A stretch of 64,000 nt of DNA, from NCBI GenBank assembly GCA_963855995.1, contig OY979717.1, forward strand, positions 50,161,744 through 50,225,743. The letters are read 5' to 3'. The DNA comes from Muricea muricata (Eukaryota > Cnidaria > Anthozoa > Malacalcyonacea > Plexauridae). The position numbers and the translations under genes are program-made. The notes below the pieces were generated by a model. It worked only from the letters and a program-made list of their open reading frames with translations, had not been told where the DNA came from and did not search any database. The first letter of the stretch is position 1, and every line of letters begins with the position of its first letter. Shown piece after piece: positions 1 to 64,000 of the stretch.

Positions 1-76
1 TAGTTCTTGTCAACGTAACTATTTATCTTTCTTCTCCGTCATCATATGCATGACGTAACTTGGATGTACTGCATAT

Positions 77-872
77 TGGAACATACTTAATTTTAAACAG
101 TTTAATTGATGATCCTGTCATTGTGCTGCTGTTGGAACATACTTAATTTTGAACAGTTTAATTGACGATCCTGTCATTGTGCTGCTGTTGAAACATACTT
201 AATTTTGAACAGTTTAATTGATGATCCTGTCATCATGCTGCTGTTGGAACATACTTAATTTTGAACAGTTTAATTGATAATCCTGTCATCATGCTGCTGT
301 TGGAACATACTTAATTTTAAACAGTGTAATTGATGATCCTGACATTGTGCTGCTGTTGGAACAGACTTAATTTTGAACAGTTTAATTGATGATTTTGTCG
401 ATCATTGTGCTGCTGTTGGAACATACTTAATTTTAAACAGTTTAATTGATAATCCTGTCATCATGCTGCTGTTGGAACATACTTAATTTTGAATAGTTTA
501 ATTGATGATCCTGTCGATCATTGTGCTGCTGTTGGAACATACTTAATTTTAAACAGTTTAATTGATAATCCTGTCATCATGCTGCTGTTGGAACATACTT
601 AATTTGGAACAGTTTAATTGATAATCCTGTCATCATGCTGCTGTTGGAACATACTTAATTTTGAACAGTTTAATTGATGATTTTGTCGATCATTGTGCTG
701 CTGTTGGAACATACTTAATTTTAAACAGTTTAATTGATAATCCTGTCATCATGCTGCTGTTTGGACATACTTAATTTTGAACAGTTTAATTGATAATCCT
801 GTCATCATGCTGCTGTTGGAACAGACTTAATAAATGATGATCCTGTCGATCTTTGTGCTGCTGTTGGAAGAG
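77..872. repeat. Minisatellite, about 57-bp unit, about 14 copies
   Basis: Head-to-tail units each contain GGAACATACTTAATTTT, an AACAGTTTAATTGAT block and CCTGTCATCATGCTGCTG. Units vary slightly: ATCAT/ATTGT alternation and an extra CGAT in some. No coding potential is seen. Confidence 0.9.
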
Positions 873-1914
873 TACACTGTATACATTGTGAATATTTAAA
901 CACACGTCTGGTGGTAGGAATTAAAGAATAAAGGTCAGCACAGGTCAATATTTGTTTTACAGCTGGCTGCTGTTTTCTGAGCAAGTGTTAATTCTCACTT
1001 AATCTTCTTATTCTTAATCCACTTATTCTCTTTTTATTTTAAAGTCAATTATCACACTTGTTAATATTTGAATTGTATATAATATGTATTCATCTTGGTA
1101 AACAGGCTTCATAACAAAACAAAACAAACACAGCTAATTGCTTTTGCTAATTTTTATAAACTTTTGGCTCTTTAATGAGGGGAAAGAACCAGGTGTTACT
1201 GTAGGTATGGGGTATTACTATAGGAACTCGGGGTTGGAATAAAGATGTTATCAGAAACACATTAATTCATTTAAATATTAAAGAACATTAAAGGTGATTG
1301 AGTAAAATTTGACTTCCTTCATGTCCAATTTTAATAACACATGTTTACAATGTTACCAGTAAATGTAATAGAAACAAGCATAAACTATATAATATTGTAA
1401 AGCATAACTTGATATGTATTTACTGATTTACTGGGTAATTGCTTCTCACAAAGTTAATGAAATAATTAATTAACTTAATTAATGACATTTCCTTTATATT
1501 GCCTTACTATATTTATATAGCTCATTTCTGTAGTGACTATTATAAGTGAATGTTATAACTGAATTGTAAACACAGTTTTCCTTACGTCGTTATAGTACTT
1601 CAATCCATACTAAATCACACTCATCGTAAGATACTGTACAACACACCAGATTAATAAATGTAATTTTCTGGACTATTTACCTGTTTAAATGGCCAGGTGT
1701 TTCAACATTTCAATTTGATATTAAGAACCCTCAATATGTATTTTATAGAAGACAATACCTGGCAATGCGTCCATCCCAAATATGAATCAAATTATTAACT
1801 GAAAATTTGAAATGACTGAAATGACAAATTCAGTAATTTACATTCATAAAGTACTAGAAAGTAGAGATACCACTGACAAGAATATACAGCAGACGCTGAT
1901 TTGTGCGTTAGGTC
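873..1914. other. Intergenic, nothing recognised
   Basis: AT-rich sequence with no convincing ORF, RNA gene or element boundary. The short ORFs here do not resemble known proteins. Confidence 0.5.
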
Positions 1915-3861
1915 CATAGATATAGTAGACCTAGATTGCTGACGTATACCTAGCGCGCGTGACTCCCAATAGAAGAATCCAAGATGGCGTCGCAACCGGG
2001 CAAAAAAACTAGGAATAGTATTACGAAAAACAGGTTTTTGGGCTTTTTTGATCGTTTAACTGCTGCGAATCACGTTCAACTGGACTTTTTTGAAAATAAG
2101 TCACAATTGCGGAGGTTTTGAACCTGAAATGAGACGAGTGGGCTAGATTCTTACAAAATTATCGTTCGCTGAAGATTCCAAGGAGTGGACGTTTTGACCG
2201 GTTCCGTTAGTTTGCGTGGATTATTGCACTTTTAACACTTCGAATCACGATCGATCGCGTATATTTAGGAAACGATGTTTATTATCTATGTTTTAATTGT
2301 GAAAAGGAAAGCGTTTGCCGAATTTTATGAAAAAATATCGTGGGTTAATTTCCTCAGTATCAGCAGCTATACGCCGGCTATTATGACTGCACATCCACCT
2401 CCACCTGGAAGGTAGAATTTTGTTTGTTTGTTCATTATGGTTTTTATGAATTTATGGGAAATGATTGTTTGTGTAGAATCTGCTGACAAAGTAGCACAAA
2501 TGTAAAAACAAATGATTTAAATAAGTATGAAAGAAACCCATGTTTCCAATTGGTTTCTATTGATTTATGATTATTGATATCAATACATATAATTTGTGTA
2601 AATCTGAGAAGCTAAGCATAGTTTTAGAGACTCATGATATTATTAAAGTGTACGTGAACATGCATGGGGCTTGATAACATGCATGAATCAAATTAACATT
2701 TAATATACTTGAAGCAAAGATCTATTAAAATGTTAAATGACCAGGTTTTGTGTCATCAAAACTCAGAAAGTGTCTGGTATTATAAATTATAGATGTACAG
2801 CTTAATAAAGTTCAAAATACATATTGCTGGTTGCCAATGTGCTTCTGATTTTGCTCAAAATCAATTACAATATTGAAATCTGCACATGAAAATCTCACCA
2901 TTTGTCAACAAGCTGTGCCTGTGACAAATGTGTTGCAAAGATGAAAACAAGTTGTGAAATGCTGTAATTTTTTAAAGCTCCTGTAAGCTTGTTAACAAGA
3001 CATTTATAAATGCTTGTAAATGTGTGGGAATGTAAACACAGTTTTTGCAAAACATTATTATAAAATCAGATATTCTTTAGGATTGCTATAGAGATAATTA
3101 AGCAATATAACTTGCTACAGAGATAATTAAGCAATATAACTTGCTACAGAGATAATTAAGTAATATTGACTTCTGCCTATAGGTATCAATTTTCATTTGT
3201 AATAAATATGACATCTCTGCAAGCCCAAAGCAGAACCCTGCATGTCCATTATTACCTTATCCCAACTTAAAGTCAATCATGCTGCCTCCTGCAAAACTTG
3301 TAGTGTACCAGTACTGAAGGACTTTACGCAGATGTTCAATTTCACATTTAATACTAAGCAAAAATCAAAATAACACTCAAAATCAAAATCACTAGAAGTA
3401 GTAATTTGCAAAAAAGTTAAATTTACTACAAGAACATACTAAACAACCAGTTGTCTACTCCAGAAGTCTTTAACGAACGATATTTGATATATGATAAACA
3501 TCGTTTTCTAAATATATGCGATCGGTCGTGATTCGAAGTGTTAAAAGTCCAATAATCCACGCAAACTAACGAAACCGGTCAAAACGTCCACTCCTTGAAA
3601 TCTTTATCGAACGATAATTTTGTAAGAATCCAGCCCACTCTTCTCATTTTGCACTCAAAACCTCCGCAATAGTGATCTATTTTCAAAAAAGTCCAGTTGA
3701 AGGTGATTCGCAGCAGTTAAACCATCAAAATTGCTCAAAAACCTGTTTTTTGTAATACAATTTCTAATGTTTTTGCCCGGTTGCGACGCCATCTTGGATT
3801 CTTCTATTGGGGGTCACGCGCGCTAGGTATACGTCAGCAATCTAGGTCTACTATATCTATG
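1915..3861. mobile_element. Non-autonomous DNA transposon with ~380-bp TIRs and 8-bp TSD
   Basis: The ends are CATAGATATAGTAGACC and its reverse complement, directly flanked by GTTAGGTC at 1907-1914 and 3862-3869. The inverted arms run about 1915-2295 and 3480-3861 with modest divergence. The middle (2296-3479) is AT-rich and codes for nothing recognisable. CA...TG tips with an 8-bp TSD are compatible with the P superfamily, though hAT is not excluded. Each arm carries a CCAAGATGGCG (YY1-like) motif. Confidence 0.85.
3091..3171. repeat. Three 29-bp tandem repeats
   Basis: Two perfect copies and one partial copy of a unit beginning GAGATAATTAAGCAATATAA lie inside the 1915-3861 element. Confidence 0.85.
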
Positions 3862-3961
3862 GTTAGGTCACCATGATCTAGCGCCGACCCGTTTTCAAGT
3901 TCGGAATCCAAGATGGCGTGCTCAAAGGGGGGCGGCATTTTCTGAAATTCGATATTTGCGG

Positions 3962-4144
3962 ATGATAAAAAGCAACAGAATGACAAAGGTCGAAGGAAAT
4001 TATGCGACAATCAACGCAAAAGAATTTATTTGGTATACAATGTATTTAAAGCATGGAGAATGCAAAATCGAGGCGGGATGTAACCGTTCGAATTGCAGCA
4101 GTTTTGCCGCACATCTGTTGTCTCTTCAGTACAGAAGAAGGTAA
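3962..4144 (+). CDS. Uncharacterised small ORF or exon (60 aa)
   Basis: The ATG at 3962 opens a 60-codon frame with four cysteines and a basic end. The last codons are followed by AAG|GTAAAA, which would also serve as a splice donor, so this may be an exon rather than a complete gene. AATAAA-type signals follow at about 4204-4220. A CCAAGATGGCG motif lies 50 bp upstream. I do not recognise a family, and it may be chance. Confidence 0.2.
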   Translation: MIKSNRMTKVEGNYATINAKEFIWYTMYLKHGECKIEAGCNRSNCSSFAAHLLSLQYRRR

Positions 4145-4335
4145 AAATAATGCAATTTATGTGCTTTAATCAAACTGAATCTACAAGAAATTCGTAAAAC
4201 AGAAAATAAAGAAATAAAATGTGCGTGAAATGGGACACTGCTCTTTAATACACGGGCATTAATACTTTTAATGCCTTCGCAGACCTCATGCGGTCAACAG
4301 TTGACTTTCGTGACTTTCACGTGATCTTCTTTTAA

Positions 4336-4388
4336 CCAATTGCAATAAGATACTAGAATGAATGAACTCTGACACTTGATATATAATA
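4336..4388 (+). promoter_or_regulatory. Possible CCAAT/TATA promoter of the sulfotransferase gene
   Basis: A CCAAT box (4336-4340) is followed about 40 bp later by TATATAAT (about 4380), roughly 110 bp before the sulfotransferase ATG. The spacing is reasonable for a simple polymerase II promoter. In AT-rich DNA a TATA match is weak evidence alone. Confidence 0.35.
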
Positions 4389-4490
4389 ATTTAGTTTAAC
4401 ACTGATGTGTTGTAATATGCTACTATATACATGCACTGTAAAAGACTAGAGTCACGTTACTTCGTTCTCGATTTCGTTGCATAAGCCATA

Positions 4491-5405
4491 ATGTCGAACC
4501 CAAACAAACCAAATCCAGCCGTTGAGATGTTGAATCAGAGAATGTCTCTTCTCATAACAGACGAAGGATGGCGAAAGACGGCAAGTTTCATCCCTCGACC
4601 AAATGACGTGATTGTTGCTACTTTTCCCAAATGTGGCACAACTTGGACGCAACAGATAATGCAACAACTGCGAAGCGGAGGCGACATGAGCTTTAGAGAT
4701 ATTAGCGACGTGGTGCCATGGATTGATCTAGCGTACGATGCTGGCAAAGATCTCGACATTGAACACAAGTATCAGCCTAGATGCTTCAAGACTCACGCTT
4801 GGTATGAAATGTGTCCTAAAGGCGCAAAATACATTCTCGTTTATCGAGAGCCTTGTGCAGCATTCTACAGTTACTTCAATTTTTTTCAAAACAAATATTT
4901 TCAACAAGGGGAAATAACACTTGATGAATTTGTGAGAAATATTTCTTTATTACCAAGCCATAAGATGAGAGTGAATTACTTCGATCATTTGGTGAGCTGG
5001 TGGCCAAAACGAAATGATCCGAATGTATTGTTTCTTCTATACGAAGATATGTTGGAAGACTTAGAAAGTGCAGTGAGAGCCGTTGCATCATTCATGGGTA
5101 TTGATGATGAAGCAAGTATTACGAATGCTGTGAAAATGAGTACATTTGATTTTATGAAGCGAAACCAAGAGAAGTTTGCCAATCACAGTTCCTCAGCTAC
5201 TCATAAAAAATTCTTAGGAATGACGAAAAGTGTCTTATTACAACGTGTTCAAACGGGTTCTGCAACGAAAGGTCGTGAGATGATGGAAGAACATACCAAA
5301 CAAGCTGTTCAAAAAATGTGGAATGATATTGTCAAGAAGGAAACCGGATTTCAAGATTATAATGAGCTCAGAGATGCTTTAAAAAAAGAAAAACAGTCAC
5401 GGTAA
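4491..5405 (+). CDS. Cytosolic-type sulfotransferase (SULT family), intronless
   Basis: This 304-residue protein should transfer sulfate from PAPS to a small hydroxyl or amine acceptor in the cytosol. The length is normal for SULTs. Near residue 45 is FPKCGTTW, the 5'-phosphosulfate loop (usual YPKSGTTW). KTH near residue 100 supplies the expected catalytic histidine. LVYREPCAAFYSYFNFF near 115-131 corresponds to the 3'-phosphate site (usual RNPxDxxxSyyxf). The C-terminal RKGxxGDWK motif is not conserved: the region reads RVQTGSATKG. No signal peptide or membrane segment is seen. The ATG at 4491 gives the usual short N-terminus. The frame is uninterrupted, whereas animal SULT genes usually have introns, so a retrogene or a lineage-specific intronless paralogue is possible. 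The substrate cannot be predicted. Confidence 0.92.
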   Translation: MSNPNKPNPAVEMLNQRMSLLITDEGWRKTASFIPRPNDVIVATFPKCGTTWTQQIMQQLRSGGDMSFRDISDVVPWIDLAYDAGKDLDIEHKYQPRCFKTHAWYEMCPKGAKYILVYREPCAAFYSYFNFFQNKYFQQGEITLDEFVRNISLLPSHKMRVNYFDHLVSWWPKRNDPNVLFLLYEDMLEDLESAVRAVASFMGIDDEASITNAVKMSTFDFMKRNQEKFANHSSSATHKKFLGMTKSVLLQRVQTGSATKGREMMEEHTKQAVQKMWNDIVKKETGFQDYNELRDALKKEKQSR

Positions 5406-5515
5406 ATTGACATTTTTAAAAATAGAGGTGGCGAGAGTAGAGGTTTACATTGATCAGTGCATAAATAGCTGGTATTATTAATAGTTTACAACATGACACT
5501 GTCTGCTAGCTATAT

Positions 5516-6055
5516 CACAGGCGGCCCAAAAATTTCTGGTAATTTCGCACAACAAGCGCGAGCGGTAGCGTATTGTTTACATATATAAGATACATGAGGT
5601 TGGCAACTAAATTTCATCTGACGAACATATGACTTTTGTTAAACACAGAATACATCGCTCGTGGATAAAAAACAGGTAAAAAATTATAACACTTTAATTT
5701 TCGATAATTTTACTGCACATACTCAATGAAATTTGTCTTCAATGTTTCTGAATGGCTGCAAAATTTGAACATATTTTTCATGTATTGACACAAAATTTTC
5801 ATTTCCCGATGCGGGATGCCAGAGGTTGAAGACAACTTTTATTGAGTATGTGTAGCAAAATTATCGGAGATTAACGTGTTATAATTTTTTACCTGTTTTT
5901 AATTCCACGAGCAATGTATTTTGTGTTTAACAAAAGTCATATGTTCGTCAGGTTATATCTACTTGCCAACCTCATGTATATTATATATCTAGACAATGCG
6001 CTACCGCTCGCGCTTGTGGTGCACGAAATTACCAGACATTTTTGGGCCGCCAATG
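5516..6055. mobile_element. Foldback element with 7-bp TSD, family of the giant palindrome
   Basis: The arms are inverted copies: CACAGGCGGCCCAAAAA at 5516 and TTTTTGGGCCGCCAATG ending at 6055. The direct repeat GCTATAT flanks both sides (5509-5515, 6056-6062). The arms share GCGGTAGCGTA...TTG and GAGGTTGGCAACTAA with the ends of the giant element at about 12.9 and 24.1 kb. No coding capacity. Confidence 0.85.
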
Positions 6056-6200
6056 GCTATATTATTTCAAATAAATTAATTATCTTCGTGTAACAACCTC
6101 TGGATTGCGCAAGACGCACAGGTGTCAGGATGTAGATCTGATACAGATCTGATGTGAATGCTTTAATGAGCTGATAACATGTCTGGATGAAAACGTTCGT

Positions 6201-6366
6201 CAGTAGCGGCGCCAGCGCGATAAGTGAGGGGGACATATTCATGTATTCGTGTTCTGCACAATTAATTTCTTTTGAAGTCGATTCGATTTCAAAAGAAATT
6301 AATTATTGTGCAGAACACGAATATATGAATATGTCCCCCTCACTTATCGCGCTGGCGCCGCTACTG
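6201..6366. mobile_element. hAT-type MITE, 166 bp, 8-bp TSD
   Basis: A near-complete hairpin runs from CAGTAGCGGCGCC to GGCGCCGCTACTG and is flanked by ACGTTCGT at 6193-6200 and 6367-6374. A CAG-type tip with an 8-bp TSD is diagnostic of hAT. The inner sequence matches the MITE at 44459. Confidence 0.92.
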
Positions 6367-6399
6367 ACGTTCGTAATATCTTGTCACACGGTTTGCAAG

Positions 6400-7590
6400 G
6401 GGTATGACTAATGGGAGAGTTATGAAATGCAGAGTTATCTTGGAGAGTTATGATTTAGGAAAGTTGCGCTATAAAATACATTCGCTCTAATCACTACATT
6501 ACTTTTTGTATATTACCCAACGCTAAAGCTTTACTTCCTTCGCTTATGATTATCGCTGATTGTCACTGATTTTAGCTTATGATTATGCAAACGTTATTGG
6601 TACTAGGTAAGTTTGAACATTTCAGAGCCATCCTCAGAGATATGAAAAACTAGATTCATATTAATCTGAATCAAGTTTGAACATGTTTTGAAGGATTTGA
6701 AAGGTTTTATCTAGTCTTTATCTGTATTCCGGGGCATTAGATATTGTTTGTTTTGGGGACCTGTTTGTTTAATAGTTTTGTTGAAAGTTAAAACAAGAAT
6801 AAAAACTACCGAATACTTGTTTATTTACCCGTACTCCTAGCTAAAGTTTTCTGCTGTCAACTGTTACTGTAAAGTGTTAGTGTTATAGGTAATTATGCGG
6901 CCGCCGAGCTAAGTCCGATTTGCCAAAATTTTCAAACATCACGAGCACTATTAATCCTTAATTGTACGAGCCACATCGCATGATTAATTGTTTATTATTA
7001 GCATGGCAAAATCGCATGTACCAACCACATCATTAGTATTAAAGCGCTGTTTCTTGTAGACGATAATTCTCAATGAAGACAATTATTACATTCCAGTCCT
7101 GCCAGACTTTTAACGAAAATATTGTGCTTTGTTTGTATTTTCTACAGGAATTCCGCTTCTTTAACAATTTCGTTTGTGTTTAAACTCGGTCATCCGACTT
7201 TCCCGCCCTTTCGTTGTTTTGGAAAAATCATTAATTGTACTGTAGTGCAATTAATGAAATAATTGTACTCCTCTCAACCAATCAGTAATTTTGTCATGCT
7301 AATAATAATCACCGAAACACTGACATAACTCTCTTCATTTCCTCAATCGTAAGCACAGAGAGTTATAAAAAATAAGTCTCTAACATCTTCATAATGTTCA
7401 TGAGAGAGAGAGAGTTCGTAAAAACATAACTCTCTCATGTTAATTCAGGAAAACATCAGGAGAGTTAGAAATTTGGTGGATGTTCTAAAAAAATGGGCGT
7501 GGTTCGGACATAGCTCTCCAAAATCATAACTCTCCTAGATAACTCTCCTTGATAACTCTCCACTTCATAACTCTTCATTTAGCCGATCCC
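6400..7590. mobile_element. Candidate Mutator-like (MULE) non-autonomous element
   Basis: The flanks are GTTTGCAAG (6391-6399) and GTTTGCGAG (7591-7599), a 9-bp duplication with one mismatch. The ends are diverged inverted repeats starting GGG and carry iterated GAGAGTTAT sub-repeats (about 6410-6465 and 7330-7575). The 9-bp TSD suggests MULE. No transposase ORF is present. Confidence 0.65.
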
Positions 7591-7599
7591 GTTTGCGAG

Positions 7600-8169
7600 G
7601 TCTAACGCGATTGGCTACATCATGTTAATTGGTGGTCGTGGTGGTCGACCCATCATAGCCATTATTGGGATTCTGTTTTACTTCCATTGTGTTGGGAATT
7701 AGTTAACTTTAATTATCTTATAATCATAAAACTGGCAGTTTTGATTAGAGTAGGAAACAAGAACGTAAGCAGTTAATGGTATTAATGTAAATTTGAGCTG
7801 ATTGAGAGATTGACAAGAAAAAGCAAGATAAGTGTAGCAGTGTAATTAACTAAAACTCAGAATGTATCCGAGAGCGAGTGAGTTGATTGGGACTAGCCTG
7901 TTAGAGAGATTATTTTCTGAAATTATTATGTGGAAATGTTACAATATTGTGTGAGTGATTTTCAGCATTGGGAAGAAACAATTCCCGATAGTTGAGCATT
8001 GAATCAAAAGGATATTTAGCCGGGAATGAAGCTACAATTTTTTGCTGTATTATAATAGCGTTAGCGTAGAATCAAAATACAAGTTCTATTATTGCTACTT
8101 TATTTTGATAGTATTAAAAGATGTTATAAAACTTGGTTTCTTCAATTTACAGTCAGGGTTGGCTTGGAG
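7600..8169. other. Intergenic, nothing recognised
   Basis: AT-rich sequence without a supported feature. Confidence 0.4.
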
Positions 8170-8380
8170 TTTTTGGGTATACGGTATATTGTAGTTTTTA
8201 AAATCAGGTATACGGTATATTTACGTTATTTTCAGGTATTTTGGATTTTCAGAATCAAATGTTTCAAAACATTTTGGTATTTTTTAAATTAGGAGCGCGT
8301 TTGGGGTATTTCGGCAGATTTATATTGGGAATGCAGCATAGAACGACCCCCACTGCTCTCGCAAACCCCGTACAGAATAG
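8170..8380. repeat. Direct repeat, copy 1 (~200 bp)
   Basis: Shares with copy 2 the blocks GTATATTTACG, TTTTCAGGTATT, AACATTTTGG and AGATTTATATTGGG. The copies are diverged by substitutions and small indels. Confidence 0.7.
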
Positions 8381-8761
8381 AAATGAAAATTAACTGATGA
8401 CTGAAGCACAGACGACTTAACTATCTAATCTGGGGTAATTTTTATGAAATATATACGTCATCAAAACGTATATTCATATGAAGCACGTCTTTGCAAACTG
8501 ACGTTAATATTCGCCTACGCTAAAGGACTGCAGAGGAATACCTAAATTCACTTCAGTAAAATGGTTTTTGACTGGTTCTTATTTCCATTCAAAAACAGTT
8601 GTTGTTTTGTCCGGCGTGACTCTTGATGAAAACATTTCTTGAGAAAGAAACACTGACGCGTATGTAAGAAAATTTGTCGAGGACTACTGTTTGGGAGGCG
8701 AACATTTTCAACACGTATTAGTAGTATACAATGCAAGAATTCATCCATATTCTACCTACTC

Positions 8762-8965
8762 TTGTATATTGTAATTTTTAAAATTGGGTATATGGTATAT
8801 TTACGAGTTTTTCAGGTATTAGTTTGTATTTTTCGGATTTTCAGGATCCAATGTTTCGAAACATTTTGGCATTTTTTTTTTAATTAGGAGCGTAATTTTG
8901 GGTATTTTTATAGATTTATATTGGGTATATAGGATACCACGACACCCCCTGGCCAACCCCGCTCA
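8762..8965. repeat. Direct repeat, copy 2 (~200 bp)
   Basis: Second copy about 590 bp downstream, in the same orientation as copy 1. It ends next to the non-LTR fragment, so it may belong to an older insertion. Confidence 0.7.
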
Positions 8966-8975
8966 ATCGATGCGT

Positions 8976-9372
8976 CTGCAAAAGCTTCAAAACAGAGCCG
9001 CTCGAAAATATGGCAAATGTACCCAATGATTTTGATCAAGAAACGGTACTAAATCTACTAGGATGAGAAAGACTTAAAGTGCAAACATTAAAAAGTAAGG
9101 CGAAAACGATGTTTAAAACAATTCTTCATCATATGGGTCTACTGTCTTTAGAAAAATTATTTAATCTCAAAAACGAATCACTGCAGCATAACCTCCGTGA
9201 CAGTTCAAAAACGTTACCTTTGCCTAAGCCTCGTTTCGACACCATGACGGAGCTTCTACATGGAACTATATTTCTGAAATCATCAGAGAAAACAAAGTAA
9301 TTCTTAGTTTTGAAAAGAGAACGTCGGCCCTCTCTCTTAACAGACGATTTTTAAACGGACATCATTTAACTA
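8976..9372 (+). pseudogene. Non-LTR retrotransposon (jockey/CR1-type) RT C-terminal remnant
   Basis: Frame pieces carry LQKLQNRAAR, then LLGxERLK, a MFKTIL block, a NLRDS block, LPLPKPR, and finally WNYISEIIREN in another frame. This order matches the C-terminal tail of jockey/CR1-type reverse transcriptases (QNRAAR...LGW..L..R...K...M.K...LP.PR...WN.LP). Stops and frameshifts after KCTQ show it is dead. The 5' part is missing. Confidence 0.75.
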
Positions 9373-9380
9373 CTATTGTA

Positions 9381-9532
9381 CAGTAGCGTAGCCAGCCCGA
9401 CGATTCAGTCCCGCTATGCTAATATTTTCCTGTTCATTGACTGTGAAAACAACAATCTCTAAAGAAATGAATAATTATAATGATTTGAAATTTGCATAGC
9501 GGGACTAAACTGTCGGGCTGGCTACGCCACTG
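9381..9532. mobile_element. hAT-type MITE, 152 bp, 8-bp TSD
   Basis: The ends are CAGTAGCGTAGCCAGCC and GGCTGGCTACGCCACTG, flanked by CTATTGTA at 9373-9380 and 9533-9540. Its interior differs from the MITEs at 6201 and 44459. Confidence 0.9.
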
Positions 9533-9570
9533 CTATTGTAAACTATTTATACTTTGTATGCTAAGGGTCT

Positions 9571-9577
9571 GTTTATA
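9571..9577. repeat. Target-site duplication of the giant element, left copy
   Basis: GTTTATA lies immediately before CCTA, the outermost 4 bp of the giant element. The matching copy is at 43395-43401. Confidence 0.75.
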
Positions 9578-9581
9578 CCTA

Positions 9582-9773
9582 CAATCAAGTGCAAAAATTG
9601 TTGAGACAACAATATAATTTCCCCCCTCCCCCCTATTTCAATGTTGCTGTTATCGTACGAAGGCGAAAAACAATTAAAAACTTCCTCCAACATTGCCCAG
9701 GGGGGAAGGGGGGTGATTTGTTCTAAAATAACAAGTAAAATGTGAGAAGTCTCATAATTTTTGCACCTGATTG
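9582..9773. repeat. 192-bp TIR-bounded spacer (MITE-like), left copy
   Basis: Ends CAATCAAGTGCAAAAATT and AATTTTTGCACCTGATTG are inverted repeats. The interior holds an inverted pair of C/G-rich tracts (CCCCCCTTCCCCCC type) around AATGTTG motifs. The same 192-bp module separates the units of the right array. Confidence 0.85.
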
Positions 9774-10326
9774 TCTGGTAAATCATTTCACATAGTGCGT
9801 CCCAAATTTGAATTTTTATCAAATTACAGCTACAAACTTTACACAAGAATAAAGTATTTTTTCGTGTTTTCAGGAAATTATTTTTTTACGATGAAATATT
9901 TTCTATAGATAGAAACTATGCAAGGACGAGCGCGGTTAAATTCTAGTAACCTGGGTTCTAGTATAATTGGCGGGAAATTCGAATTTCATTACGTAATGTG
10001 TTTATGTATTGCTGTATGAAGCACAAAATACAGAAGCGAGTGGAACAATTTCTTTTGATAGCATTTTAATAGCAGAATATAACAAGAAAAGGGTTCGAAA
10101 GGTTAGTCCAAACAATTTTAATCTATTGTTTAACATTTAATCACATATGTATATATAATTAATGCCATTATATCTACAATTTCATTAACGTTAATACATT
10201 GAAATTTCAATCTATGAGAACAAAAATAAAAACCTAAGGCTAAGATTAAAGTATGAGTTATTTAACTGTTATAAATCAAATAACTTGGAATAACGCTAAT
10301 TGCGTCTCTTTCGCCGAAAATGAATC

Positions 10327-10548
10327 AGTCTGAAGATCGAAGACGATTTTAAGATTGAGCTTAAGACCAGTCAGGCACGAAGAACATATCTTGTCACCTA
10401 CAGTCAAGCAAATTTAAGCAAATTTCCGGCAAGACAGAGTTTTGGGGAGCAAGTTGTCGCGTATTTCAATGCTGGTTCGGGGAAAGTCGAAGTTGAACAC
10501 TGGGCATGTTGTCAGGAATCGCACGATACCACGGCCGGGGTACGTATG
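10327..10548 (+). pseudogene. Fragment resembling a widespread invertebrate Rep-like repeat protein
   Basis: An open stretch of 74 codons contains ARRTYLVTYSQ, LSKFPARQSFGE and VEVEHWACCQESH. I recall this motif string from repetitive invertebrate proteins in which a His-x-His (HUH-like) segment follows. Here the frame breaks before that segment, so catalytic capacity is absent. The family assignment is from memory and tentative. Confidence 0.45.
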
Positions 10549-10734
10549 TATGTATGTATGTACCAGAAGAAGAGCAAAAAGATATTTCGCCATGCCCACG
10601 CTGTTTCACAGAATTGGTTCTTCTAGATGAAGATTTTTAACTGCCTGTCTACTTTTTCCACCTTTTTAAATGCTTTAAAGCGATATGTTTGTCCGTGCTA
10701 TGATCCATGTACACAGTGTGTTCACCATGCATAC

Positions 10735-10990
10735 ATTACGCACACGTTACAACACGTAACACAACACGTTACACTACACGTTACAGTAAATTTGTAGAGA
10801 AATATTAAGAAGTATGTACTAAATATCACACGTCACACACGTTACACTTCACTTTTATTAAAAAGTATAATTTAATTTTCTTTTAAAAACATTGAGTGTA
10901 ACGTGTGCAATTTACTATCTAATTCTTATAATATTAGGTGTAACCTGTGGTGTAACGTGTGGTGTAACGTGGTGTAACGTGTTGGATCGT
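10735..10990. repeat. Bidirectional ACGTTACAC motif array, left copy
   Basis: About ten copies of ACGTTACAC or GTGTAACGT lie in two oppositely oriented groups separated by AT-rich DNA. They lie between the transposase and the Rep-like fragment of the Tc1-like body and resemble a bank of binding sites. Confidence 0.75.
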
Positions 10991-11198
10991 CAATTGAAGA
11001 AAAGAGAAACTGACATAAACATGTAAGAGAAATAAAGAGACACGAACGTTGAGTTATGGTTAAAATATATATTAATATATGGTGTTTTAAAACACAAAAT
11101 ATTGTAAAGATATTGCACAATGGAATGCTTCAGCAGTTACTGGTTATTGATCTGGTTACATTGGTAAGACAACGTTTGGGAGCAAGTGTTTTACTTAA

Positions 11199-12254
11199 TC
11201 AATACTTCAACCTTTGTCCTCGGTTTTCGATGATCGTTACGACGCGTTTTTTCATCGATTCAATGATTTTGTCAATAGTATTTTTAGGAAAGTTCATAAT
11301 CGTATCTTTAACTCTCTTTGAGAACTGACCAAAGTCCTCATATTTTATTTCCATTTCGAGCGCATCCTTCTCAAGCTGTTTTGACACTAAGTGAAACAGA
11401 TTTTCAATCGGGTTAAGGTCTGGGCTACGAGGTGGTATGGAGAACACCAATGCTCCAACGTCTTTGAATGCTCGCTTAGCGAGGGCGCTGTTTTGTACAG
11501 GGTCATCATCCTGAAGGAAGCGCATTACTATGGAATTAGCGCTTTTGGCAAATATCTGCGGGAAGTTCAGCCGAACGTATTCGGAAAAGGACTCTCCATT
11601 CATACGCTGAAAGTATTGGTCGCATGCTATTACCCCTTTATTATAAGCGATGGACACAAAAAAGTGAGCCGTTCTACCTTCCACACCAGCTTTTTTCCCT
11701 TTGCTTGTACAAGGTAGTGCAAGACCTTCTCCTCTTTTTCTCCACGCCAACAAATGACGTCCCATCTGTATAGAAGCTGATCCCAGATTTCCAGAAATCA
11801 TCCGGCAACACTGTCTCCTAATCTTTCGTGCAAATTGATGCCTGCGCGACATATCTTTTCGGGTCAGAAGGCCTTTCTTACGAGAATGTAAATAGCGATA
11901 GCCTTGCCTCTTTAATGCTCTTCGGATCGTCCACAAGGAAACATCAGGACTTATGCCTGCCACAGTTCGAAGTCTTGAAGCTGAAAACGACCCAATCGTT
12001 GCCCTACATTTGCGAAACTCTCTCACGAGATTTCGTTCATCTCGAACAGTTAACTTTCTCGGACGTCCTTCATTCTGTCGACACTTGTCAAAATTATCCT
12101 CTTCGTCAATTGATAATTTTGCGTGGCGGTAAATGGTAGCTCTACTATAGCTCGGAAATGCTTCTAACAGCTTCCTTCCTCTAACATGATTTTCCTGATA
12201 CATAAACCTCATATAAATGGAGGTTTCCTTCGGGACAAACTTCCTTGTCTTCAT
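11199..12254 (-). pseudogene. Tc1/IS630-type transposase, continuous ORF but catalytic core scrambled
   Basis: A 351-residue frame from ATG 12254. The N-terminus has paired-like helix-turn-helix segments (YSRATIYRHAKL; GRPRKLT near residue 65). The C-terminal half is a Tc1-type DDE domain, with FLQDDDP for the second Asp and RSPDLNPIEN for the terminal Glu. Residues about 148-166 are read out of the native frame: the DNA that spells FY-DGTSF in the array copies is read here as ASIQMGRH, so the first catalytic Asp is lost. Two extra bases near the RRQCC segment and a deletion before AWRKR compensate each other. The ORF is thus open but almost certainly inactive. Its normal role would be cut-and-paste transposition at TA. 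Confidence 0.8.
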
Positions 12255-13602
12255 TACCTGAGGTTATTATATTTAATTAGCGAATAATTTTGAACGCATG
12301 ATATATGAAGTCGGTTAATTGGGAAATAATTGTATGAAATGATTACGTAAACAGTAAGTGCATACTGATAACAGCTTAACTGATATATTATATGAAATCG
12401 AATATACTCCAAAGACTATTGTGCAATTATAACGAAATTATTGGACTCGCAAAACCACACGTGTTTTCGAATATTATTCTGAGGAAAACAAAATGTTATA
12501 CTATCTTGTTAAATTATGTAAATTTATAAAAGTACATTAAGCTTTAAATTTTTCCAAGTGCGCGTTTACTAGCTCTAAATCTTATAATCATATTTTTACA
12601 CAAGCGACGAAAACTTAGATATTTGCCTGTAAGATCACACCAGTGATTGTATTGATAATGACGTAATAATAACCCTACGATGACGTCATCAATCAATGTA
12701 AAGGATATATTTAGATTCATATTCTAAATGTACTGGACATGTTTACAAATACCAATAGACAGGATACTACGGTTTACACAGCTGGAAGTAGATAAATAAA
12801 CTCGATAACTTAATGAATTTTCTTACAGAAAAGCTGAAAATGCATAGAGACTGTAGGTAGCCCAAAAAAACATCAATTCAGTTTTACATTGAGGTCTGTG
12901 GCGTAGCGGTAGTTGCGTAATTGTATATATATATTTTAAAATAAGGTTGGCAACTAATTACAAATTATTACAATTTTACGATCTATCAACTCAAGAATAT
13001 CGACAAAAAACATTGAAAATATACCAGGTAACACAAAACAAACTACATAACTATAAAATTTGATATTTTTACTTGCTTCCTGGTAAGTTTTTTGGTTGCA
13101 AACGACTTGAAAAATAATGAAAATTTAGCAAAGTATTGCGTGTTGTTATATTTTTTTTCGCCGTGACGATGCTGGATGCTGATTACCTGATACTGGTTTT
13201 TGCTTCAAATGACGAAGCAGTGAATTCATTGGCTGCTGAAATTACTGAATTTGAGTTTATTGATTAGGAAAGCTTTCGACATACATTTTTTCACAAATGA
13301 AAGCGATAATAAATTAATTTTATTTGAACGACGTTTCGATGTCATCTTTACATCATTTTCAAGTTCATTTAAAGTTCGTTACGACTAGTGTGTTCATATG
13401 GCGAGTTCATGATTGCGTAAGCAAATAATTACATGAAAAGGGCGCGTGCAACTAAAACGCGGCAAAAATAAAGGCTTTAGGTATTACAATTATACTCTAC
13501 AATTATATTACATATATACACACACACATATATATATATATATTAATTAGTAATTAAACACATACATAACATACAAACATGCTAAACTATTAAATGTTTT
13601 GT

Positions 13603-14675
13603 TTAAACAAATACTTTAGCCTGAATCGAGTCAGACTGTGTGTTGAGACTGGGCTTGTGTTGTTTAATGTACAGCATCTCATACAGTAAGCAATCATACT
13701 TTCCCTGACACTTCCTTAAAACTGAGAAACAGTTTACGACCCTTTCAGCATCCTCACCATGCTTTTCTTTCACATGTCTCCCTATCGCTGAATTACGGTG
13801 TTCGTCGATGCGTTGGTGTAGATGGCGGCTCGTGTATCCGATATAATCCGCGTCGCACAGATCACATTCAAATTTGTAGACAACGTTTTGTTTGTTGACT
13901 AACGGTGGTTTAACTTCGGAAACAGCGAGGTCCTTTCCAATTTTTCGACTTGTATAAACGGGTTGGATTTTAGTACCGATTACATTCGACAGGTTTGCTA
14001 GTTGTTTCTTGACATCATCGGCTGATTTCTGGTCCTTGAAAGGCAAGGCAATTCGCAGAACTTTCTGTTTGCTGGATTCTGGATCTTGGTTGGTTGCTTT
14101 GTACTGTTGATCAATGAAGTTTGAAATAACTGAGTCAACCAGGCGCGGAGGGTATTTAAGTCGATCAAAGAGCGTCTTCAATCGTTCACACTCGTTGTTA
14201 AAATGGTGCCAGGAAGAGGAGAGACGATATGCCCTGTTAAGCATTGTTGTTATAAGCGATCGTTTATATCTCTTATCAACGTGGCTGTGATAATGGAGCA
14301 GGAGACCAGTGTTGGTTGGCTTGATGTATACTTTGGTTTCCAATCGACCATCTTTCTTCGTTATCTCCATACCCAGGAAGGGCATCTTACCCTCTTGCTC
14401 GACTTCCATAGTAAAATTTAAAGACGGATGACAATTGTTGAGGATTGATAGGAATGATTCTGCTGACTCAAGACTACTTTGTTTGGTTAATGTGTCATCA
14501 ACGTACCGATTGTCGAAGGAAGGGAGGTTGTTTGACTTAGATAACTTCTCCTCCAGAGAACACATGAATGTATTAGCCATTAGTGGACCAAGGGGGGAAC
14601 CCATTGCCACACCGTCAACTTGCTCGTAAAGTTTCCCATTGAATTGGAATAGCTGATGTTTCGTTGCCAAGGTTA
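13603..14675 (-). pseudogene. Penelope-like reverse transcriptase (partial) plus GIY-YIG endonuclease
   Basis: The frame carries RT motif VDGVAMGSPLGPLMANTF, the catalytic NRYVDDT box and the MPFLGMEI block, then a connecting region. A GIY-YIG nuclease follows (CDLCDADYIGYTSRHLHQRIDEH). This is the order typical of Penelope-like elements, which prime reverse transcription at endonuclease nicks. The formal ORF extends to 14745, but the codons before about 14675 are antisense GIY-YIG DNA. RT fingers and the N-terminus are lost, so it should be inactive. Confidence 0.85.
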
Positions 14676-14970
14676 ACAAAACGTTGTCTACAAATTTGAA
14701 TGTGATCTGTGCGACGCGGATTATATCGGATACACGAGCCGCCATCTACACCAACGCATCGACGAACACCGTAATTCAGCGATAGGGAGACATGTGAAAG
14801 AAAAGCATGGTGAGGATGCTGAAAGGGTCGTAAACTGTTTCTCAGTTTTAAGGAAGTGTCAGGGAAAGTATGATTGCTTACTGTATGAGATGCTGTACAT
14901 TAAACAACACAAGCCCAGTCTCAACACACAGTCTGACTCGATTCAGGCTAAAGTATTTGTTTAAACAAAA
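14676..14970 (+). pseudogene. Inverted duplicate of the GIY-YIG end
   Basis: Plus-strand copy of the last ~95 codons of the Penelope-like ORF with the same stop and 3' flank. It has no RT attached. It forms a head-to-head pair with the minus-strand frame. Confidence 0.8.
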
Positions 14971-15171
14971 CATTTAATAGTTTAGCATGTTTGTATGTTA
15001 TGTATGTGTTTAATTACTAATTAATATATATATATATATATGTGTGTGTATATATGTAATATAATTGTAGAGTATAATTGTAATACCTAAAGCCTTTATT
15101 TTTGCCGCGTTTTAGTTGCACGCGCCCTTTTCATGTAATTATTTGAGTAGTAATATAGGGGCCGATCAACC

Positions 15172-15252
15172 CTTTTTTTTAGGGGGGCGCAAGGGGGGCG
15201 CAAGGGGGGCGAGGGGGGCGCGCGAGGGGGGCGCACACATATTGAGGGGGCG
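15172..15252 (+). repeat. G-run cluster (G-quadruplex potential), left arm
   Basis: Seven runs of five or six G separated by CGCAA or CGC-type spacers, preceded by an eight-T tract. Mirrored as C-runs at 23545-23625. Confidence 0.85.
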
Positions 15253-15254
15253 CA

Positions 15255-15815
15255 CCCTCATTAGAATATCGTGCTCTGATTGGTCGAAAAGCGTACGTAC
15301 ACGCCGTGACGTACGCTATACCCGTGCTCTGATTGGTTAAAACAGCGTGACGTACACCCCGTGACGTACACCCCGTGACGTACGCCATAGCTATGCTCTG
15401 ATTGGTTAAACAGCGTACGTATGCCCCGTGACGTACGCCCTAGCCGCGCTCTAATTGGTTAAAACAGCGTACGTGCACCCCGTGACGTACGCTATAGTCG
15501 CGCTCTGATTGGTTAATGGTTGGCGTACGTATGCCCTATGCCCCGTGACGTACACCCCGTGACGTACGCCATAGCTATGCTCTGGTTGGTTAAAACAGCA
15601 TACGTACACCCCGTGACGTACACACCGTGACGTACACTATAGCTGTGCTCTGATTTGTTAAAACAGCGTACGTATGCCCCGTGACGTACGCTATAGCCGC
15701 GCTCTGGTTGGTTAAAACAGCGTACGTATACCCCGTGACGTACGCTATAGTCGCGCTCTGGTTGGTTAAAACAGTGTACGTATACCCCGTGACGTACGCC
15801 GTAGGCGCGCTCTTT
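15255..15815. repeat. Minisatellite with CCAAT and TGACGTAC motifs, left arm
   Basis: About ten units of 50-65 bp. Each has GCTCTGATTGGTTAAAAC (inverted CCAAT box), CGTACGTA and CCCCGTGACGTACGC (CRE-like TGACGTAC). It lies directly upstream of the zf-GRF frame, so a promoter role is plausible. The ORFs read through it are repeat artefacts. Confidence 0.85.
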
Positions 15816-16122
15816 TGCCGACATGATCTGATATGTCGCACCAAGAAAGTGAAGAAAGAGGGTCCTAATCAGGATCGTTTATTCTATTGTTGTCCTCATC
15901 CAAGAGAAAGTGCTTGTGACTTCTTTGAGTGGAAACCTGACGAAGACCCCCTTGAGCCAGGTTGTGTTTGTCTGTTTAGTATGCCACCATCTTACCGGTA
16001 TACAGTGAGAAAGACAGGGGAGACATTTACTAGTAAGGAAACGGATTCGTAAGAAAGCGTATGACGAATTCCTTCGGCAAAAGGAAATCGGTGAACTGAT
16101 TCAGGACTTACAGATCTACTAA
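15787..16122 (+). pseudogene. zf-GRF domain protein, full-length copy, frameshifted (left arm)
   Basis: The frame holds a GRF-type zinc ribbon: C...C, GPNQDRLFYCC, then C-DFFEW, the spacing of zf-GRF domains that bind single-stranded nucleic acid. It continues with WKPDEDPLEPGCVCLF. After TVRKTGETF the frame stops at 16052, but a shifted frame continues as KAYDEFLRQKEIGELIQDLQ to TAA at 16122, a helical tail. The start is unclear: the upstream frame runs into the minisatellite. It converges with the polymerase fragment on the other strand. Confidence 0.65.
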
Positions 16123-16223
16123 TAACTATAACAAAAGTGTGACTGTACATATAATTAAATGAACTTAAACATATAACTAAATATTGTTAAACACAAAACC
16201 AAATAAAATAGTTTTTGTAAAAG

Positions 16224-16345
16224 TCCCGTGGAGGGACAAATTGTGTCCCGCAAGTCCCGCAAAGTGATATTAGGTTTTGCAAAAGTCCCGTGGAGGGACA
16301 CAAAGTCCCGTGGAGGGACAAATTAAGTCCCGCGAGTCCCGTTTC
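16224..16345. repeat. GTCCCGTGGAGGGAC hairpin cluster
   Basis: Three copies of the 15-base hairpin plus extra GTCCCGC motifs lie between converging frames. Further clusters are at about 17108-17230, 18003-18125, 19785-19900, 20680-20795, 21575-21690 and 22462-22580. They might act as shared 3'-end structures. Confidence 0.8.
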
Positions 16346-16531
16346 AGCAAAACAAACCAATGCCCGCTCACGAACTCGATTCTATTATTGTCCAAAATCA
16401 CATATATCGTGTTGTCAACATTATTAATAAGTTTAATCGCCTAGGGGTAAAGTAAATAAGACACAGATGGTAATAACACGCACACATGTTAGTTGTTGAA
16501 AAGATATATTCACAAAATAGCTATTTACAGA

Positions 16532-16813
16532 TCAAATATCTAATGGAATGGTTGCAACACCGTCTTCCAAAACTTTACGTTTTGGATAAGAATAACTAAA
16601 AGCGTTTTTAACTTGAACATATGTGCACATTGTATTGTTCATAACTCTGAATCCCCTATTTACACCCGACCCACTACGTTTACTTAAAATTACATCTAAA
16701 TATTTATCTTTATTAATTTCATTATTTTTCTTGTTCACCCCTTTGCAACTAAATTTGTCTTTCCCATCCCCAAAACAATAATACGTTTTACTACATAGAC
16801 AAATTATCCCATC
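16532..16813 (-). pseudogene. DNA polymerase family B C-terminal fragment, unit 1
   Basis: The frame reads from the C/G-rich junction through LCSKTYYCF, DKFSC, SGSGVNRGFRV and YPKRKVLEDGVATIPLDI to a stop. This block matches, from memory, the C-terminus of DNA_pol_B_2 (protein-primed type) polymerases carried by invertebrate mobile elements. The catalytic palm is absent. Confidence 0.55.
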
Positions 16814-16817
16814 CCCG

Positions 16818-17010
16818 TGGAAACCTGACGAAGACCCCCTTGAGCCAGGTTGTGTTTGTCTGTTTAGTATGCCACCATCTTACCGATATACAGTGAGAAA
16901 GGCAGAGGAGACATTTACTTGTAAGGAAACGGATTCAAAAGAAAGCGTATGACGAATTCCTTCGGCAAAAGGAAATCGGTGAACTGATTCAGGACTTACA
17001 GATCTACTAA
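16818..17010 (+). pseudogene. zf-GRF C-terminal fragment, unit 2
   Basis: Begins at WKPDEDPLEPG, directly joined to the polymerase fragment of the neighbouring unit. It lacks the zinc-binding half. Confidence 0.6.
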
Positions 17011-17425
17011 TAACTATAACAAAAGTGTAACTGTACATATAATTAAATGAACTTAAACATATAACTAAATATTGTTAAACACAAAACCAAATAAAATAGT
17101 TTTTGTAAAAGTCCCGTGGAGGGACAAATTGTGTCCCGCAAGTCCCGCAAAGTGATATTAGGCTTTGCAAAAGTCCCGTGGAGGGACACAAAGTCCCGTG
17201 GAGGGACAAATTAAGTCCCGCGAGTCCCGTTTCAGCAAAACAAACCAATGCCCGCTCACGAACTCGATTCTATTATTGTCCAAAACCACATATATCGTGT
17301 TATATGATCCCCCGTGTTGTCAAGGTTTTATTCGCCTCGGGCAAAGTAAATAAGACACAGATGGTAATAACACGCACACATGTTAGTTGTTGAAAAGATA
17401 TATTCACAAAATAGCTATTTACAGA

Positions 17426-17708
17426 TCAAATATCTAATGGAATGGTTGCAACACCGTCTTCCAAAACTTTACGTTTTGGATAAAAATAACTAAAAGCGTT
17501 TTTAACTTGAACATATGTGCACATTGTATTGTTCATAACTCTGAATCCCCTATTTACACCCGACCCACTACGTTTACTTAAAATTACATCTAAATATTTA
17601 TCTTTATTAATAACATTATTCTTTTTGTTAACCCCTTTACAACTAAATTTGTCTTTCCCATCCCCAAAACAATAATACGTTTTACTACATAGACTAATTA
17701 TCCCATCC
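17426..17708 (-). pseudogene. DNA polymerase family B C-terminal fragment, unit 2
   Basis: Same block as unit 1 with small changes, e.g. NNVINK instead of NNEINK. The frame is damaged near its N-terminal side. Confidence 0.5.
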
Positions 17709-17710
17709 CC

Positions 17711-17903
17711 GTGGAAACCTGACGAAGACCCCCTTGAGCCAGGTTGTGTTTGTCTGTTTAGTATGCCACCATCTTACCGATATACAGTGAGAAAGACAGA
17801 GGAGACATTTACTTGTAAGGAAACGGATTCGTAAGAAAGCGTATGACGAATTCCTTCGGCAAAAGGAAATCGGTGAACTGATTCAGGACTTACAGGTCTA
17901 CTA
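17711..17903 (+). pseudogene. zf-GRF C-terminal fragment, unit 3
   Basis: Repeats the WKPDEDPLEPG-to-tail segment of unit 2 with a few substitutions. Confidence 0.6.
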
Positions 17904-18319
17904 ATAACTATAACAAAAGTGTAACTGTACATATAATTAAATGAACTTAAACATATAACTAAATATTGTTAAACACAAAACCAAATAAAATAGTTTTTGT
18001 AAAAGTCCCGTGGAGGGACAAATTGTGTCCCGCAAGTCCCGCAAAGTGATATTAGGTTTTGCAAAAGTCCCGTGGAGGGACACAAAGTCCCGTGGAGGGA
18101 CAAATTAAGTCCCGCGAGTCCCGTTTCAGCAACACAAACCAATGCCCGCTCACGAACTCGATTCTATTATTGTCCAAAATCACATATATCGTGTTATATG
18201 ATCCCCCGTGTTGTCAAGGTTTTATTCGCCTCGGGCAAAGTGAATAAGACACAGATGGTAATAACACGCACACATGTTAGTTGTTGAAAAGATATATTCA
18301 CAAAATAGCTATTTACAGA

Positions 18320-18646
18320 TCAAATATCTAATGGAATGGTTGCAACACCGTCTTCCAAAACTTTACGTTTTGGATAAAAATAACTAAAAGCGTTTTTAAC
18401 TTGAACATATGTGCACATTGTATTGTTCATAACTCTGAGTCCCCTATTTACACCCGACCCACTACGTTTACTTAAAATTACATCTAAATATTTATCTTTA
18501 TTAATAACATTATTCTTTTTGTTAACCCGTTTGCAACTAAATTTGTCTTTCCCATCTTCAAAACAATAATACGTTTTACTACATAGACTAATTATCCCAT
18601 TTCCTTCCCACTCTACTTTAAATAATCCCGGCGTTCTCTTATCCAT
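18320..18646 (-). pseudogene. DNA polymerase family B C-terminal fragment, longest copy
   Basis: This copy extends further N-terminally (TPGLFKVEWEGNGIISL) than the tandem copies, so it retains the pre-duplication junction. 108 codons are open. It borders the unique core of the palindrome. Confidence 0.6.
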
Positions 18647-18653
18647 CGACTAT

Positions 18654-19009
18654 TTGGTGGAAATTAGCCAGGAAAGCTATTCGCTATTGTTGGACCGTTT
18701 CTCTCATGTATTCGACCAAATCAGTCAACGAATAGTGAACGGTGAGGTATGTTGTGCGTTTGACCACCTAGGTATTTTCGAGACTTGTACTTATTACTAT
18801 TATGACTATTTAGGTGTGTGCTGAAAGTGGCGATGACGTTGAAGAAATGGTGCAATGTCTTCTCACATTGAATCAGGTATAGACCATATTGTTGGTCAAC
18901 TTGATCTGTGTAGTTCTTGCTCTTATTACTCTTTCTTATTTTTTTTTTTTTGCAGGAGACCCAAGATGAAGCGGACGCTAGTCAAGCAAGCGAGGACGAA
19001 GTGCATGAG
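18654..19009 (+). CDS. Exon-like segments at the palindrome core, unknown protein
   Basis: Three phase-0 segments are bounded by good splice signals: up to 18746 (GAG|GTATGT); 18814-18876 (TTTAG| ... CAG|GTATAG); 18956-19009 (polypyrimidine TGCAG| ... GAG|GTAAAT). A fourth opens at 19111 after TTTTTTTCAG. Together they would encode an acidic, Glu/Asp-rich stretch (ESGDDVEEM, EDEVHE, SENEESGEEN). I do not recognise it. It probably belongs to the N-terminal side of the element's own gene. The boundaries are inferred from consensus only. Confidence 0.35.
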
Positions 19010-19125
19010 GTAAATAATTTTAGAGGTTTAAAATTCTAGTCATGGTTTACTTATCTTTCCGGGCTTGTGATATATATGTGTAGCATTTTTTTTTCCTCCG
19101 TTTTTTTCAGGCGAGTGAGAATGAG

Positions 19126-19330
19126 GAAAGTGGGGAAGAAAATACAATTAAAGGTTCACCCATTAGAAAAATTGCAAGAAAAACTGGAACTTCATCTCAT
19201 GGAACTACCTGTTCTGGGCTTCAATTCCGGAAAGTATGATATCAACGCCGCTAAAAACCCTTTCTTTGCCCACCTCATGAAACATGAGCAAGTTAAGTTT
19301 GTGATAAAAAGAAACAACAGCCACATGTGT
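19126..19330 (+). pseudogene. DNA polymerase family B exonuclease-domain fragment
   Basis: The frame has ELPVLGFNSGKYDINAAK, which fits the ExoII motif (N-x2-3-F/Y-D) of family B polymerases, followed by VKFVIKRNNSHMCLKT, the segment that follows it in DNA_pol_B_2 proteins. It then joins directly to the C-terminal block (from about 19340) with a frame break. The polymerase palm and thumb are deleted. Confidence 0.6.
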
Positions 19331-19584
19331 CTCAAGACAATTTTGAAGATGGGAAAGACAAATTTAGTTGCAAACGGGTTAACAAAAAGAATAATGTTAT
19401 TAATAAAGATAAATATTTAGATGTAATTTTAAGTAAACGTAGTGGGTCGGGTGTAAATAGGGGACTCAGAATTATGAACAATACAATGTGCACATATGTT
19501 CAAGTTAAAAACGCTTTTAGTTATTTTTATCCAAAACGTAAAGTTTTGGAAGACGGTGTTGCAACCATTCCATTAGATATTTGA
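19327..19584 (+). pseudogene. DNA polymerase family B C-terminal fragment, right unit 1
   Basis: Mirror of the 18320-18560 copy around about 18953. It is the extra unit that the right arm has over the left, and is open from about 19333 to its stop. Confidence 0.55.
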
Positions 19585-20000
19585 TCTGTAAATAGCTATT
19601 TTGTGAATATATCTTTTCAACAACTAACATGTGTGCGTGTTATTACCATCTGTGTCTTATTCACTTTGCCCGAGGCGAATAAAACCTTGACAACACGGGG
19701 GATCATATAACACGATATATGTGATTTTGGACAATAATAGAATCGAGTTCGTGAGCGGGCATTGGTTTGTGTTGCTGAAACGGGACTCGCGGGACTTAAT
19801 TTGTCCCTCCACGGGACTTTGTGTCCCTCCACGGGACTTTTGCAAAACCTAATATCACTTTGCGGGACTTGCGGGACACAATTTGTCCCTCCACGGGACT
19901 TTTACAAAAACTATTTTATTTGGTTTTGTGTTTAACAATATTTAGTTATATGTTTAAGTTCATTTAATTATATGTACAGTTACACTTTTGTTATAGTTAT

Positions 20001-20193
20001 TAGTAGATCTGTAAGTCCTGAATCAGTTCACCGATTTCCTTTTGCCGAAGGAATTCGTCATACGCTTTCTTACGAATCCGTTTCCTTACAAGTAAATGTC
20101 TTCTCTGTCTTTCTCACTGTATATCGGTAAGATGGTGGCATACTAAACAGACAAACACAACCTGACTCAAGGGGGTCTTCGTCAGGTTTCCAC
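20001..20193 (-). pseudogene. zf-GRF C-terminal fragment, right unit
   Basis: Inverted copy of the WKPDEDPL-to-tail segment. It reads GTCAGGTTGTG where other copies have GCCAGGTTGTG. Confidence 0.55.
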
Positions 20194-20478
20194 GGGGATG
20201 GGATAATTAGTCTATGTAGTAAAACGTATTAATGTTTTGGGGATGGGAAAGACAAATTTAGTTGCAAAGGGGTTAACAAAAAGAGTAATGTTATTAATAA
20301 AGATAAATATTTAGATGTAATTTTAAGTAAACGTAGTGGGTCGGGTGTAAATAGGGGATTCAGAGTTATGAACAATACAATGTGCACATATGTTCAAGTT
20401 AAAAACGCTTTTAGTTATTTTTATCCAAAACGTAAAGTTTTGGAAGACGGTGTTGCAACCATTCCATTAGATATTTGA
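20190..20478 (+). pseudogene. DNA polymerase family B C-terminal fragment, right unit 2
   Basis: Contains a TAA (near 20230) where the other copies have TAT TGT, so this copy has its own stop mutation. Confidence 0.55.
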
Positions 20479-20894
20479 TCTGTAAATAGCTATTTTGTGA
20501 ATATATCTTTTCAACAACTAACATGTGTGCGTGTTATTACCATCTGTGTCTTATTCACTTTGCCCGAGGCGAATAAAACCTTGACAACACGGGGGATCAT
20601 ATAACACGATATATGTGATTTTGGACAATAATAGAATCGAGTTCGTGAGCGGGCATTGGTTTGTGTTGCTGAAACGGGACTCGCGGGACTTAATTTGTCC
20701 CTCCACGGGACTTTGTGTCCCTCCACGGGACTTTTGCAAAACCTAATATCACTTTGCGGGACTTGCGGGACACAATTTGTCCCTCCACGGGACTTTTACA
20801 AAAACTATTTTATTTGGTTTTGTGTTTAACAATATTTAGTTATATGTTTAAGTTCATTTAATTATATGTACAGTTACACTTTTGTTATAGTTAT

Positions 20895-21087
20895 TAGTAG
20901 ACCTGTAAGTCCTGAATCAGTTCACCGATTTCCTTTTGCCGAAGGAATTCGTCATACGCTTTCTTACGAATCCGTTTCCTTACAAGTAAATGTCTCCTCT
21001 GTCTTTCTCACTGTATATCGGTAAGATGGTGGCATACTAAACAGACAAACACAACCTGGCTCAAGGGGGTCTTCGTCAGGTTTCCAC
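20895..21087 (-). pseudogene. zf-GRF C-terminal fragment, right unit
   Basis: Mirror image of 17711-17903. Confidence 0.6.
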
Positions 21088-21089
21088 GG

Positions 21090-21372
21090 GGATGGGATAA
21101 TTAGTCTATGTAGTAAAACGTATTATTGTTTTGGGGATGGGAAAGACAAATTTAGTTGTAAAGGGGTTAACAAAAAGAATAATGTTATTAATAAAGATAA
21201 ATATTTAGATGTAATTTTAAGTAAACGTAGTGGGTCGGGTGTAAATAGGGGATTCAGAGTTATGAACAATACAATGTGCACATATGTTCAAGTTAAAAAC
21301 GCTTTTAGTTATTTTTATCCAAAACGTAAAGTTTTGGAAGACGGTGTTGCAACCATTCCATTAGATATTTGA
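21090..21372 (+). pseudogene. DNA polymerase family B C-terminal fragment, right unit 3
   Basis: Mirror of 17426-17708. Confidence 0.5.
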
Positions 21373-21787
21373 TCTGTAAATAGCTATTTTGTGAATATAT
21401 CTTTTCAACAACTAACATGTGTGCGTGTTATTACCATCTGTGTCTTATTTACTTTGCCCGAGGCGAATAAAACCTTGACAACACGGGGGATCATATAACA
21501 CGATATATGTGGTTTTGGACAATAATAGAATCGAGTTCGTGAGCGGGCATTGGTTTGTTTTGCTGAAACGGGACTCGCGGGACTTAATTTGTCCCTCCAC
21601 GGGACTTTGTGTCCCTCCACGGGACTTTTGCAAAGCCTAATATCACTTTGCGGGACTTGCGGGACACAATTTGTCCCTCCACGGGACTTTTACAAAAACT
21701 ATTTTATTTGGTTTTGTGTTTAACAATATTTAGTTATATGTTTAAGTTCATTTAATTATATGTACAGTTACACTTTTGTTATAGTTA

Positions 21788-21980
21788 TTAGTAGATCTGT
21801 AAGTCCTGAATCAGTTCACCGATTTCCTTTTGCCGAAGGAATTCGTCATACGCTTTCTTTTGAATCCGTTTCCTTACAAGTAAATGTCTCCTCTGCCTTT
21901 CTCACTGTATATCGGTAAGATGGTGGCATACTAAACAGACAAACACAACCTGGCTCAAGGGGGTCTTCGTCAGGTTTCCA
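21788..21980 (-). pseudogene. zf-GRF C-terminal fragment, right unit
   Basis: Mirror of 16818-17010, including its in-frame TCAAAAG variant. Confidence 0.6.
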
Positions 21981-21984
21981 CGGG

Positions 21985-22266
21985 GATGGGATAATTTGTC
22001 TATGTAGTAAAACGTATTATTGTTTTGGGGATGGGAAAGACAAATTTAGTTGCAAAGGGGTGAACAAGAAAAATAATGAAATTAATAAAGATAAATATTT
22101 AGATGTAATTTTAAGTAAACGTAGTGGGTCGGGTGTAAATAGGGGATTCAGAGTTATGAACAATACAATGTGCACATATGTTCAAGTTAAAAACGCTTTT
22201 AGTTATTCTTATCCAAAACGTAAAGTTTTGGAAGACGGTGTTGCAACCATTCCATTAGATATTTGA
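21985..22266 (+). pseudogene. DNA polymerase family B C-terminal fragment, right unit 4
   Basis: Mirror of 16532-16813, translating to the same residues. Confidence 0.55.
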
Positions 22267-22675
22267 TCTGTAAATAGCTATTTTGTGAATATATCTTTTC
22301 AACAACTAACATGTGTGCGTGTTATTACCATCTGTGTCTTATTTACTTTACCCCTAGGCGATTAAACTTATTAATAATGTTGACAACACGATATATGTGA
22401 TTTTGGACAATAATAGAATCGAGTTCGTGAGCGGGCATTGGTTTGTTTTGCTGAAACGGGACTCGCGGGACTTAATTTGTCCCTCCACGGGACTTTGTGT
22501 CCCTCCACGGGACTTTTGCAAAACCTAATATCACTTTGCGGGACTTGCGGGACACAATTTGTCCCTCCACGGGACTTTTACAAAAACTATTTTATTTGGT
22601 TTTGTGTTTAACAATATTTAGTTATATGTTTAAGTTCATTTAATTATATGTACAGTCACACTTTTGTTATAGTTA

Positions 22676-23011
22676 TTAGTAGATCTGTAAGTCCTGAATC
22701 AGTTCACCGATTTCCTTTTGCCGAAGGAATTCGTCATACGCTTTCTTACGAATCCGTTTCCTTACTAGTAAATGTCTCCCCTGTCTTTCTCACTGTATAC
22801 CGGTAAGATGGTGGCATACTAAACAGACAAACACAACCTGGCTCAAGGGGGTCTTCGTCAGGTTTCCACTCAAAGAAGTCACAAGCACTTTCTCTTGGAT
22901 GAGGACAACAATAGAATAAACGATCCTGATTAGGACCCTCTTTCTTCACTTTCTTGGTGCGACATATCAGATCATGTCGGCAAAAGAGCGCGCCTACGGC
23001 GTACGTCACGG
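22676..23011 (-). pseudogene. zf-GRF domain protein, full-length copy, frameshifted (right arm)
   Basis: Near-identical mirror of 15787-16122, with the same frameshift after TVRKTGETF. The break therefore predates the palindrome, or it has been homogenised between arms. Confidence 0.65.
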
Positions 23012-23540
23012 GGTATACGTACACTGTTTTAACCAACCAGAGCGCGACTATAGCGTACGTCACGGGGTATACGTACGCTGTTTTAACCAACCAGAGCGCG
23101 GCTATAGCGTACGTCACGGGGCATACGTACGCTGTTTTAACAAATCAGAGCACAGCTATAGTGTACGTCACGGTGTGTACGTCACGGGGTGTACGTATGC
23201 TGTTTTAACCAACCAGAGCATAGCTATGGCGTACGTCACGGGGTGTACGTCACGGGGCATAGGGCATACGTACGCCAACCATTAACCAATCAGAGCGCGA
23301 CTATAGCGTACGTCACGGGGTGCACGTACGCTGTTTTAACCAATTAGAGCGCGGCTAGGGCGTACGTCACGGGGCATACGTACGCTGTTTAACCAATCAG
23401 AGCATAGCTATGGCGTACGTCACGGGGTGTACGTCACGGGGTGTACGTCACGCTGTTTTAACCAATCAGAGCACGGGTATAGCGTACGTCACGGCGTGTA
23501 CGTACGCTTTTCGACCAATCAGAGCACGATATTCTAATGA
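22983..23540. repeat. Minisatellite with CCAAT and TGACGTAC motifs, right arm
   Basis: Mirror of 15255-15815. Here CCAATCAGAGC reads on the plus strand. Confidence 0.85.
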
Positions 23541-23544
23541 GGGT

Positions 23545-23625
23545 GCGCCCCCTCAATATGTGTGCGCCCCCCTCGCGCGCCCCCCTCGCCCCCCTTGCGC
23601 CCCCCTTGCGCCCCCCTAAAAAAAA
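23545..23625 (-). repeat. G-run cluster, right arm
   Basis: C-runs on plus, G-runs on minus; mirror of 15172-15252. Confidence 0.85.
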
Positions 23626-24199
23626 GGGTTGATCGGCCCCTATATTGCTACTTATTTGCTTACGCAATCATGAACTCGCCATATGAACACACTAGTCGTA
23701 ACGAACTTTAAATGAACTTGAAAATGATGTAAAGATGACATCGAAACGTCGTTCAAATAAAATTAATTTATTATCGCTTTCATTGAGTTTATTGGCTGCT
23801 GAAATTTCAGTAATTTCAGCAGCCAATGAATTCACTGCTTCGTCATTTGAAGCAAAAAACAGTATCAGGTAATCAGCATCCAGCATCGTCACGGCGAAAA
23901 AAAATATAACAACACGCAATACTTTGCTAAATTTTCATTATTTTTCGAGTCGTTTGCAACCAAAAAACTTACCAGGAAGCAAGTAAAAATATCAAATTTT
24001 ATAGTTATGTAGTTTGTTTTGTGTTACCTGGTATATTTTCAATGTTTTTTGTCGATATTCTTGAGTTGATAGATCGTAAAATTGTAATAATTTGTATTTA
24101 GTTGCCAACCTTATTAATATATATATATACAATTACGCAACTACCGCTACGCCACAGACCTCAATGTAGAACTGAATGGATGTTTTTTTGGGCTACCTA

Positions 24200-24391
24200 C
24201 AATCAGGTGCAAAAATTATGAGACTTCTCACATTTTACTTGTTATTTTAAAACAAATCACCCCCCTTCCCCCCTGGGCAATGTTGGAGGAAATTTTTAAT
24301 TGTTTTTCGCCTTCGTACGATAACAGCAACATTGAAATAGGGGGGAGGGGGGAAATTATATTGTTGTCTCAAGAATTTTTGCACTTGATTG
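24200..24391. repeat. 192-bp spacer, array copy 1
   Basis: Ends CAATCAGGTGCAAAAATT / AATTTTTGCACTTGATTG. Directly follows TA on its left and joins TCTCTATGC of the body on its right. Confidence 0.9.
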
Positions 24392-24909
24392 TCTCTATGC
24401 ATTCACAGCTTTTCTGTAAGAAAATTCATTAAGTTATCGAGTTTATTTATCTACTTCCAGCTGTGTAAACCGTAGTATCCTGTCTATTGGTATTTGTAAA
24501 CATGTCCAGTATATTTAGAATATGAATCTAAATATATCCTTTACATTGATTGATGACGTCATCGTAGGGTTATTATTACGTCATTATGAGTACAATCACT
24601 GGTGTGATCTTACAGGTAAATATCTAAGTTTTCGTCGTGTAAAAATACATAGCATTACAAAATAGTATAACATTTTGTTTTCCTCAGAATAATATTCGGA
24701 AACACGTGTGGTTTTGCGAGTCCAATAATTTCGTTATAATTGCACAATAGTCTTTGGAGTATATTCGATTTCATATAATAACAGTTAAGCTGTTATCAGT
24801 ATGCACTTACTGTTTGCGTAATCATTTCATACAATTATTTCCCAATTAACCGACTTTATATATCATGCGTTCAAAATTATTCGCTAATTAAATATAATAA
24901 CCTCAGGTA

Positions 24910-25962
24910 ATGAAGACAAGGAAGTTTGTCCCGAAGGAAACCTCCATTTATATGAGGTTTATGTATCAGAAAAATCATGTTAGAGGAAGGAAGCTGTTAG
25001 ACGCATTTCCGAACTATAGTAAAGCTACCATTTACCGACACGCAAAATTATCAATTGACGAAGAGGATAGTTTTGACAATGTAGACAGAATGAAGGTCGT
25101 CCGAGAAAGTTAACTGTTCGAGATGAACGAAATCTTGTGAGAGAGTTTCGCAAATGTAGGGCAACGATTGGGTCGTTTTCAGCTTCAAGACTTCGAACTG
25201 CGGCAGGCATAAGTCCTGATGTTTCCTTGTGGACGATCCGAAGAGCATTAAAGAGGCAAGGCTATCACTATTTACATTCTCATAAGAAAGGCCTTCTGAC
25301 CCGAAAAGATATGTCGCGCAGGCATCAATTTGCACGAAAGATTAGGAGACTGTTGCTGGATGATTTCTGTAAATCTGGGATCAGCTTCTATATAGATGGG
25401 ACGTCATTTGTTGGCGTGGAGAAAAAGAAGAGAAGGTCTTGCACTACCTTGTACAAGCAAAGGGAAAAAAGCTGGTGTGGAAGGTAGAACGGCTCACTTT
25501 TTTGTGTCCATCGCTTATAATAAAGGGGTAATAGCATGCGACCAATACTTTCAGCGTATGAATGGAGAGTCCTTTTCCGAATACGTTCGGCTGAACTTCC
25601 CGCAGATATTTGCCAAAAGCGCTAATTCCATAGTAATGCGCTTCCTTCAGGATGGTGACCCTGTACAAAACAGCGCCCTCGCTAAGCGAGCATTCAAAGA
25701 CGTTGGAGCATTGGTGTTCTCCATACCACCTCGTAGCCCAGACCTTAACCCGATTGAAAATCTGTTTCACTTAGTGTCAAAACAGCTTGAGAAGGATGCG
25801 CTCGAAATGGAAATAAAATATGAGGACTTTGATCAGTTCTCAAAGAGAGTTAAAGATACGATTATGAACTTTCCTAAAAATACTATAGACAAAATAATTG
25901 AATCGATGAAAAAACGCGTCGTAACGATCATCGAAAACCGAAGACGAAGGTTGAAGTATTGA
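24910..25962 (+). pseudogene. Tc1/IS630-type transposase, broken, copy 1
   Basis: Three overlapping frames: 24910-25113 (N-terminal HTH), 25137-25487 (second HTH, then FYIDGTSF with the first catalytic Asp) and 25396-25962 (FLQDGDP with the second Asp; RSPDLNPIEN with the Glu). A one-base loss near 25081 (GACAATGTAGAC versus GACAAGTGTCGAC in the left copy) truncates the first frame. A deletion after SFVGVE shifts the rest and removes the segment that usually lies between the first Asp and the WRK-EGLAL block. All three DDE residues are still in the DNA but not in one frame. Confidence 0.85.
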
Positions 25963-26174
25963 TTAAATAAAACACTTGCTCCCAAACGTTGTCTTACCAA
26001 TGTAACCAGATCAATAACCAGTAACTGCTGAAGCATTCCATTGTGCAATATCTTTACAATATTATGTGTTTTAAAACACCATATATTAATATATATTTTA
26101 ACCATAACTCAACGCTCGTGTCTCTTTATTTCTCTTACATGTTTATGTCAGTTTCTCTTTTCTTCAATTGACGA

Positions 26175-26445
26175 TCCAACACGTTACACCACACGTTACA
26201 CCACACGTTACACCACAGGTTACACCTAATATTATAAGAATTAGATAGTAAATTGCACACGTTACACACGTTGCACTCAATCTTTTTAAAAGAAAACTAA
26301 ATTATAGTTTTTAATAAAAATGAAGTGTAACGTGTGTAACGTGTGATATTTAGTATATATTTCTTAATATTTCTCTACAAATTTGCTGTAACGTGTAGTG
26401 TAACGTGTTGTGTTACGTGTTGTAACGTGTGCGTAATGTAAGCAT
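26175..26445. repeat. Bidirectional ACGTTACAC motif array, unit 1
   Basis: Counterpart of 10735-10990, repeated at the same offset in every unit. ACGTTACAC copies on the left face GTGTAACGT copies on the right. Confidence 0.75.
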
Positions 26446-26619
26446 GATGAACACACTGTGTACATGGATCATAGCACGGACAAACATATCGCTTTAAAGC
26501 ATTTAAAAATTTGGAAAAAGTAGACAGGCAGCTAAAAATCTTCATCTAGAAGAACCAATTCTGTGAAACAGCGTGGGCATGGCGAAATATCTTTTTGCTC
26601 TTCTTCTGGTGCATACATA

Positions 26620-26841
26620 CATACGTACCCCAGCCGTGGTATCGTGCGATTCCTGACAACATGCCCAGTGTTCAACTTCGACTTTCCCCGAACCAGCATT
26701 GAAATACGCGACAACTTGCTCCCCAAAACTCTGTCTTGCCGGAAATTTGCTTAAATCTGCTTGACTGTAGGTGACAAGATATGTTCTTCGTGCCTGACTG
26801 GTCTTAAGCTCAATCTTAAAATCGTCTTCGATCTTCAGACT
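26620..26841 (-). pseudogene. Rep-like fragment, unit 1
   Basis: Same motif string as 10327-10548 (RTYLVTYSQ, HWACCQESH), truncated at the same point. After it the minus strand continues in another frame with a CPRC motif and a stop. Confidence 0.45.
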
Positions 26842-27397
26842 GATTCATTTTCTGCGAAAGAGACGCAATTAGCGTTATTCCAAGTTATTTGATTTATAAC
26901 AGTTAAATAACCCATACTTTAATCTTAGCCTTAGGTTTTCATTTTTGTTCTCATAGATTGAAATTTCAATGCATTAACGTTAATGAAATTGTAGATATAA
27001 TGGCATTAATTATATATACATATGTGATTATTAAAATGTTAAACAATAGATTAAAATTGTTTGGACTAACCTTTCGAACCCTTTTCTTGTTATATTCTGC
27101 TATCAAAACGCTATCAAAAGAAATTTTTCCACTCGCTTCTGTATTTTGTACTTCATACAGCAATACATAAACACATTAGGTAATGAAATTCGAATTTCCC
27201 GCCAATTATACTAGAACCCAGGTTACTAGAATTTAACCGCGCTCGTCCTTGTATAGTTTCTATCTATAGAAAATATTTCATCGTAAAAAATAATTTCCTG
27301 AAAACACGAAAAAATACTTTATTCTTATGTAAAGTTTGTAGCTGTAATTTGATAAAAATTCAAATTTGGGACGCACTATGTGAAATGACTTACCAGA

Positions 27398-30300
27398 CAA
27401 TCAGGTGCAAAAATTATGAGACTTCTCACATTTTACTTGTTATCTTAAAACAAATCACCCCCCTTCCCCCCTGGGCAATGTTGGAGGAAATTTTTAATTG
27501 TTTTTCGCCTTCGTACGATAACAGCAACATTGAAATAGGGGGGAGGGGGGAAATTATATTGTTGTCTCAAGAATTTTTGCACTTGATTGTCTCTATGCAT
27601 TCACAGCTTTTCTGTAAGAAAATTCATTAAGTTATCGAGTTTATTTATCTACTTCCAGCTGTGTAAACCGTAGTATCCTGTCTATTGGTATTTGTAAACA
27701 TGTCCAGTATATTTAGAATATGAATCTAAATATATCCTTTACATTGATTGATGACGTCATCGTAGGGTTATTATTACGTCATTATGAGTACAATCACTGG
27801 TGTGATCTTACAGGTAAATATCTAAGTTTTCGTCGTGTAAAAATACATAGCATTACAAAATAGTATAACATTTTGTTTTCCTCAGAATAATATTCGGAAA
27901 CACGTGTGGTTTTGCGAGTCCAATAATTTCGTTATAATTGCACAATAGTCTTTGGAGTATATTCGATTTCATATAATAACAGTTAAGCTGTTATCAGTAT
28001 GCACTTACTGTTTGCGTAATCATTTCATACAATTATTTCCCAATTAACCGACTTTATATATCATGCGTTCAAAATTATTCGCTAATTAAATATAATAACC
28101 TCAGGTAATGAAGACAAGGAAGTTTGTCCCGAAGGAAACCTCCATTTATATGAGGTTTATGTATCAGAAAAATCATGTTAGAGGAAGGAAGCTGTTAGAC
28201 GCATTTCCGAACTATAGTAAAGCTACCATTTACCGACACGCAAAATTATCAATTGACGAAGAGGATAGTTTTGACAATGTAGACAGAATGAAGGTCGTCC
28301 GAGAAAGTTAACTGTTCGAGATGAACGAAATCTTGTGAGAGAGTTTCGCAAATGTAGGGCAACGATTGGGTCGTTTTCAGCTTCAAGACTTCGAACTGCG
28401 GCAGGCATAAGTCCTGATGTTTCCTTGTGGACGATCCGAAGAGCATTAAAGAGGCAAGGCTATCACTATTTACATTCTCATAAGAAAGGCCTTCTGACCC
28501 GAAAAGATATGTCGCGCAGGCATCAATTTGCACGAAAGATTAGGAGACTGTTGCTGGATGATTTCTGTAAATCTGGGATCAGCTTCTATATAGATGGGAC
28601 GTCATTTGTTGGCGTGGAGAAAAAGAAGAGAAGGTCTTGCACTACCTTGTACAAGCAAAGGGAAAAAAGCTGGTGTGGAAGGTAGAACGGCTCACTTTTT
28701 TGTGTCCATCGCTTATAATAAAGGGGTAATAGCATGCGACCAATACTTTCAGCGTATGAATGGAGAGTCCTTTTCCGAATACGTTCGGCTGAACTTCCCG
28801 CAGATATTTGCCAAAAGCGCTAATTCCATAGTAATGCGCTTCCTTCAGGATGGTGACCCTGTACAAAACAGCGCCCTCGCTAAGCGAGCATTCAAAGACG
28901 TTGGAGCATTGGTGTTCTCCATACCACCTCGTAGCCCAGACCTTAACCCGATTGAAAATCTGTTTCACTTAGTGTCAAAACAGCTTGAGAAGGATGCGCT
29001 CGAAATGGAAATAAAATATGAGGACTTTGATCAGTTCTCAAAGAGAGTTAAAGATACGATTATGAACTTTCCTAAAAATACTATAGACAAAATAATTGAA
29101 TCGATGAAAAAACGCGTCGTAACGATCATCGAAAACCGAAGACGAAGGTTGAAGTATTGATTAAATAAAACACTTGCTCCCAAACGTTGTCTTACCAATG
29201 TAACCAGATCAATAACCAGTAACTGCTGAAGCATTCCATTGTGCAATATCTTTACAATATTATGTGTTTTAAAACACCATATATTAATATATATTTTAAC
29301 CATAACTCAACGCTCGTGTCTCTTTATTTCTCTTACATGTTTATGTCAGTTTCTCTTTTCTTCAATTGACGATCCAACACGTTACACCACACGTTACACC
29401 ACACGTTACACCACAGGTTACACCTAATATTATAAGAATTAGATAGTAAATTGCACACGTTACACACGTTGCACTCAATCTTTTTAAAAGAGAACTAAAT
29501 TATAGTTTTTAATAAAAATGAAGTGTAACGTGTGTAACGTGTGATATTTAGTATATATTTCTTAATATTTCTCTACAAATTTGCTGTAACGTGTAGTGTA
29601 ACGTGTTGTGTTACGTGTTGTAACGTGTGCGTAATGTAAGCATGATGAACACACTGTGTACATGGATCATAGCACGGACAAACATATCGCTTTAAAGCAT
29701 TTAAAAATTTGGAAAAAGTAGACAGGCAGCTAAAAATCTTCATCTAGAAGAACCAATTCTGTGAAACAGCGTGGGCATGGCGAAATATCTTTTTGCTCTT
29801 CTTCTGGTGCATACATACATACGTACCCCAGCCGTGGTATCGTGCGATTCCTGACAACATGCCCAGTGTTCAACTTCGACTTTCCCCGAACCAGCATTGA
29901 AATACGCGACAACTTGCTCCCCAAAACTCTGTCTTGCCGGAAATTTGCTTAAATCTGCTTGACTGTAGGTGACAAGATATGTTCTTCGTGCCTGACTGGT
30001 CTTAAGCTCAATCTTAAAATCGTCTTCGATCTTCAGACTGATTCATTTTCTGCGAAAGAGACGCAATTAGCGTTATTCCAAGTTATTTGATTTATAACAG
30101 TTAAATAACCCATACTTTAATCTTAGCCTTAGGTTTTCATTTTTGTTCTCATAGATTGAAATTTCAATGCATTAACGTTAATGAAATTGTAGATATAATG
30201 GCATTAATTATATATACATATGTGATTATTAAAATGTTAAACAATAGATTAAAATTGTTTGGACTAACCTTTCGAACCCTTTTCTTGTTATATTCTGCTA

Positions 30301-30595
30301 TCAAAACGCTATCAAAAGAAATTTTTCCACTCGCTTCTGTATTTTGTACTTCATACAGCAATACATAAACACATTAGGTAATGAAATTCGAATTTCCCGC
30401 CAATTATACTAGAACCCAGGTTACTAGAATTTAACCGCGCTCGTCCTTGTATAGTTTCTATCTATAGAAAATATTTCATCGTAAAAAATAATTTCCTGAA
30501 AACACGAAAAAATACTTTATTCTTATGTAAAGTTTGTAGCTGTAATTTGATAAAAATTCAAATTTGGGACGCACTATGTGAAATGACTTACCAGA
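27398..30595 (+). mobile_element. Array unit 2 (spacer plus body)
   Basis: Spacer 27398-27589 reads TTATCTTAAAAC where copies 1 and 4-6 have TTATTTTAAAAC. Rep-like fragment at 29818-30039 (minus). Confidence 0.9.
28108..29160 (+). pseudogene. Broken transposase, copy 2
   Basis: Same frame breaks as copy 1; translated pieces are identical. Confidence 0.8.
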
Positions 30596-33500
30596 CAATC
30601 AGGTGCAAAAATTATGAGACTTCTCACATTTTACTTGTTATCTTAAAACAAATCACCCCCCTTCCCCCCTGGGCAATGTTGGAGGAAATTTTTAATTGTT
30701 TTTCGCCTTCGTACGATAACAGCAACATTGAAATAGGGGGGAGGGGGGAAATTATATTGTTGTCTCAAGAATTTTTGCACTTGATTGTCTCTATGCATTC
30801 ACAGCTTTTCTGTAAGAAAATTCATTAAGTTATCGAGTTTATTTATCTACTTCCAGCTGTGTAAACCGTAGTATCCTGTCTATTGGTATTTGTAAACATG
30901 TCCAGTATATTTAGAATATGAATCTAAATATATCCTTTACATTGATTGATGACGTCATCGTAGGGTTATTATTACGTCATTATGAGTACAATCACTGGTG
31001 TGATCTTACAGGTAAATATCTAAGTTTTCGTCGTGTAAAAATACATAGCATTACAAAATAGTATAACATTTTGTTTTCCTCAGAATAATATTCGGAAACA
31101 CGTGTGGTTTTGCGAGTCCAATAATTTCGTTATAATTGCACAATAGTCTTTGGAGTATATTCGATTTCATATAATAACAGTTAAGCTGTTATCAGTATGC
31201 ACTTACTGTTTGCGTAATCATTTCATACAATTATTTCCCAATTAACCGACTTTATATATCATGCGTTCAAAATTATTCGCTAATTAAATATAATAACCTC
31301 AGGTAATGAAGACAAGGAAGTTTGTCCCGAAGGAAACCTCCATTTATATGAGGTTTATGTATCAGAAAAATCATGTTAGAGGAAGGAAGCTGTTAGACGC
31401 ATTTCCGAACTATAGTAAAGCTACCATTTACCGACACGCAAAATTATCAATTGACGAAGAGGATAGTTTTGACAATGTAGACAGAATGAAGGTCGTCCGA
31501 GAAAGTTAACTGTTCGAGATGAACGAAATCTTGTGAGAGAGTTTCGCAAATGTAGGGCAACGATTGGGTCGTTTTCAGCTTCAAGACTTCGAACTGCGGC
31601 AGGCATAAGTCCTGATGTTTCCTTGTGGACGATCCGAAGAGCATTAAAGAGGCAAGGCTATCACTATTTACATTCTCATAAGAAAGGCCTTCTGACCCGA
31701 AAAGATATGTCGCGCAGGCATCAATTTGCACGAAAGATTAGGAGACTGTTGCTGGATGATTTCTGTAAATCTGGGATCAGCTTCTATATAGATGGGACGT
31801 CATTTGTTGGCGTGGAGAAAAAGAAGAGAAGGTCTTGCACTACCTTGTACAAGCAAAGGGAAAAAAGCTGGTGTGGAAGGTAGAACGGCTCACTTTTTTG
31901 TGTCCATCGCTTATAATAAAGGGGTAATAGCATGCGACCAATACTTTCAGCGTATGAATGGAGAGTCCTTTTCCGAATACGTTCGGCTGAACTTCCCGCA
32001 GATATTTGCCAAAAGCGCTAATTCCATAGTAATGCGCTTCCTTCAGGATGGTGACCCTGTACAAAACAGCGCCCTCGCTAAGCGAGCATTCAAAGACGTT
32101 GGAGCATTGGTGTTCTCCATACCACCTCGTAGCCCAGACCTTAACCCGATTGAAAATCTGTTTCACTTAGTGTCAAAACAGCTTGAGAAGGATGCGCTCG
32201 AAATGGAAATAAAATATGAGGACTTTGATCAGTTCTCAAAGAGAGTTAAAGATACGATTATGAACTTTCCTAAAAATACTATAGACAAAATAATTGAATC
32301 GATGAAAAAACGCGTCGTAACGATCATCGAAAACCGAAGACGAAGGTTGAAGTATTGATTAAATAAAACACTTGCTCCCAAACGTTGTCTTACCAATGTA
32401 ACCAGATCAATAACCAGTAACTGCTGAAGCATTCCATTGTGCAATATCTTTACAATATTATGTGTTTTAAAACACCATATATTAATATATATTTTAACCA
32501 TAACTCAACGCTCGTGTCTCTTTATTTCTCTTACATGTTTATGTCAGTTTCTCTTTTCTTCAATTGACGATCCAACACGTTACACCACACGTTACACCAC
32601 ACGTTACACCACAGGTTACACCTAATATTATAAGAATTAGACAGTAAATTGCACACGTTACACACGTTGCACTCAATCTTTTTAAAAGAGAACTAAATTA
32701 TAGTTTTTAATAAAAATGAAGTGTAACGTGTGTAACGTGTGATATTTAGTATATATTTCTTAATATTTCTCTACAAATTTGCTGTAACGTGTAGTGTAAC
32801 GTGTTGTGTTACGTGTTGTAACGTGTGCGTAATGTAAGCATGATGAACACACTGTGTACATGGATCATAGCACGGACAAACATATCGCTTTAAAGCATTT
32901 AAAAATTTGGAAAAAGTAGACAGGCAGCTAAAAATCTTCATCTAGAAGAACCAATTCTGTGAAACAGCGTGGGCATGGCGAAATATCTTTTTGCTCTTCT
33001 TCTGGTGCATACATACATACGTACCCCAGCCGTGGTATCGTGCGATTCCTGACAACATGCCCAGTGTTCAACTTCGACTTTCCCCGAACCAGCATTGAAA
33101 TACGCGACAACTTGCTCCCCAAAACTCTGTCTTGCCGGAAATTTGCTTAAATCTGCTTGACTGTAGGTGACAAGATATGTTCTTCGTGCCTGACTGGTCT
33201 TAAGCTCAATCTTAAAATCGTCTTCGATCTTCAGACTGATTCATTTTCTGCGAAAGAGACGCAATTAGCGTTATTCCAAGTTATTTGATTTATAACAGTT
33301 AAATAACCCATACTTTAATCTTAGCCTTAGGTTTTCATTTTTGTTCTCATAGATTGAAATTTCAATGCATTAACGTTAATGAAATTGTAGATATAATGGC
33401 ATTAATTATATATACATATGTGATTATTAAAATGTTAAACAATAGATTAAAATTGTTTGGACTAACCTTTCGAACCCTTTTCTTGTTATATTCTGCTATC

Positions 33501-33793
33501 AAAACGCTATCAAAAGAAATTTTTCCACTCGCTTCTGTATTTTGTACTTCATACAGCAATACATAAACACATTAGGTAATGAAATTCGAATTTCCCGCCA
33601 ATTATACTAGAACCCAGGTTACTAGAATTTAACCGCGCTCGTCCTTGTATAGTTTCTATCTATAGAAAATATTTCATCGTAAAAAATAATTTCCTGAAAA
33701 CACGAAAAAATACTTTATTCTTATGTAAAGTTTGTAGCTGTAATTTGATAAAAATTCAAATTTGGGACGCACTATGTGAAATGACTTACCAGA
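30596..33793 (+). mobile_element. Array unit 3
   Basis: Spacer 30596-30787 shares the TTATCTTAAAAC variant with unit 2. The body has a private AGACAGTAAATTG (32639) instead of AGATAGTAAATTG. Rep-like fragment 33016-33237 (minus). Confidence 0.9.
31306..32358 (+). pseudogene. Broken transposase, copy 3
   Basis: Same two breaks as copy 1. Confidence 0.8.
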
Positions 33794-36700
33794 CAATCAG
33801 GTGCAAAAATTATGAGACTTCTCACATTTTACTTGTTATTTTAAAACAAATCACCCCCCTTCCCCCCTGGGCAATGTTGGAGGAAATTTTTAATTGTTTT
33901 TCGCCTTCGTACGATAACAGCAACATTGAAATAGGGGGGAGGGGGGAAATTATATTGTTGTCTCAAGAATTTTTGCACTTGATTGTCTCTATGCATTCAC
34001 AGCTTTTCTGTAAGAAAATTCATTAAGTTATCGAGTTTATTTATCTACTTCCAGCTGTGTAAACCGTAGTATCCTGTCTATTGGTATTTGTAAACATGTC
34101 CAGTATATTTAGAATATGAATCTAAATATATCCTTTACATTGATTGATGACGTCATCGTAGGGTTATTATTACGTCATTATGAGTACAATCACTGGTGTG
34201 ATCTTACAGGTAAATATCTAAGTTTTCGTCGTGTAAAAATACATAGCATTACAAAATAGTATAACATTTTGTTTTCCTCAGAATAATATTCGGAAACACG
34301 TGTGGTTTTGCGAGTCCAATAATTTCGTTATAATTGCACAATAGTCTTTGGAGTATATTCGATTTCATATAATAACAGTTAAGCTGTTATCAGTATGCAC
34401 TTACTGTTTGCGTAATCATTTCATACAATTATTTCCCAATTAACCGACTTTATATATCATGCGTTCAAAATTATTCGCTAATTAAATATAATAACCTCAG
34501 GTAATGAAGACAAGGAAGTTTGTCCCGAAGGAAACCTCCATTTATATGAGGTTTATGTATCAGAAAAATCATGTTAGAGGAAGGAAGCTGTTAGACGCAT
34601 TTCCGAACTATAGTAAAGCTACCATTTACCGACACGCAAAATTATCAATTGACGAAGAGGATAGTTTTGACAATGTAGACAGAATGAAGGTCGTCCGAGA
34701 AAGTTAACTGTTCGAGATGAACGAAATCTTGTGAGAGAGTTTCGCAAATGTAGGGCAACGATTGGGTCGTTTTCAGCTTCAAGACTTCGAACTGCGGCAG
34801 GCATAAGTCCTGATGTTTCCTTGTGGACGATCCGAAGAGCATTAAAGAGGCAAGGCTATCACTATTTACATTCTCATAAGAAAGGCCTTCTGACCCGAAA
34901 AGATATGTCGCGCAGGCATCAATTTGCACGAAAGATTAGGAGACTGTTGCTGGATGATTTCTGTAAATCTGGGATCAGCTTCTATATAGATGGGACGTCA
35001 TTTGTTGGCGTGGAGAAAAAGAAGAGAAGGTCTTGCACTACCTTGTACAAGCAAAGGGAAAAAAGCTGGTGTGGAAGGTAGAACGGCTCACTTTTTTGTG
35101 TCCATCGCTTATAATAAAGGGGTAATAGCATGCGACCAATACTTTCAGCGTATGAATGGAGAGTCCTTTTCCGAATACGTTCGGCTGAACTTCCCGCAGA
35201 TATTTGCCAAAAGCGCTAATTCCATAGTAATGCGCTTCCTTCAGGATGGTGACCCTGTACAAAACAGCGCCCTCGCTAAGCGAGCATTCAAAGACGTTGG
35301 AGCATTGGTGTTCTCCATACCACCTCGTAGCCCAGACCTTAACCCGATTGAAAATCTGTTTCACTTAGTGTCAAAACAGCTTGAGAAGGATGCGCTCGAA
35401 ATGGAAATAAAATATGAGGACTTTGATCAGTTCTCAAAGAGAGTTAAAGATACGATTATGAACTTTCCTAAAAATACTATAGACAAAATAATTGAATCGA
35501 TGAAAAAACGCGTCGTAACGATCATCGAAAACCGAAGACGAAGGTTGAAGTATTGATTAAATAAAACACTTGCTCCCAAACGTTGTCTTACCAATGTAAC
35601 CAGATCAATAACCAGTAACTGCTGAAGCATTCCATTGTGCAATATCTTTACAATATTATGTGTTTTAAAACACCATATATTAATATATATTTTAACCATA
35701 ACTCAACGCTCGTGTCTCTTTATTTCTCTTACATGTTTATGTCAGTTTCTCTTTTCTTCAATTGACGATCCAACACGTTACACCACACGTTACACCACAC
35801 GTTACACCACAGGTTACACCTAATATTATAAGAATTAGATAGTAAATTGCACACGTTACACACGTTGCACTCAATCTTTTTAAAAGAGAACTAAATTATA
35901 GTTTTTAATAAAAATGAAGTGTAACGTGTGTAACGTGTGATATTTAGTATATATTTCTTAATATTTCTCTACAAATTTGCTGTAACGTGTAGTGTAACGT
36001 GTTGTGTTACGTGTTGTAACGTGTGCGTAATGTAAGCATGATGAACACACTGTGTACATGGATCATAGCACGGACAAACATATCGCTTTAAAGCATTTAA
36101 AAATTTGGAAAAAGTAGACAGGCAGCTAAAAATCTTCATCTAGAAGAACCAATTCTGTGAAACAGCGTGGGCATGGCGAAATATCTTTTTGCTCTTCTTC
36201 TGGTGCATACATACATACGTACCCCAGCCGTGGTATCGTGCGATTCCTGACAACATGCCCAGTGTTCAACTTCGACTTTCCCCGAACCAGCATTGAAATA
36301 CGCGACAACTTGCTCCCCAAAACTCTGTCTTGCCGGAAATTTGCTTAAATCTGCTTGACTGTAGGTGACAAGATATGTTCTTCGTGCCTGACTGGTCTTA
36401 AGCTCAATCTTAAAATCGTCTTCGATCTTCAGACTGATTCATTTTCTGCGAAAGAGACGCAATTAGCGTTATTCCAAGTTATTTGATTTATAACAGTTAA
36501 ATAACCCATACTTTAATCTTAGCCTTAGGTTTTCATTTTTGTTCTCATAGATTGAAATTTCAATGCATTAACGTTAATGAAATTGTAGATATAATGGCAT
36601 TAATTATATATACATATGTGATTATTAAAATGTTAAACAATAGATTAAAATTGTTTGGACTAACCTTTCGAACCCTTTTCTTGTTATATTCTGCTATCAA

Positions 36701-36991
36701 AACGCTATCAAAAGAAATTTTTCCACTCGCTTCTGTATTTTGTACTTCATACAGCAATACATAAACACATTAGGTAATGAAATTCGAATTTCCCGCCAAT
36801 TATACTAGAACCCAGGTTACTAGAATTTAACCGCGCTCGTCCTTGTATAGTTTCTATCTATAGAAAATATTTCATCGTAAAAAATAATTTCCTGAAAACA
36901 CGAAAAAATACTTTATTCTTATGTAAAGTTTGTAGCTGTAATTTGATAAAAATTCAAATTTGGGACGCACTATGTGAAATGACTTACCAGA
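33794..36991 (+). mobile_element. Array unit 4
   Basis: Spacer 33794-33985 has TTATTTT. The body ends ...TTACCAGA directly before the short CTG junction. Rep-like fragment 36214-36435 (minus). Confidence 0.9.
34504..35556 (+). pseudogene. Broken transposase, copy 4
   Basis: Same two breaks as copy 1. Confidence 0.8.
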
Positions 36992-39900
36992 CTGTCTCTA
37001 TGCATTCACAGCTTTTCTGTAAGAAAATTCATTAAGTTATCGAGTTTATTTATCTACTTCCAGCTGTGTAAACCGTAGTATCCTGTCTATTGGTATTTGT
37101 AAACATGTCCAGTATATTTAGAATATGAATCTAAATATATCCTTTACATTGATTGATGACGTCATCGTAGGGTTATTATTACGTCATTATGAGTACAATC
37201 ACTGGTGTGATCTTACAGGTAAATATCTAAGTTTTCGTCGTGTAAAAATACATAGCATTACAAAATAGTATAACATTTTGTTTTCCTCAGAATAATATTC
37301 GGAAACACGTGTGGTTTTGCGAGTCCAATAATTTCGTTATAATTGCACAATAGTCTTTGGAGTATATTCGATTTCATATAATAACAGTTAAGCTGTTATC
37401 AGTATGCACTTACTGTTTGCGTAATCATTTCATACAATTATTTCCCAATTAACCGACTTTATATATCATGCGTTCAAAATTATTCGCTAATTAAATATAA
37501 TAACCTCAGGTAATGAAGACAAGGAAGTTTGTCCCGAAGGAAACCTCCATTTATATGAGGTTTATGTATCAGAAAAATCATGTTAGAGGAAGGAAGCTGT
37601 TAGACGCATTTCCGAACTATAGTAAAGCTACCATTTACCGACACGCAAAATTATCAATTGACGAAGAGGATAGTTTTGACAATGTAGACAGAATGAAGGT
37701 CGTCCGAGAAAGTTAACTGTTCGAGATGAACGAAATCTTGTGAGAGAGTTTCGCAAATGTAGGGCAACGATTGGGTCGTTTTCAGCTTCAAGACTTCGAA
37801 CTGCGGCAGGCATAAGTCCTGATGTTTCCTTGTGGACGATCCGAAGAGCATTAAAGAGGCAAGGCTATCACTATTTACATTCTCATAAGAAAGGCCTTCT
37901 GACCCGAAAAGATATGTCGCGCAGGCATCAATTTGCACGAAAGATTAGGAGACTGTTGCTGGATGATTTCTGTAAATCTGGGATCAGCTTCTATATAGAT
38001 GGGACGTCATTTGTTGGCGTGGAGAAAAAGAAGAGAAGGTCTTGCACTACCTTGTACAAGCAAAGGGAAAAAAGCTGGTGTGGAAGGTAGAACGGCTCAC
38101 TTTTTTGTGTCCATCGCTTATAATAAAGGGGTAATAGCATGCGACCAATACTTTCAGCGTATGAATGGAGAGTCCTTTTCCGAATACGTTCGGCTGAACT
38201 TCCCGCAGATATTTGCCAAAAGCGCTAATTCCATAGTAATGCGCTTCCTTCAGGATGGTGACCCTGTACAAAACAGCGCCCTCGCTAAGCGAGCATTCAA
38301 AGACGTTGGAGCATTGGTGTTCTCCATACCACCTCGTAGCCCAGACCTTAACCCGATTGAAAATCTGTTTCACTTAGTGTCAAAACAGCTTGAGAAGGAT
38401 GCGCTCGAAATGGAAATAAAATATGAGGACTTTGATCAGTTCTCAAAGAGAGTTAAAGATACGATTATGAACTTTCCTAAAAATACTATAGACAAAATAA
38501 TTGAATCGATGAAAAAACGCGTCGTAACGATCATCGAAAACCGAAGACGAAGGTTGAAGTATTGATTAAATAAAACACTTGCTCCCAAACGTTGTCTTAC
38601 CAATGTAACCAGATCAATAACCAGTAACTGCTGAAGCATTCCATTGTGCAATATCTTTACAATATTATGTGTTTTAAAACACCATATATTAATATATATT
38701 TTAACCATAACTCAACGCTCGTGTCTCTTTATTTCTCTTACATGTTTATGTCAGTTTCTCTTTTCTTCAATTGACGATCCAACACGTTACACCACACGTT
38801 ACACCACACGTTACACCACAGGTTACACCTAATATTATAAGAATTAGATAGTAAATTGCACACGTTACACACGTTGCACTCAATCTTTTTAAAAGAGAAC
38901 TAAATTATAGTTTTTAATAAAAATGAAGTGTAACGTGTGTAACGTGTGATATTTAGTATATATTTCTTAATATTTCTCTACAAATTTGCTGTAACGTGTA
39001 GTGTAACGTGTTGTGTTACGTGTTGTAACGTGTGCGTAATGTAAGCATGATGAACACACTGTGTACATGGATCATAGCACGGACAAACATATCGCTTTAA
39101 AGCATTTAAAAATTTGGAAAAAGTAGACAGGCAGCTAAAAATCTTCATCTAGAAGAACCAATTCTGTGAAACAGCGTGGGCATGGCGAAATATCTTTTTG
39201 CTCTTCTTCTGGTGCATACATACATACGTACCCCAGCCGTGGTATCGTGCGATTCCTGACAACATGCCCAGTGTTCAACTTCGACTTTCCCCGAACCAGC
39301 ATTGAAATACGCGACAACTTGCTCCCCAAAACTCTGTCTTGCCGGAAATTTGCTTAAATCTGCTTGACTGTAGGTGACAAGATATGTTCTTCGTGCCTGA
39401 CTGGTCTTAAGCTCAATCTTAAAATCGTCTTCGATCTTCAGACTGATTCATTTTCTGCGAAAGAGACGCAATTAGCGTTATTCCAAGTTATTTGATTTAT
39501 AACAGTTAAATAACCCATACTTTAATCTTAGCCTTAGGTTTTCATTTTTGTTCTCATAGATTGAAATTTCAATGCATTAACGTTAATGAAATTGTAGATA
39601 TAATGGCATTAATTATATATACATATGTGATTATTAAAATGTTAAACAATAGATTAAAATTGTTTGGACTAACCTTTCGAACCCTTTTCTTGTTATATTC
39701 TGCTATCAAAACGCTATCAAAAGAAATTTTTCCACTCGCTTCTGTATTTTGTACTTCATACAGCAATACATAAACACATTAGGTAATGAAATTCGAATTT
39801 CCCGCCAATTATACTAGAACCCAGGTTACTAGAATTTAACCGCGCTCGTCCTTGTATAGTTTCTATCTATAGAAAATATTTCATCGTAAAAAATAATTTC

Positions 39901-40000
39901 CTGAAAACACGAAAAAATACTTTATTCTTATGTAAAGTTTGTAGCTGTAATTTGATAAAAATTCAAATTTGGGACGCACTATGTGAAATGACTTACCAGA
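36992..40000 (+). mobile_element. Array unit 5, lacking the spacer
   Basis: Only CTG (36992-36994) separates it from unit 4, giving ACCAGA-CTG-TCTCTATG. Rep-like fragment 39223-39444 (minus). Confidence 0.9.
37513..38565 (+). pseudogene. Broken transposase, copy 5
   Basis: Same two breaks as copy 1. Confidence 0.8.
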
Positions 40001-43000
40001 CAATCAGGTGCAAAAATTATGAGACTTCTCACATTTTACTTGTTATTTTAAAACAAATCACCCCCCTTCCCCCCTGGGCAATGTTGGAGGAAATTTTTAA
40101 TTGTTTTTCGCCTTCGTACGATAACAGCAACATTGAAATAGGGGGGAGGGGGGAAATTATATTGTTGTCTCAAGAATTTTTGCACTTGATTGTCTCTATG
40201 CATTCACAGCTTTTCTGTAAGAAAATTCATTAAGTTATCGAGTTTATTTATCTACTTCCAGCTGTGTAAACCGTAGTATCCTGTCTATTGGTATTTGTAA
40301 ACATGTCCAGTATATTTAGAATATGAATCTAAATATATCCTTTACATTGATTGATGACGTCATCGTAGGGTTATTATTACGTCATTATGAGTACAATCAC
40401 TGGTGTGATCTTACAGGTAAATATCTAAGTTTTCGTCGTGTAAAAATACATAGCATTACAAAATAGTATAACATTTTGTTTTCCTCAGAATAATATTCGG
40501 AAACACGTGTGGTTTTGCGAGTCCAATAATTTCGTTATAATTGCACAATAGTCTTTGGAGTATATTCGATTTCATATAATAACAGTTAAGCTGTTATCAG
40601 TATGCACTTACTGTTTGCGTAATCATTTCATACAATTATTTCCCAATTAACCGACTTTATATATCATGCGTTCAAAATTATTCGCTAATTAAATATAATA
40701 ACCTCAGGTAATGAAGACAAGGAAGTTTGTCCCGAAGGAAACCTCCATTTATATGAGGTTTATGTATCAGAAAAATCATGTTAGAGGAAGGAAGCTGTTA
40801 GACGCATTTCCGAACTATAGTAAAGCTACCATTTACCGACACGCAAAATTATCAATTGACGAAGAGGATAGTTTTGACAATGTAGACAGAATGAAGGTCG
40901 TCCGAGAAAGTTAACTGTTCGAGATGAACGAAATCTTGTGAGAGAGTTTCGCAAATGTAGGGCAACGATTGGGTCGTTTTCAGCTTCAAGACTTCGAACT
41001 GCGGCAGGCATAAGTCCTGATGTTTCCTTGTGGACGATCCGAAGAGCATTAAAGAGGCAAGGCTATCACTATTTACATTCTCATAAGAAAGGCCTTCTGA
41101 CCCGAAAAGATATGTCGCGCAGGCATCAATTTGCACGAAAGATTAGGAGACTGTTGCTGGATGATTTCTGTAAATCTGGGATCAGCTTCTATATAGATGG
41201 GACGTCATTTGTTGGCGTGGAGAAAAAGAAGAGAAGGTCTTGCACTACCTTGTACAAGCAAAGGGAAAAAAGCTGGTGTGGAAGGTAGAACGGCTCACTT
41301 TTTTGTGTCCATCGCTTATAATAAAGGGGTAATAGCATGCGACCAATACTTTCAGCGTATGAATGGAGAGTCCTTTTCCGAATACGTTCGGCTGAACTTC
41401 CCGCAGATATTTGCCAAAAGCGCTAATTCCATAGTAATGCGCTTCCTTCAGGATGGTGACCCTGTACAAAACAGCGCCCTCGCTAAGCGAGCATTCAAAG
41501 ACGTTGGAGCATTGGTGTTCTCCATACCACCTCGTAGCCCAGACCTTAACCCGATTGAAAATCTGTTTCACTTAGTGTCAAAACAGCTTGAGAAGGATGC
41601 GCTCGAAATGGAAATAAAATATGAGGACTTTGATCAGTTCTCAAAGAGAGTTAAAGATACGATTATGAACTTTCCTAAAAATACTATAGACAAAATAATT
41701 GAATCGATGAAAAAACGCGTCGTAACGATCATCGAAAACCGAAGACGAAGGTTGAAGTATTGATTAAATAAAACACTTGCTCCCAAACGTTGTCTTACCA
41801 ATGTAACCAGATCAATAACCAGTAACTGCTGAAGCATTCCATTGTGCAATATCTTTACAATATTATGTGTTTTAAAACACCATATATTAATATATATTTT
41901 AACCATAACTCAACGCTCGTGTCTCTTTATTTCTCTTACATGTTTATGTCAGTTTCTCTTTTCTTCAATTGACGATCCAACACGTTACACCACACGTTAC
42001 ACCACACGTTACACCACAGGTTACACCTAATATTATAAGAATTAGATAGTAAATTGCACACGTTACACACGTTGCACTCAATCTTTTTAAAAGAGAACTA
42101 AATTATAGTTTTTAATAAAAATGAAGTGTAACGTGTGTAACGTGTGATATTTAGTATATATTTCTTAATATTTCTCTACAAATTTGCTGTAACGTGTAGT
42201 GTAACGTGTTGTGTTACGTGTTGTAACGTGTGCGTAATGTAAGCATGATGAACACACTGTGTACATGGATCATAGCACGGACAAACATATCGCTTTAAAG
42301 CATTTAAAAATTTGGAAAAAGTAGACAGGCAGCTAAAAATCTTCATCTAGAAGAACCAATTCTGTGAAACAGCGTGGGCATGGCGAAATATCTTTTTGCT
42401 CTTCTTCTGGTGCATACATACATACGTACCCCAGCCGTGGTATCGTGCGATTCCTGACAACATGCCCAGTGTTCAACTTCGACTTTCCCCGAACCAGCAT
42501 TGAAATACGCGACAACTTGCTCCCCAAAACTCTGTCTTGCCGGAAATTTGCTTAAATCTGCTTGACTGTAGGTGACAAGATATGTTCTTCGTGCCTGACT
42601 GGTCTTAAGCTCAATCTTAAAATCGTCTTCGATCTTCAGACTGATTCATTTTCTGCGAAAGAGACGCAATTAGCGTTATTCCAAGTTATTTGATTTATAA
42701 CAGTTAAATAACCCATACTTTAATCTTAGCCTTAGGTTTTCATTTTTGTTCTCATAGATTGAAATTTCAATGCATTAACGTTAATGAAATTGTAGATATA
42801 ATGGCATTAATTATATATACATATGTGATTATTAAAATGTTAAACAATAGATTAAAATTGTTTGGACTAACCTTTCGAACCCTTTTCTTGTTATATTCTG
42901 CTATCAAAACGCTATCAAAAGAAATTTTTCCACTCGCTTCTGTATTTTGTACTTCATACAGCAATACATAAACACATTAGGTAATGAAATTCGAATTTCC

Positions 43001-43198
43001 CGCCAATTATACTAGAACCCAGGTTACTAGAATTTAACCGCGCTCGTCCTTGTATAGTTTCTATCTATAGAAAATATTTCATCGTAAAAAATAATTTCCT
43101 GAAAACACGAAAAAATACTTTATTCTTATGTAAAGTTTGTAGCTGTAATTTGATAAAAATTCAAATTTGGGACGCACTATGTGAAATGACTTACCAGA
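40001..43198 (+). mobile_element. Array unit 6
   Basis: Spacer 40001-40192, body 40193-43198. Rep-like fragment 42421-42642 (minus). Confidence 0.9.
40711..41763 (+). pseudogene. Broken transposase, copy 6
   Basis: Same two breaks as copy 1. Confidence 0.8.
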
Positions 43199-43390
43199 CA
43201 ATCAGGTGCAAAAATTATGAGACTTCTCACATTTTACTTGTTATTTTAAAACAAATCACCCCCCTTCCCCCCTGGGCAATGTTGGAGGAAATTTTTAATT
43301 GTTTTTCGCCTTCGTACGATAACAGCAACATTGAAATAGGGGGGAGGGGGGAAATTATATTGTTGTCTCAAGAATTTTTGCACTTGATTG
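43199..43390. repeat. 192-bp spacer closing the array
   Basis: Its right tip TTGATTG abuts TA (43391), the outer target dinucleotide. Confidence 0.9.
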
Positions 43391-43552
43391 TAGGGTTTAT
43401 ATGGAGGTAGGGTGACCCTAGCGGAAGGGTTACCCTAGTAAACGAATTACCCTACTACAATATGTTTTAAAGGAAGCGTTTACATGTGCGCTAGGGTTAC
43501 CCTAGCAGTAGGGTTATCCTATCAAATAGATAGGGTTACGCTTTGGCCTGTA
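43391..43552. repeat. Cluster of TAGGGTNACCCTA palindromic motifs
   Basis: About six copies or half-copies of CTAGGGTTACCCTAG-like motifs lie within 160 bp. The motif resembles two facing TAGGGT units but is not a telomeric tandem repeat. Confidence 0.7.
43395..43401. repeat. Target-site duplication of the giant element, right copy
   Basis: GTTTATA follows TAGG, the last bases of the giant element's restored tip. Confidence 0.75.
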
Positions 43553-43979
43553 TATTTTCGAATTTTTTTCGAAGTCATCGTGATGATGTTGAAATAAGGT
43601 CGAAAATTTAGATGACTTTGAAAGTTACAGTCTCAACTTCTGCTTGTGTTATTCATATTTTTGGTCTTTATGAATGTTTGTGACTGTAACGAAAACTGGT
43701 AAGAATATTTTTATAAGGTGAAAGATGATTTGAACATTCCATTGTGACGTCATGGGTATAGCGCTAAGTGTTTAGTTTAAAAGAACTAATAGAATTCGTG
43801 GACTATAACATGCGAATATGACAAATGTGCTTGATCAGCAAATTTTAACGCGTTCCGAAAGATGTTGTTCCAAAGGTACGACTCATTTCTCACTATTGGC
43901 TTTCACAGTCTACAATGTATTTTTAACTGGCACTTCGCTATGTGTTGCCATTTGCTGGTAATTAAGAGGTAATTAACAC

Positions 43980-44270
43980 GAATTGTATACTCTTTCTTCG
44001 TGAGATATTCAACTTTATCAGATATACAAATTACACAACTTATGACATCATTGCTGATTTGGTAGCATATGGCAATTAGAAAAAACTGCCCTGTACATGT
44101 GTAAACTACGATTATATAATAGCTTGATATCTGCACTTTTTGTGTGGAATATATTAATAGCGTTGCTAATTACTGATGATTTTTGAAAAGTTATGCAGAC
44201 TGATGTCATAAGTTGTGTAATTCGCATATCCAATAAAGTTGAATATCTCGAGAAGGAAAAGTATTAGAGA
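43980..44270. mobile_element. Hairpin MITE-like element
   Basis: Inverted arms share GAGATATTCAACTTTAT and AATTACACAACTTATGACATCA. The arms are about 65 bp with some mismatches. The motif set resembles the 52836-53215 hairpin. Confidence 0.65.
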
Positions 44271-44458
44271 AATTCTACCGAAGAAGTTACGTTGTCATTT
44301 TAAGTTATTTATGCAATGCAATCAATAAATACATGGACAAAATTTGCTTTCATAGGCTACTTGAAGTTAAATTGAGCGTAGTGAAATTTAAAATCATCAC
44401 GCAATTGGACCTCCTTTAGGCTAACAGAGGATCTTATTAAATACAAATATAAATCACC

Positions 44459-44567
44459 CAGTGGCGTCGCCAGTGCGATAAATCGAACGACTTCAAAAGG
44501 AATTAATTGTGCAGAACACGAATATATGAATATGTCCCCCTCACTTATCGCGCTGGCGACGCCACTG
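44459..44567. mobile_element. hAT-type MITE, 109 bp, 8-bp TSD
   Basis: CAGTGGCGTCGCCAG...GGCGACGCCACTG flanked by AAATCACC (44451-44458, 44568-44575). Its interior matches the 6201 copy (AACACGAATATATGAATATG and the CCCCCTCACTTATCGCGCTGG block), with a shortened left half. Confidence 0.93.
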
Positions 44568-44681
44568 AAATCACCCAACTTAATAACGTATATATTTTAA
44601 AACGTAATTAATTCTCTTCCAAGCAAGTGACTTTAAAGTTACAACCTTTAATCAAACAAACAAACCATCGGTACCTTCATC

Positions 44682-46202
44682 ATGTTGGAAGAAATAGTTG
44701 TTTGTTTCTTGTCATTGTTTTCCGCCTTAACGTTGGACGCGCCACAACTCTCCCGAGAAAGAAGCGACTCTGATACAATTGACAGTGAGTGTACTTTGTT
44801 CGAAGCAGACAATTTATCATCAAACACAGGGTTTGTACAAGTAAGCCGGTACAGACTACGAGGCAAGACTAATTTTATCCAAACATTGCTCAAAAGTTTG
44901 AAGGCAAACTGTATTCTAATTATAGCTGTGTTGCCCCTGGCTCTGATGGCGATGGCTCTCATATATCTCGACTTGAGAACAAGCGAGTTATGTATTCAAT
45001 GGTTGAATAAAAACTATACTCTTTCATTTGATGTTAAGAGGATAAGATTAATCGGCAAAGGAGTTAAGATTGGAATAGTATACGTTTCATTTCCTATGAT
45101 TTTGATCCTTACATTTGGTTGGTATGAGTTTAAGCGTCATTATTCTTCAACAGTCTTGGTAGGCCAACTGGCTGGCTTGTTTAATACGTTATATTTAGCT
45201 TTTTTACTTTTGTTTGGTATCAGTAACGACAGTTATTACCGTCCTGTGGTAGTTTTATTTTTCCTTGTGTCTGTTATCTGGGAAAGTACGATTGTAGTGC
45301 GCACAATTCGACAAAATAATCCAACTATAATCTACTCAAGTTGTCACATTTTCATGGTTGTTGCATTTCCCTATGTGAGCGGGATTGCTATGGCGTTTTT
45401 TTACAACTACGCGGTTGTCAGTTGGTTTATTTCCTTCAATAATGCAATGTATAGATTCATATTAGCTATGATGACATCGACTTTGGCTATCGTGCCAACG
45501 GCTATATGTAGACATATAGCATTATGGCGTGCATCCGAAATTATCGAACCGGAACGAAGCTTTGCCTTGGTTTATTGCATACGATCTACATTCATTACAT
45601 TGTTTCGAGTAATGCAAGCAGATTTTGGGAATGTCTGGTTGTTTGTGGGCCTTTCAGTTCTTTCTGGTGTCTCAAATCTGCTTAAGACTGCGACTGTTAG
45701 CATTCGGGTTAAAGTATGGTCACGAATTATTAAGTTTCTCAACAAAACATGCTGTACCAGCCTGCGGCATTTGCCTGGTGACACACCACATCATCGACGA
45801 CTCAAAGCGGACACTGAGATACAGAATATACTTTTTGAGAACATTTCACTGATTTTAAGCCAATCGTATATTGTGTTATATACAATTATAAGTTTTAAAG
45901 TGTCTGATTGGACGGTTGTGAAGTCATCTTTAATCAGAATCATTATTGGCATGGGAATCGAATTCGTTTTTAACATTTTGTCCACTTTTGTCCGCATACA
46001 TTGGCATGATATTCCTATAGCGCGAGTGACGTCGAAGCACTGGAAACGACATATATATGCTAATGGTATTGTTATTGCAGTATTAATATGCTATTTCAGC
46101 AAACCTATTCTCGTGATAAGTCAAGATCGCTTTCATCATACTTCATTTGAAGCAAATTATACAATTAGAAATTGCACCCTACCCCATGAAAACTGGCGTT
46201 GA
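44682..46202 (+). CDS. Uncharacterised polytopic membrane protein, intronless
   Basis: 506 residues from ATG 44682. After a hydrophobic start and a polar N-terminal stretch (Ser/Asp-rich near 25-55) there are about nine or ten hydrophobic segments: roughly 76-98, 127-147, 157-180, 185-205, 222-250, 256-277, 318-338, 388-402, 412-432 and 470-488. Polar loops contain RxR and HHRR basic patches near 365. The C-terminal tail has two NxS/T sites (NYT, NCT), suggesting an extracytoplasmic end. I see no GPCR, transporter or channel signature and do not recognise the family. The gene is one open exon with AATAAA 7 bp after the stop. A fragment of a paralogue lies at 50777-50842. Confidence 0.8.
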   Translation: MLEEIVVCFLSLFSALTLDAPQLSRERSDSDTIDSECTLFEADNLSSNTGFVQVSRYRLRGKTNFIQTLLKSLKANCILIIAVLPLALMAMALIYLDLRTSELCIQWLNKNYTLSFDVKRIRLIGKGVKIGIVYVSFPMILILTFGWYEFKRHYSSTVLVGQLAGLFNTLYLAFLLLFGISNDSYYRPVVVLFFLVSVIWESTIVVRTIRQNNPTIIYSSCHIFMVVAFPYVSGIAMAFFYNYAVVSWFISFNNAMYRFILAMMTSTLAIVPTAICRHIALWRASEIIEPERSFALVYCIRSTFITLFRVMQADFGNVWLFVGLSVLSGVSNLLKTATVSIRVKVWSRIIKFLNKTCCTSLRHLPGDTPHHRRLKADTEIQNILFENISLILSQSYIVLYTIISFKVSDWTVVKSSLIRIIIGMGIEFVFNILSTFVRIHWHDIPIARVTSKHWKRHIYANGIVIAVLICYFSKPILVISQDRFHHTSFEANYTIRNCTLPHENWR

Positions 46203-46208
46203 GCCATT

Positions 46209-46214
46209 AATAAA
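46209..46214 (+). terminator. Polyadenylation signal AATAAA
   Basis: Perfect hexamer just after the TGA at 46200-46202. The 3' UTR would be very short. Confidence 0.5.
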
Positions 46215-46341
46215 CATTACTGGCAGTAACAAAGTTAAAAATTCGTTTTTATGTCATTATAATGCTAACCAATTTCCGAATGCTTGCCCTACACTACAGC
46301 GCTCCATCCTGACAAGATAGTTAGAGATACGAACAAACGAA

Positions 46342-46573
46342 CATAGTTTATAAGGTAGCATGTAACTGCCAGAATGTTCATGGAGCTATATCGGGAAAAC
46401 AGGTAGATCCCGTTGAGACTAGAAAATCAGAATATTTGAAAAATGTTGGACGTGGCAAGAAGGAATCTAATGTGGCAAAACATGCGTGGACTTATGATCA
46501 TGTCAATGATTTTGCGAACTCTAAAGTGATCGACAGCGAAAGTCATCGCACTCGTAGGACTTCAAAGTCTTGA
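46342..46573 (+). pseudogene. Penelope-like GIY-YIG C-terminal remnant
   Basis: The frame carries ESNVAKHAWTYDHVNDFANSKV and ID-ES-R-R before TGA. This is the pattern after the GIY-YIG core in Penelope-like elements (AEH.W...H..D......I.D.E....R). The core itself is too degraded to read. It is a different lineage from the 13427 copy, which has RHVKEKH. Confidence 0.6.
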
Positions 46574-46949
46574 CAAACAGCTGTAAGTAATAATTCTGAC
46601 AATAACATTATATTACTTCCCGGACAATACACGATGCTCGCAAAAAAAACGCCGCATGGTATAATATCACATAGGCACAGTTGTTATTGTATATATTCAT
46701 ACTTCTTAACTTAGTACCACTAAAGCGTCTTTTTAAACTATTATCATTTACCCGTCGAAAGCTTAGTCTGATAGCGGAAAGCTCGTATCGAAATGAATAT
46801 ATATTTTAAAGTCAGAGACCCTTTTTCAATTTGAATATGTATTTAATCCAGCTGGCTACTCGTCATGCATATTTTCTAGACTTTTCCAATTGCTGAAGAC
46901 GACTCGATAGGGTAAGGGTAAAACGCGGATACGGACGGCACTTATATAT

Positions 46950-49135
46950 TTATGCAAATAGCTAAGACAATCTTTAAAGAAAAATCTGTGTTGTTTATAA
47001 AAGTATAAGCTGTAAGGAAATTTGTATAATTAACGGTACTTTTAAGTGGTTAAAGGACCGTGACAACAAAATTTTGCTTCGTTTTATGTTGTTCTAACTG
47101 AAAGAGCATGAAAAAATAAGCCAATTGGCTTTTTACTAAATTACACTATCTCTTTTAGTTTTTATTTAAATTATTCGGAAAAATTTGCAAAATATAAATT
47201 GCCGATTTAGCACAACTCGTGACGTCACAAACTGGGTAAAAATGCTTATTAAATACAAAACGGAGCATAGCTCAGTTATTATTAATTCAAAATCAATGAA
47301 ATTTTGTATACAAATACTAAATGACAAGATGCATTGAAAAACATTTCTAATTTTGTTGCCAAGGTGACATTGTTCTTCCCAGGTCCCTCTTACTGAATTT
47401 CTATACCTTGATATGTTTATCCATGCGGGCATTTTTTAACTTTAGGCATGCACAGGTATAGTAACACAATTTTGAGATTGTGTTATCCCAGTTAGTTCCC
47501 AGTATACAGCTGGTTTGTAAAAAACAGTTTGATGGCTTGGTGACCTCATTGTTACCTTCTCAGTGAACTTAAGTCCTGGCTTTAAAAACGAATTTTACCC
47601 CTGCAACGTGGGTTCCGAAGTTTCGTAAATTCTACGTGGATTCACGTGAGTTTTGCGTGGATACTAACAAGTGTTAGCTACGAGCAACCAAGAACAGTTT
47701 TTACTTTAATAAGACAAAGGTAAAGTGGAGTTAAAAGAGTCATCTACACGATAAATGAATTATATTTAACGTTTTGAACAATTTTTGCAGATATACAAAA
47801 GCAATTTATTGCCTTCCTTGTTTACATTTATACATGACAAAACTTGAATGTTTTCTTGTATATTTTTCTCACATGAAACAAAAGAAGTTGAAAAGATTAT
47901 ATTTTAACTTTTAAAAACGAACTTTAAAAGCAAAATCGATAAAATTTTGCCGTTTTCGCCAAGATTTTTTTGCTTGACTAACTGTTTCCATGGGATTAAA
48001 ATTCAAAATTCAAAATGGCGGAAAAACTAATGACTTAAAAGCTAAATTAATTCTTTTATCGTAGTGAATTTAGCCCTGCATGCGGTCCTTTTTTTGGGGA
48101 AAAATGTTTATGCAGTAGCACAGTTGTTGCTAGATGACACAAGAAGTGTGTTATGTCACCTCATCTGGCAAAAAGGAGTAAAATAATTACCATACAGCCA
48201 TAAAGCTGTCAAAAGTCAGAAAAAATTGCCTCGGGAGACTACCCTGTATCAAATACCAGCTCTCAGTGACTATGAAAATAAGTTCGTTTCCTACCCATTT
48301 TTGGGGAACTAACCGGAATGGGTGTCTTTGTGCCGAAAACATAAAAAAATTGAAGTAGAAATGAAAAAATACATCAATTTTTAAAACAATTCTTTCTTTG
48401 CCCTGAACTATACATTTAGGACACTCATTCCAGTTAGACTAATAAACTTGAATATACGTGCTTTCTAAAGCATACAATTTTTAATGCTAACATTATTCCC
48501 AGACCCATCTCCCAAGTCCGCAAAGATAAGTAACACAATATCAAGGATGTTATGGTCACCTGACCGTTTCCATAGCAACAAAGTGTTGCAATTTGTTAAC
48601 GCTAGGCCTAACTATTACTATAGCGAGTTTGGTGGAGGTTGCTTTAATATATGATGAGTAATTGCCATTTATGTCATATTTTGCTAAAATGAGCTGGAGC
48701 CATGACTTAAGTGCACTGAGTTGGTAACGACGTTAGAAATATTCTTCAATGTGTCTTGTCATGTAGTATTTGTATGCAAAATTTCATTGATTTTGAATTA
48801 ATAATAATTGAGCTATGCTCCATTTTGTATTTAATGAACATTCTTACCCAGCTTGTGACGTCACGATTTGTGCTGAATCGGCAATTTATATTTTGCAAAT
48901 TTTTCCAAATAATTTAATTACAAACTAAAAGAGATAGCGTAATTCAGTAAAAGGTCAATTGGCTTATTTTTTCATGCTCTTTCAATTAGAACAATATAAA
49001 AACGAAGCAAAATTTTTTTGTCACGGTCCTTTAACCACTTAAAAATACCGTTAATTATACAAATTTCCTTACAGCTTATACTTTTATAAACAACACAAAT
49101 TTTTCTTTAGAGATTATCTTAGTTATCTGCATGAA
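46950..49135. mobile_element. Foldback element, ~2.2 kb with ~430-bp arms
   Basis: About 46950-47385 and 48740-49135 are inverted copies, sharing e.g. GGTTAAAGGACCGTGAC, CTTCGTTTT and TCAAAATCAATGAAATTTTG. The middle (47390-48735) is AT-rich and noncoding as far as I can see. TSDs were not identified. Confidence 0.75.
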
Positions 49136-49194
49136 AGAAAGTGACGAAATACATAAAATATGCCCAAAGTTTACATCTGGCTGTTTCTACTTAC

Positions 49195-49863
49195 CTCTAT
49201 CCACACGATTAGTTCTCGACTTTAAGACATTCTGCGTCTGAATGTCCGTTGAACGGCTTTCACCGAAGTCTGCAAGCTTGCACACAAGCGGCTTGATGGA
49301 AATAATCTGCTTTATTTTCTCCTGGTCGCTTAGATGGTGGCAGTGCCGGTTAGATACCAGGATGTTAGCTGGTTTCAAGTCACGATGCGCATTGTTGTTT
49401 TGATGCAGGTACTTTAAACCAGACGCTACGTCAAATGCTGCGTAAGTAAATACTGCAACATTCATCCTATCGCAACTAGACTGTTCGCAAACCGCTAGAA
49501 ATTCAGCAAGGCTGTGAGTCTGAATATCGCATCCAAATGGACTGAAATCAAAATATGCATATTCCAGCAGTAAAGAAAGCTGGTCCGTGCATATCCCCTT
49601 AAACTCTACGACATTAGCATGGTTTTGGAGCAATCGCGCTTCTTTAATGAGAGATTTCTTAGTTTCTTCGTCAGCACTTATCCACTTTTTAACAACGACT
49701 TTGCTTTTGTCAGGAAGCTTAGCGTTAAAACAACCGCAAATGCGCCGACTCCAATTTCCTCTTTATCGACCAAATTTTTGTATGAAAAAATAGACAGTTC
49801 TCTAAAATCTAAATTGAATTTAGTGGTCCCGCCTGTCCGCACCAAGTTTCCGAAGAGTGACAT
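49195..49863 (-). pseudogene. Protein kinase 5' exon with a one-base frameshift
   Basis: From ATG 49863 the frame has a glycine loop (IGVGAFAVV). About 49724-49734 a T-run appears one base short. In the shifted frame follow KVVVKKW (ATP-site Lys), KEARLLQNHANVV with the helix-C Glu, FDFSPFG, YLHQNNNAHRDLKPAN (catalytic loop) and LADFGES (DFG). The exon stops at GAG|GTAAGT (donor at 49194), within the activation segment. The remaining C-lobe exons should lie at lower coordinates but I could not find them. The frameshift is in a homopolymer and may be a sequence error, in which case the gene could be live. It looks like a tyrosine-kinase-like Ser/Thr kinase. Confidence 0.75.
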
Positions 49864-49869
49864 TTTACT

Positions 49870-50617
49870 TATTAATCAACACGCAGAGTTATTTAGCTTT
49901 TTATTCCAACTTAATTTTACAGAAAGATTTTGCTACATTTCGGGAATTTCACTTACGATCAACAACCGACAAGTCCATGTGCTTGCATAGCCAGCCGCTA
50001 AATTCCAATAATTGGGATTAGATATTATAATTTTGAAAACGGGTGTAATGTGCTCATTTCTGTACATATTTTCCATTGCGACAAGAAAACCAATCATTTC
50101 CCCCCCCCCCAGATTTGTGCTCTACATGCCATGCCGTCTTAATTACGGTGGAGGTTTAAAGGGCTAAGTGAGTTGACTCGCCTTGCAGAGTTGACTTATA
50201 AATTGCGATTACATGTGCCGGGGATGGCTCAAAAACGCATTAAGATTAAAAATGCACAACACTCGAAAAATCGTTGCAAATTTTTTATTAATATATAATG
50301 GTTTGTATATTGCATGTTATGACTTCCTTACGTATAGAAGGAAGTTTTAGCCGCGATAATGTTGTTTAGTTGCTATTGACCCCGATCGGTTTTTCGCTTT
50401 TCAATTTTACGATTTCGGTTTTCGTAAAATGTTTTAATTTTGCAGTCCAAAATGTTATTAAAGCGTGTATAGAAACATAAAACATCATTCATTTGCTATT
50501 TTGAGTTTCATGACTTATGTTTGTTTACATTTTCAAGATTAAAATCAATCCCGTGCCCGAGTTCAACTCAGTTTGCAGGACAACTCGCCCATGTAATCGG
50601 TCCCTTAAAATGTTATA
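49870..50617. other. 5' flank of the kinase exon, nothing recognised
   Basis: AT-rich with a ten-C run at 50101-50110. No supported gene. Confidence 0.4.
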
Positions 50618-50675
50618 ATGATGATTACCAATGTTATCCGCGTTTTACTCTCATATCCGTGTTTTAACCTCTCGT

Positions 50676-50732
50676 CCGTCCGGACATCCGTCCGTCCATC
50701 CGTCCGTCTATCCGTCCGTCCGTATCCGCGTT
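50676..50732. repeat. (CCGT)n microsatellite
   Basis: CCGTCCGTCCATCCGTCCGT-type tetranucleotide array with small interruptions. Confidence 0.9.
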
Positions 50733-50776
50733 TTACCCTTACCCGTCTCGATAAGGCGATTTTGGACGAAACAGTG

Positions 50777-50842
50777 GAAATCTACTCAAGTTGTCATATT
50801 CTTGTTTCACTTCCATATTTGAGCGGGATTGAATGGCGTTCC
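50777..50842 (+). pseudogene. Fragment of a paralogue of the 44682 membrane protein
   Basis: The frame reads IYSSCHILVSLPYLSGIEW, matching IYSSCHIFMVVAFPYVSGI of the intact gene. DNA identity (ATCTACTCAAGTTGTCA, GAGCGGGATTG) confirms common origin. No other part of the gene is nearby. Confidence 0.75.
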
Positions 50843-50879
50843 ATCACCGCGAATATTCAAATTTGCCACTCAAATTTTA

Positions 50880-51235
50880 ACATTATTACCTCAAAACATT
50901 CAACATTGTGTGACAACATTCAACATTGTGTAGCAACTTTCATCCTCGCTAAACCTGCGCTTTGAGAAGCGCAACAACGAACATGGAACATTTCGTATGA
51001 ACTAGTGAAAAGTCAACTTTCAATCTCAAATATTTTATTAATGTTGCCGTTAGTATGTTGAATGTTGCGGTTTGGAATGTTTAAAGTAGGAGTTTGGTTG
51101 TTTAAAGATACATTGTGCATTGTTGAAAGTTGTGATTTGGAATGTTGAAAGTTGCGTCTTGTAATGTTGAAAGTTGTTATTTGCAATGACGAAAGTTGCC
51201 GTTTGCAATGTTGAAAGTTGCAGTTTTAAAGTTGT
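50880..51235. repeat. Degenerate AATGTTGAAAGTTG repeats, left block
   Basis: About fifteen irregular copies of an ~20-bp motif, first in CAACATTCAACATTG orientation, then as AATGTTGAAAGTTG. Confidence 0.7.
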
Positions 51236-51539
51236 CTAGCGCGTACCAAGACCGCCAAAAATCGGATGTCGCGATGTCGTCACCCACTCACCCTCGTCAT
51301 TTGCCATGCGTAATCAAACATGGCCTGCGAGTTCACAATAAGCAATGTAGATTCTGTGATAAGACAAATAGCAGGCATAATTCAAGCGATATAGATTTGT
51401 TAAAACTAAGGTTGGATTACGTAAACGCAATGTGCTCAGTGTAGGGGGTCAGACAGTCATAGTCAGTGCGCAATATCGGGCTCAATTGAGCTCTATGCGG
51501 ATCATAAAATCAGTGACATAATTGGTGGACCGACTAACT

Positions 51540-51682
51540 TTAAACCTCTCCCCCCTTTTTCAATGTTGTGAGACTACAATATCAGTCCAATCCTATCTGA
51601 TTTTGTATTTTGTGCGTTATTGGTATTTCCTGCGCAACTAAATACAACATTGAACAGGGTGAATGGGGGTTTCAGGCTTCAG
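51540..51682. repeat. Small hairpin with C-tract and CAATGTTGT arms
   Basis: CCCCCCTTTTTCAATGTTGT faces ACAACATTGAACAGGGTGAA and GGGGGT. The design parallels the interior of the 192-bp spacer. Confidence 0.5.
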
Positions 51683-51913
51683 CCACAACTCAGCTGGTAG
51701 TTACGAAAATATTTTTTCAAACTTGGTGATGGTGTCCCATATTTCAATGTCACTGATTGTAGAAGGCTAAAGATTAATATATCAAGAGAGCAGTTTGCAG
51801 CATTCGTGGTAGATAAGAGCTATACAGCTGGAGAAATGAGGACAGTTTTCGGTGCAGGGAAGAGAACTGTACTAAGACAACTTGCAGGCGTTGCAGCGTT
51901 TTATTTCAGTATT

Positions 51914-53360
51914 AGTCGTATGTAGTTTAACTATATTCAATACCAATAATTTGTCTAATATTATATAATATATTATTATTATTGATCTATTATTTTTTGT
52001 ACATTTAAATCATTAAATTAAAATTAATGCAAGCTAAACTAGTGTACCGTAGAATATTTCTAGGGGCCATGGGAGCATGTATTGCTAGCAAAAGGCAAAA
52101 ATATTTGAGAATTGTTTTGCCCTGTATATATAGACGAATTTGGCTAACTTTTGTTTATACCCAATTCACATTTTAAGATCACTCACATCAGTTACATGCC
52201 TATATAGTTACTATTATTAATGCTTGCGGCAGCTAGCGTAACGGAGAACAAAAGTAACTATGCATTTAGAAGCACGGACATGAGTGAATAACTCGTATTC
52301 ATCACTCGTATGCCTGATTACTTTTGTCCTAATGTACTCTTCCGCAAGCAAGAACAATGGTATCCAACCATGTGAATAACCTAAAGTTGGGAATTGTGTG
52401 GCAAAATTTGTCTATTGTCTTCATTACAGAATCATCATTCTGCTAACACATACCCTATCAATTTGTGATTGCCGCCTACGTGGCACAGAGCCAGAGGTGA
52501 ATGTACATTGTACATTCTTCTCTTAACGGCTTGCTTGCATTGCTGAGCTGCGATGCTGCATTACTGTATCGCATTACTGTAAGCTCTATTTGAGAATAGT
52601 ATAATAAAAAAATCAGAGAGGAGTATCAAGATGAGGTTTGCATTATTTTAGTTTTAATACCACCTTAGGAATTTATTAATTTTCCATAACATCTTACAAA
52701 ACTGCTAACAAAATTTAGTTAACAAAGAGACCAATTACAAACAAAGAATTTTTATATCCCCCATGGCCCCTCAAAATATTCCACGGTACACTGGGTTAGC
52801 TTGCATTAATTGAAATTTAGAAAAGTTAACGCAAAATATGTTGGTAACTTCTTTTACAGAAGTTCATCATTTTGCTTCTTTCGTGAGAAATTTGGCTTCG
52901 AATAATATGCAAATATCACACTTATGACATCACAGTGCATAATGAGTTTTAGTGCTGTAGGAATTTCTCTTACAATATCCATGATAAATTTCCAAAAGTT
53001 GCACTAAAATACATCAAATTGGAATTTGTAAGTTATAATTTTGGAATTTTGTTCGACAAAATTAAATTGTTCGAAAAATCTATGTTGTTTTAAAATACAT
53101 TATGCACTGTGATGTCATAAGTATTGATATTTGCATATTATTCAAAGCTAAATTTCTCACGATAGAAGCCAGACAATGAACTTCTGTAAAAGAAGGTACC
53201 AACCCATTTTACGTCATCTCTACATGGAGGTTAAAAAACGTCGGGGTGAAATCTCGTTGCATAAACACTTTAAATGTTCAATAAAAAAAATATTATTATT
53301 TTTATTATATAATATTAGACAAATTGTGTATTGAATATAGTTAAACTAATTTCGACTAAC
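51914..53360. repeat. Nested inverted repeats
   Basis: Outer arms about 51914-51975 / 53295-53360 (AGTTTAACTATATTCAATAC). Inner arms about 52020-52085 / 52750-52822 (GGGGCCATGGG, GCAAGCTAA). No ORF inside. Confidence 0.7.
52836..53215. mobile_element. Hairpin MITE-like element
   Basis: Arms share GTTGGTAAC/GTTGGTACC, CTTCTTTTACAGAAGTTCAT, GAGAAATTT, ATATGCAAATATCA and CTTATGACATCACAGTGCAT. It is about 380 bp and lies inside the nested repeat. Confidence 0.75.
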
Positions 53361-53780
53361 ACTGAGGTCAAACGTTGCAAGTCTTCTTCGCAAAGTAGTT
53401 CTGCACATAAAACTGTCCAAGAATGCTGCTATGAACGTCCGTTGCTATATTTTCCAAGTTCTCCTACACAGACCACACTGGGCACATTGTATTTACTATT
53501 TCTTCAGGTACGTCTAATGTGAAAAGCATTTTGTTTACGTAGTCCAACTTTAGTTTTTAAAAATCTATATCGCTGGATTATTTAATGGCTCTATTGTGCT
53601 GCTCTTATCGCAGATGCTATGTTACTGATTCTAAACTCGTCAGCCATGTTTCATTATTGCACATGGCAAGAAACGAGGATGACGTCATCGCGACAGCCGA
53701 TTTTGGCGCTCTTTGTACGCGCTGGACAACTTTCAGCATTGCAAGCTGCACCTTTCAATATTGCAAACCACAAGTTTCAA

Positions 53781-54567
53781 CATAGGCGGCCCAATTCAGT
53801 GTGTAGTTTCATATAGAGATCAGTGCGCACATAAACACACTTCATACATTATTATATAAATATCCTAAGGCTGCCAACTCTTTTACAGTAATAAACTGAC
53901 ACATGTTAGACTTTCGCTTCAAACAAAAAAATTAACACAATTTACCGCAAAAAAACTAGATACAAATGATCTTGGATATCTCTTCTACATTTCTAGATAG
54001 TTTTTAGACAAAAACAAGATTCGAAAATACGTAAATTTGTTCAATAAAAAGTGTTTTTGATCAAAATTTTCCGTGTAGATAGGCGGGATGCAAAGTGCCC
54101 TACACACGTCATCTTCGGAAATGACTTCGGCTAAGCTGCTATTGGCTGATGAGCACTCGGGAACGCCGAAGAAAAGACGAATTCAATAGCAGCCAATAGG
54201 AACTTAGATTTGCTTAGCCGAAGTCATTTCCGAAGATGACGTTTGTAGGGCACTTTGCATCCCGCCTATCTACACGGAAAATTTTGATCAAAAACACTTT
54301 TTATTGAACAAATTTACGTATTTTCGAATCTTGTTTTTGTCTAAAAACTATCTAGAAATGTAGAAGAGATATCCAAGATCATTTGTATCAAGTTTTTTTG
54401 CGGTAAATTGTGTTAATTTTTTTGTTTGAAGCGAAAGTCTAACATGTGTCAGTTTATTACTGTAAAAGAGTTGCCAGCCTTAGGATATTTATATAATAAT
54501 GTATGAAGTGTGTTTATGTGCGCACTGATCTCTATATGAAACTACACACTGAATTGGGCCGCCTATG
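53781..54567. mobile_element. Foldback element, 787 bp, 7-bp TSD, same family as giant element
   Basis: Tips CATAGGCGGCCCAATTC / GAATTGGGCCGCCTATG, flanked by GTTTCAA (53774-53780, 54568-54574). Arms are near-perfect over about 380 bp. It is inserted within the AATGTTGAAAGTTG repeats. Confidence 0.9.
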
Positions 54568-54574
54568 GTTTCAA

Positions 54575-55150
54575 CATTGCAAACCTCAACTTTCAACATT
54601 CCAAATCACAGCATTATTAAAATTTTAGACTTTGAAAGTTTACTTTTCACTAATTTATATGAGATGTTCCTTGTAACGAAAGTTGCTGCACAATGGTGAA
54701 AGTGCCTACGTGTCGAGGATTTGCCTCCAAACGGCGTCCTCGACATAATCACGATCAAAATATATTGATGACACATATTTTAAACAACAGAAAATTGAAT
54801 AATAAAATAACAAAATAAAAGTTTACATAAAGGTCGCAGTCATAGATGTAGATCGTATTATATTCCTCTTTCTCTGTCAGGACTCTCGATGCTGTGTATC
54901 CTCTCTCTCTCGCTGTCTATCACAGCTCAACGAAAGGTGAACAGAACTCAACTCAAGAACAGAACTCATCTTTTCGTGACTAGATCACTCTCACTTTTAC
55001 CTCAACTCTCAATCAACTTTTACGGCAATAATAATTCTATATACTTGTAATGATAATAAACTTATCTGTCAGTTCCCGACACTACGCAGTGTTGAACGTT
55101 GTCACACAATGTTGAATGTTGTGAGTGAATGTTAAAAGTTCAGTGGCAAC
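54575..55150. repeat. Degenerate AATGTTGAAAGTTG repeats, right block
   Basis: Continues the motif seen at 53730-53780 and 50880-51235. A stretch at 54860-54960 is rich in CTCT dinucleotides. Confidence 0.55.
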
Positions 55151-55190
55151 AATGAATACCTAACCTAAAAATTACCTAATCCACTAATAT

Positions 55191-55517
55191 TCATACTCCC
55201 CGGAGTGCCCGCATTAAGCTTATTCGAAAGACGGGCAGCACTAACATGAAGCAGCGGAGTCCAGTTTTAGTACGGCATTTCGGCAAAACTAATTTCATAT
55301 TAGAGGATGCCCTGGTGCAATATTTATGCCGATCCTTAACGACATAGTAAATGTGTTTATCAAAATACTGTAGATGATACATTTTATTCATTATTCTGTA
55401 CATCATGCACAACTTACGTATATGAATAGTGTCATCTAGAGGAATCCATTTTAGTATATTAAATAATATTATTGAATTATCGAACGGATTTGCATCAAGA
55501 ACTTCATGAACGAGCAC
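55191..55517 (-). pseudogene. Non-LTR retrotransposon RT C-terminal remnant
   Basis: 108 codons carry ILKWIPLDDTIHIRKL, MYRIMNKM and RHKYCTRASSNMKLVLPKCRTKTGLRCF. This fits the jockey/CR1 tail (LGW.PL..R......K...G..P......H...TR......L..P...T..G.RSF). The final block breaks after GLRCF. It is unrelated in detail to the 8976 fragment. Confidence 0.7.
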
Positions 55518-55703
55518 ATCGCTTTTGCAACCTAAGAAGTCGAATTAGTTATTCAATTGAGCAGTTATCTCAAATTCTACAGCAAATATTCCAGTGCCGA
55601 TTTTATCAATGCATTAAACAGGATCTTCCTGCCGGAATTGGACAAATAACCTTTAGCTCTCTTCAGCAGAAAAAAATCCACATTTATTACATTTTGACTA
55701 ATA

Positions 55704-55893
55704 CACCTTTCCGGAAAGCATACGTCAACAAACACGAAGACGAGGCTTTATAGCCAAAGTCCTAATTTATGCGAAATTACATGTAAAATTCAAAGTATCA
55801 TCTTTGAATTTTACATGTAATTTCGCATAAATTAGGACTTTGGCTATAGAGCCTCGTCTTCGTGTTTGTTGACGTATGCTTTCCGGAAAGGTG
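55704..55893. repeat. Near-perfect 190-bp palindrome
   Basis: CACCTTTCCGGAAAGC...GCTTTCCGGAAAGGTG with essentially one mismatch (CTTTATAG / CTATAGAG). The centre is about 55798. No loop of appreciable size. Confidence 0.9.
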
Positions 55894-55899
55894 CATTGG

Positions 55900-56745
55900 A
55901 CTGATTAGACGAATCCAACTTCTTCCAGGATTTTGAACAGCTTTTTAACATCAACATATTTTTCCACAAGGTTTGGGAATCGACGAAGTTATTGGAATAT
56001 CAGCCTCCAACATTTTCACATTGGTAGAGGCGACTACTTCGTCATCATTTTAAAACGTTTTTATACTGTGTTGAAAAGTAGTGCCGTAATGCAAATATAA
56101 GTCATTCAACCTATCCACACGTTGTAACTTAATAAGATTATCAGAGAAAACTTTTAACATTCGACCTTTCTCATAATGAAGTCAAAAGCGTATGCTGTCT
56201 AGATGTTGCACGAAGTTTGATTGGCTCGGGAAAAATTTCATGCAACATTTTTTCCGTATGCAAGGTCCATTCCAATGACTTGCTGCGATTGTATTTTCAT
56301 GTTTACAAAATGATTCTAATTCTGAACATATCACGCGAATATATCACCTAACACGAACATTCTCAATAATTTACTAGACACAAATGTTTTAGGACTTCCA
56401 ACGTCCAGATTAGATGTTGCATCATATATTTACACACTATTGTGGTGCTTTTACTCAATTATATCTCCACTGTACGTTCTCACTTTTTAAGAATAAGAAT
56501 GCTCTAAAGATGTTGACGTTGGGAGAGACCCACCCTTCTTGGTAGAGCCTAGAGATACGACATGTATGCATTAGACTTTGGTATTAGAAAAGCGCGATAA
56601 TTCATGTCTAGTCAAAACAATCAACGAGCGGGCAGGATTGTGTGAAAAGTACGAAAAGCGTAGGATTATTAAAGTTCAGGGCACTGATTTGAAATAATTT
56701 GACCTGACGAGAGTTGCACGCGACGTTGAACTCATTGGTTGTCGC
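55900..56745. other. Downstream flank of ANKRD54, nothing recognised
   Basis: AT-rich, no supported ORF. Confidence 0.4.
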
Positions 56746-56751
56746 ATTTTC

Positions 56752-56757
56752 TTTATT
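56752..56757 (-). terminator. Possible polyadenylation signal of ANKRD54
   Basis: AATAAA on the minus strand about 245 bp past the stop codon. Confidence 0.4.
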
Positions 56758-56998
56758 CTTGTGGGGCCAGGTTGCTTGTATCATTTCCAAAAAAGTTCAT
56801 AATTTAAGCTTAATTACATGTACCAGTCGGACAATACTAGCCCAAGCTCTGGTACAAGTCCTCTTGTTCCCATTGGCAACCATAGCGTTTTAGATATGAC
56901 TATACACTTGATGCAAATCAAGAGTACAAGTTTATCCAGTGTTACTTGTACCATCATTGTCACCATTATCGCCGTTATCACGAAAACATTTTCTTGAG

Positions 56999-57070
56999 CT
57001 ATCTCTTAAGACCACGCCGTGACAAACTAAGTGATGTGAAACTGGACAACAATCCGTGAATTTCGTCTAC
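56999..57070 (-). CDS. ANKRD54: ANKRD54 exon 4 (C-terminal 23 codons)
   Basis: Acceptor TTTTTATAG|GTAGAC. Encodes VDEIHGLLSSFTSLSL plus a basic end and TAG, matching the family's conserved C-terminus. Confidence 0.88.
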   Translation of the reverse strand, partial: VDEIHGLLSSFTSLSLSRRGLKR

Positions 57071-60000
57071 CTATAAAAACGACATGTGGATGTTATGCAA
57101 TATACATGTGCACATTCCATATCCGATGTTTTTTAAGTGGATAACTAAGGTCCAATACTGTAGCTATTCTAAACATGGATATTAGTAAAATATCTCGTTG
57201 TGACTGGTTAGTTGGTATACGTAAACTGTTGATTTATCCTGAGCTTCAAACCGTCAGAATACCGTGTGAACACCTAACAGTAAGAGTTTCATCACGGTTT
57301 GAAATTAGATTTGGCGGGAAATCGAACCTCCCCATGTTTCCAATCAGTCTACCCCAGTGTTAATCTCTGACGAGTCCCCAAGAAAAATAAAAAAAACTTG
57401 AATCAACATTGGACCTGCATCGTGTGAACGCAACACCAACGCGGAATGCTACAACGCCGGTATTTGTGAACTGTGATTTTCTACCGGCATCGTGTGAACG
57501 AGGTCTAAGCCGTACATGAAGTGTATGCTAACGTCTGACAGTAGCACATATACCTGTTGAATGGACGTGGTTTTCTCCAGTTTGTTACACAGATCATCTA
57601 AATTTTCTTGCTCATCCATTATATGTCCTACTTTTGACAGATATATACTCAACAACTCAACAACCTCCATAACAACAGTCTTGAATGATCTGAGTTTTAA
57701 ATGGGTAATTTCATCTTCTTCGATGAGGCGTAGCCTAGAAAGTGCCAATTGTAAAGGAGATCGACCACATTCATCAAGTGCATTCACGTTTGCACCTAAA
57801 ATCAAATCATTTGATCGTCATAAAATACAGGAGTCGCGGATTTACGAACAATGAATAGCATTATCCATTTAATAGTGACTTTTGAACACGTTCAGTAGCT
57901 GGTAAAAACAATATTAATGTTCAGCATTAATAGGTGAACTTTTGAATTAGGAATATTTATTGGCACAGCTTAAAAAAGCATCCCAAATTCGGCAAAAATG
58001 TGAAGTTTGGTTACAACACATTGTAAAATGTGGAAGATATAGTCCTGTAAAATTTGCCAACTTCGTATATTTTTGTATTATACGCGGAAAAGTGTAATCA
58101 CATTTCGAATTCTGATTACACTTTTCCGCGCATAATACAAAAGTATACAAAATTTGCAAACTTAGCAAGGCTAAATTTTCTAGATTTTACAATATTTTGC
58201 AACGAAACTTCACCATTTTACTAAATTTAGGATGCTCTTTCCAGCTGAGCTAATGAATATCACTAATTTAAAAGTCTGTCTAAAAGGGGAATGGTCTATT
58301 CAAGTCAGTATTTACTCTTATACTATTCTGTGGCACTTTAAAAATCACTATCTGGTGGAGAGCGTTACAACTGGTCCCAGTTGATTTAATAGGTAACTAC
58401 ATTTGATGGGCAAGTAAATATAAATTTAATACAGTATATAATATAAAATAAAGCTGTCTTCATCTTCTAAACATGCAAGCGTAATCAGGATACTTCCTCA
58501 ACGCACAGGAATGAACAGCACATTAATTGGACAGGCTGTCCAAAAACCAGGGTTTGAAACTGGCGATATCCCGATAGCCCGGATATACTATATTTTCGTT
58601 TTGGATACTAAGTATTTCACTTGTATCCCGTGGGATACCACATAATATAAAAAGTCGGGTTAGCCCTTGGTGGAAAGTTTGTCAGTTGCGCCAGAGATCT
58701 CTGGCGTGGCATACAGCCAATGTAATATATTTTAGTACAGAAGAATCACAATCTCTGGCGCAGGAAAAGCGAACTTTCCACAATGGGGGTTAGCTGTAAA
58801 TACCATAAACGATCTCCCCGTATTTCTGCCGCTAAGTTACTAGATAGCACGGGTGCAATTAAATTCTACTTGCTAAGGTACAATCATCGATCATTGGCTT
58901 CGATATTGGCAAGAGTTCGAGTCGCCATTTTTAAGATAAACAGTGTTTCCATATTACAGTATTCCTTGAAGAAAATTTAACTGAAATGAAATTGAAAAAA
59001 AAATGGTGGAAGCACCATTGTGAATGGTGGAGAATTAATCAGCCATGGTGGAGAATTAATCAGCCATGCTTCATGTATGGCTTCATGCCTTCGGCATTGT
59101 GTCAATTTAATAAATAAATGCATATTCATATGCATATGTTCTGCCATAAATATTAATTACACCTGTAGTTTAATATGTAAAAATATTTAATCTAGTTTTA
59201 AATAAATTAATTGTTATACAGTTCTATTTAAAAAAATCAATTTATGGTTGACTTTTAACGACTTGTTATTAATAATATATTGTGTTCCAGCTTCAGCTTT
59301 TGTTAGTCATTAAATAATCAAAAACAACATTGCCATTGGTGTCGTGATTAGGTATAATGTATTATTTAGGTATTTAAAATATGTATGGTTGAAAAATCAG
59401 TGGGATACCAAATATCATGGAAACCAGTATCCAGAACTTGGATATCAAATTTTCTGCAGGATACCAAAGCTTTGAACCCTGGTACCCACTTGGATACTAA
59501 AAAAATTTATGAATTTATGAATTTCAGACTCTGAAAACGGATTATCTTTTAGCAAAAAAGTTCTACATAAAAACTGAACTGGAAGTTTCAAAATATATAT
59601 TGATGGTAATTTCATTCAGTCACAATATACGAGTAATATTATTCACGTCAAGGCTTCGCCATACAATGTTGTAAACAGAGTTGATCAAAATTTGAAAAGG
59701 TTTTTGCCAATTTGGCTTTTCAAGATGCTAAAAATACAATCTGCTGTAACTCAGTTCGGTGATAAAATACAAAATAAAACTTAATCCGAAGAAATACATC
59801 TTGAAAACTCAATACTCGAGTTAAAAACGAGAAACGGTTGATCGAGTTTACATGATGTATTTCATCGGAATATGTTTTATTTTGTATTTTATTTAATTGT
59901 CGTCCGGTCAAGGTTTATCAGTCCGGTAACCAGCCGCACTTCTGTACAAATTTTTTGCATTTTTCATTGATTAACACAGCCAATCTTTTTCAGCTTCGTG

Positions 60001-62559
60001 CAAAATTTGCACGTGTACTCATGATAGCCTGGGCACAAACACTGTCAGTATTAATTGTACTGTAGCTAACGTAACATTAAACATACATGGGCCGGTTGTC
60101 CAAAGTTGGACTGCGCTATCCACCGGCCAGTTATTTTTTCAACTGCCGCAGAAAAGCATAAAAAAGCAACGAAACCACAGAAAGTGAACGCGCAAGAAAG
60201 TGACTTGAAAATGATGAGCTTTAATATAGATTTTACTAGTTACTGAAAAATCTACTACCTGGGGAATAGCGCTATCCATTTTCGTTCATATAATAATCAG
60301 AGTTCATTCTGGATTTTCATTGGTCGAGAACTGTGATCTATTAGAGGAAAGACGCACGCTGACGCCATTTCAGCGACAAGCCAATCACAGCAATTTTAGA
60401 ATTATCGACAGCCAATGGCGTGCTTTGTTTTGTATAGATCATGATCACGTCAAATGGCGTGCTAAAGTCTTTTCGCCGCACTGCAAAGCTTATCTTGGCA
60501 AAGTTTTTCACATTTTTATTATACAAAACAAATAGATAACATTTTGCCGTTGTCTGTTTAGTTATAGATACACGGTAGACATCATAATGTGGTAAGAACA
60601 TCAGTGACCCACTGGCCTAGGCGGCTCGGCAATTTCCCGATTCGTAAACGGTCGTTGCCAACATGAACAGTCGTTGCCAACATTGTATCCCTTCGTTTCC
60701 CTAAGTGTTCCTCACATAAATTACGCTTCATATACAAGCAGTACAAATTTAGTTTTTAACGGTAAACTTTCGATTCGCCGCATTAGCTCAGAGGTCTAGG
60801 TCGTGCGCTCTTGACCTGTTTGTTTCGGGTTCGAGCCCGGTTATGTGCTTTTTTTTATACTTTTTTTTTCTTCTTAATTTTTTCAATACTTTTTTTTCTT
60901 ATATTCTTATATTTTTTTCTCAATTTTAAAAGGGTTATTCTCACTCACTGGGACTGTATCTACTTCACCAAATTTAGCTAACCGCGCGAGCCCGAAGGGC
61001 GAGTAAGGCTTAAGCTCCCTCTCCGCCCGGGAGGTACCGCACCCTTGTGTAATTTATGTGAGGAACACATAGGGAAACGAAGGGATACAATGTTGGCAAC
61101 GACTGTTCATGTTGGCAACGACCGTTTACGAATAGGAAAATTGCGGCGGCTCGTGGGCCACTTTTTTGTTCTTACCACACTATGACGTCCTACCGTGTAT
61201 CTATAACTGAACAGACAACGGCAAAATGTTATCTATTTGTTAAACAACAGACCCTTATAATGATAATGATGGAGGAAACTGAGGAAAGAAGCTGAGGAAA
61301 CTAGGTTATCAACATACCATGTTCAGCTAGCATTGTAACAATCTTGATATGACTTGCACATGCTGCTAAATGCAATGGAGTATTTCCATTCACATCATGT
61401 AGGTTTGGATTGGCTCCGTGGCTCAACAGCGTACGAACGATCACTGCATCGCCTTTAGCGGCAGCGAAATGAAGCGCTGTACGTTTCTTTGAATCAGCAC
61501 ACGAGACAGAAACTCCTTCACCGATCAGTCTTTGTACCATTTCAAAGTTTCCATTGTTAGCCGCTTCTCGAAATCTTTTCTCACCAAGAAAATTAAGCCC
61601 AACACAAGTTCGAAGCACCTGTGAAGGTGTAGAAGGGAATCATGTAAAGCGAAATTTATTTGGCTTGTCAACAGAGTTTTTTGATGGAATTGTTTGTACC
61701 GTAAAAACGGCCAAGTGAACTCAATCTTACGAAATCAATCTTCTCATCAAAATATTCGATACAAACAGTTAAATTTTTTTTTATTTAGCTTTGCCACAAG
61801 GGCAGGGTCACCACAACAGCGTGAGCCAATTACTGTGGGCCCGTAGTACCTATCCCACCCTGTCAACTTTCCCTGTGGGAGGAAACCGGAGTCCCCGGAG
61901 AAAACCCACGACTTTCGGCAGGGCGTTGACTTTACTCTTTTCACATGAGGACTGGGTTCGAGTTTACCTTACCGGGGATCGAACTCGGAACCTTAGAGGT
62001 GAAAGGCGAGTGGTCTGACCACTACACCACCGAAGCCTCAATAAAATGAGTTTGTTCGAGGTAAATTTGACATGGATAGAAATTATTTTTTCATTTGATA
62101 ACCTTAGAATTAAGAAAACATGCCTGGAAATTACTTCACAACATAAGGAAACGACGCAGTATATTAATAGTCGTATACAATGACAATGAGCTTAATACCC
62201 CCACTATTTAAACTACGTTTAGCCATCAGCCACTTCAAATCCCTTACAGTTCCTCTCTGCAGTTCTCTTAAACACAATCTCCAAAGCAGATCCAAGTGAA
62301 ATCCCTAAAAAACTTTGATTGTAACATTTTATAAAAAAATCACATTGATTACCTTAGAATGTCGTCTTGACCTCAGTCGAGCTGATTTCATTTTAGTTTT
62401 ATGTTCTGTTTGCTCACTTTCAGCTGGAAAGGCTTGGTAGCCGATCCCAAATTCATCAGGAACAACATTGTTGAACTCAATCCCAGCAGGAGCCTCTGGT
62501 GACCAATTGAGATTAAATGTGGATTGTCCTTCATTTGACTCTATACCACCGTCAGCCAT
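56999..62559 (-). CDS. ANKRD54: ANKRD54 orthologue, four coding exons
   Basis: The exons are 62559-62353, 61618-61318, 57795-57554 and 57070-56999, each with GT/AG borders and matching phases (0, 1, 0). The protein is about 273 aa (human about 300). A basic stretch (KMKSARLRSRR) precedes ankyrin repeats: FREAANNGNFEMVQRLI, RTALHFAAAKGDAVIV, GNTPLHLAACASHIKIV and the spliced HG|ANVNALDECGRSPLQLA. The C-terminal LDDLCNKLEKTTS and DEIHGLLSSFTSLSL blocks match the vertebrate ANKRD54 tail, which decides the identification. The family is a nucleocytoplasmic ankyrin adaptor known in mammals to bind Lyn and related kinases. The start is ATG 62559: upstream is only a GTG. The gene appears intact. Confidence 0.9.
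57554..57795 (-). CDS. ANKRD54: ANKRD54 exon 3
   Basis: Acceptor TTTTAG|GTGC; completes a Gly codon with exon 2, then the last ankyrin repeat and the helical LDDLCNKLE region. Donor CAG|GTATAT, phase 0. Confidence 0.9.
57962..58257. mobile_element. Hairpin MITE-like element in ANKRD54 intron 2
   Basis: Arms of about 140 bp with a strong inner stem (ATACGCGGAAAAGTGTAATC / GATTACACTTTTCCGCGCAT). Outer parts are diverged. Confidence 0.7.
58550..59480. mobile_element. Diverged TIR element in ANKRD54 intron 2
   Basis: CCAGGGTTTGAAACTGGCGA faces CAAAGCTTTGAACCCTGG, with GATATCC and GGGATACCA motifs in both ends. A smaller hairpin (58672-58785, GCGCCAGAGAT / ATCTCTGGCGC) lies inside. TSD not found. 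Confidence 0.5.
59762..59890. repeat. Short hairpin in ANKRD54 intron 2
   Basis: AAAATACAAAATAAAAC faces GTTTTATTTTGTATTTT, with AAATACATC/GATGTATTT and AACTCGAT/ATCGAGTT inside. Confidence 0.6.
60528..61246. mobile_element. Foldback element with ~200-bp arms and a tRNA-like core
   Basis: Arms about 60528-60725 and 61035-61246 share ACAAATAGATAACATTTTGC, ACACGGTAG, GTGGTAAGAAC and a doubled CGTTGCCAACATGAACAG motif. The core holds a tRNA-like sequence and T-rich tracts. It lies in ANKRD54 intron 2. Confidence 0.8.
60777..60848 (+). tRNA. tRNA-like sequence (pseudogene or SINE-type promoter)
   Basis: A 72-nt stretch has an A box TTAGCTCAGAGG and B box GGGTTCGAGCCC with correct spacing. The anticodon stem does not pair and the acceptor stem is weak. 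The loop CTCTTGA hints at a Lys(CTT) origin. Followed by T-rich runs. Probably not a functional tRNA. Confidence 0.45.
61318..61618 (-). CDS. ANKRD54: ANKRD54 exon 2 (ankyrin repeats 1-3)
   Basis: Acceptor CACAG|GTG at 61619-61620; donor CATG|GTATGT, phase 1. Encodes most of the ankyrin surface. Confidence 0.9.
61770..62040 (-). mobile_element. tRNA-derived SINE with conserved central domain
   Basis: The minus-strand head has an A box (TGGTGTAGTGG) and B box (GGTTCCGAGTTCGATCCC), as in a tRNA 5' region. A central block GGGTTTTCTCCGGGGACTCC followed by GGTTTCCTCCCAC resembles the core domain shared by MetaSINE-type families. The 3' end is AAATAAAAAAAA. It lies in ANKRD54 intron 1, same strand as the gene. 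Confidence 0.8.
62353..62559 (-). CDS. ANKRD54: ANKRD54 exon 1
   Basis: 69 codons, acidic then basic; ends HSK at AAG|GTAATC, phase 0. Confidence 0.85.
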
Positions 62560-64000
62560 TTTGCTGTGCACATAATTAATTCATTATTTTATCACTGCTT
62601 TACAAAAGCTATTGAGGAGCAGGACTTCTCATTTTGACAATATTGTGCATTTGGAGCAGGAGTAAATAAATTTGATGCAGGAGTATATCAATGAGGTACA
62701 TGAGCAGAAATAAAGCAATGTAAAAAGCAACATGAATTAAGCAAATTGTTCAATCAGCCCTTCAAATGCCAACACTCCCCTATAACCAGGAAATCTGTCT
62801 GAGGGTTAGCGCAAGTTACTAAGTGGTTTAATTTATAGGAATCCTACAAGATTTTGCAGAACATTACACACAGAAATGCCAAGCGGCAATTAGAAAATAA
62901 GAGAAGTTGATAAATATACTGCAAGTACAACTGACAGTGAACAGGAATAGTATTTGTTGATCAGCAGTAAAAGAAACAAGAACGATAAGGTGTGTAATAC
63001 AGAACCAATTGCAATCAATTCAGTGTTAAAATAACACCTTGTTATGGAATGAACTTCCATCTAAAACAAGGTATTATTGAGTGCTGATCATGTAGGTCAC
63101 TGAAATGGCACATCAGCTTCCATAGAATTACATGTAACAGACCTGCTTTGATTGTCAAACAACAATAAAGCAGTGACCAGCAAGGATCTAAAGCAACCTG
63201 ACAAATAATACCAAGGAAAGTACATGCAATCTACTGCTGGTACTAAAACAACCTCTACCATAAAACAGCCTATAGATACATAAGAATTAATTGTAGATCA
63301 TTTCTTTCGTTTAGCAACAGTGACAATGAAGTTTAAATATATAGTTACGGTAAATTAGTATTATCTAAGAACTGTAGCATCAGTATCCCATTATTATTAG
63401 GTATATATCTAGTAGAGCTAGTATTTTACAGTATGTTGACCAAATATATATCGGTACCAATGCCAGTCTTAGGGTCTTTCTACATGAGCTGGGATGAGAT
63501 TTAACTGGCCATGTAAAGTAAAATCATTTTCAATAAGACAATGTATTAAAGCTGGACATATTGTGTAAACTGGCTAGCCCGACAAAGCAGGCTTATGTAA
63601 TGCACCCATCAATTCTTAATTCCTTTAACCATCCCCTTCCCCTCCTTATAGATCTTCCTGATAATTCCCAACCCCTGGGAATTAAAAAAATCGAAATCAA
63701 AATTGGAACTGCAGAAAGACTAGAAATTAATAAGTTTAATGCACACAAAAATATTTGTAATGTGAACAAAGGCTCTAGTCTGGTCTGATCTCAATCTCTT
63801 TTTTGTTTTATAATTTACACATTTCACCAATTCGTCGTTAAAATCTTTTAAACAGAGAATAATAAATGGGTGTACGGAAATACCAGACTTATTTGAGTGT
63901 TGAACATGATATCTCATGAGTGAGCACAGCAAACAAGCAAAATATCAATTCAACATGAGAAATAAATCTGATATTTTCAAGCGGCAAGCACCAAATGAAT
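62560..64000. other. 5' flank of ANKRD54, nothing further recognised
   Basis: AT-rich, no convincing ORF or element. A short ORF at 63561-63788 resembles nothing known. Confidence 0.4.

Follow-up and report, generated by a model that had tools for sequence, protein, structure and literature searches.

The window (the whole analysed stretch of 64,000 nucleotides from Muricea muricata, assembly GCA_963855995.1, contig OY979717.1, positions 50,161,744 to 50,225,743) holds, between 9571 and 43401, what is very probably a stack of insertions: a Polinton-derived foldback (F) inside a P-superfamily-like foldback (O), with Tc1-like elements in the two tips of O. Rfam and tRNA scans gave no match. The features are as follows.

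9571-9577, plus strand: left 7-bp target duplication of O, GTTTATA
9578-9581, plus strand: CC and TA, outermost bases of O's left tip CCTAGG, split at TA
9582-12853, minus strand: Tc1-like element E in O's left tip, transposase frame 11202-12263 (minus)
12854-13431, plus strand: left arm of O, starting TAGGTAGCCC, about 93% alike to the right arm
13422-15145, minus strand: inner part of O, with a Penelope-like ORF at 13603-14745 (minus)
15140-15145, plus strand: left 6-bp target duplication of F, TATTTG
15146-23652, no strand: F, Polinton-derived foldback, tips AGTAG[T/C]AATATAGGGGCCGAT, arms 15146-18600 and 20198-23652
15295-15813, plus strand: 54-bp subterminal repeats of F, left (mirror 22985-23503)
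15816-16049, plus strand: 3' part of a zf-GRF gene, left arm of F
15929-18600, no strand: three tandem units of 888-894 bp (GRF 3' end and PolB 3' end), left arm of F
18323-18649, minus strand: C-terminal PolB fragment, 109 aa
19038-19341, plus strand: N-terminal PolB fragment in the F spacer, by its motif presumably the exonuclease region
19341-22869, no strand: four tandem units of 888-894 bp, right arm of F
23653-23658, plus strand: right 6-bp target duplication of F, TATTTG
23659-24199, minus strand: right arm of O, up to GGGCTACC and TA
24200-43390, plus strand: array of six tandem Tc1-like units, plan m(Mm)n, in O's right tip
43391-43394, plus strand: TA and GG, outermost bases of O's right tip
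43395-43401, plus strand: right 7-bp target duplication of O, GTTTATA

The preliminary description saw a single palindrome of about 11.3 kb with zf-GRF and PolB fragments. Both fragments are present, zf-GRF by Pfam (PF06839, 5.5e-14) and PolB by alignment. The palindrome, however, is not one element but a composite: F is separate, the inner arms (15146-18600 and 20198-23652) are 99.8% alike and the outer arms 93%, and only the left side has a Penelope-type RT/GIY-YIG piece.

The inner element and its Polinton relatives

F is bordered by the duplication TATTTG and lies in one arm of O, while the other (left) arm presents the empty, uninterrupted F site. A genome search for F tips gave 92 and 95 matches (controls, 0 and 0). 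Exact 6-bp duplications flanked 16 of 20 other tip pairs; among the remaining four, one showed a 7-bp match (L075/076) and three none. Ten of these 20 were picked to flank an inverted PolB pair; nine of the ten have exact 6-bp duplications and one has the 7-bp match. The tips were searched directly; in 16 pieces around eight F copies no F end was readable, most pieces lying inside tandem units and two having no match. Inverted PolB pairs form at least 41 other copies (150 scored of 384 candidates), 38 of them with their members 2786-3238 bp apart, and none of 24 PolB frames of 450 or more aa lay in an inverted pair.

By alignment, the gene content of F comprises GRF and PolB parts only. The PolB fragments of the window have no Pfam match of their own, but a 14-kb relative aligns to them at 92% and 87.5%; a PolB fragment found no match in PDB, a phage set or viral contigs. 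Two 14-kb relatives with F tips, one with two mismatches (C1:21631543 and C1:77127138, parts of which were read directly), carry PolB in one case and GRF with an rve and chromodomain integrase (rve 5.5e-14, Chromo 7e-11) in the other. The PolB ORF barely passes the PF03175 cut-off (26.0 against 25.8 bits), and its 3' ORF has 1445 homologues; among the 120 listed, several are named as DNA-directed DNA polymerases or bear PF03175. Genome-wide, PF03175 gave 178 matches (82 of 503 candidates scored), and neither relative is among the matches listed. Five further ORFs in the part read of one relative, L116, had no Pfam match over cut-off, and no capsid, protease or packaging ATPase was recognised there.

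The 6-bp duplication of F, taken together with the PolB and retroviral-type integrase of its relatives, indicates that F belongs with the Polintons, and the PolB of its family would, by sequence, be of the protein-primed type. F very probably represents one Polinton end doubled in inverted form: tip, subterminal repeats, GRF 3' end and PolB 3' end after an internal deletion. Its entry into the right arm of O, at TATTTG, would have made the 6-bp duplication that Polinton integration leaves, and it is presumably mobilised by proteins of the 14-kb relatives.

The two arms of F differ by 0.42% within a copy and by 0.85% between copies (seven copies; the arms of C1c, C2b and C1d, with short or incomplete alignments, were excluded), and permutation of the within-copy pairing gave 1/20000. 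It is tempting to suppose that, during protein-primed replication, a hairpin let one arm serve as the template for the other. Ordinary gene conversion between the arms after insertion likewise predicts lower divergence within than between copies, and we give it a somewhat less than even chance. Yet same-arm and opposite-arm distances are both 0.904% in six spacer-oriented copies (C14, with a different spacer, was excluded), which under conversion requires homogenisation in every lineage; moreover, 40 of the 63 variable sites have changed in one arm only, so that post-insertion conversion would be incomplete. Neither point is decisive. If hairpin copying is the cause, a palindromic Polinton family whose arms are marked by within-molecule copying would offer a testable system bearing on the origin and persistence of foldbacks.

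An assembly error is a very unlikely source of the palindrome and the tandem array. Both come from a single assembly, but independent F copies occur at many loci with differing duplications, and a second array of the same plan lies at C1:37942236-37968282 (end positions).

The outer element and the insertions in its tips

As the preliminary description had it, inverted CCTAGGTAGCCC tips directly abut GTTTATA at 9571-9577 and 43395-43401, and both tips are interrupted at TA: the left reads CC, TA, E, TA, GGTAGCCC and the right GGGCTACC, TA, array, TA, GG. Its Tc1 insertions proved to be a single E on the left; on the right there is instead a tandem array of six units of 3.0-3.2 kb. A genome search for CCTAGGTAGCCCAAAAA with at most one mismatch returned 135 forward and 140 reverse matches (controls, 0 and 0). 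All 19 other inverted tip pairs fetched are flanked by 7-bp duplications, exact in 16 and with one mismatch in 7 in three; by base composition, the chance that a 7-mer matches at a given position is about 1e-4. The duplication consensus is GTTNAAC (n=20, window included). With GATTGTAGGTAGCCC, a search at up to one mismatch was not above control (21 matches against 18); exact matches numbered five (about 0.8 expected from length alone), one being the window's own. The earlier picture of a non-Polinton outer element with CCTAGG tips, 7-bp target duplications, foldback form and TA insertions in both tips is supported.

The window copy of O encodes no transposase. Its inner part has inverted ends (13422-13892 and 14675-15145, 99.8% alike), and its Penelope-like ORF passes the cut-off for GIY-YIG, with RVT_1 below it. 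O is very probably a non-autonomous P-superfamily-like foldback that entered GTTTATA, making the 7-bp duplication, and its middle holds a Penelope-like fragment.

The transposase frame of E (11202-12263, minus) matches DDE_3 over cut-off (2.1e-7), with HTH_Tnp_Tc3_2 below cut-off; with its TA duplication, this places E in Tc1/mariner. All ten paired E copies elsewhere sit between CTA and TAGG (the set was partly chosen for CC), with TA on both sides (the search pattern included TA). Blocks of about 190 bp at the ends of E stand in direct order, an arrangement that yields LTR-like solos and arrays, and the first four M units of the array show 0-2 nucleotide differences over 3006. Chance Tc1-like hits at both O tips were considered and rejected, since a preference of these elements for CTAGG suffices. 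Such elements would have entered both ends of O at the TA within its palindromic tip CCTAGG, and the right-hand insertion would later have turned into the array.

Could O carry the PolB and GRF parts as cargo, in one giant CCTAGG-tipped foldback of a new superfamily or with captured Polinton genes? The symmetric tips and duplication do frame the whole block, but this is extremely unlikely: the Polinton part, with tips and a 6-bp duplication distinct from those of O, is an independent insertion, on which ground a single giant element was rejected. Elsewhere, the PolB/GRF block has the same tips with other flanks and duplications, and it recurs as the inverted pairs counted above (at least 41). 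The CCTAGG tip occurs in none of 16 pieces around eight inverted PolB pairs (most pieces lying inside F), and 12 of 19 CCTAGG copies, at 105-858 bp, are too short for PolB. A PolB superfamily of a new kind is not needed; nested insertions can mimic one.

Equally hard to credit is that GTTTATA belongs to the Tc1-like elements or the array, with CCTACAATC as the E tip plus a 7-bp duplication: CCTACAATC is common (CCTACAATCARGTGCAAA has 12 and 16 exact matches; controls, 0 and 0), but this origin was rejected: a 7-bp duplication outside CCTA was found in none of the ten E copies elsewhere, CC is absent at 10 of 29 exact E outer ends (present at 19, three of them in the window), and in O copies free of E the 7-bp duplication adjoins CCTAGG.

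P-type transposase and PIF1 helicase in relatives of O

Relatives of O of about 13 kb combine foldback arms and 7-bp duplications with two genes in convergent orientation, one for a P-type transposase and one for a PIF1 helicase; two such copies are flanked by ATATAAA and CTATTAC. The left arm of O aligns with the arms of a 15.2-kb element carrying both genes at 95.9% over 293 and 96.2% over 390 nt. Of 66 transposase loci, 53 have a helicase-linked protein in convergent orientation no more than 10 kb away, against 0.2 expected.

PF21789 exceeds its cut-off in relatives with O's tips; it is found at E 0.01 or better in 22 of 22 aligned transposase homologues and is borne by 90 among the 120 homologues listed (189 found). 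A joined-exon query passed narrowly (24.7 against a cut-off of 24) and had no P hit in PDB. The structure 6p5a matched weakly (E 0.2 with a single sequence, 0.039 with a profile, whose only PDB hit it was); the other P domains, HTH and RNase H N, fell below cut-off, and the profile had no match in viral contigs. The 7- or 8-bp duplication of the P superfamily is seen in O copies themselves, and the transposase in same-tip relatives only. O would thus be P-superfamily-like, a call resting mainly on PF21789 and the one weak structure-database match, both in relatives. The suggestion of an undescribed superfamily gives way to these relatives and to the precedent of Galileo, a P-superfamily foldback already in the literature that makes 7-bp duplications, and a new superfamily is unnecessary for this locus.

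The helicase-bearing P-type family is possibly new, as are foldback Polintons with arms apparently copied from each other; titles and abstract openings in the literature (subscription journals and Repbase lying outside) yielded neither P elements with PIF1 nor foldback Polintons. We lean slightly towards a joint reading, in which undescribed P-superfamily giants (about 13-15 kb, with foldback arms, CCTAGG tips, 7-bp duplications and convergent PIF1) exist beside Polinton foldbacks that spread as hairpin-copied palindromes. If so, the conserved PIF1-type helicase would hint at a replication or strand-unwinding step; we know of no such step in cut-and-paste P elements and, to our knowledge, neither these nor Pdre2 carry a helicase gene. 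A P-type transposase kept beside a PIF1-helicase gene would be a testable system, relevant to the origin and maintenance of long-armed foldback transposons.

Comparison with known systems

Polintons/Mavericks make 6-bp duplications and have tips starting with AG. F shares both, and its 14-kb relatives share PolB and the rve and chromodomain integrase; unlike Polintons, F is shorter, palindromic and internally deleted, with 888-894-bp tandem units in its arms. Symmetric defective adenovirus genomes duplicate, in inverted form, one end of a linear genome that replicates by protein priming (titles and abstracts gave no on-point literature). F has a like inverted duplication of one end but is chromosomal and multi-copy.

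E resembles Tc1/mariner elements in its TA duplication and DDE_3 transposase and differs in its CTAGG preference and in its direct terminal blocks, LTR-like solos and arrays, features for which titles and abstracts likewise gave no on-point literature.

P elements and Pdre2 share with O relatives the C-terminal transposase signature PF21789, along with the profile match to 6p5a. According to the parts of the source considered here, zebrafish Pdre2 (THAP9) has 13-bp TIRs and 8-bp duplications, in contrast to the 7-bp ones of O (PMC10983969).

Galileo of Drosophila, a published P-superfamily foldback, is close to O in plan, as far as the parts of two papers drawn on here describe it (PMC3573991, PMC4168063). 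Both it and the O family have long foldback-like terminal repeats, transposon fragments in the arms, a P-type transposase and 7-bp duplications with a palindromic consensus, GTANTAC in Galileo and GTTNAAC in O. The O family differs in its CCTAGGTAGCCC tips and in the PIF1-helicase gene convergent with the transposase in its relatives, which those parts do not mention for Galileo. Overall, O would resemble Galileo in plan only.

Outer foldback element

The locus is an ordinary layering of known element kinds, with new variants among its relatives. The first insertion was O, the outer P-superfamily-like foldback element, since F, an inner, Polinton-derived foldback, lies inside an arm of O, and Tc1-like elements lie inside its tips.

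Features of the window
76-831, 56-bp tandem array
4491-5405, sulfotransferase ORF
9571-9577 and 43395-43401, GTTTATA duplication of O
9582-12853, E, a Tc1-like element in O's left tip
15146-23652, F, in O's right arm
24200-43390, Tc1-like array in O's right tip
49187-49633, kinase fragment
61301-61618, ankyrin repeats

The window is eukaryotic, judging by its Penelope-like and Tc1-like sequences and its many PolB sequences, and may be cnidarian.

The preliminary description placed O between GTTTATA copies with TA inserts in both tips, and these borders hold: the left junction reads CC-TA-(9582-12853)-TA-GGTAGCCC and the right one GGGCTACC-TA-(24200-43390)-TA-GG. Its proposed genome search bore the tips out. 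Throughout the 453-Mb, 74-contig assembly, the O-type tip CCTAGGTAGCCCAAAAA with at most one mismatch occurs at 135 + 140 places, and the reversed control at 0/0. The 19 inverted tip pairs fetched span 105 bp to 15.2 kb; their 7-bp duplications are exact in 16 and show one mismatch in seven in the other three (L010, L022, L025). The consensus of 20 O-type duplications, the window's included, is the palindromic GTTNAAC. The genome-wide tips, the 7-bp duplications and their palindromic consensus therefore establish O as a real element.

A 787-bp element at 53781-54567, with tips CATAGGCGGCCC and the 7-bp duplication GTTTCAA, is apparently a second family of O's kind. Another CCTAGG copy, L025 (C1:21321219-21324131), has a long ORF that looks RT/GIY-YIG-like by eye, with no Pfam match over cut-off; the window's O likewise contains such a piece, there by Pfam.

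Inner foldback element

What had been described as one near-perfect palindrome proved to be two. The inner arms (15146-18600 and 20198-23652) are 99.8% alike and the outer ones about 93%; at the step between them stand inverted tips AGTAG[T/C]AATATAGGGGCCGAT, flanked on both sides by TATTTG. O's left arm runs uninterrupted at the position matching F's insertion site in the right arm and is a paralogous empty site in cis. F-type tips with at most two mismatches occur at 92 + 95 places (control 0/0). Twenty fetched pairs gave 16 exact 6-bp duplications, one 7-bp match and three without any; the ten chosen around an inverted PolB pair gave nine exact 6-bp duplications and that 7-bp match.

Repeats of 54 bp lie just inside F's tips (15295-15813 and 22985-23503); they contain the motifs CGTGACGTACG and ATTGGTTAA and are perhaps binding sites. 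By eye, parts of the spacer at 18650-19100 look like exons bordered by GT...AG; they have no Pfam match over cut-off.

A PolB C-terminal query, with the best 150 of 384 candidate places scored, gave at least 41 -/+ pairs within 6 kb (38 spaced 2786-3238 bp; the window's own pair outside the 41), and none of 24 PolB frames of at least 450 aa belongs to any of them. Two 14-kb F-tipped relatives, one with two tip mismatches, have exact 6-bp duplications; in the parts read, one carries PolB (PF03175, 26.0 bits vs cut-off 25.8) and the other GRF (5.5e-24), rve (5.5e-14) and a chromodomain (7e-11). F's arm matches their GRF end at 95% and PolB 3' end at 92%, and its spacer matches the PolB N-terminal part of a 14-kb relative at 87.5%. 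Judged from these matches, F is a Polinton with an internal deletion between GRF and PolB and an inverted duplication. The window copy has 888-894-bp tandem units, three and four. Named PolB relatives listed come from corals, an anemone, echinoderms and a lancelet. The PolB 3' ORF of a Polinton relative (L115:43-1515) resembles Vsr mismatch endonuclease (PDB 1odg, E 0.0025; PF03852, E 0.097, below cut-off).

Arm divergence is 0.42% within a copy vs 0.85% between copies (seven F copies with both arms), a likeness that random arm pairing matched in 1/20000 shuffles; in six spacer-oriented copies, corresponding-arm and opposite-arm distances are equal, at 0.904%. Since opposite arms are closer within than between copies, one arm appears to have been re-copied from the other in each lineage. 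Such re-copying would follow if protein-primed synthesis ran along a folded single strand, a hairpin step to which we give about an even chance; gene conversion between the arms would also bring it about. Plain inheritance of two separate arms predicts opposite arms equally distant within and between copies, which is not so.

Tc1-like insertions in the tips

O's tip is CCTAGG, and CC precedes TA at 19 of 29 exact outer ends of the Tc1-like element (three of the 19 in the window). All ten paired E copies outside the window, selected partly on CC, read CTA-E-TAGG, and none of them has a 7-bp duplication. Given this tip, a Tc1-like site preference, not coincidence, best explains inserts in both ends of O. 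Five places were fetched with a pattern fixing GAYTG-TA-GGTAGCCC (four exact non-window matches and one of 16 one-mismatch matches); all five junctions run on as O-type tips of several subfamilies, the joined ends being Tc1-like by eye. This suggests, without proving, that O-type tips were targeted repeatedly. At L142-L146, O-type tips are joined at TA to ends starting CAATC or CAGTC, unlike E, perhaps other Tc1-like families sharing the CTAGG taste.

The right insert is an array of plan m(Mm)n, with TA at its outer ends only; end positions give a second array of this plan on C1. The window array is young: over 3006 nt, no more than 0-2 nt separate its units 1-4. Terminal blocks of about 190 bp stand in direct order, each itself bounded by inverted ends. 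Much as LTR elements do, these Tc1-like elements thereby occur as solo blocks, as m-M-m elements and in tandem arrays.

Tc1-like elements with direct-order terminal blocks, and solo blocks
Window 24200-43390, direct order
C1:37942236-37968282, direct order (second array)
C1:95380921-95384396, direct order
C2:15529824-15530017, solo block
C15:10531747-10531942, solo block

Relatives of the outer element

Relatives of O (contig:positions)
C2:15448211-15463452, 15.2 kb (L012/L013), arms, PIF1 and transposase fragment
C3:430071-442967, 12.9 kb, CCTAGG-tipped P+PIF1 foldback copy
C1:15613973-15626932, 13.0 kb, likewise

The 15.2-kb relative, whose arms are 95.9-96.2% alike to O's left arm, encodes a PIF1 helicase (PF05970) as well as part of a transposase, in which TNP-like_RNaseH_C (PF21789) is recognised. 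The 12.9- and 13.0-kb copies have CCTAGGTAGC tips and the 7-bp duplications ATATAAA and CTATTAC; the C3 copy has inverted arms of about 2.3 kb and PIF1 at 2.3e-26.

Clustered matches gave 66 transposase loci and 68 loci for a helicase-linked query, a 407-aa frame adjoining the PIF1 domains in L012 whose homologues include PF05970 proteins. The helicase-linked protein lies within 10 kb of the transposase at 54 of the 66 loci (0.2 expected; 12 without), in convergent orientation in 53 pairs and divergent in one. Apparent shared sources in at least six cases, from two public homologue lists, suggest that the pair is also present elsewhere; at least one gorgonian protein is among the PIF1 relatives listed. 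PF21789 is found in 22/22 aligned transposase members, and the sole PDB match of the transposase profile is Drosophila P transposase (E 0.039), modest evidence that the transposase is P-type. Galileo, described in the portions consulted of PMC3573991 and PMC4168063 as a P-superfamily foldback with 7-bp duplications, offers a precedent for O as an element of this kind.
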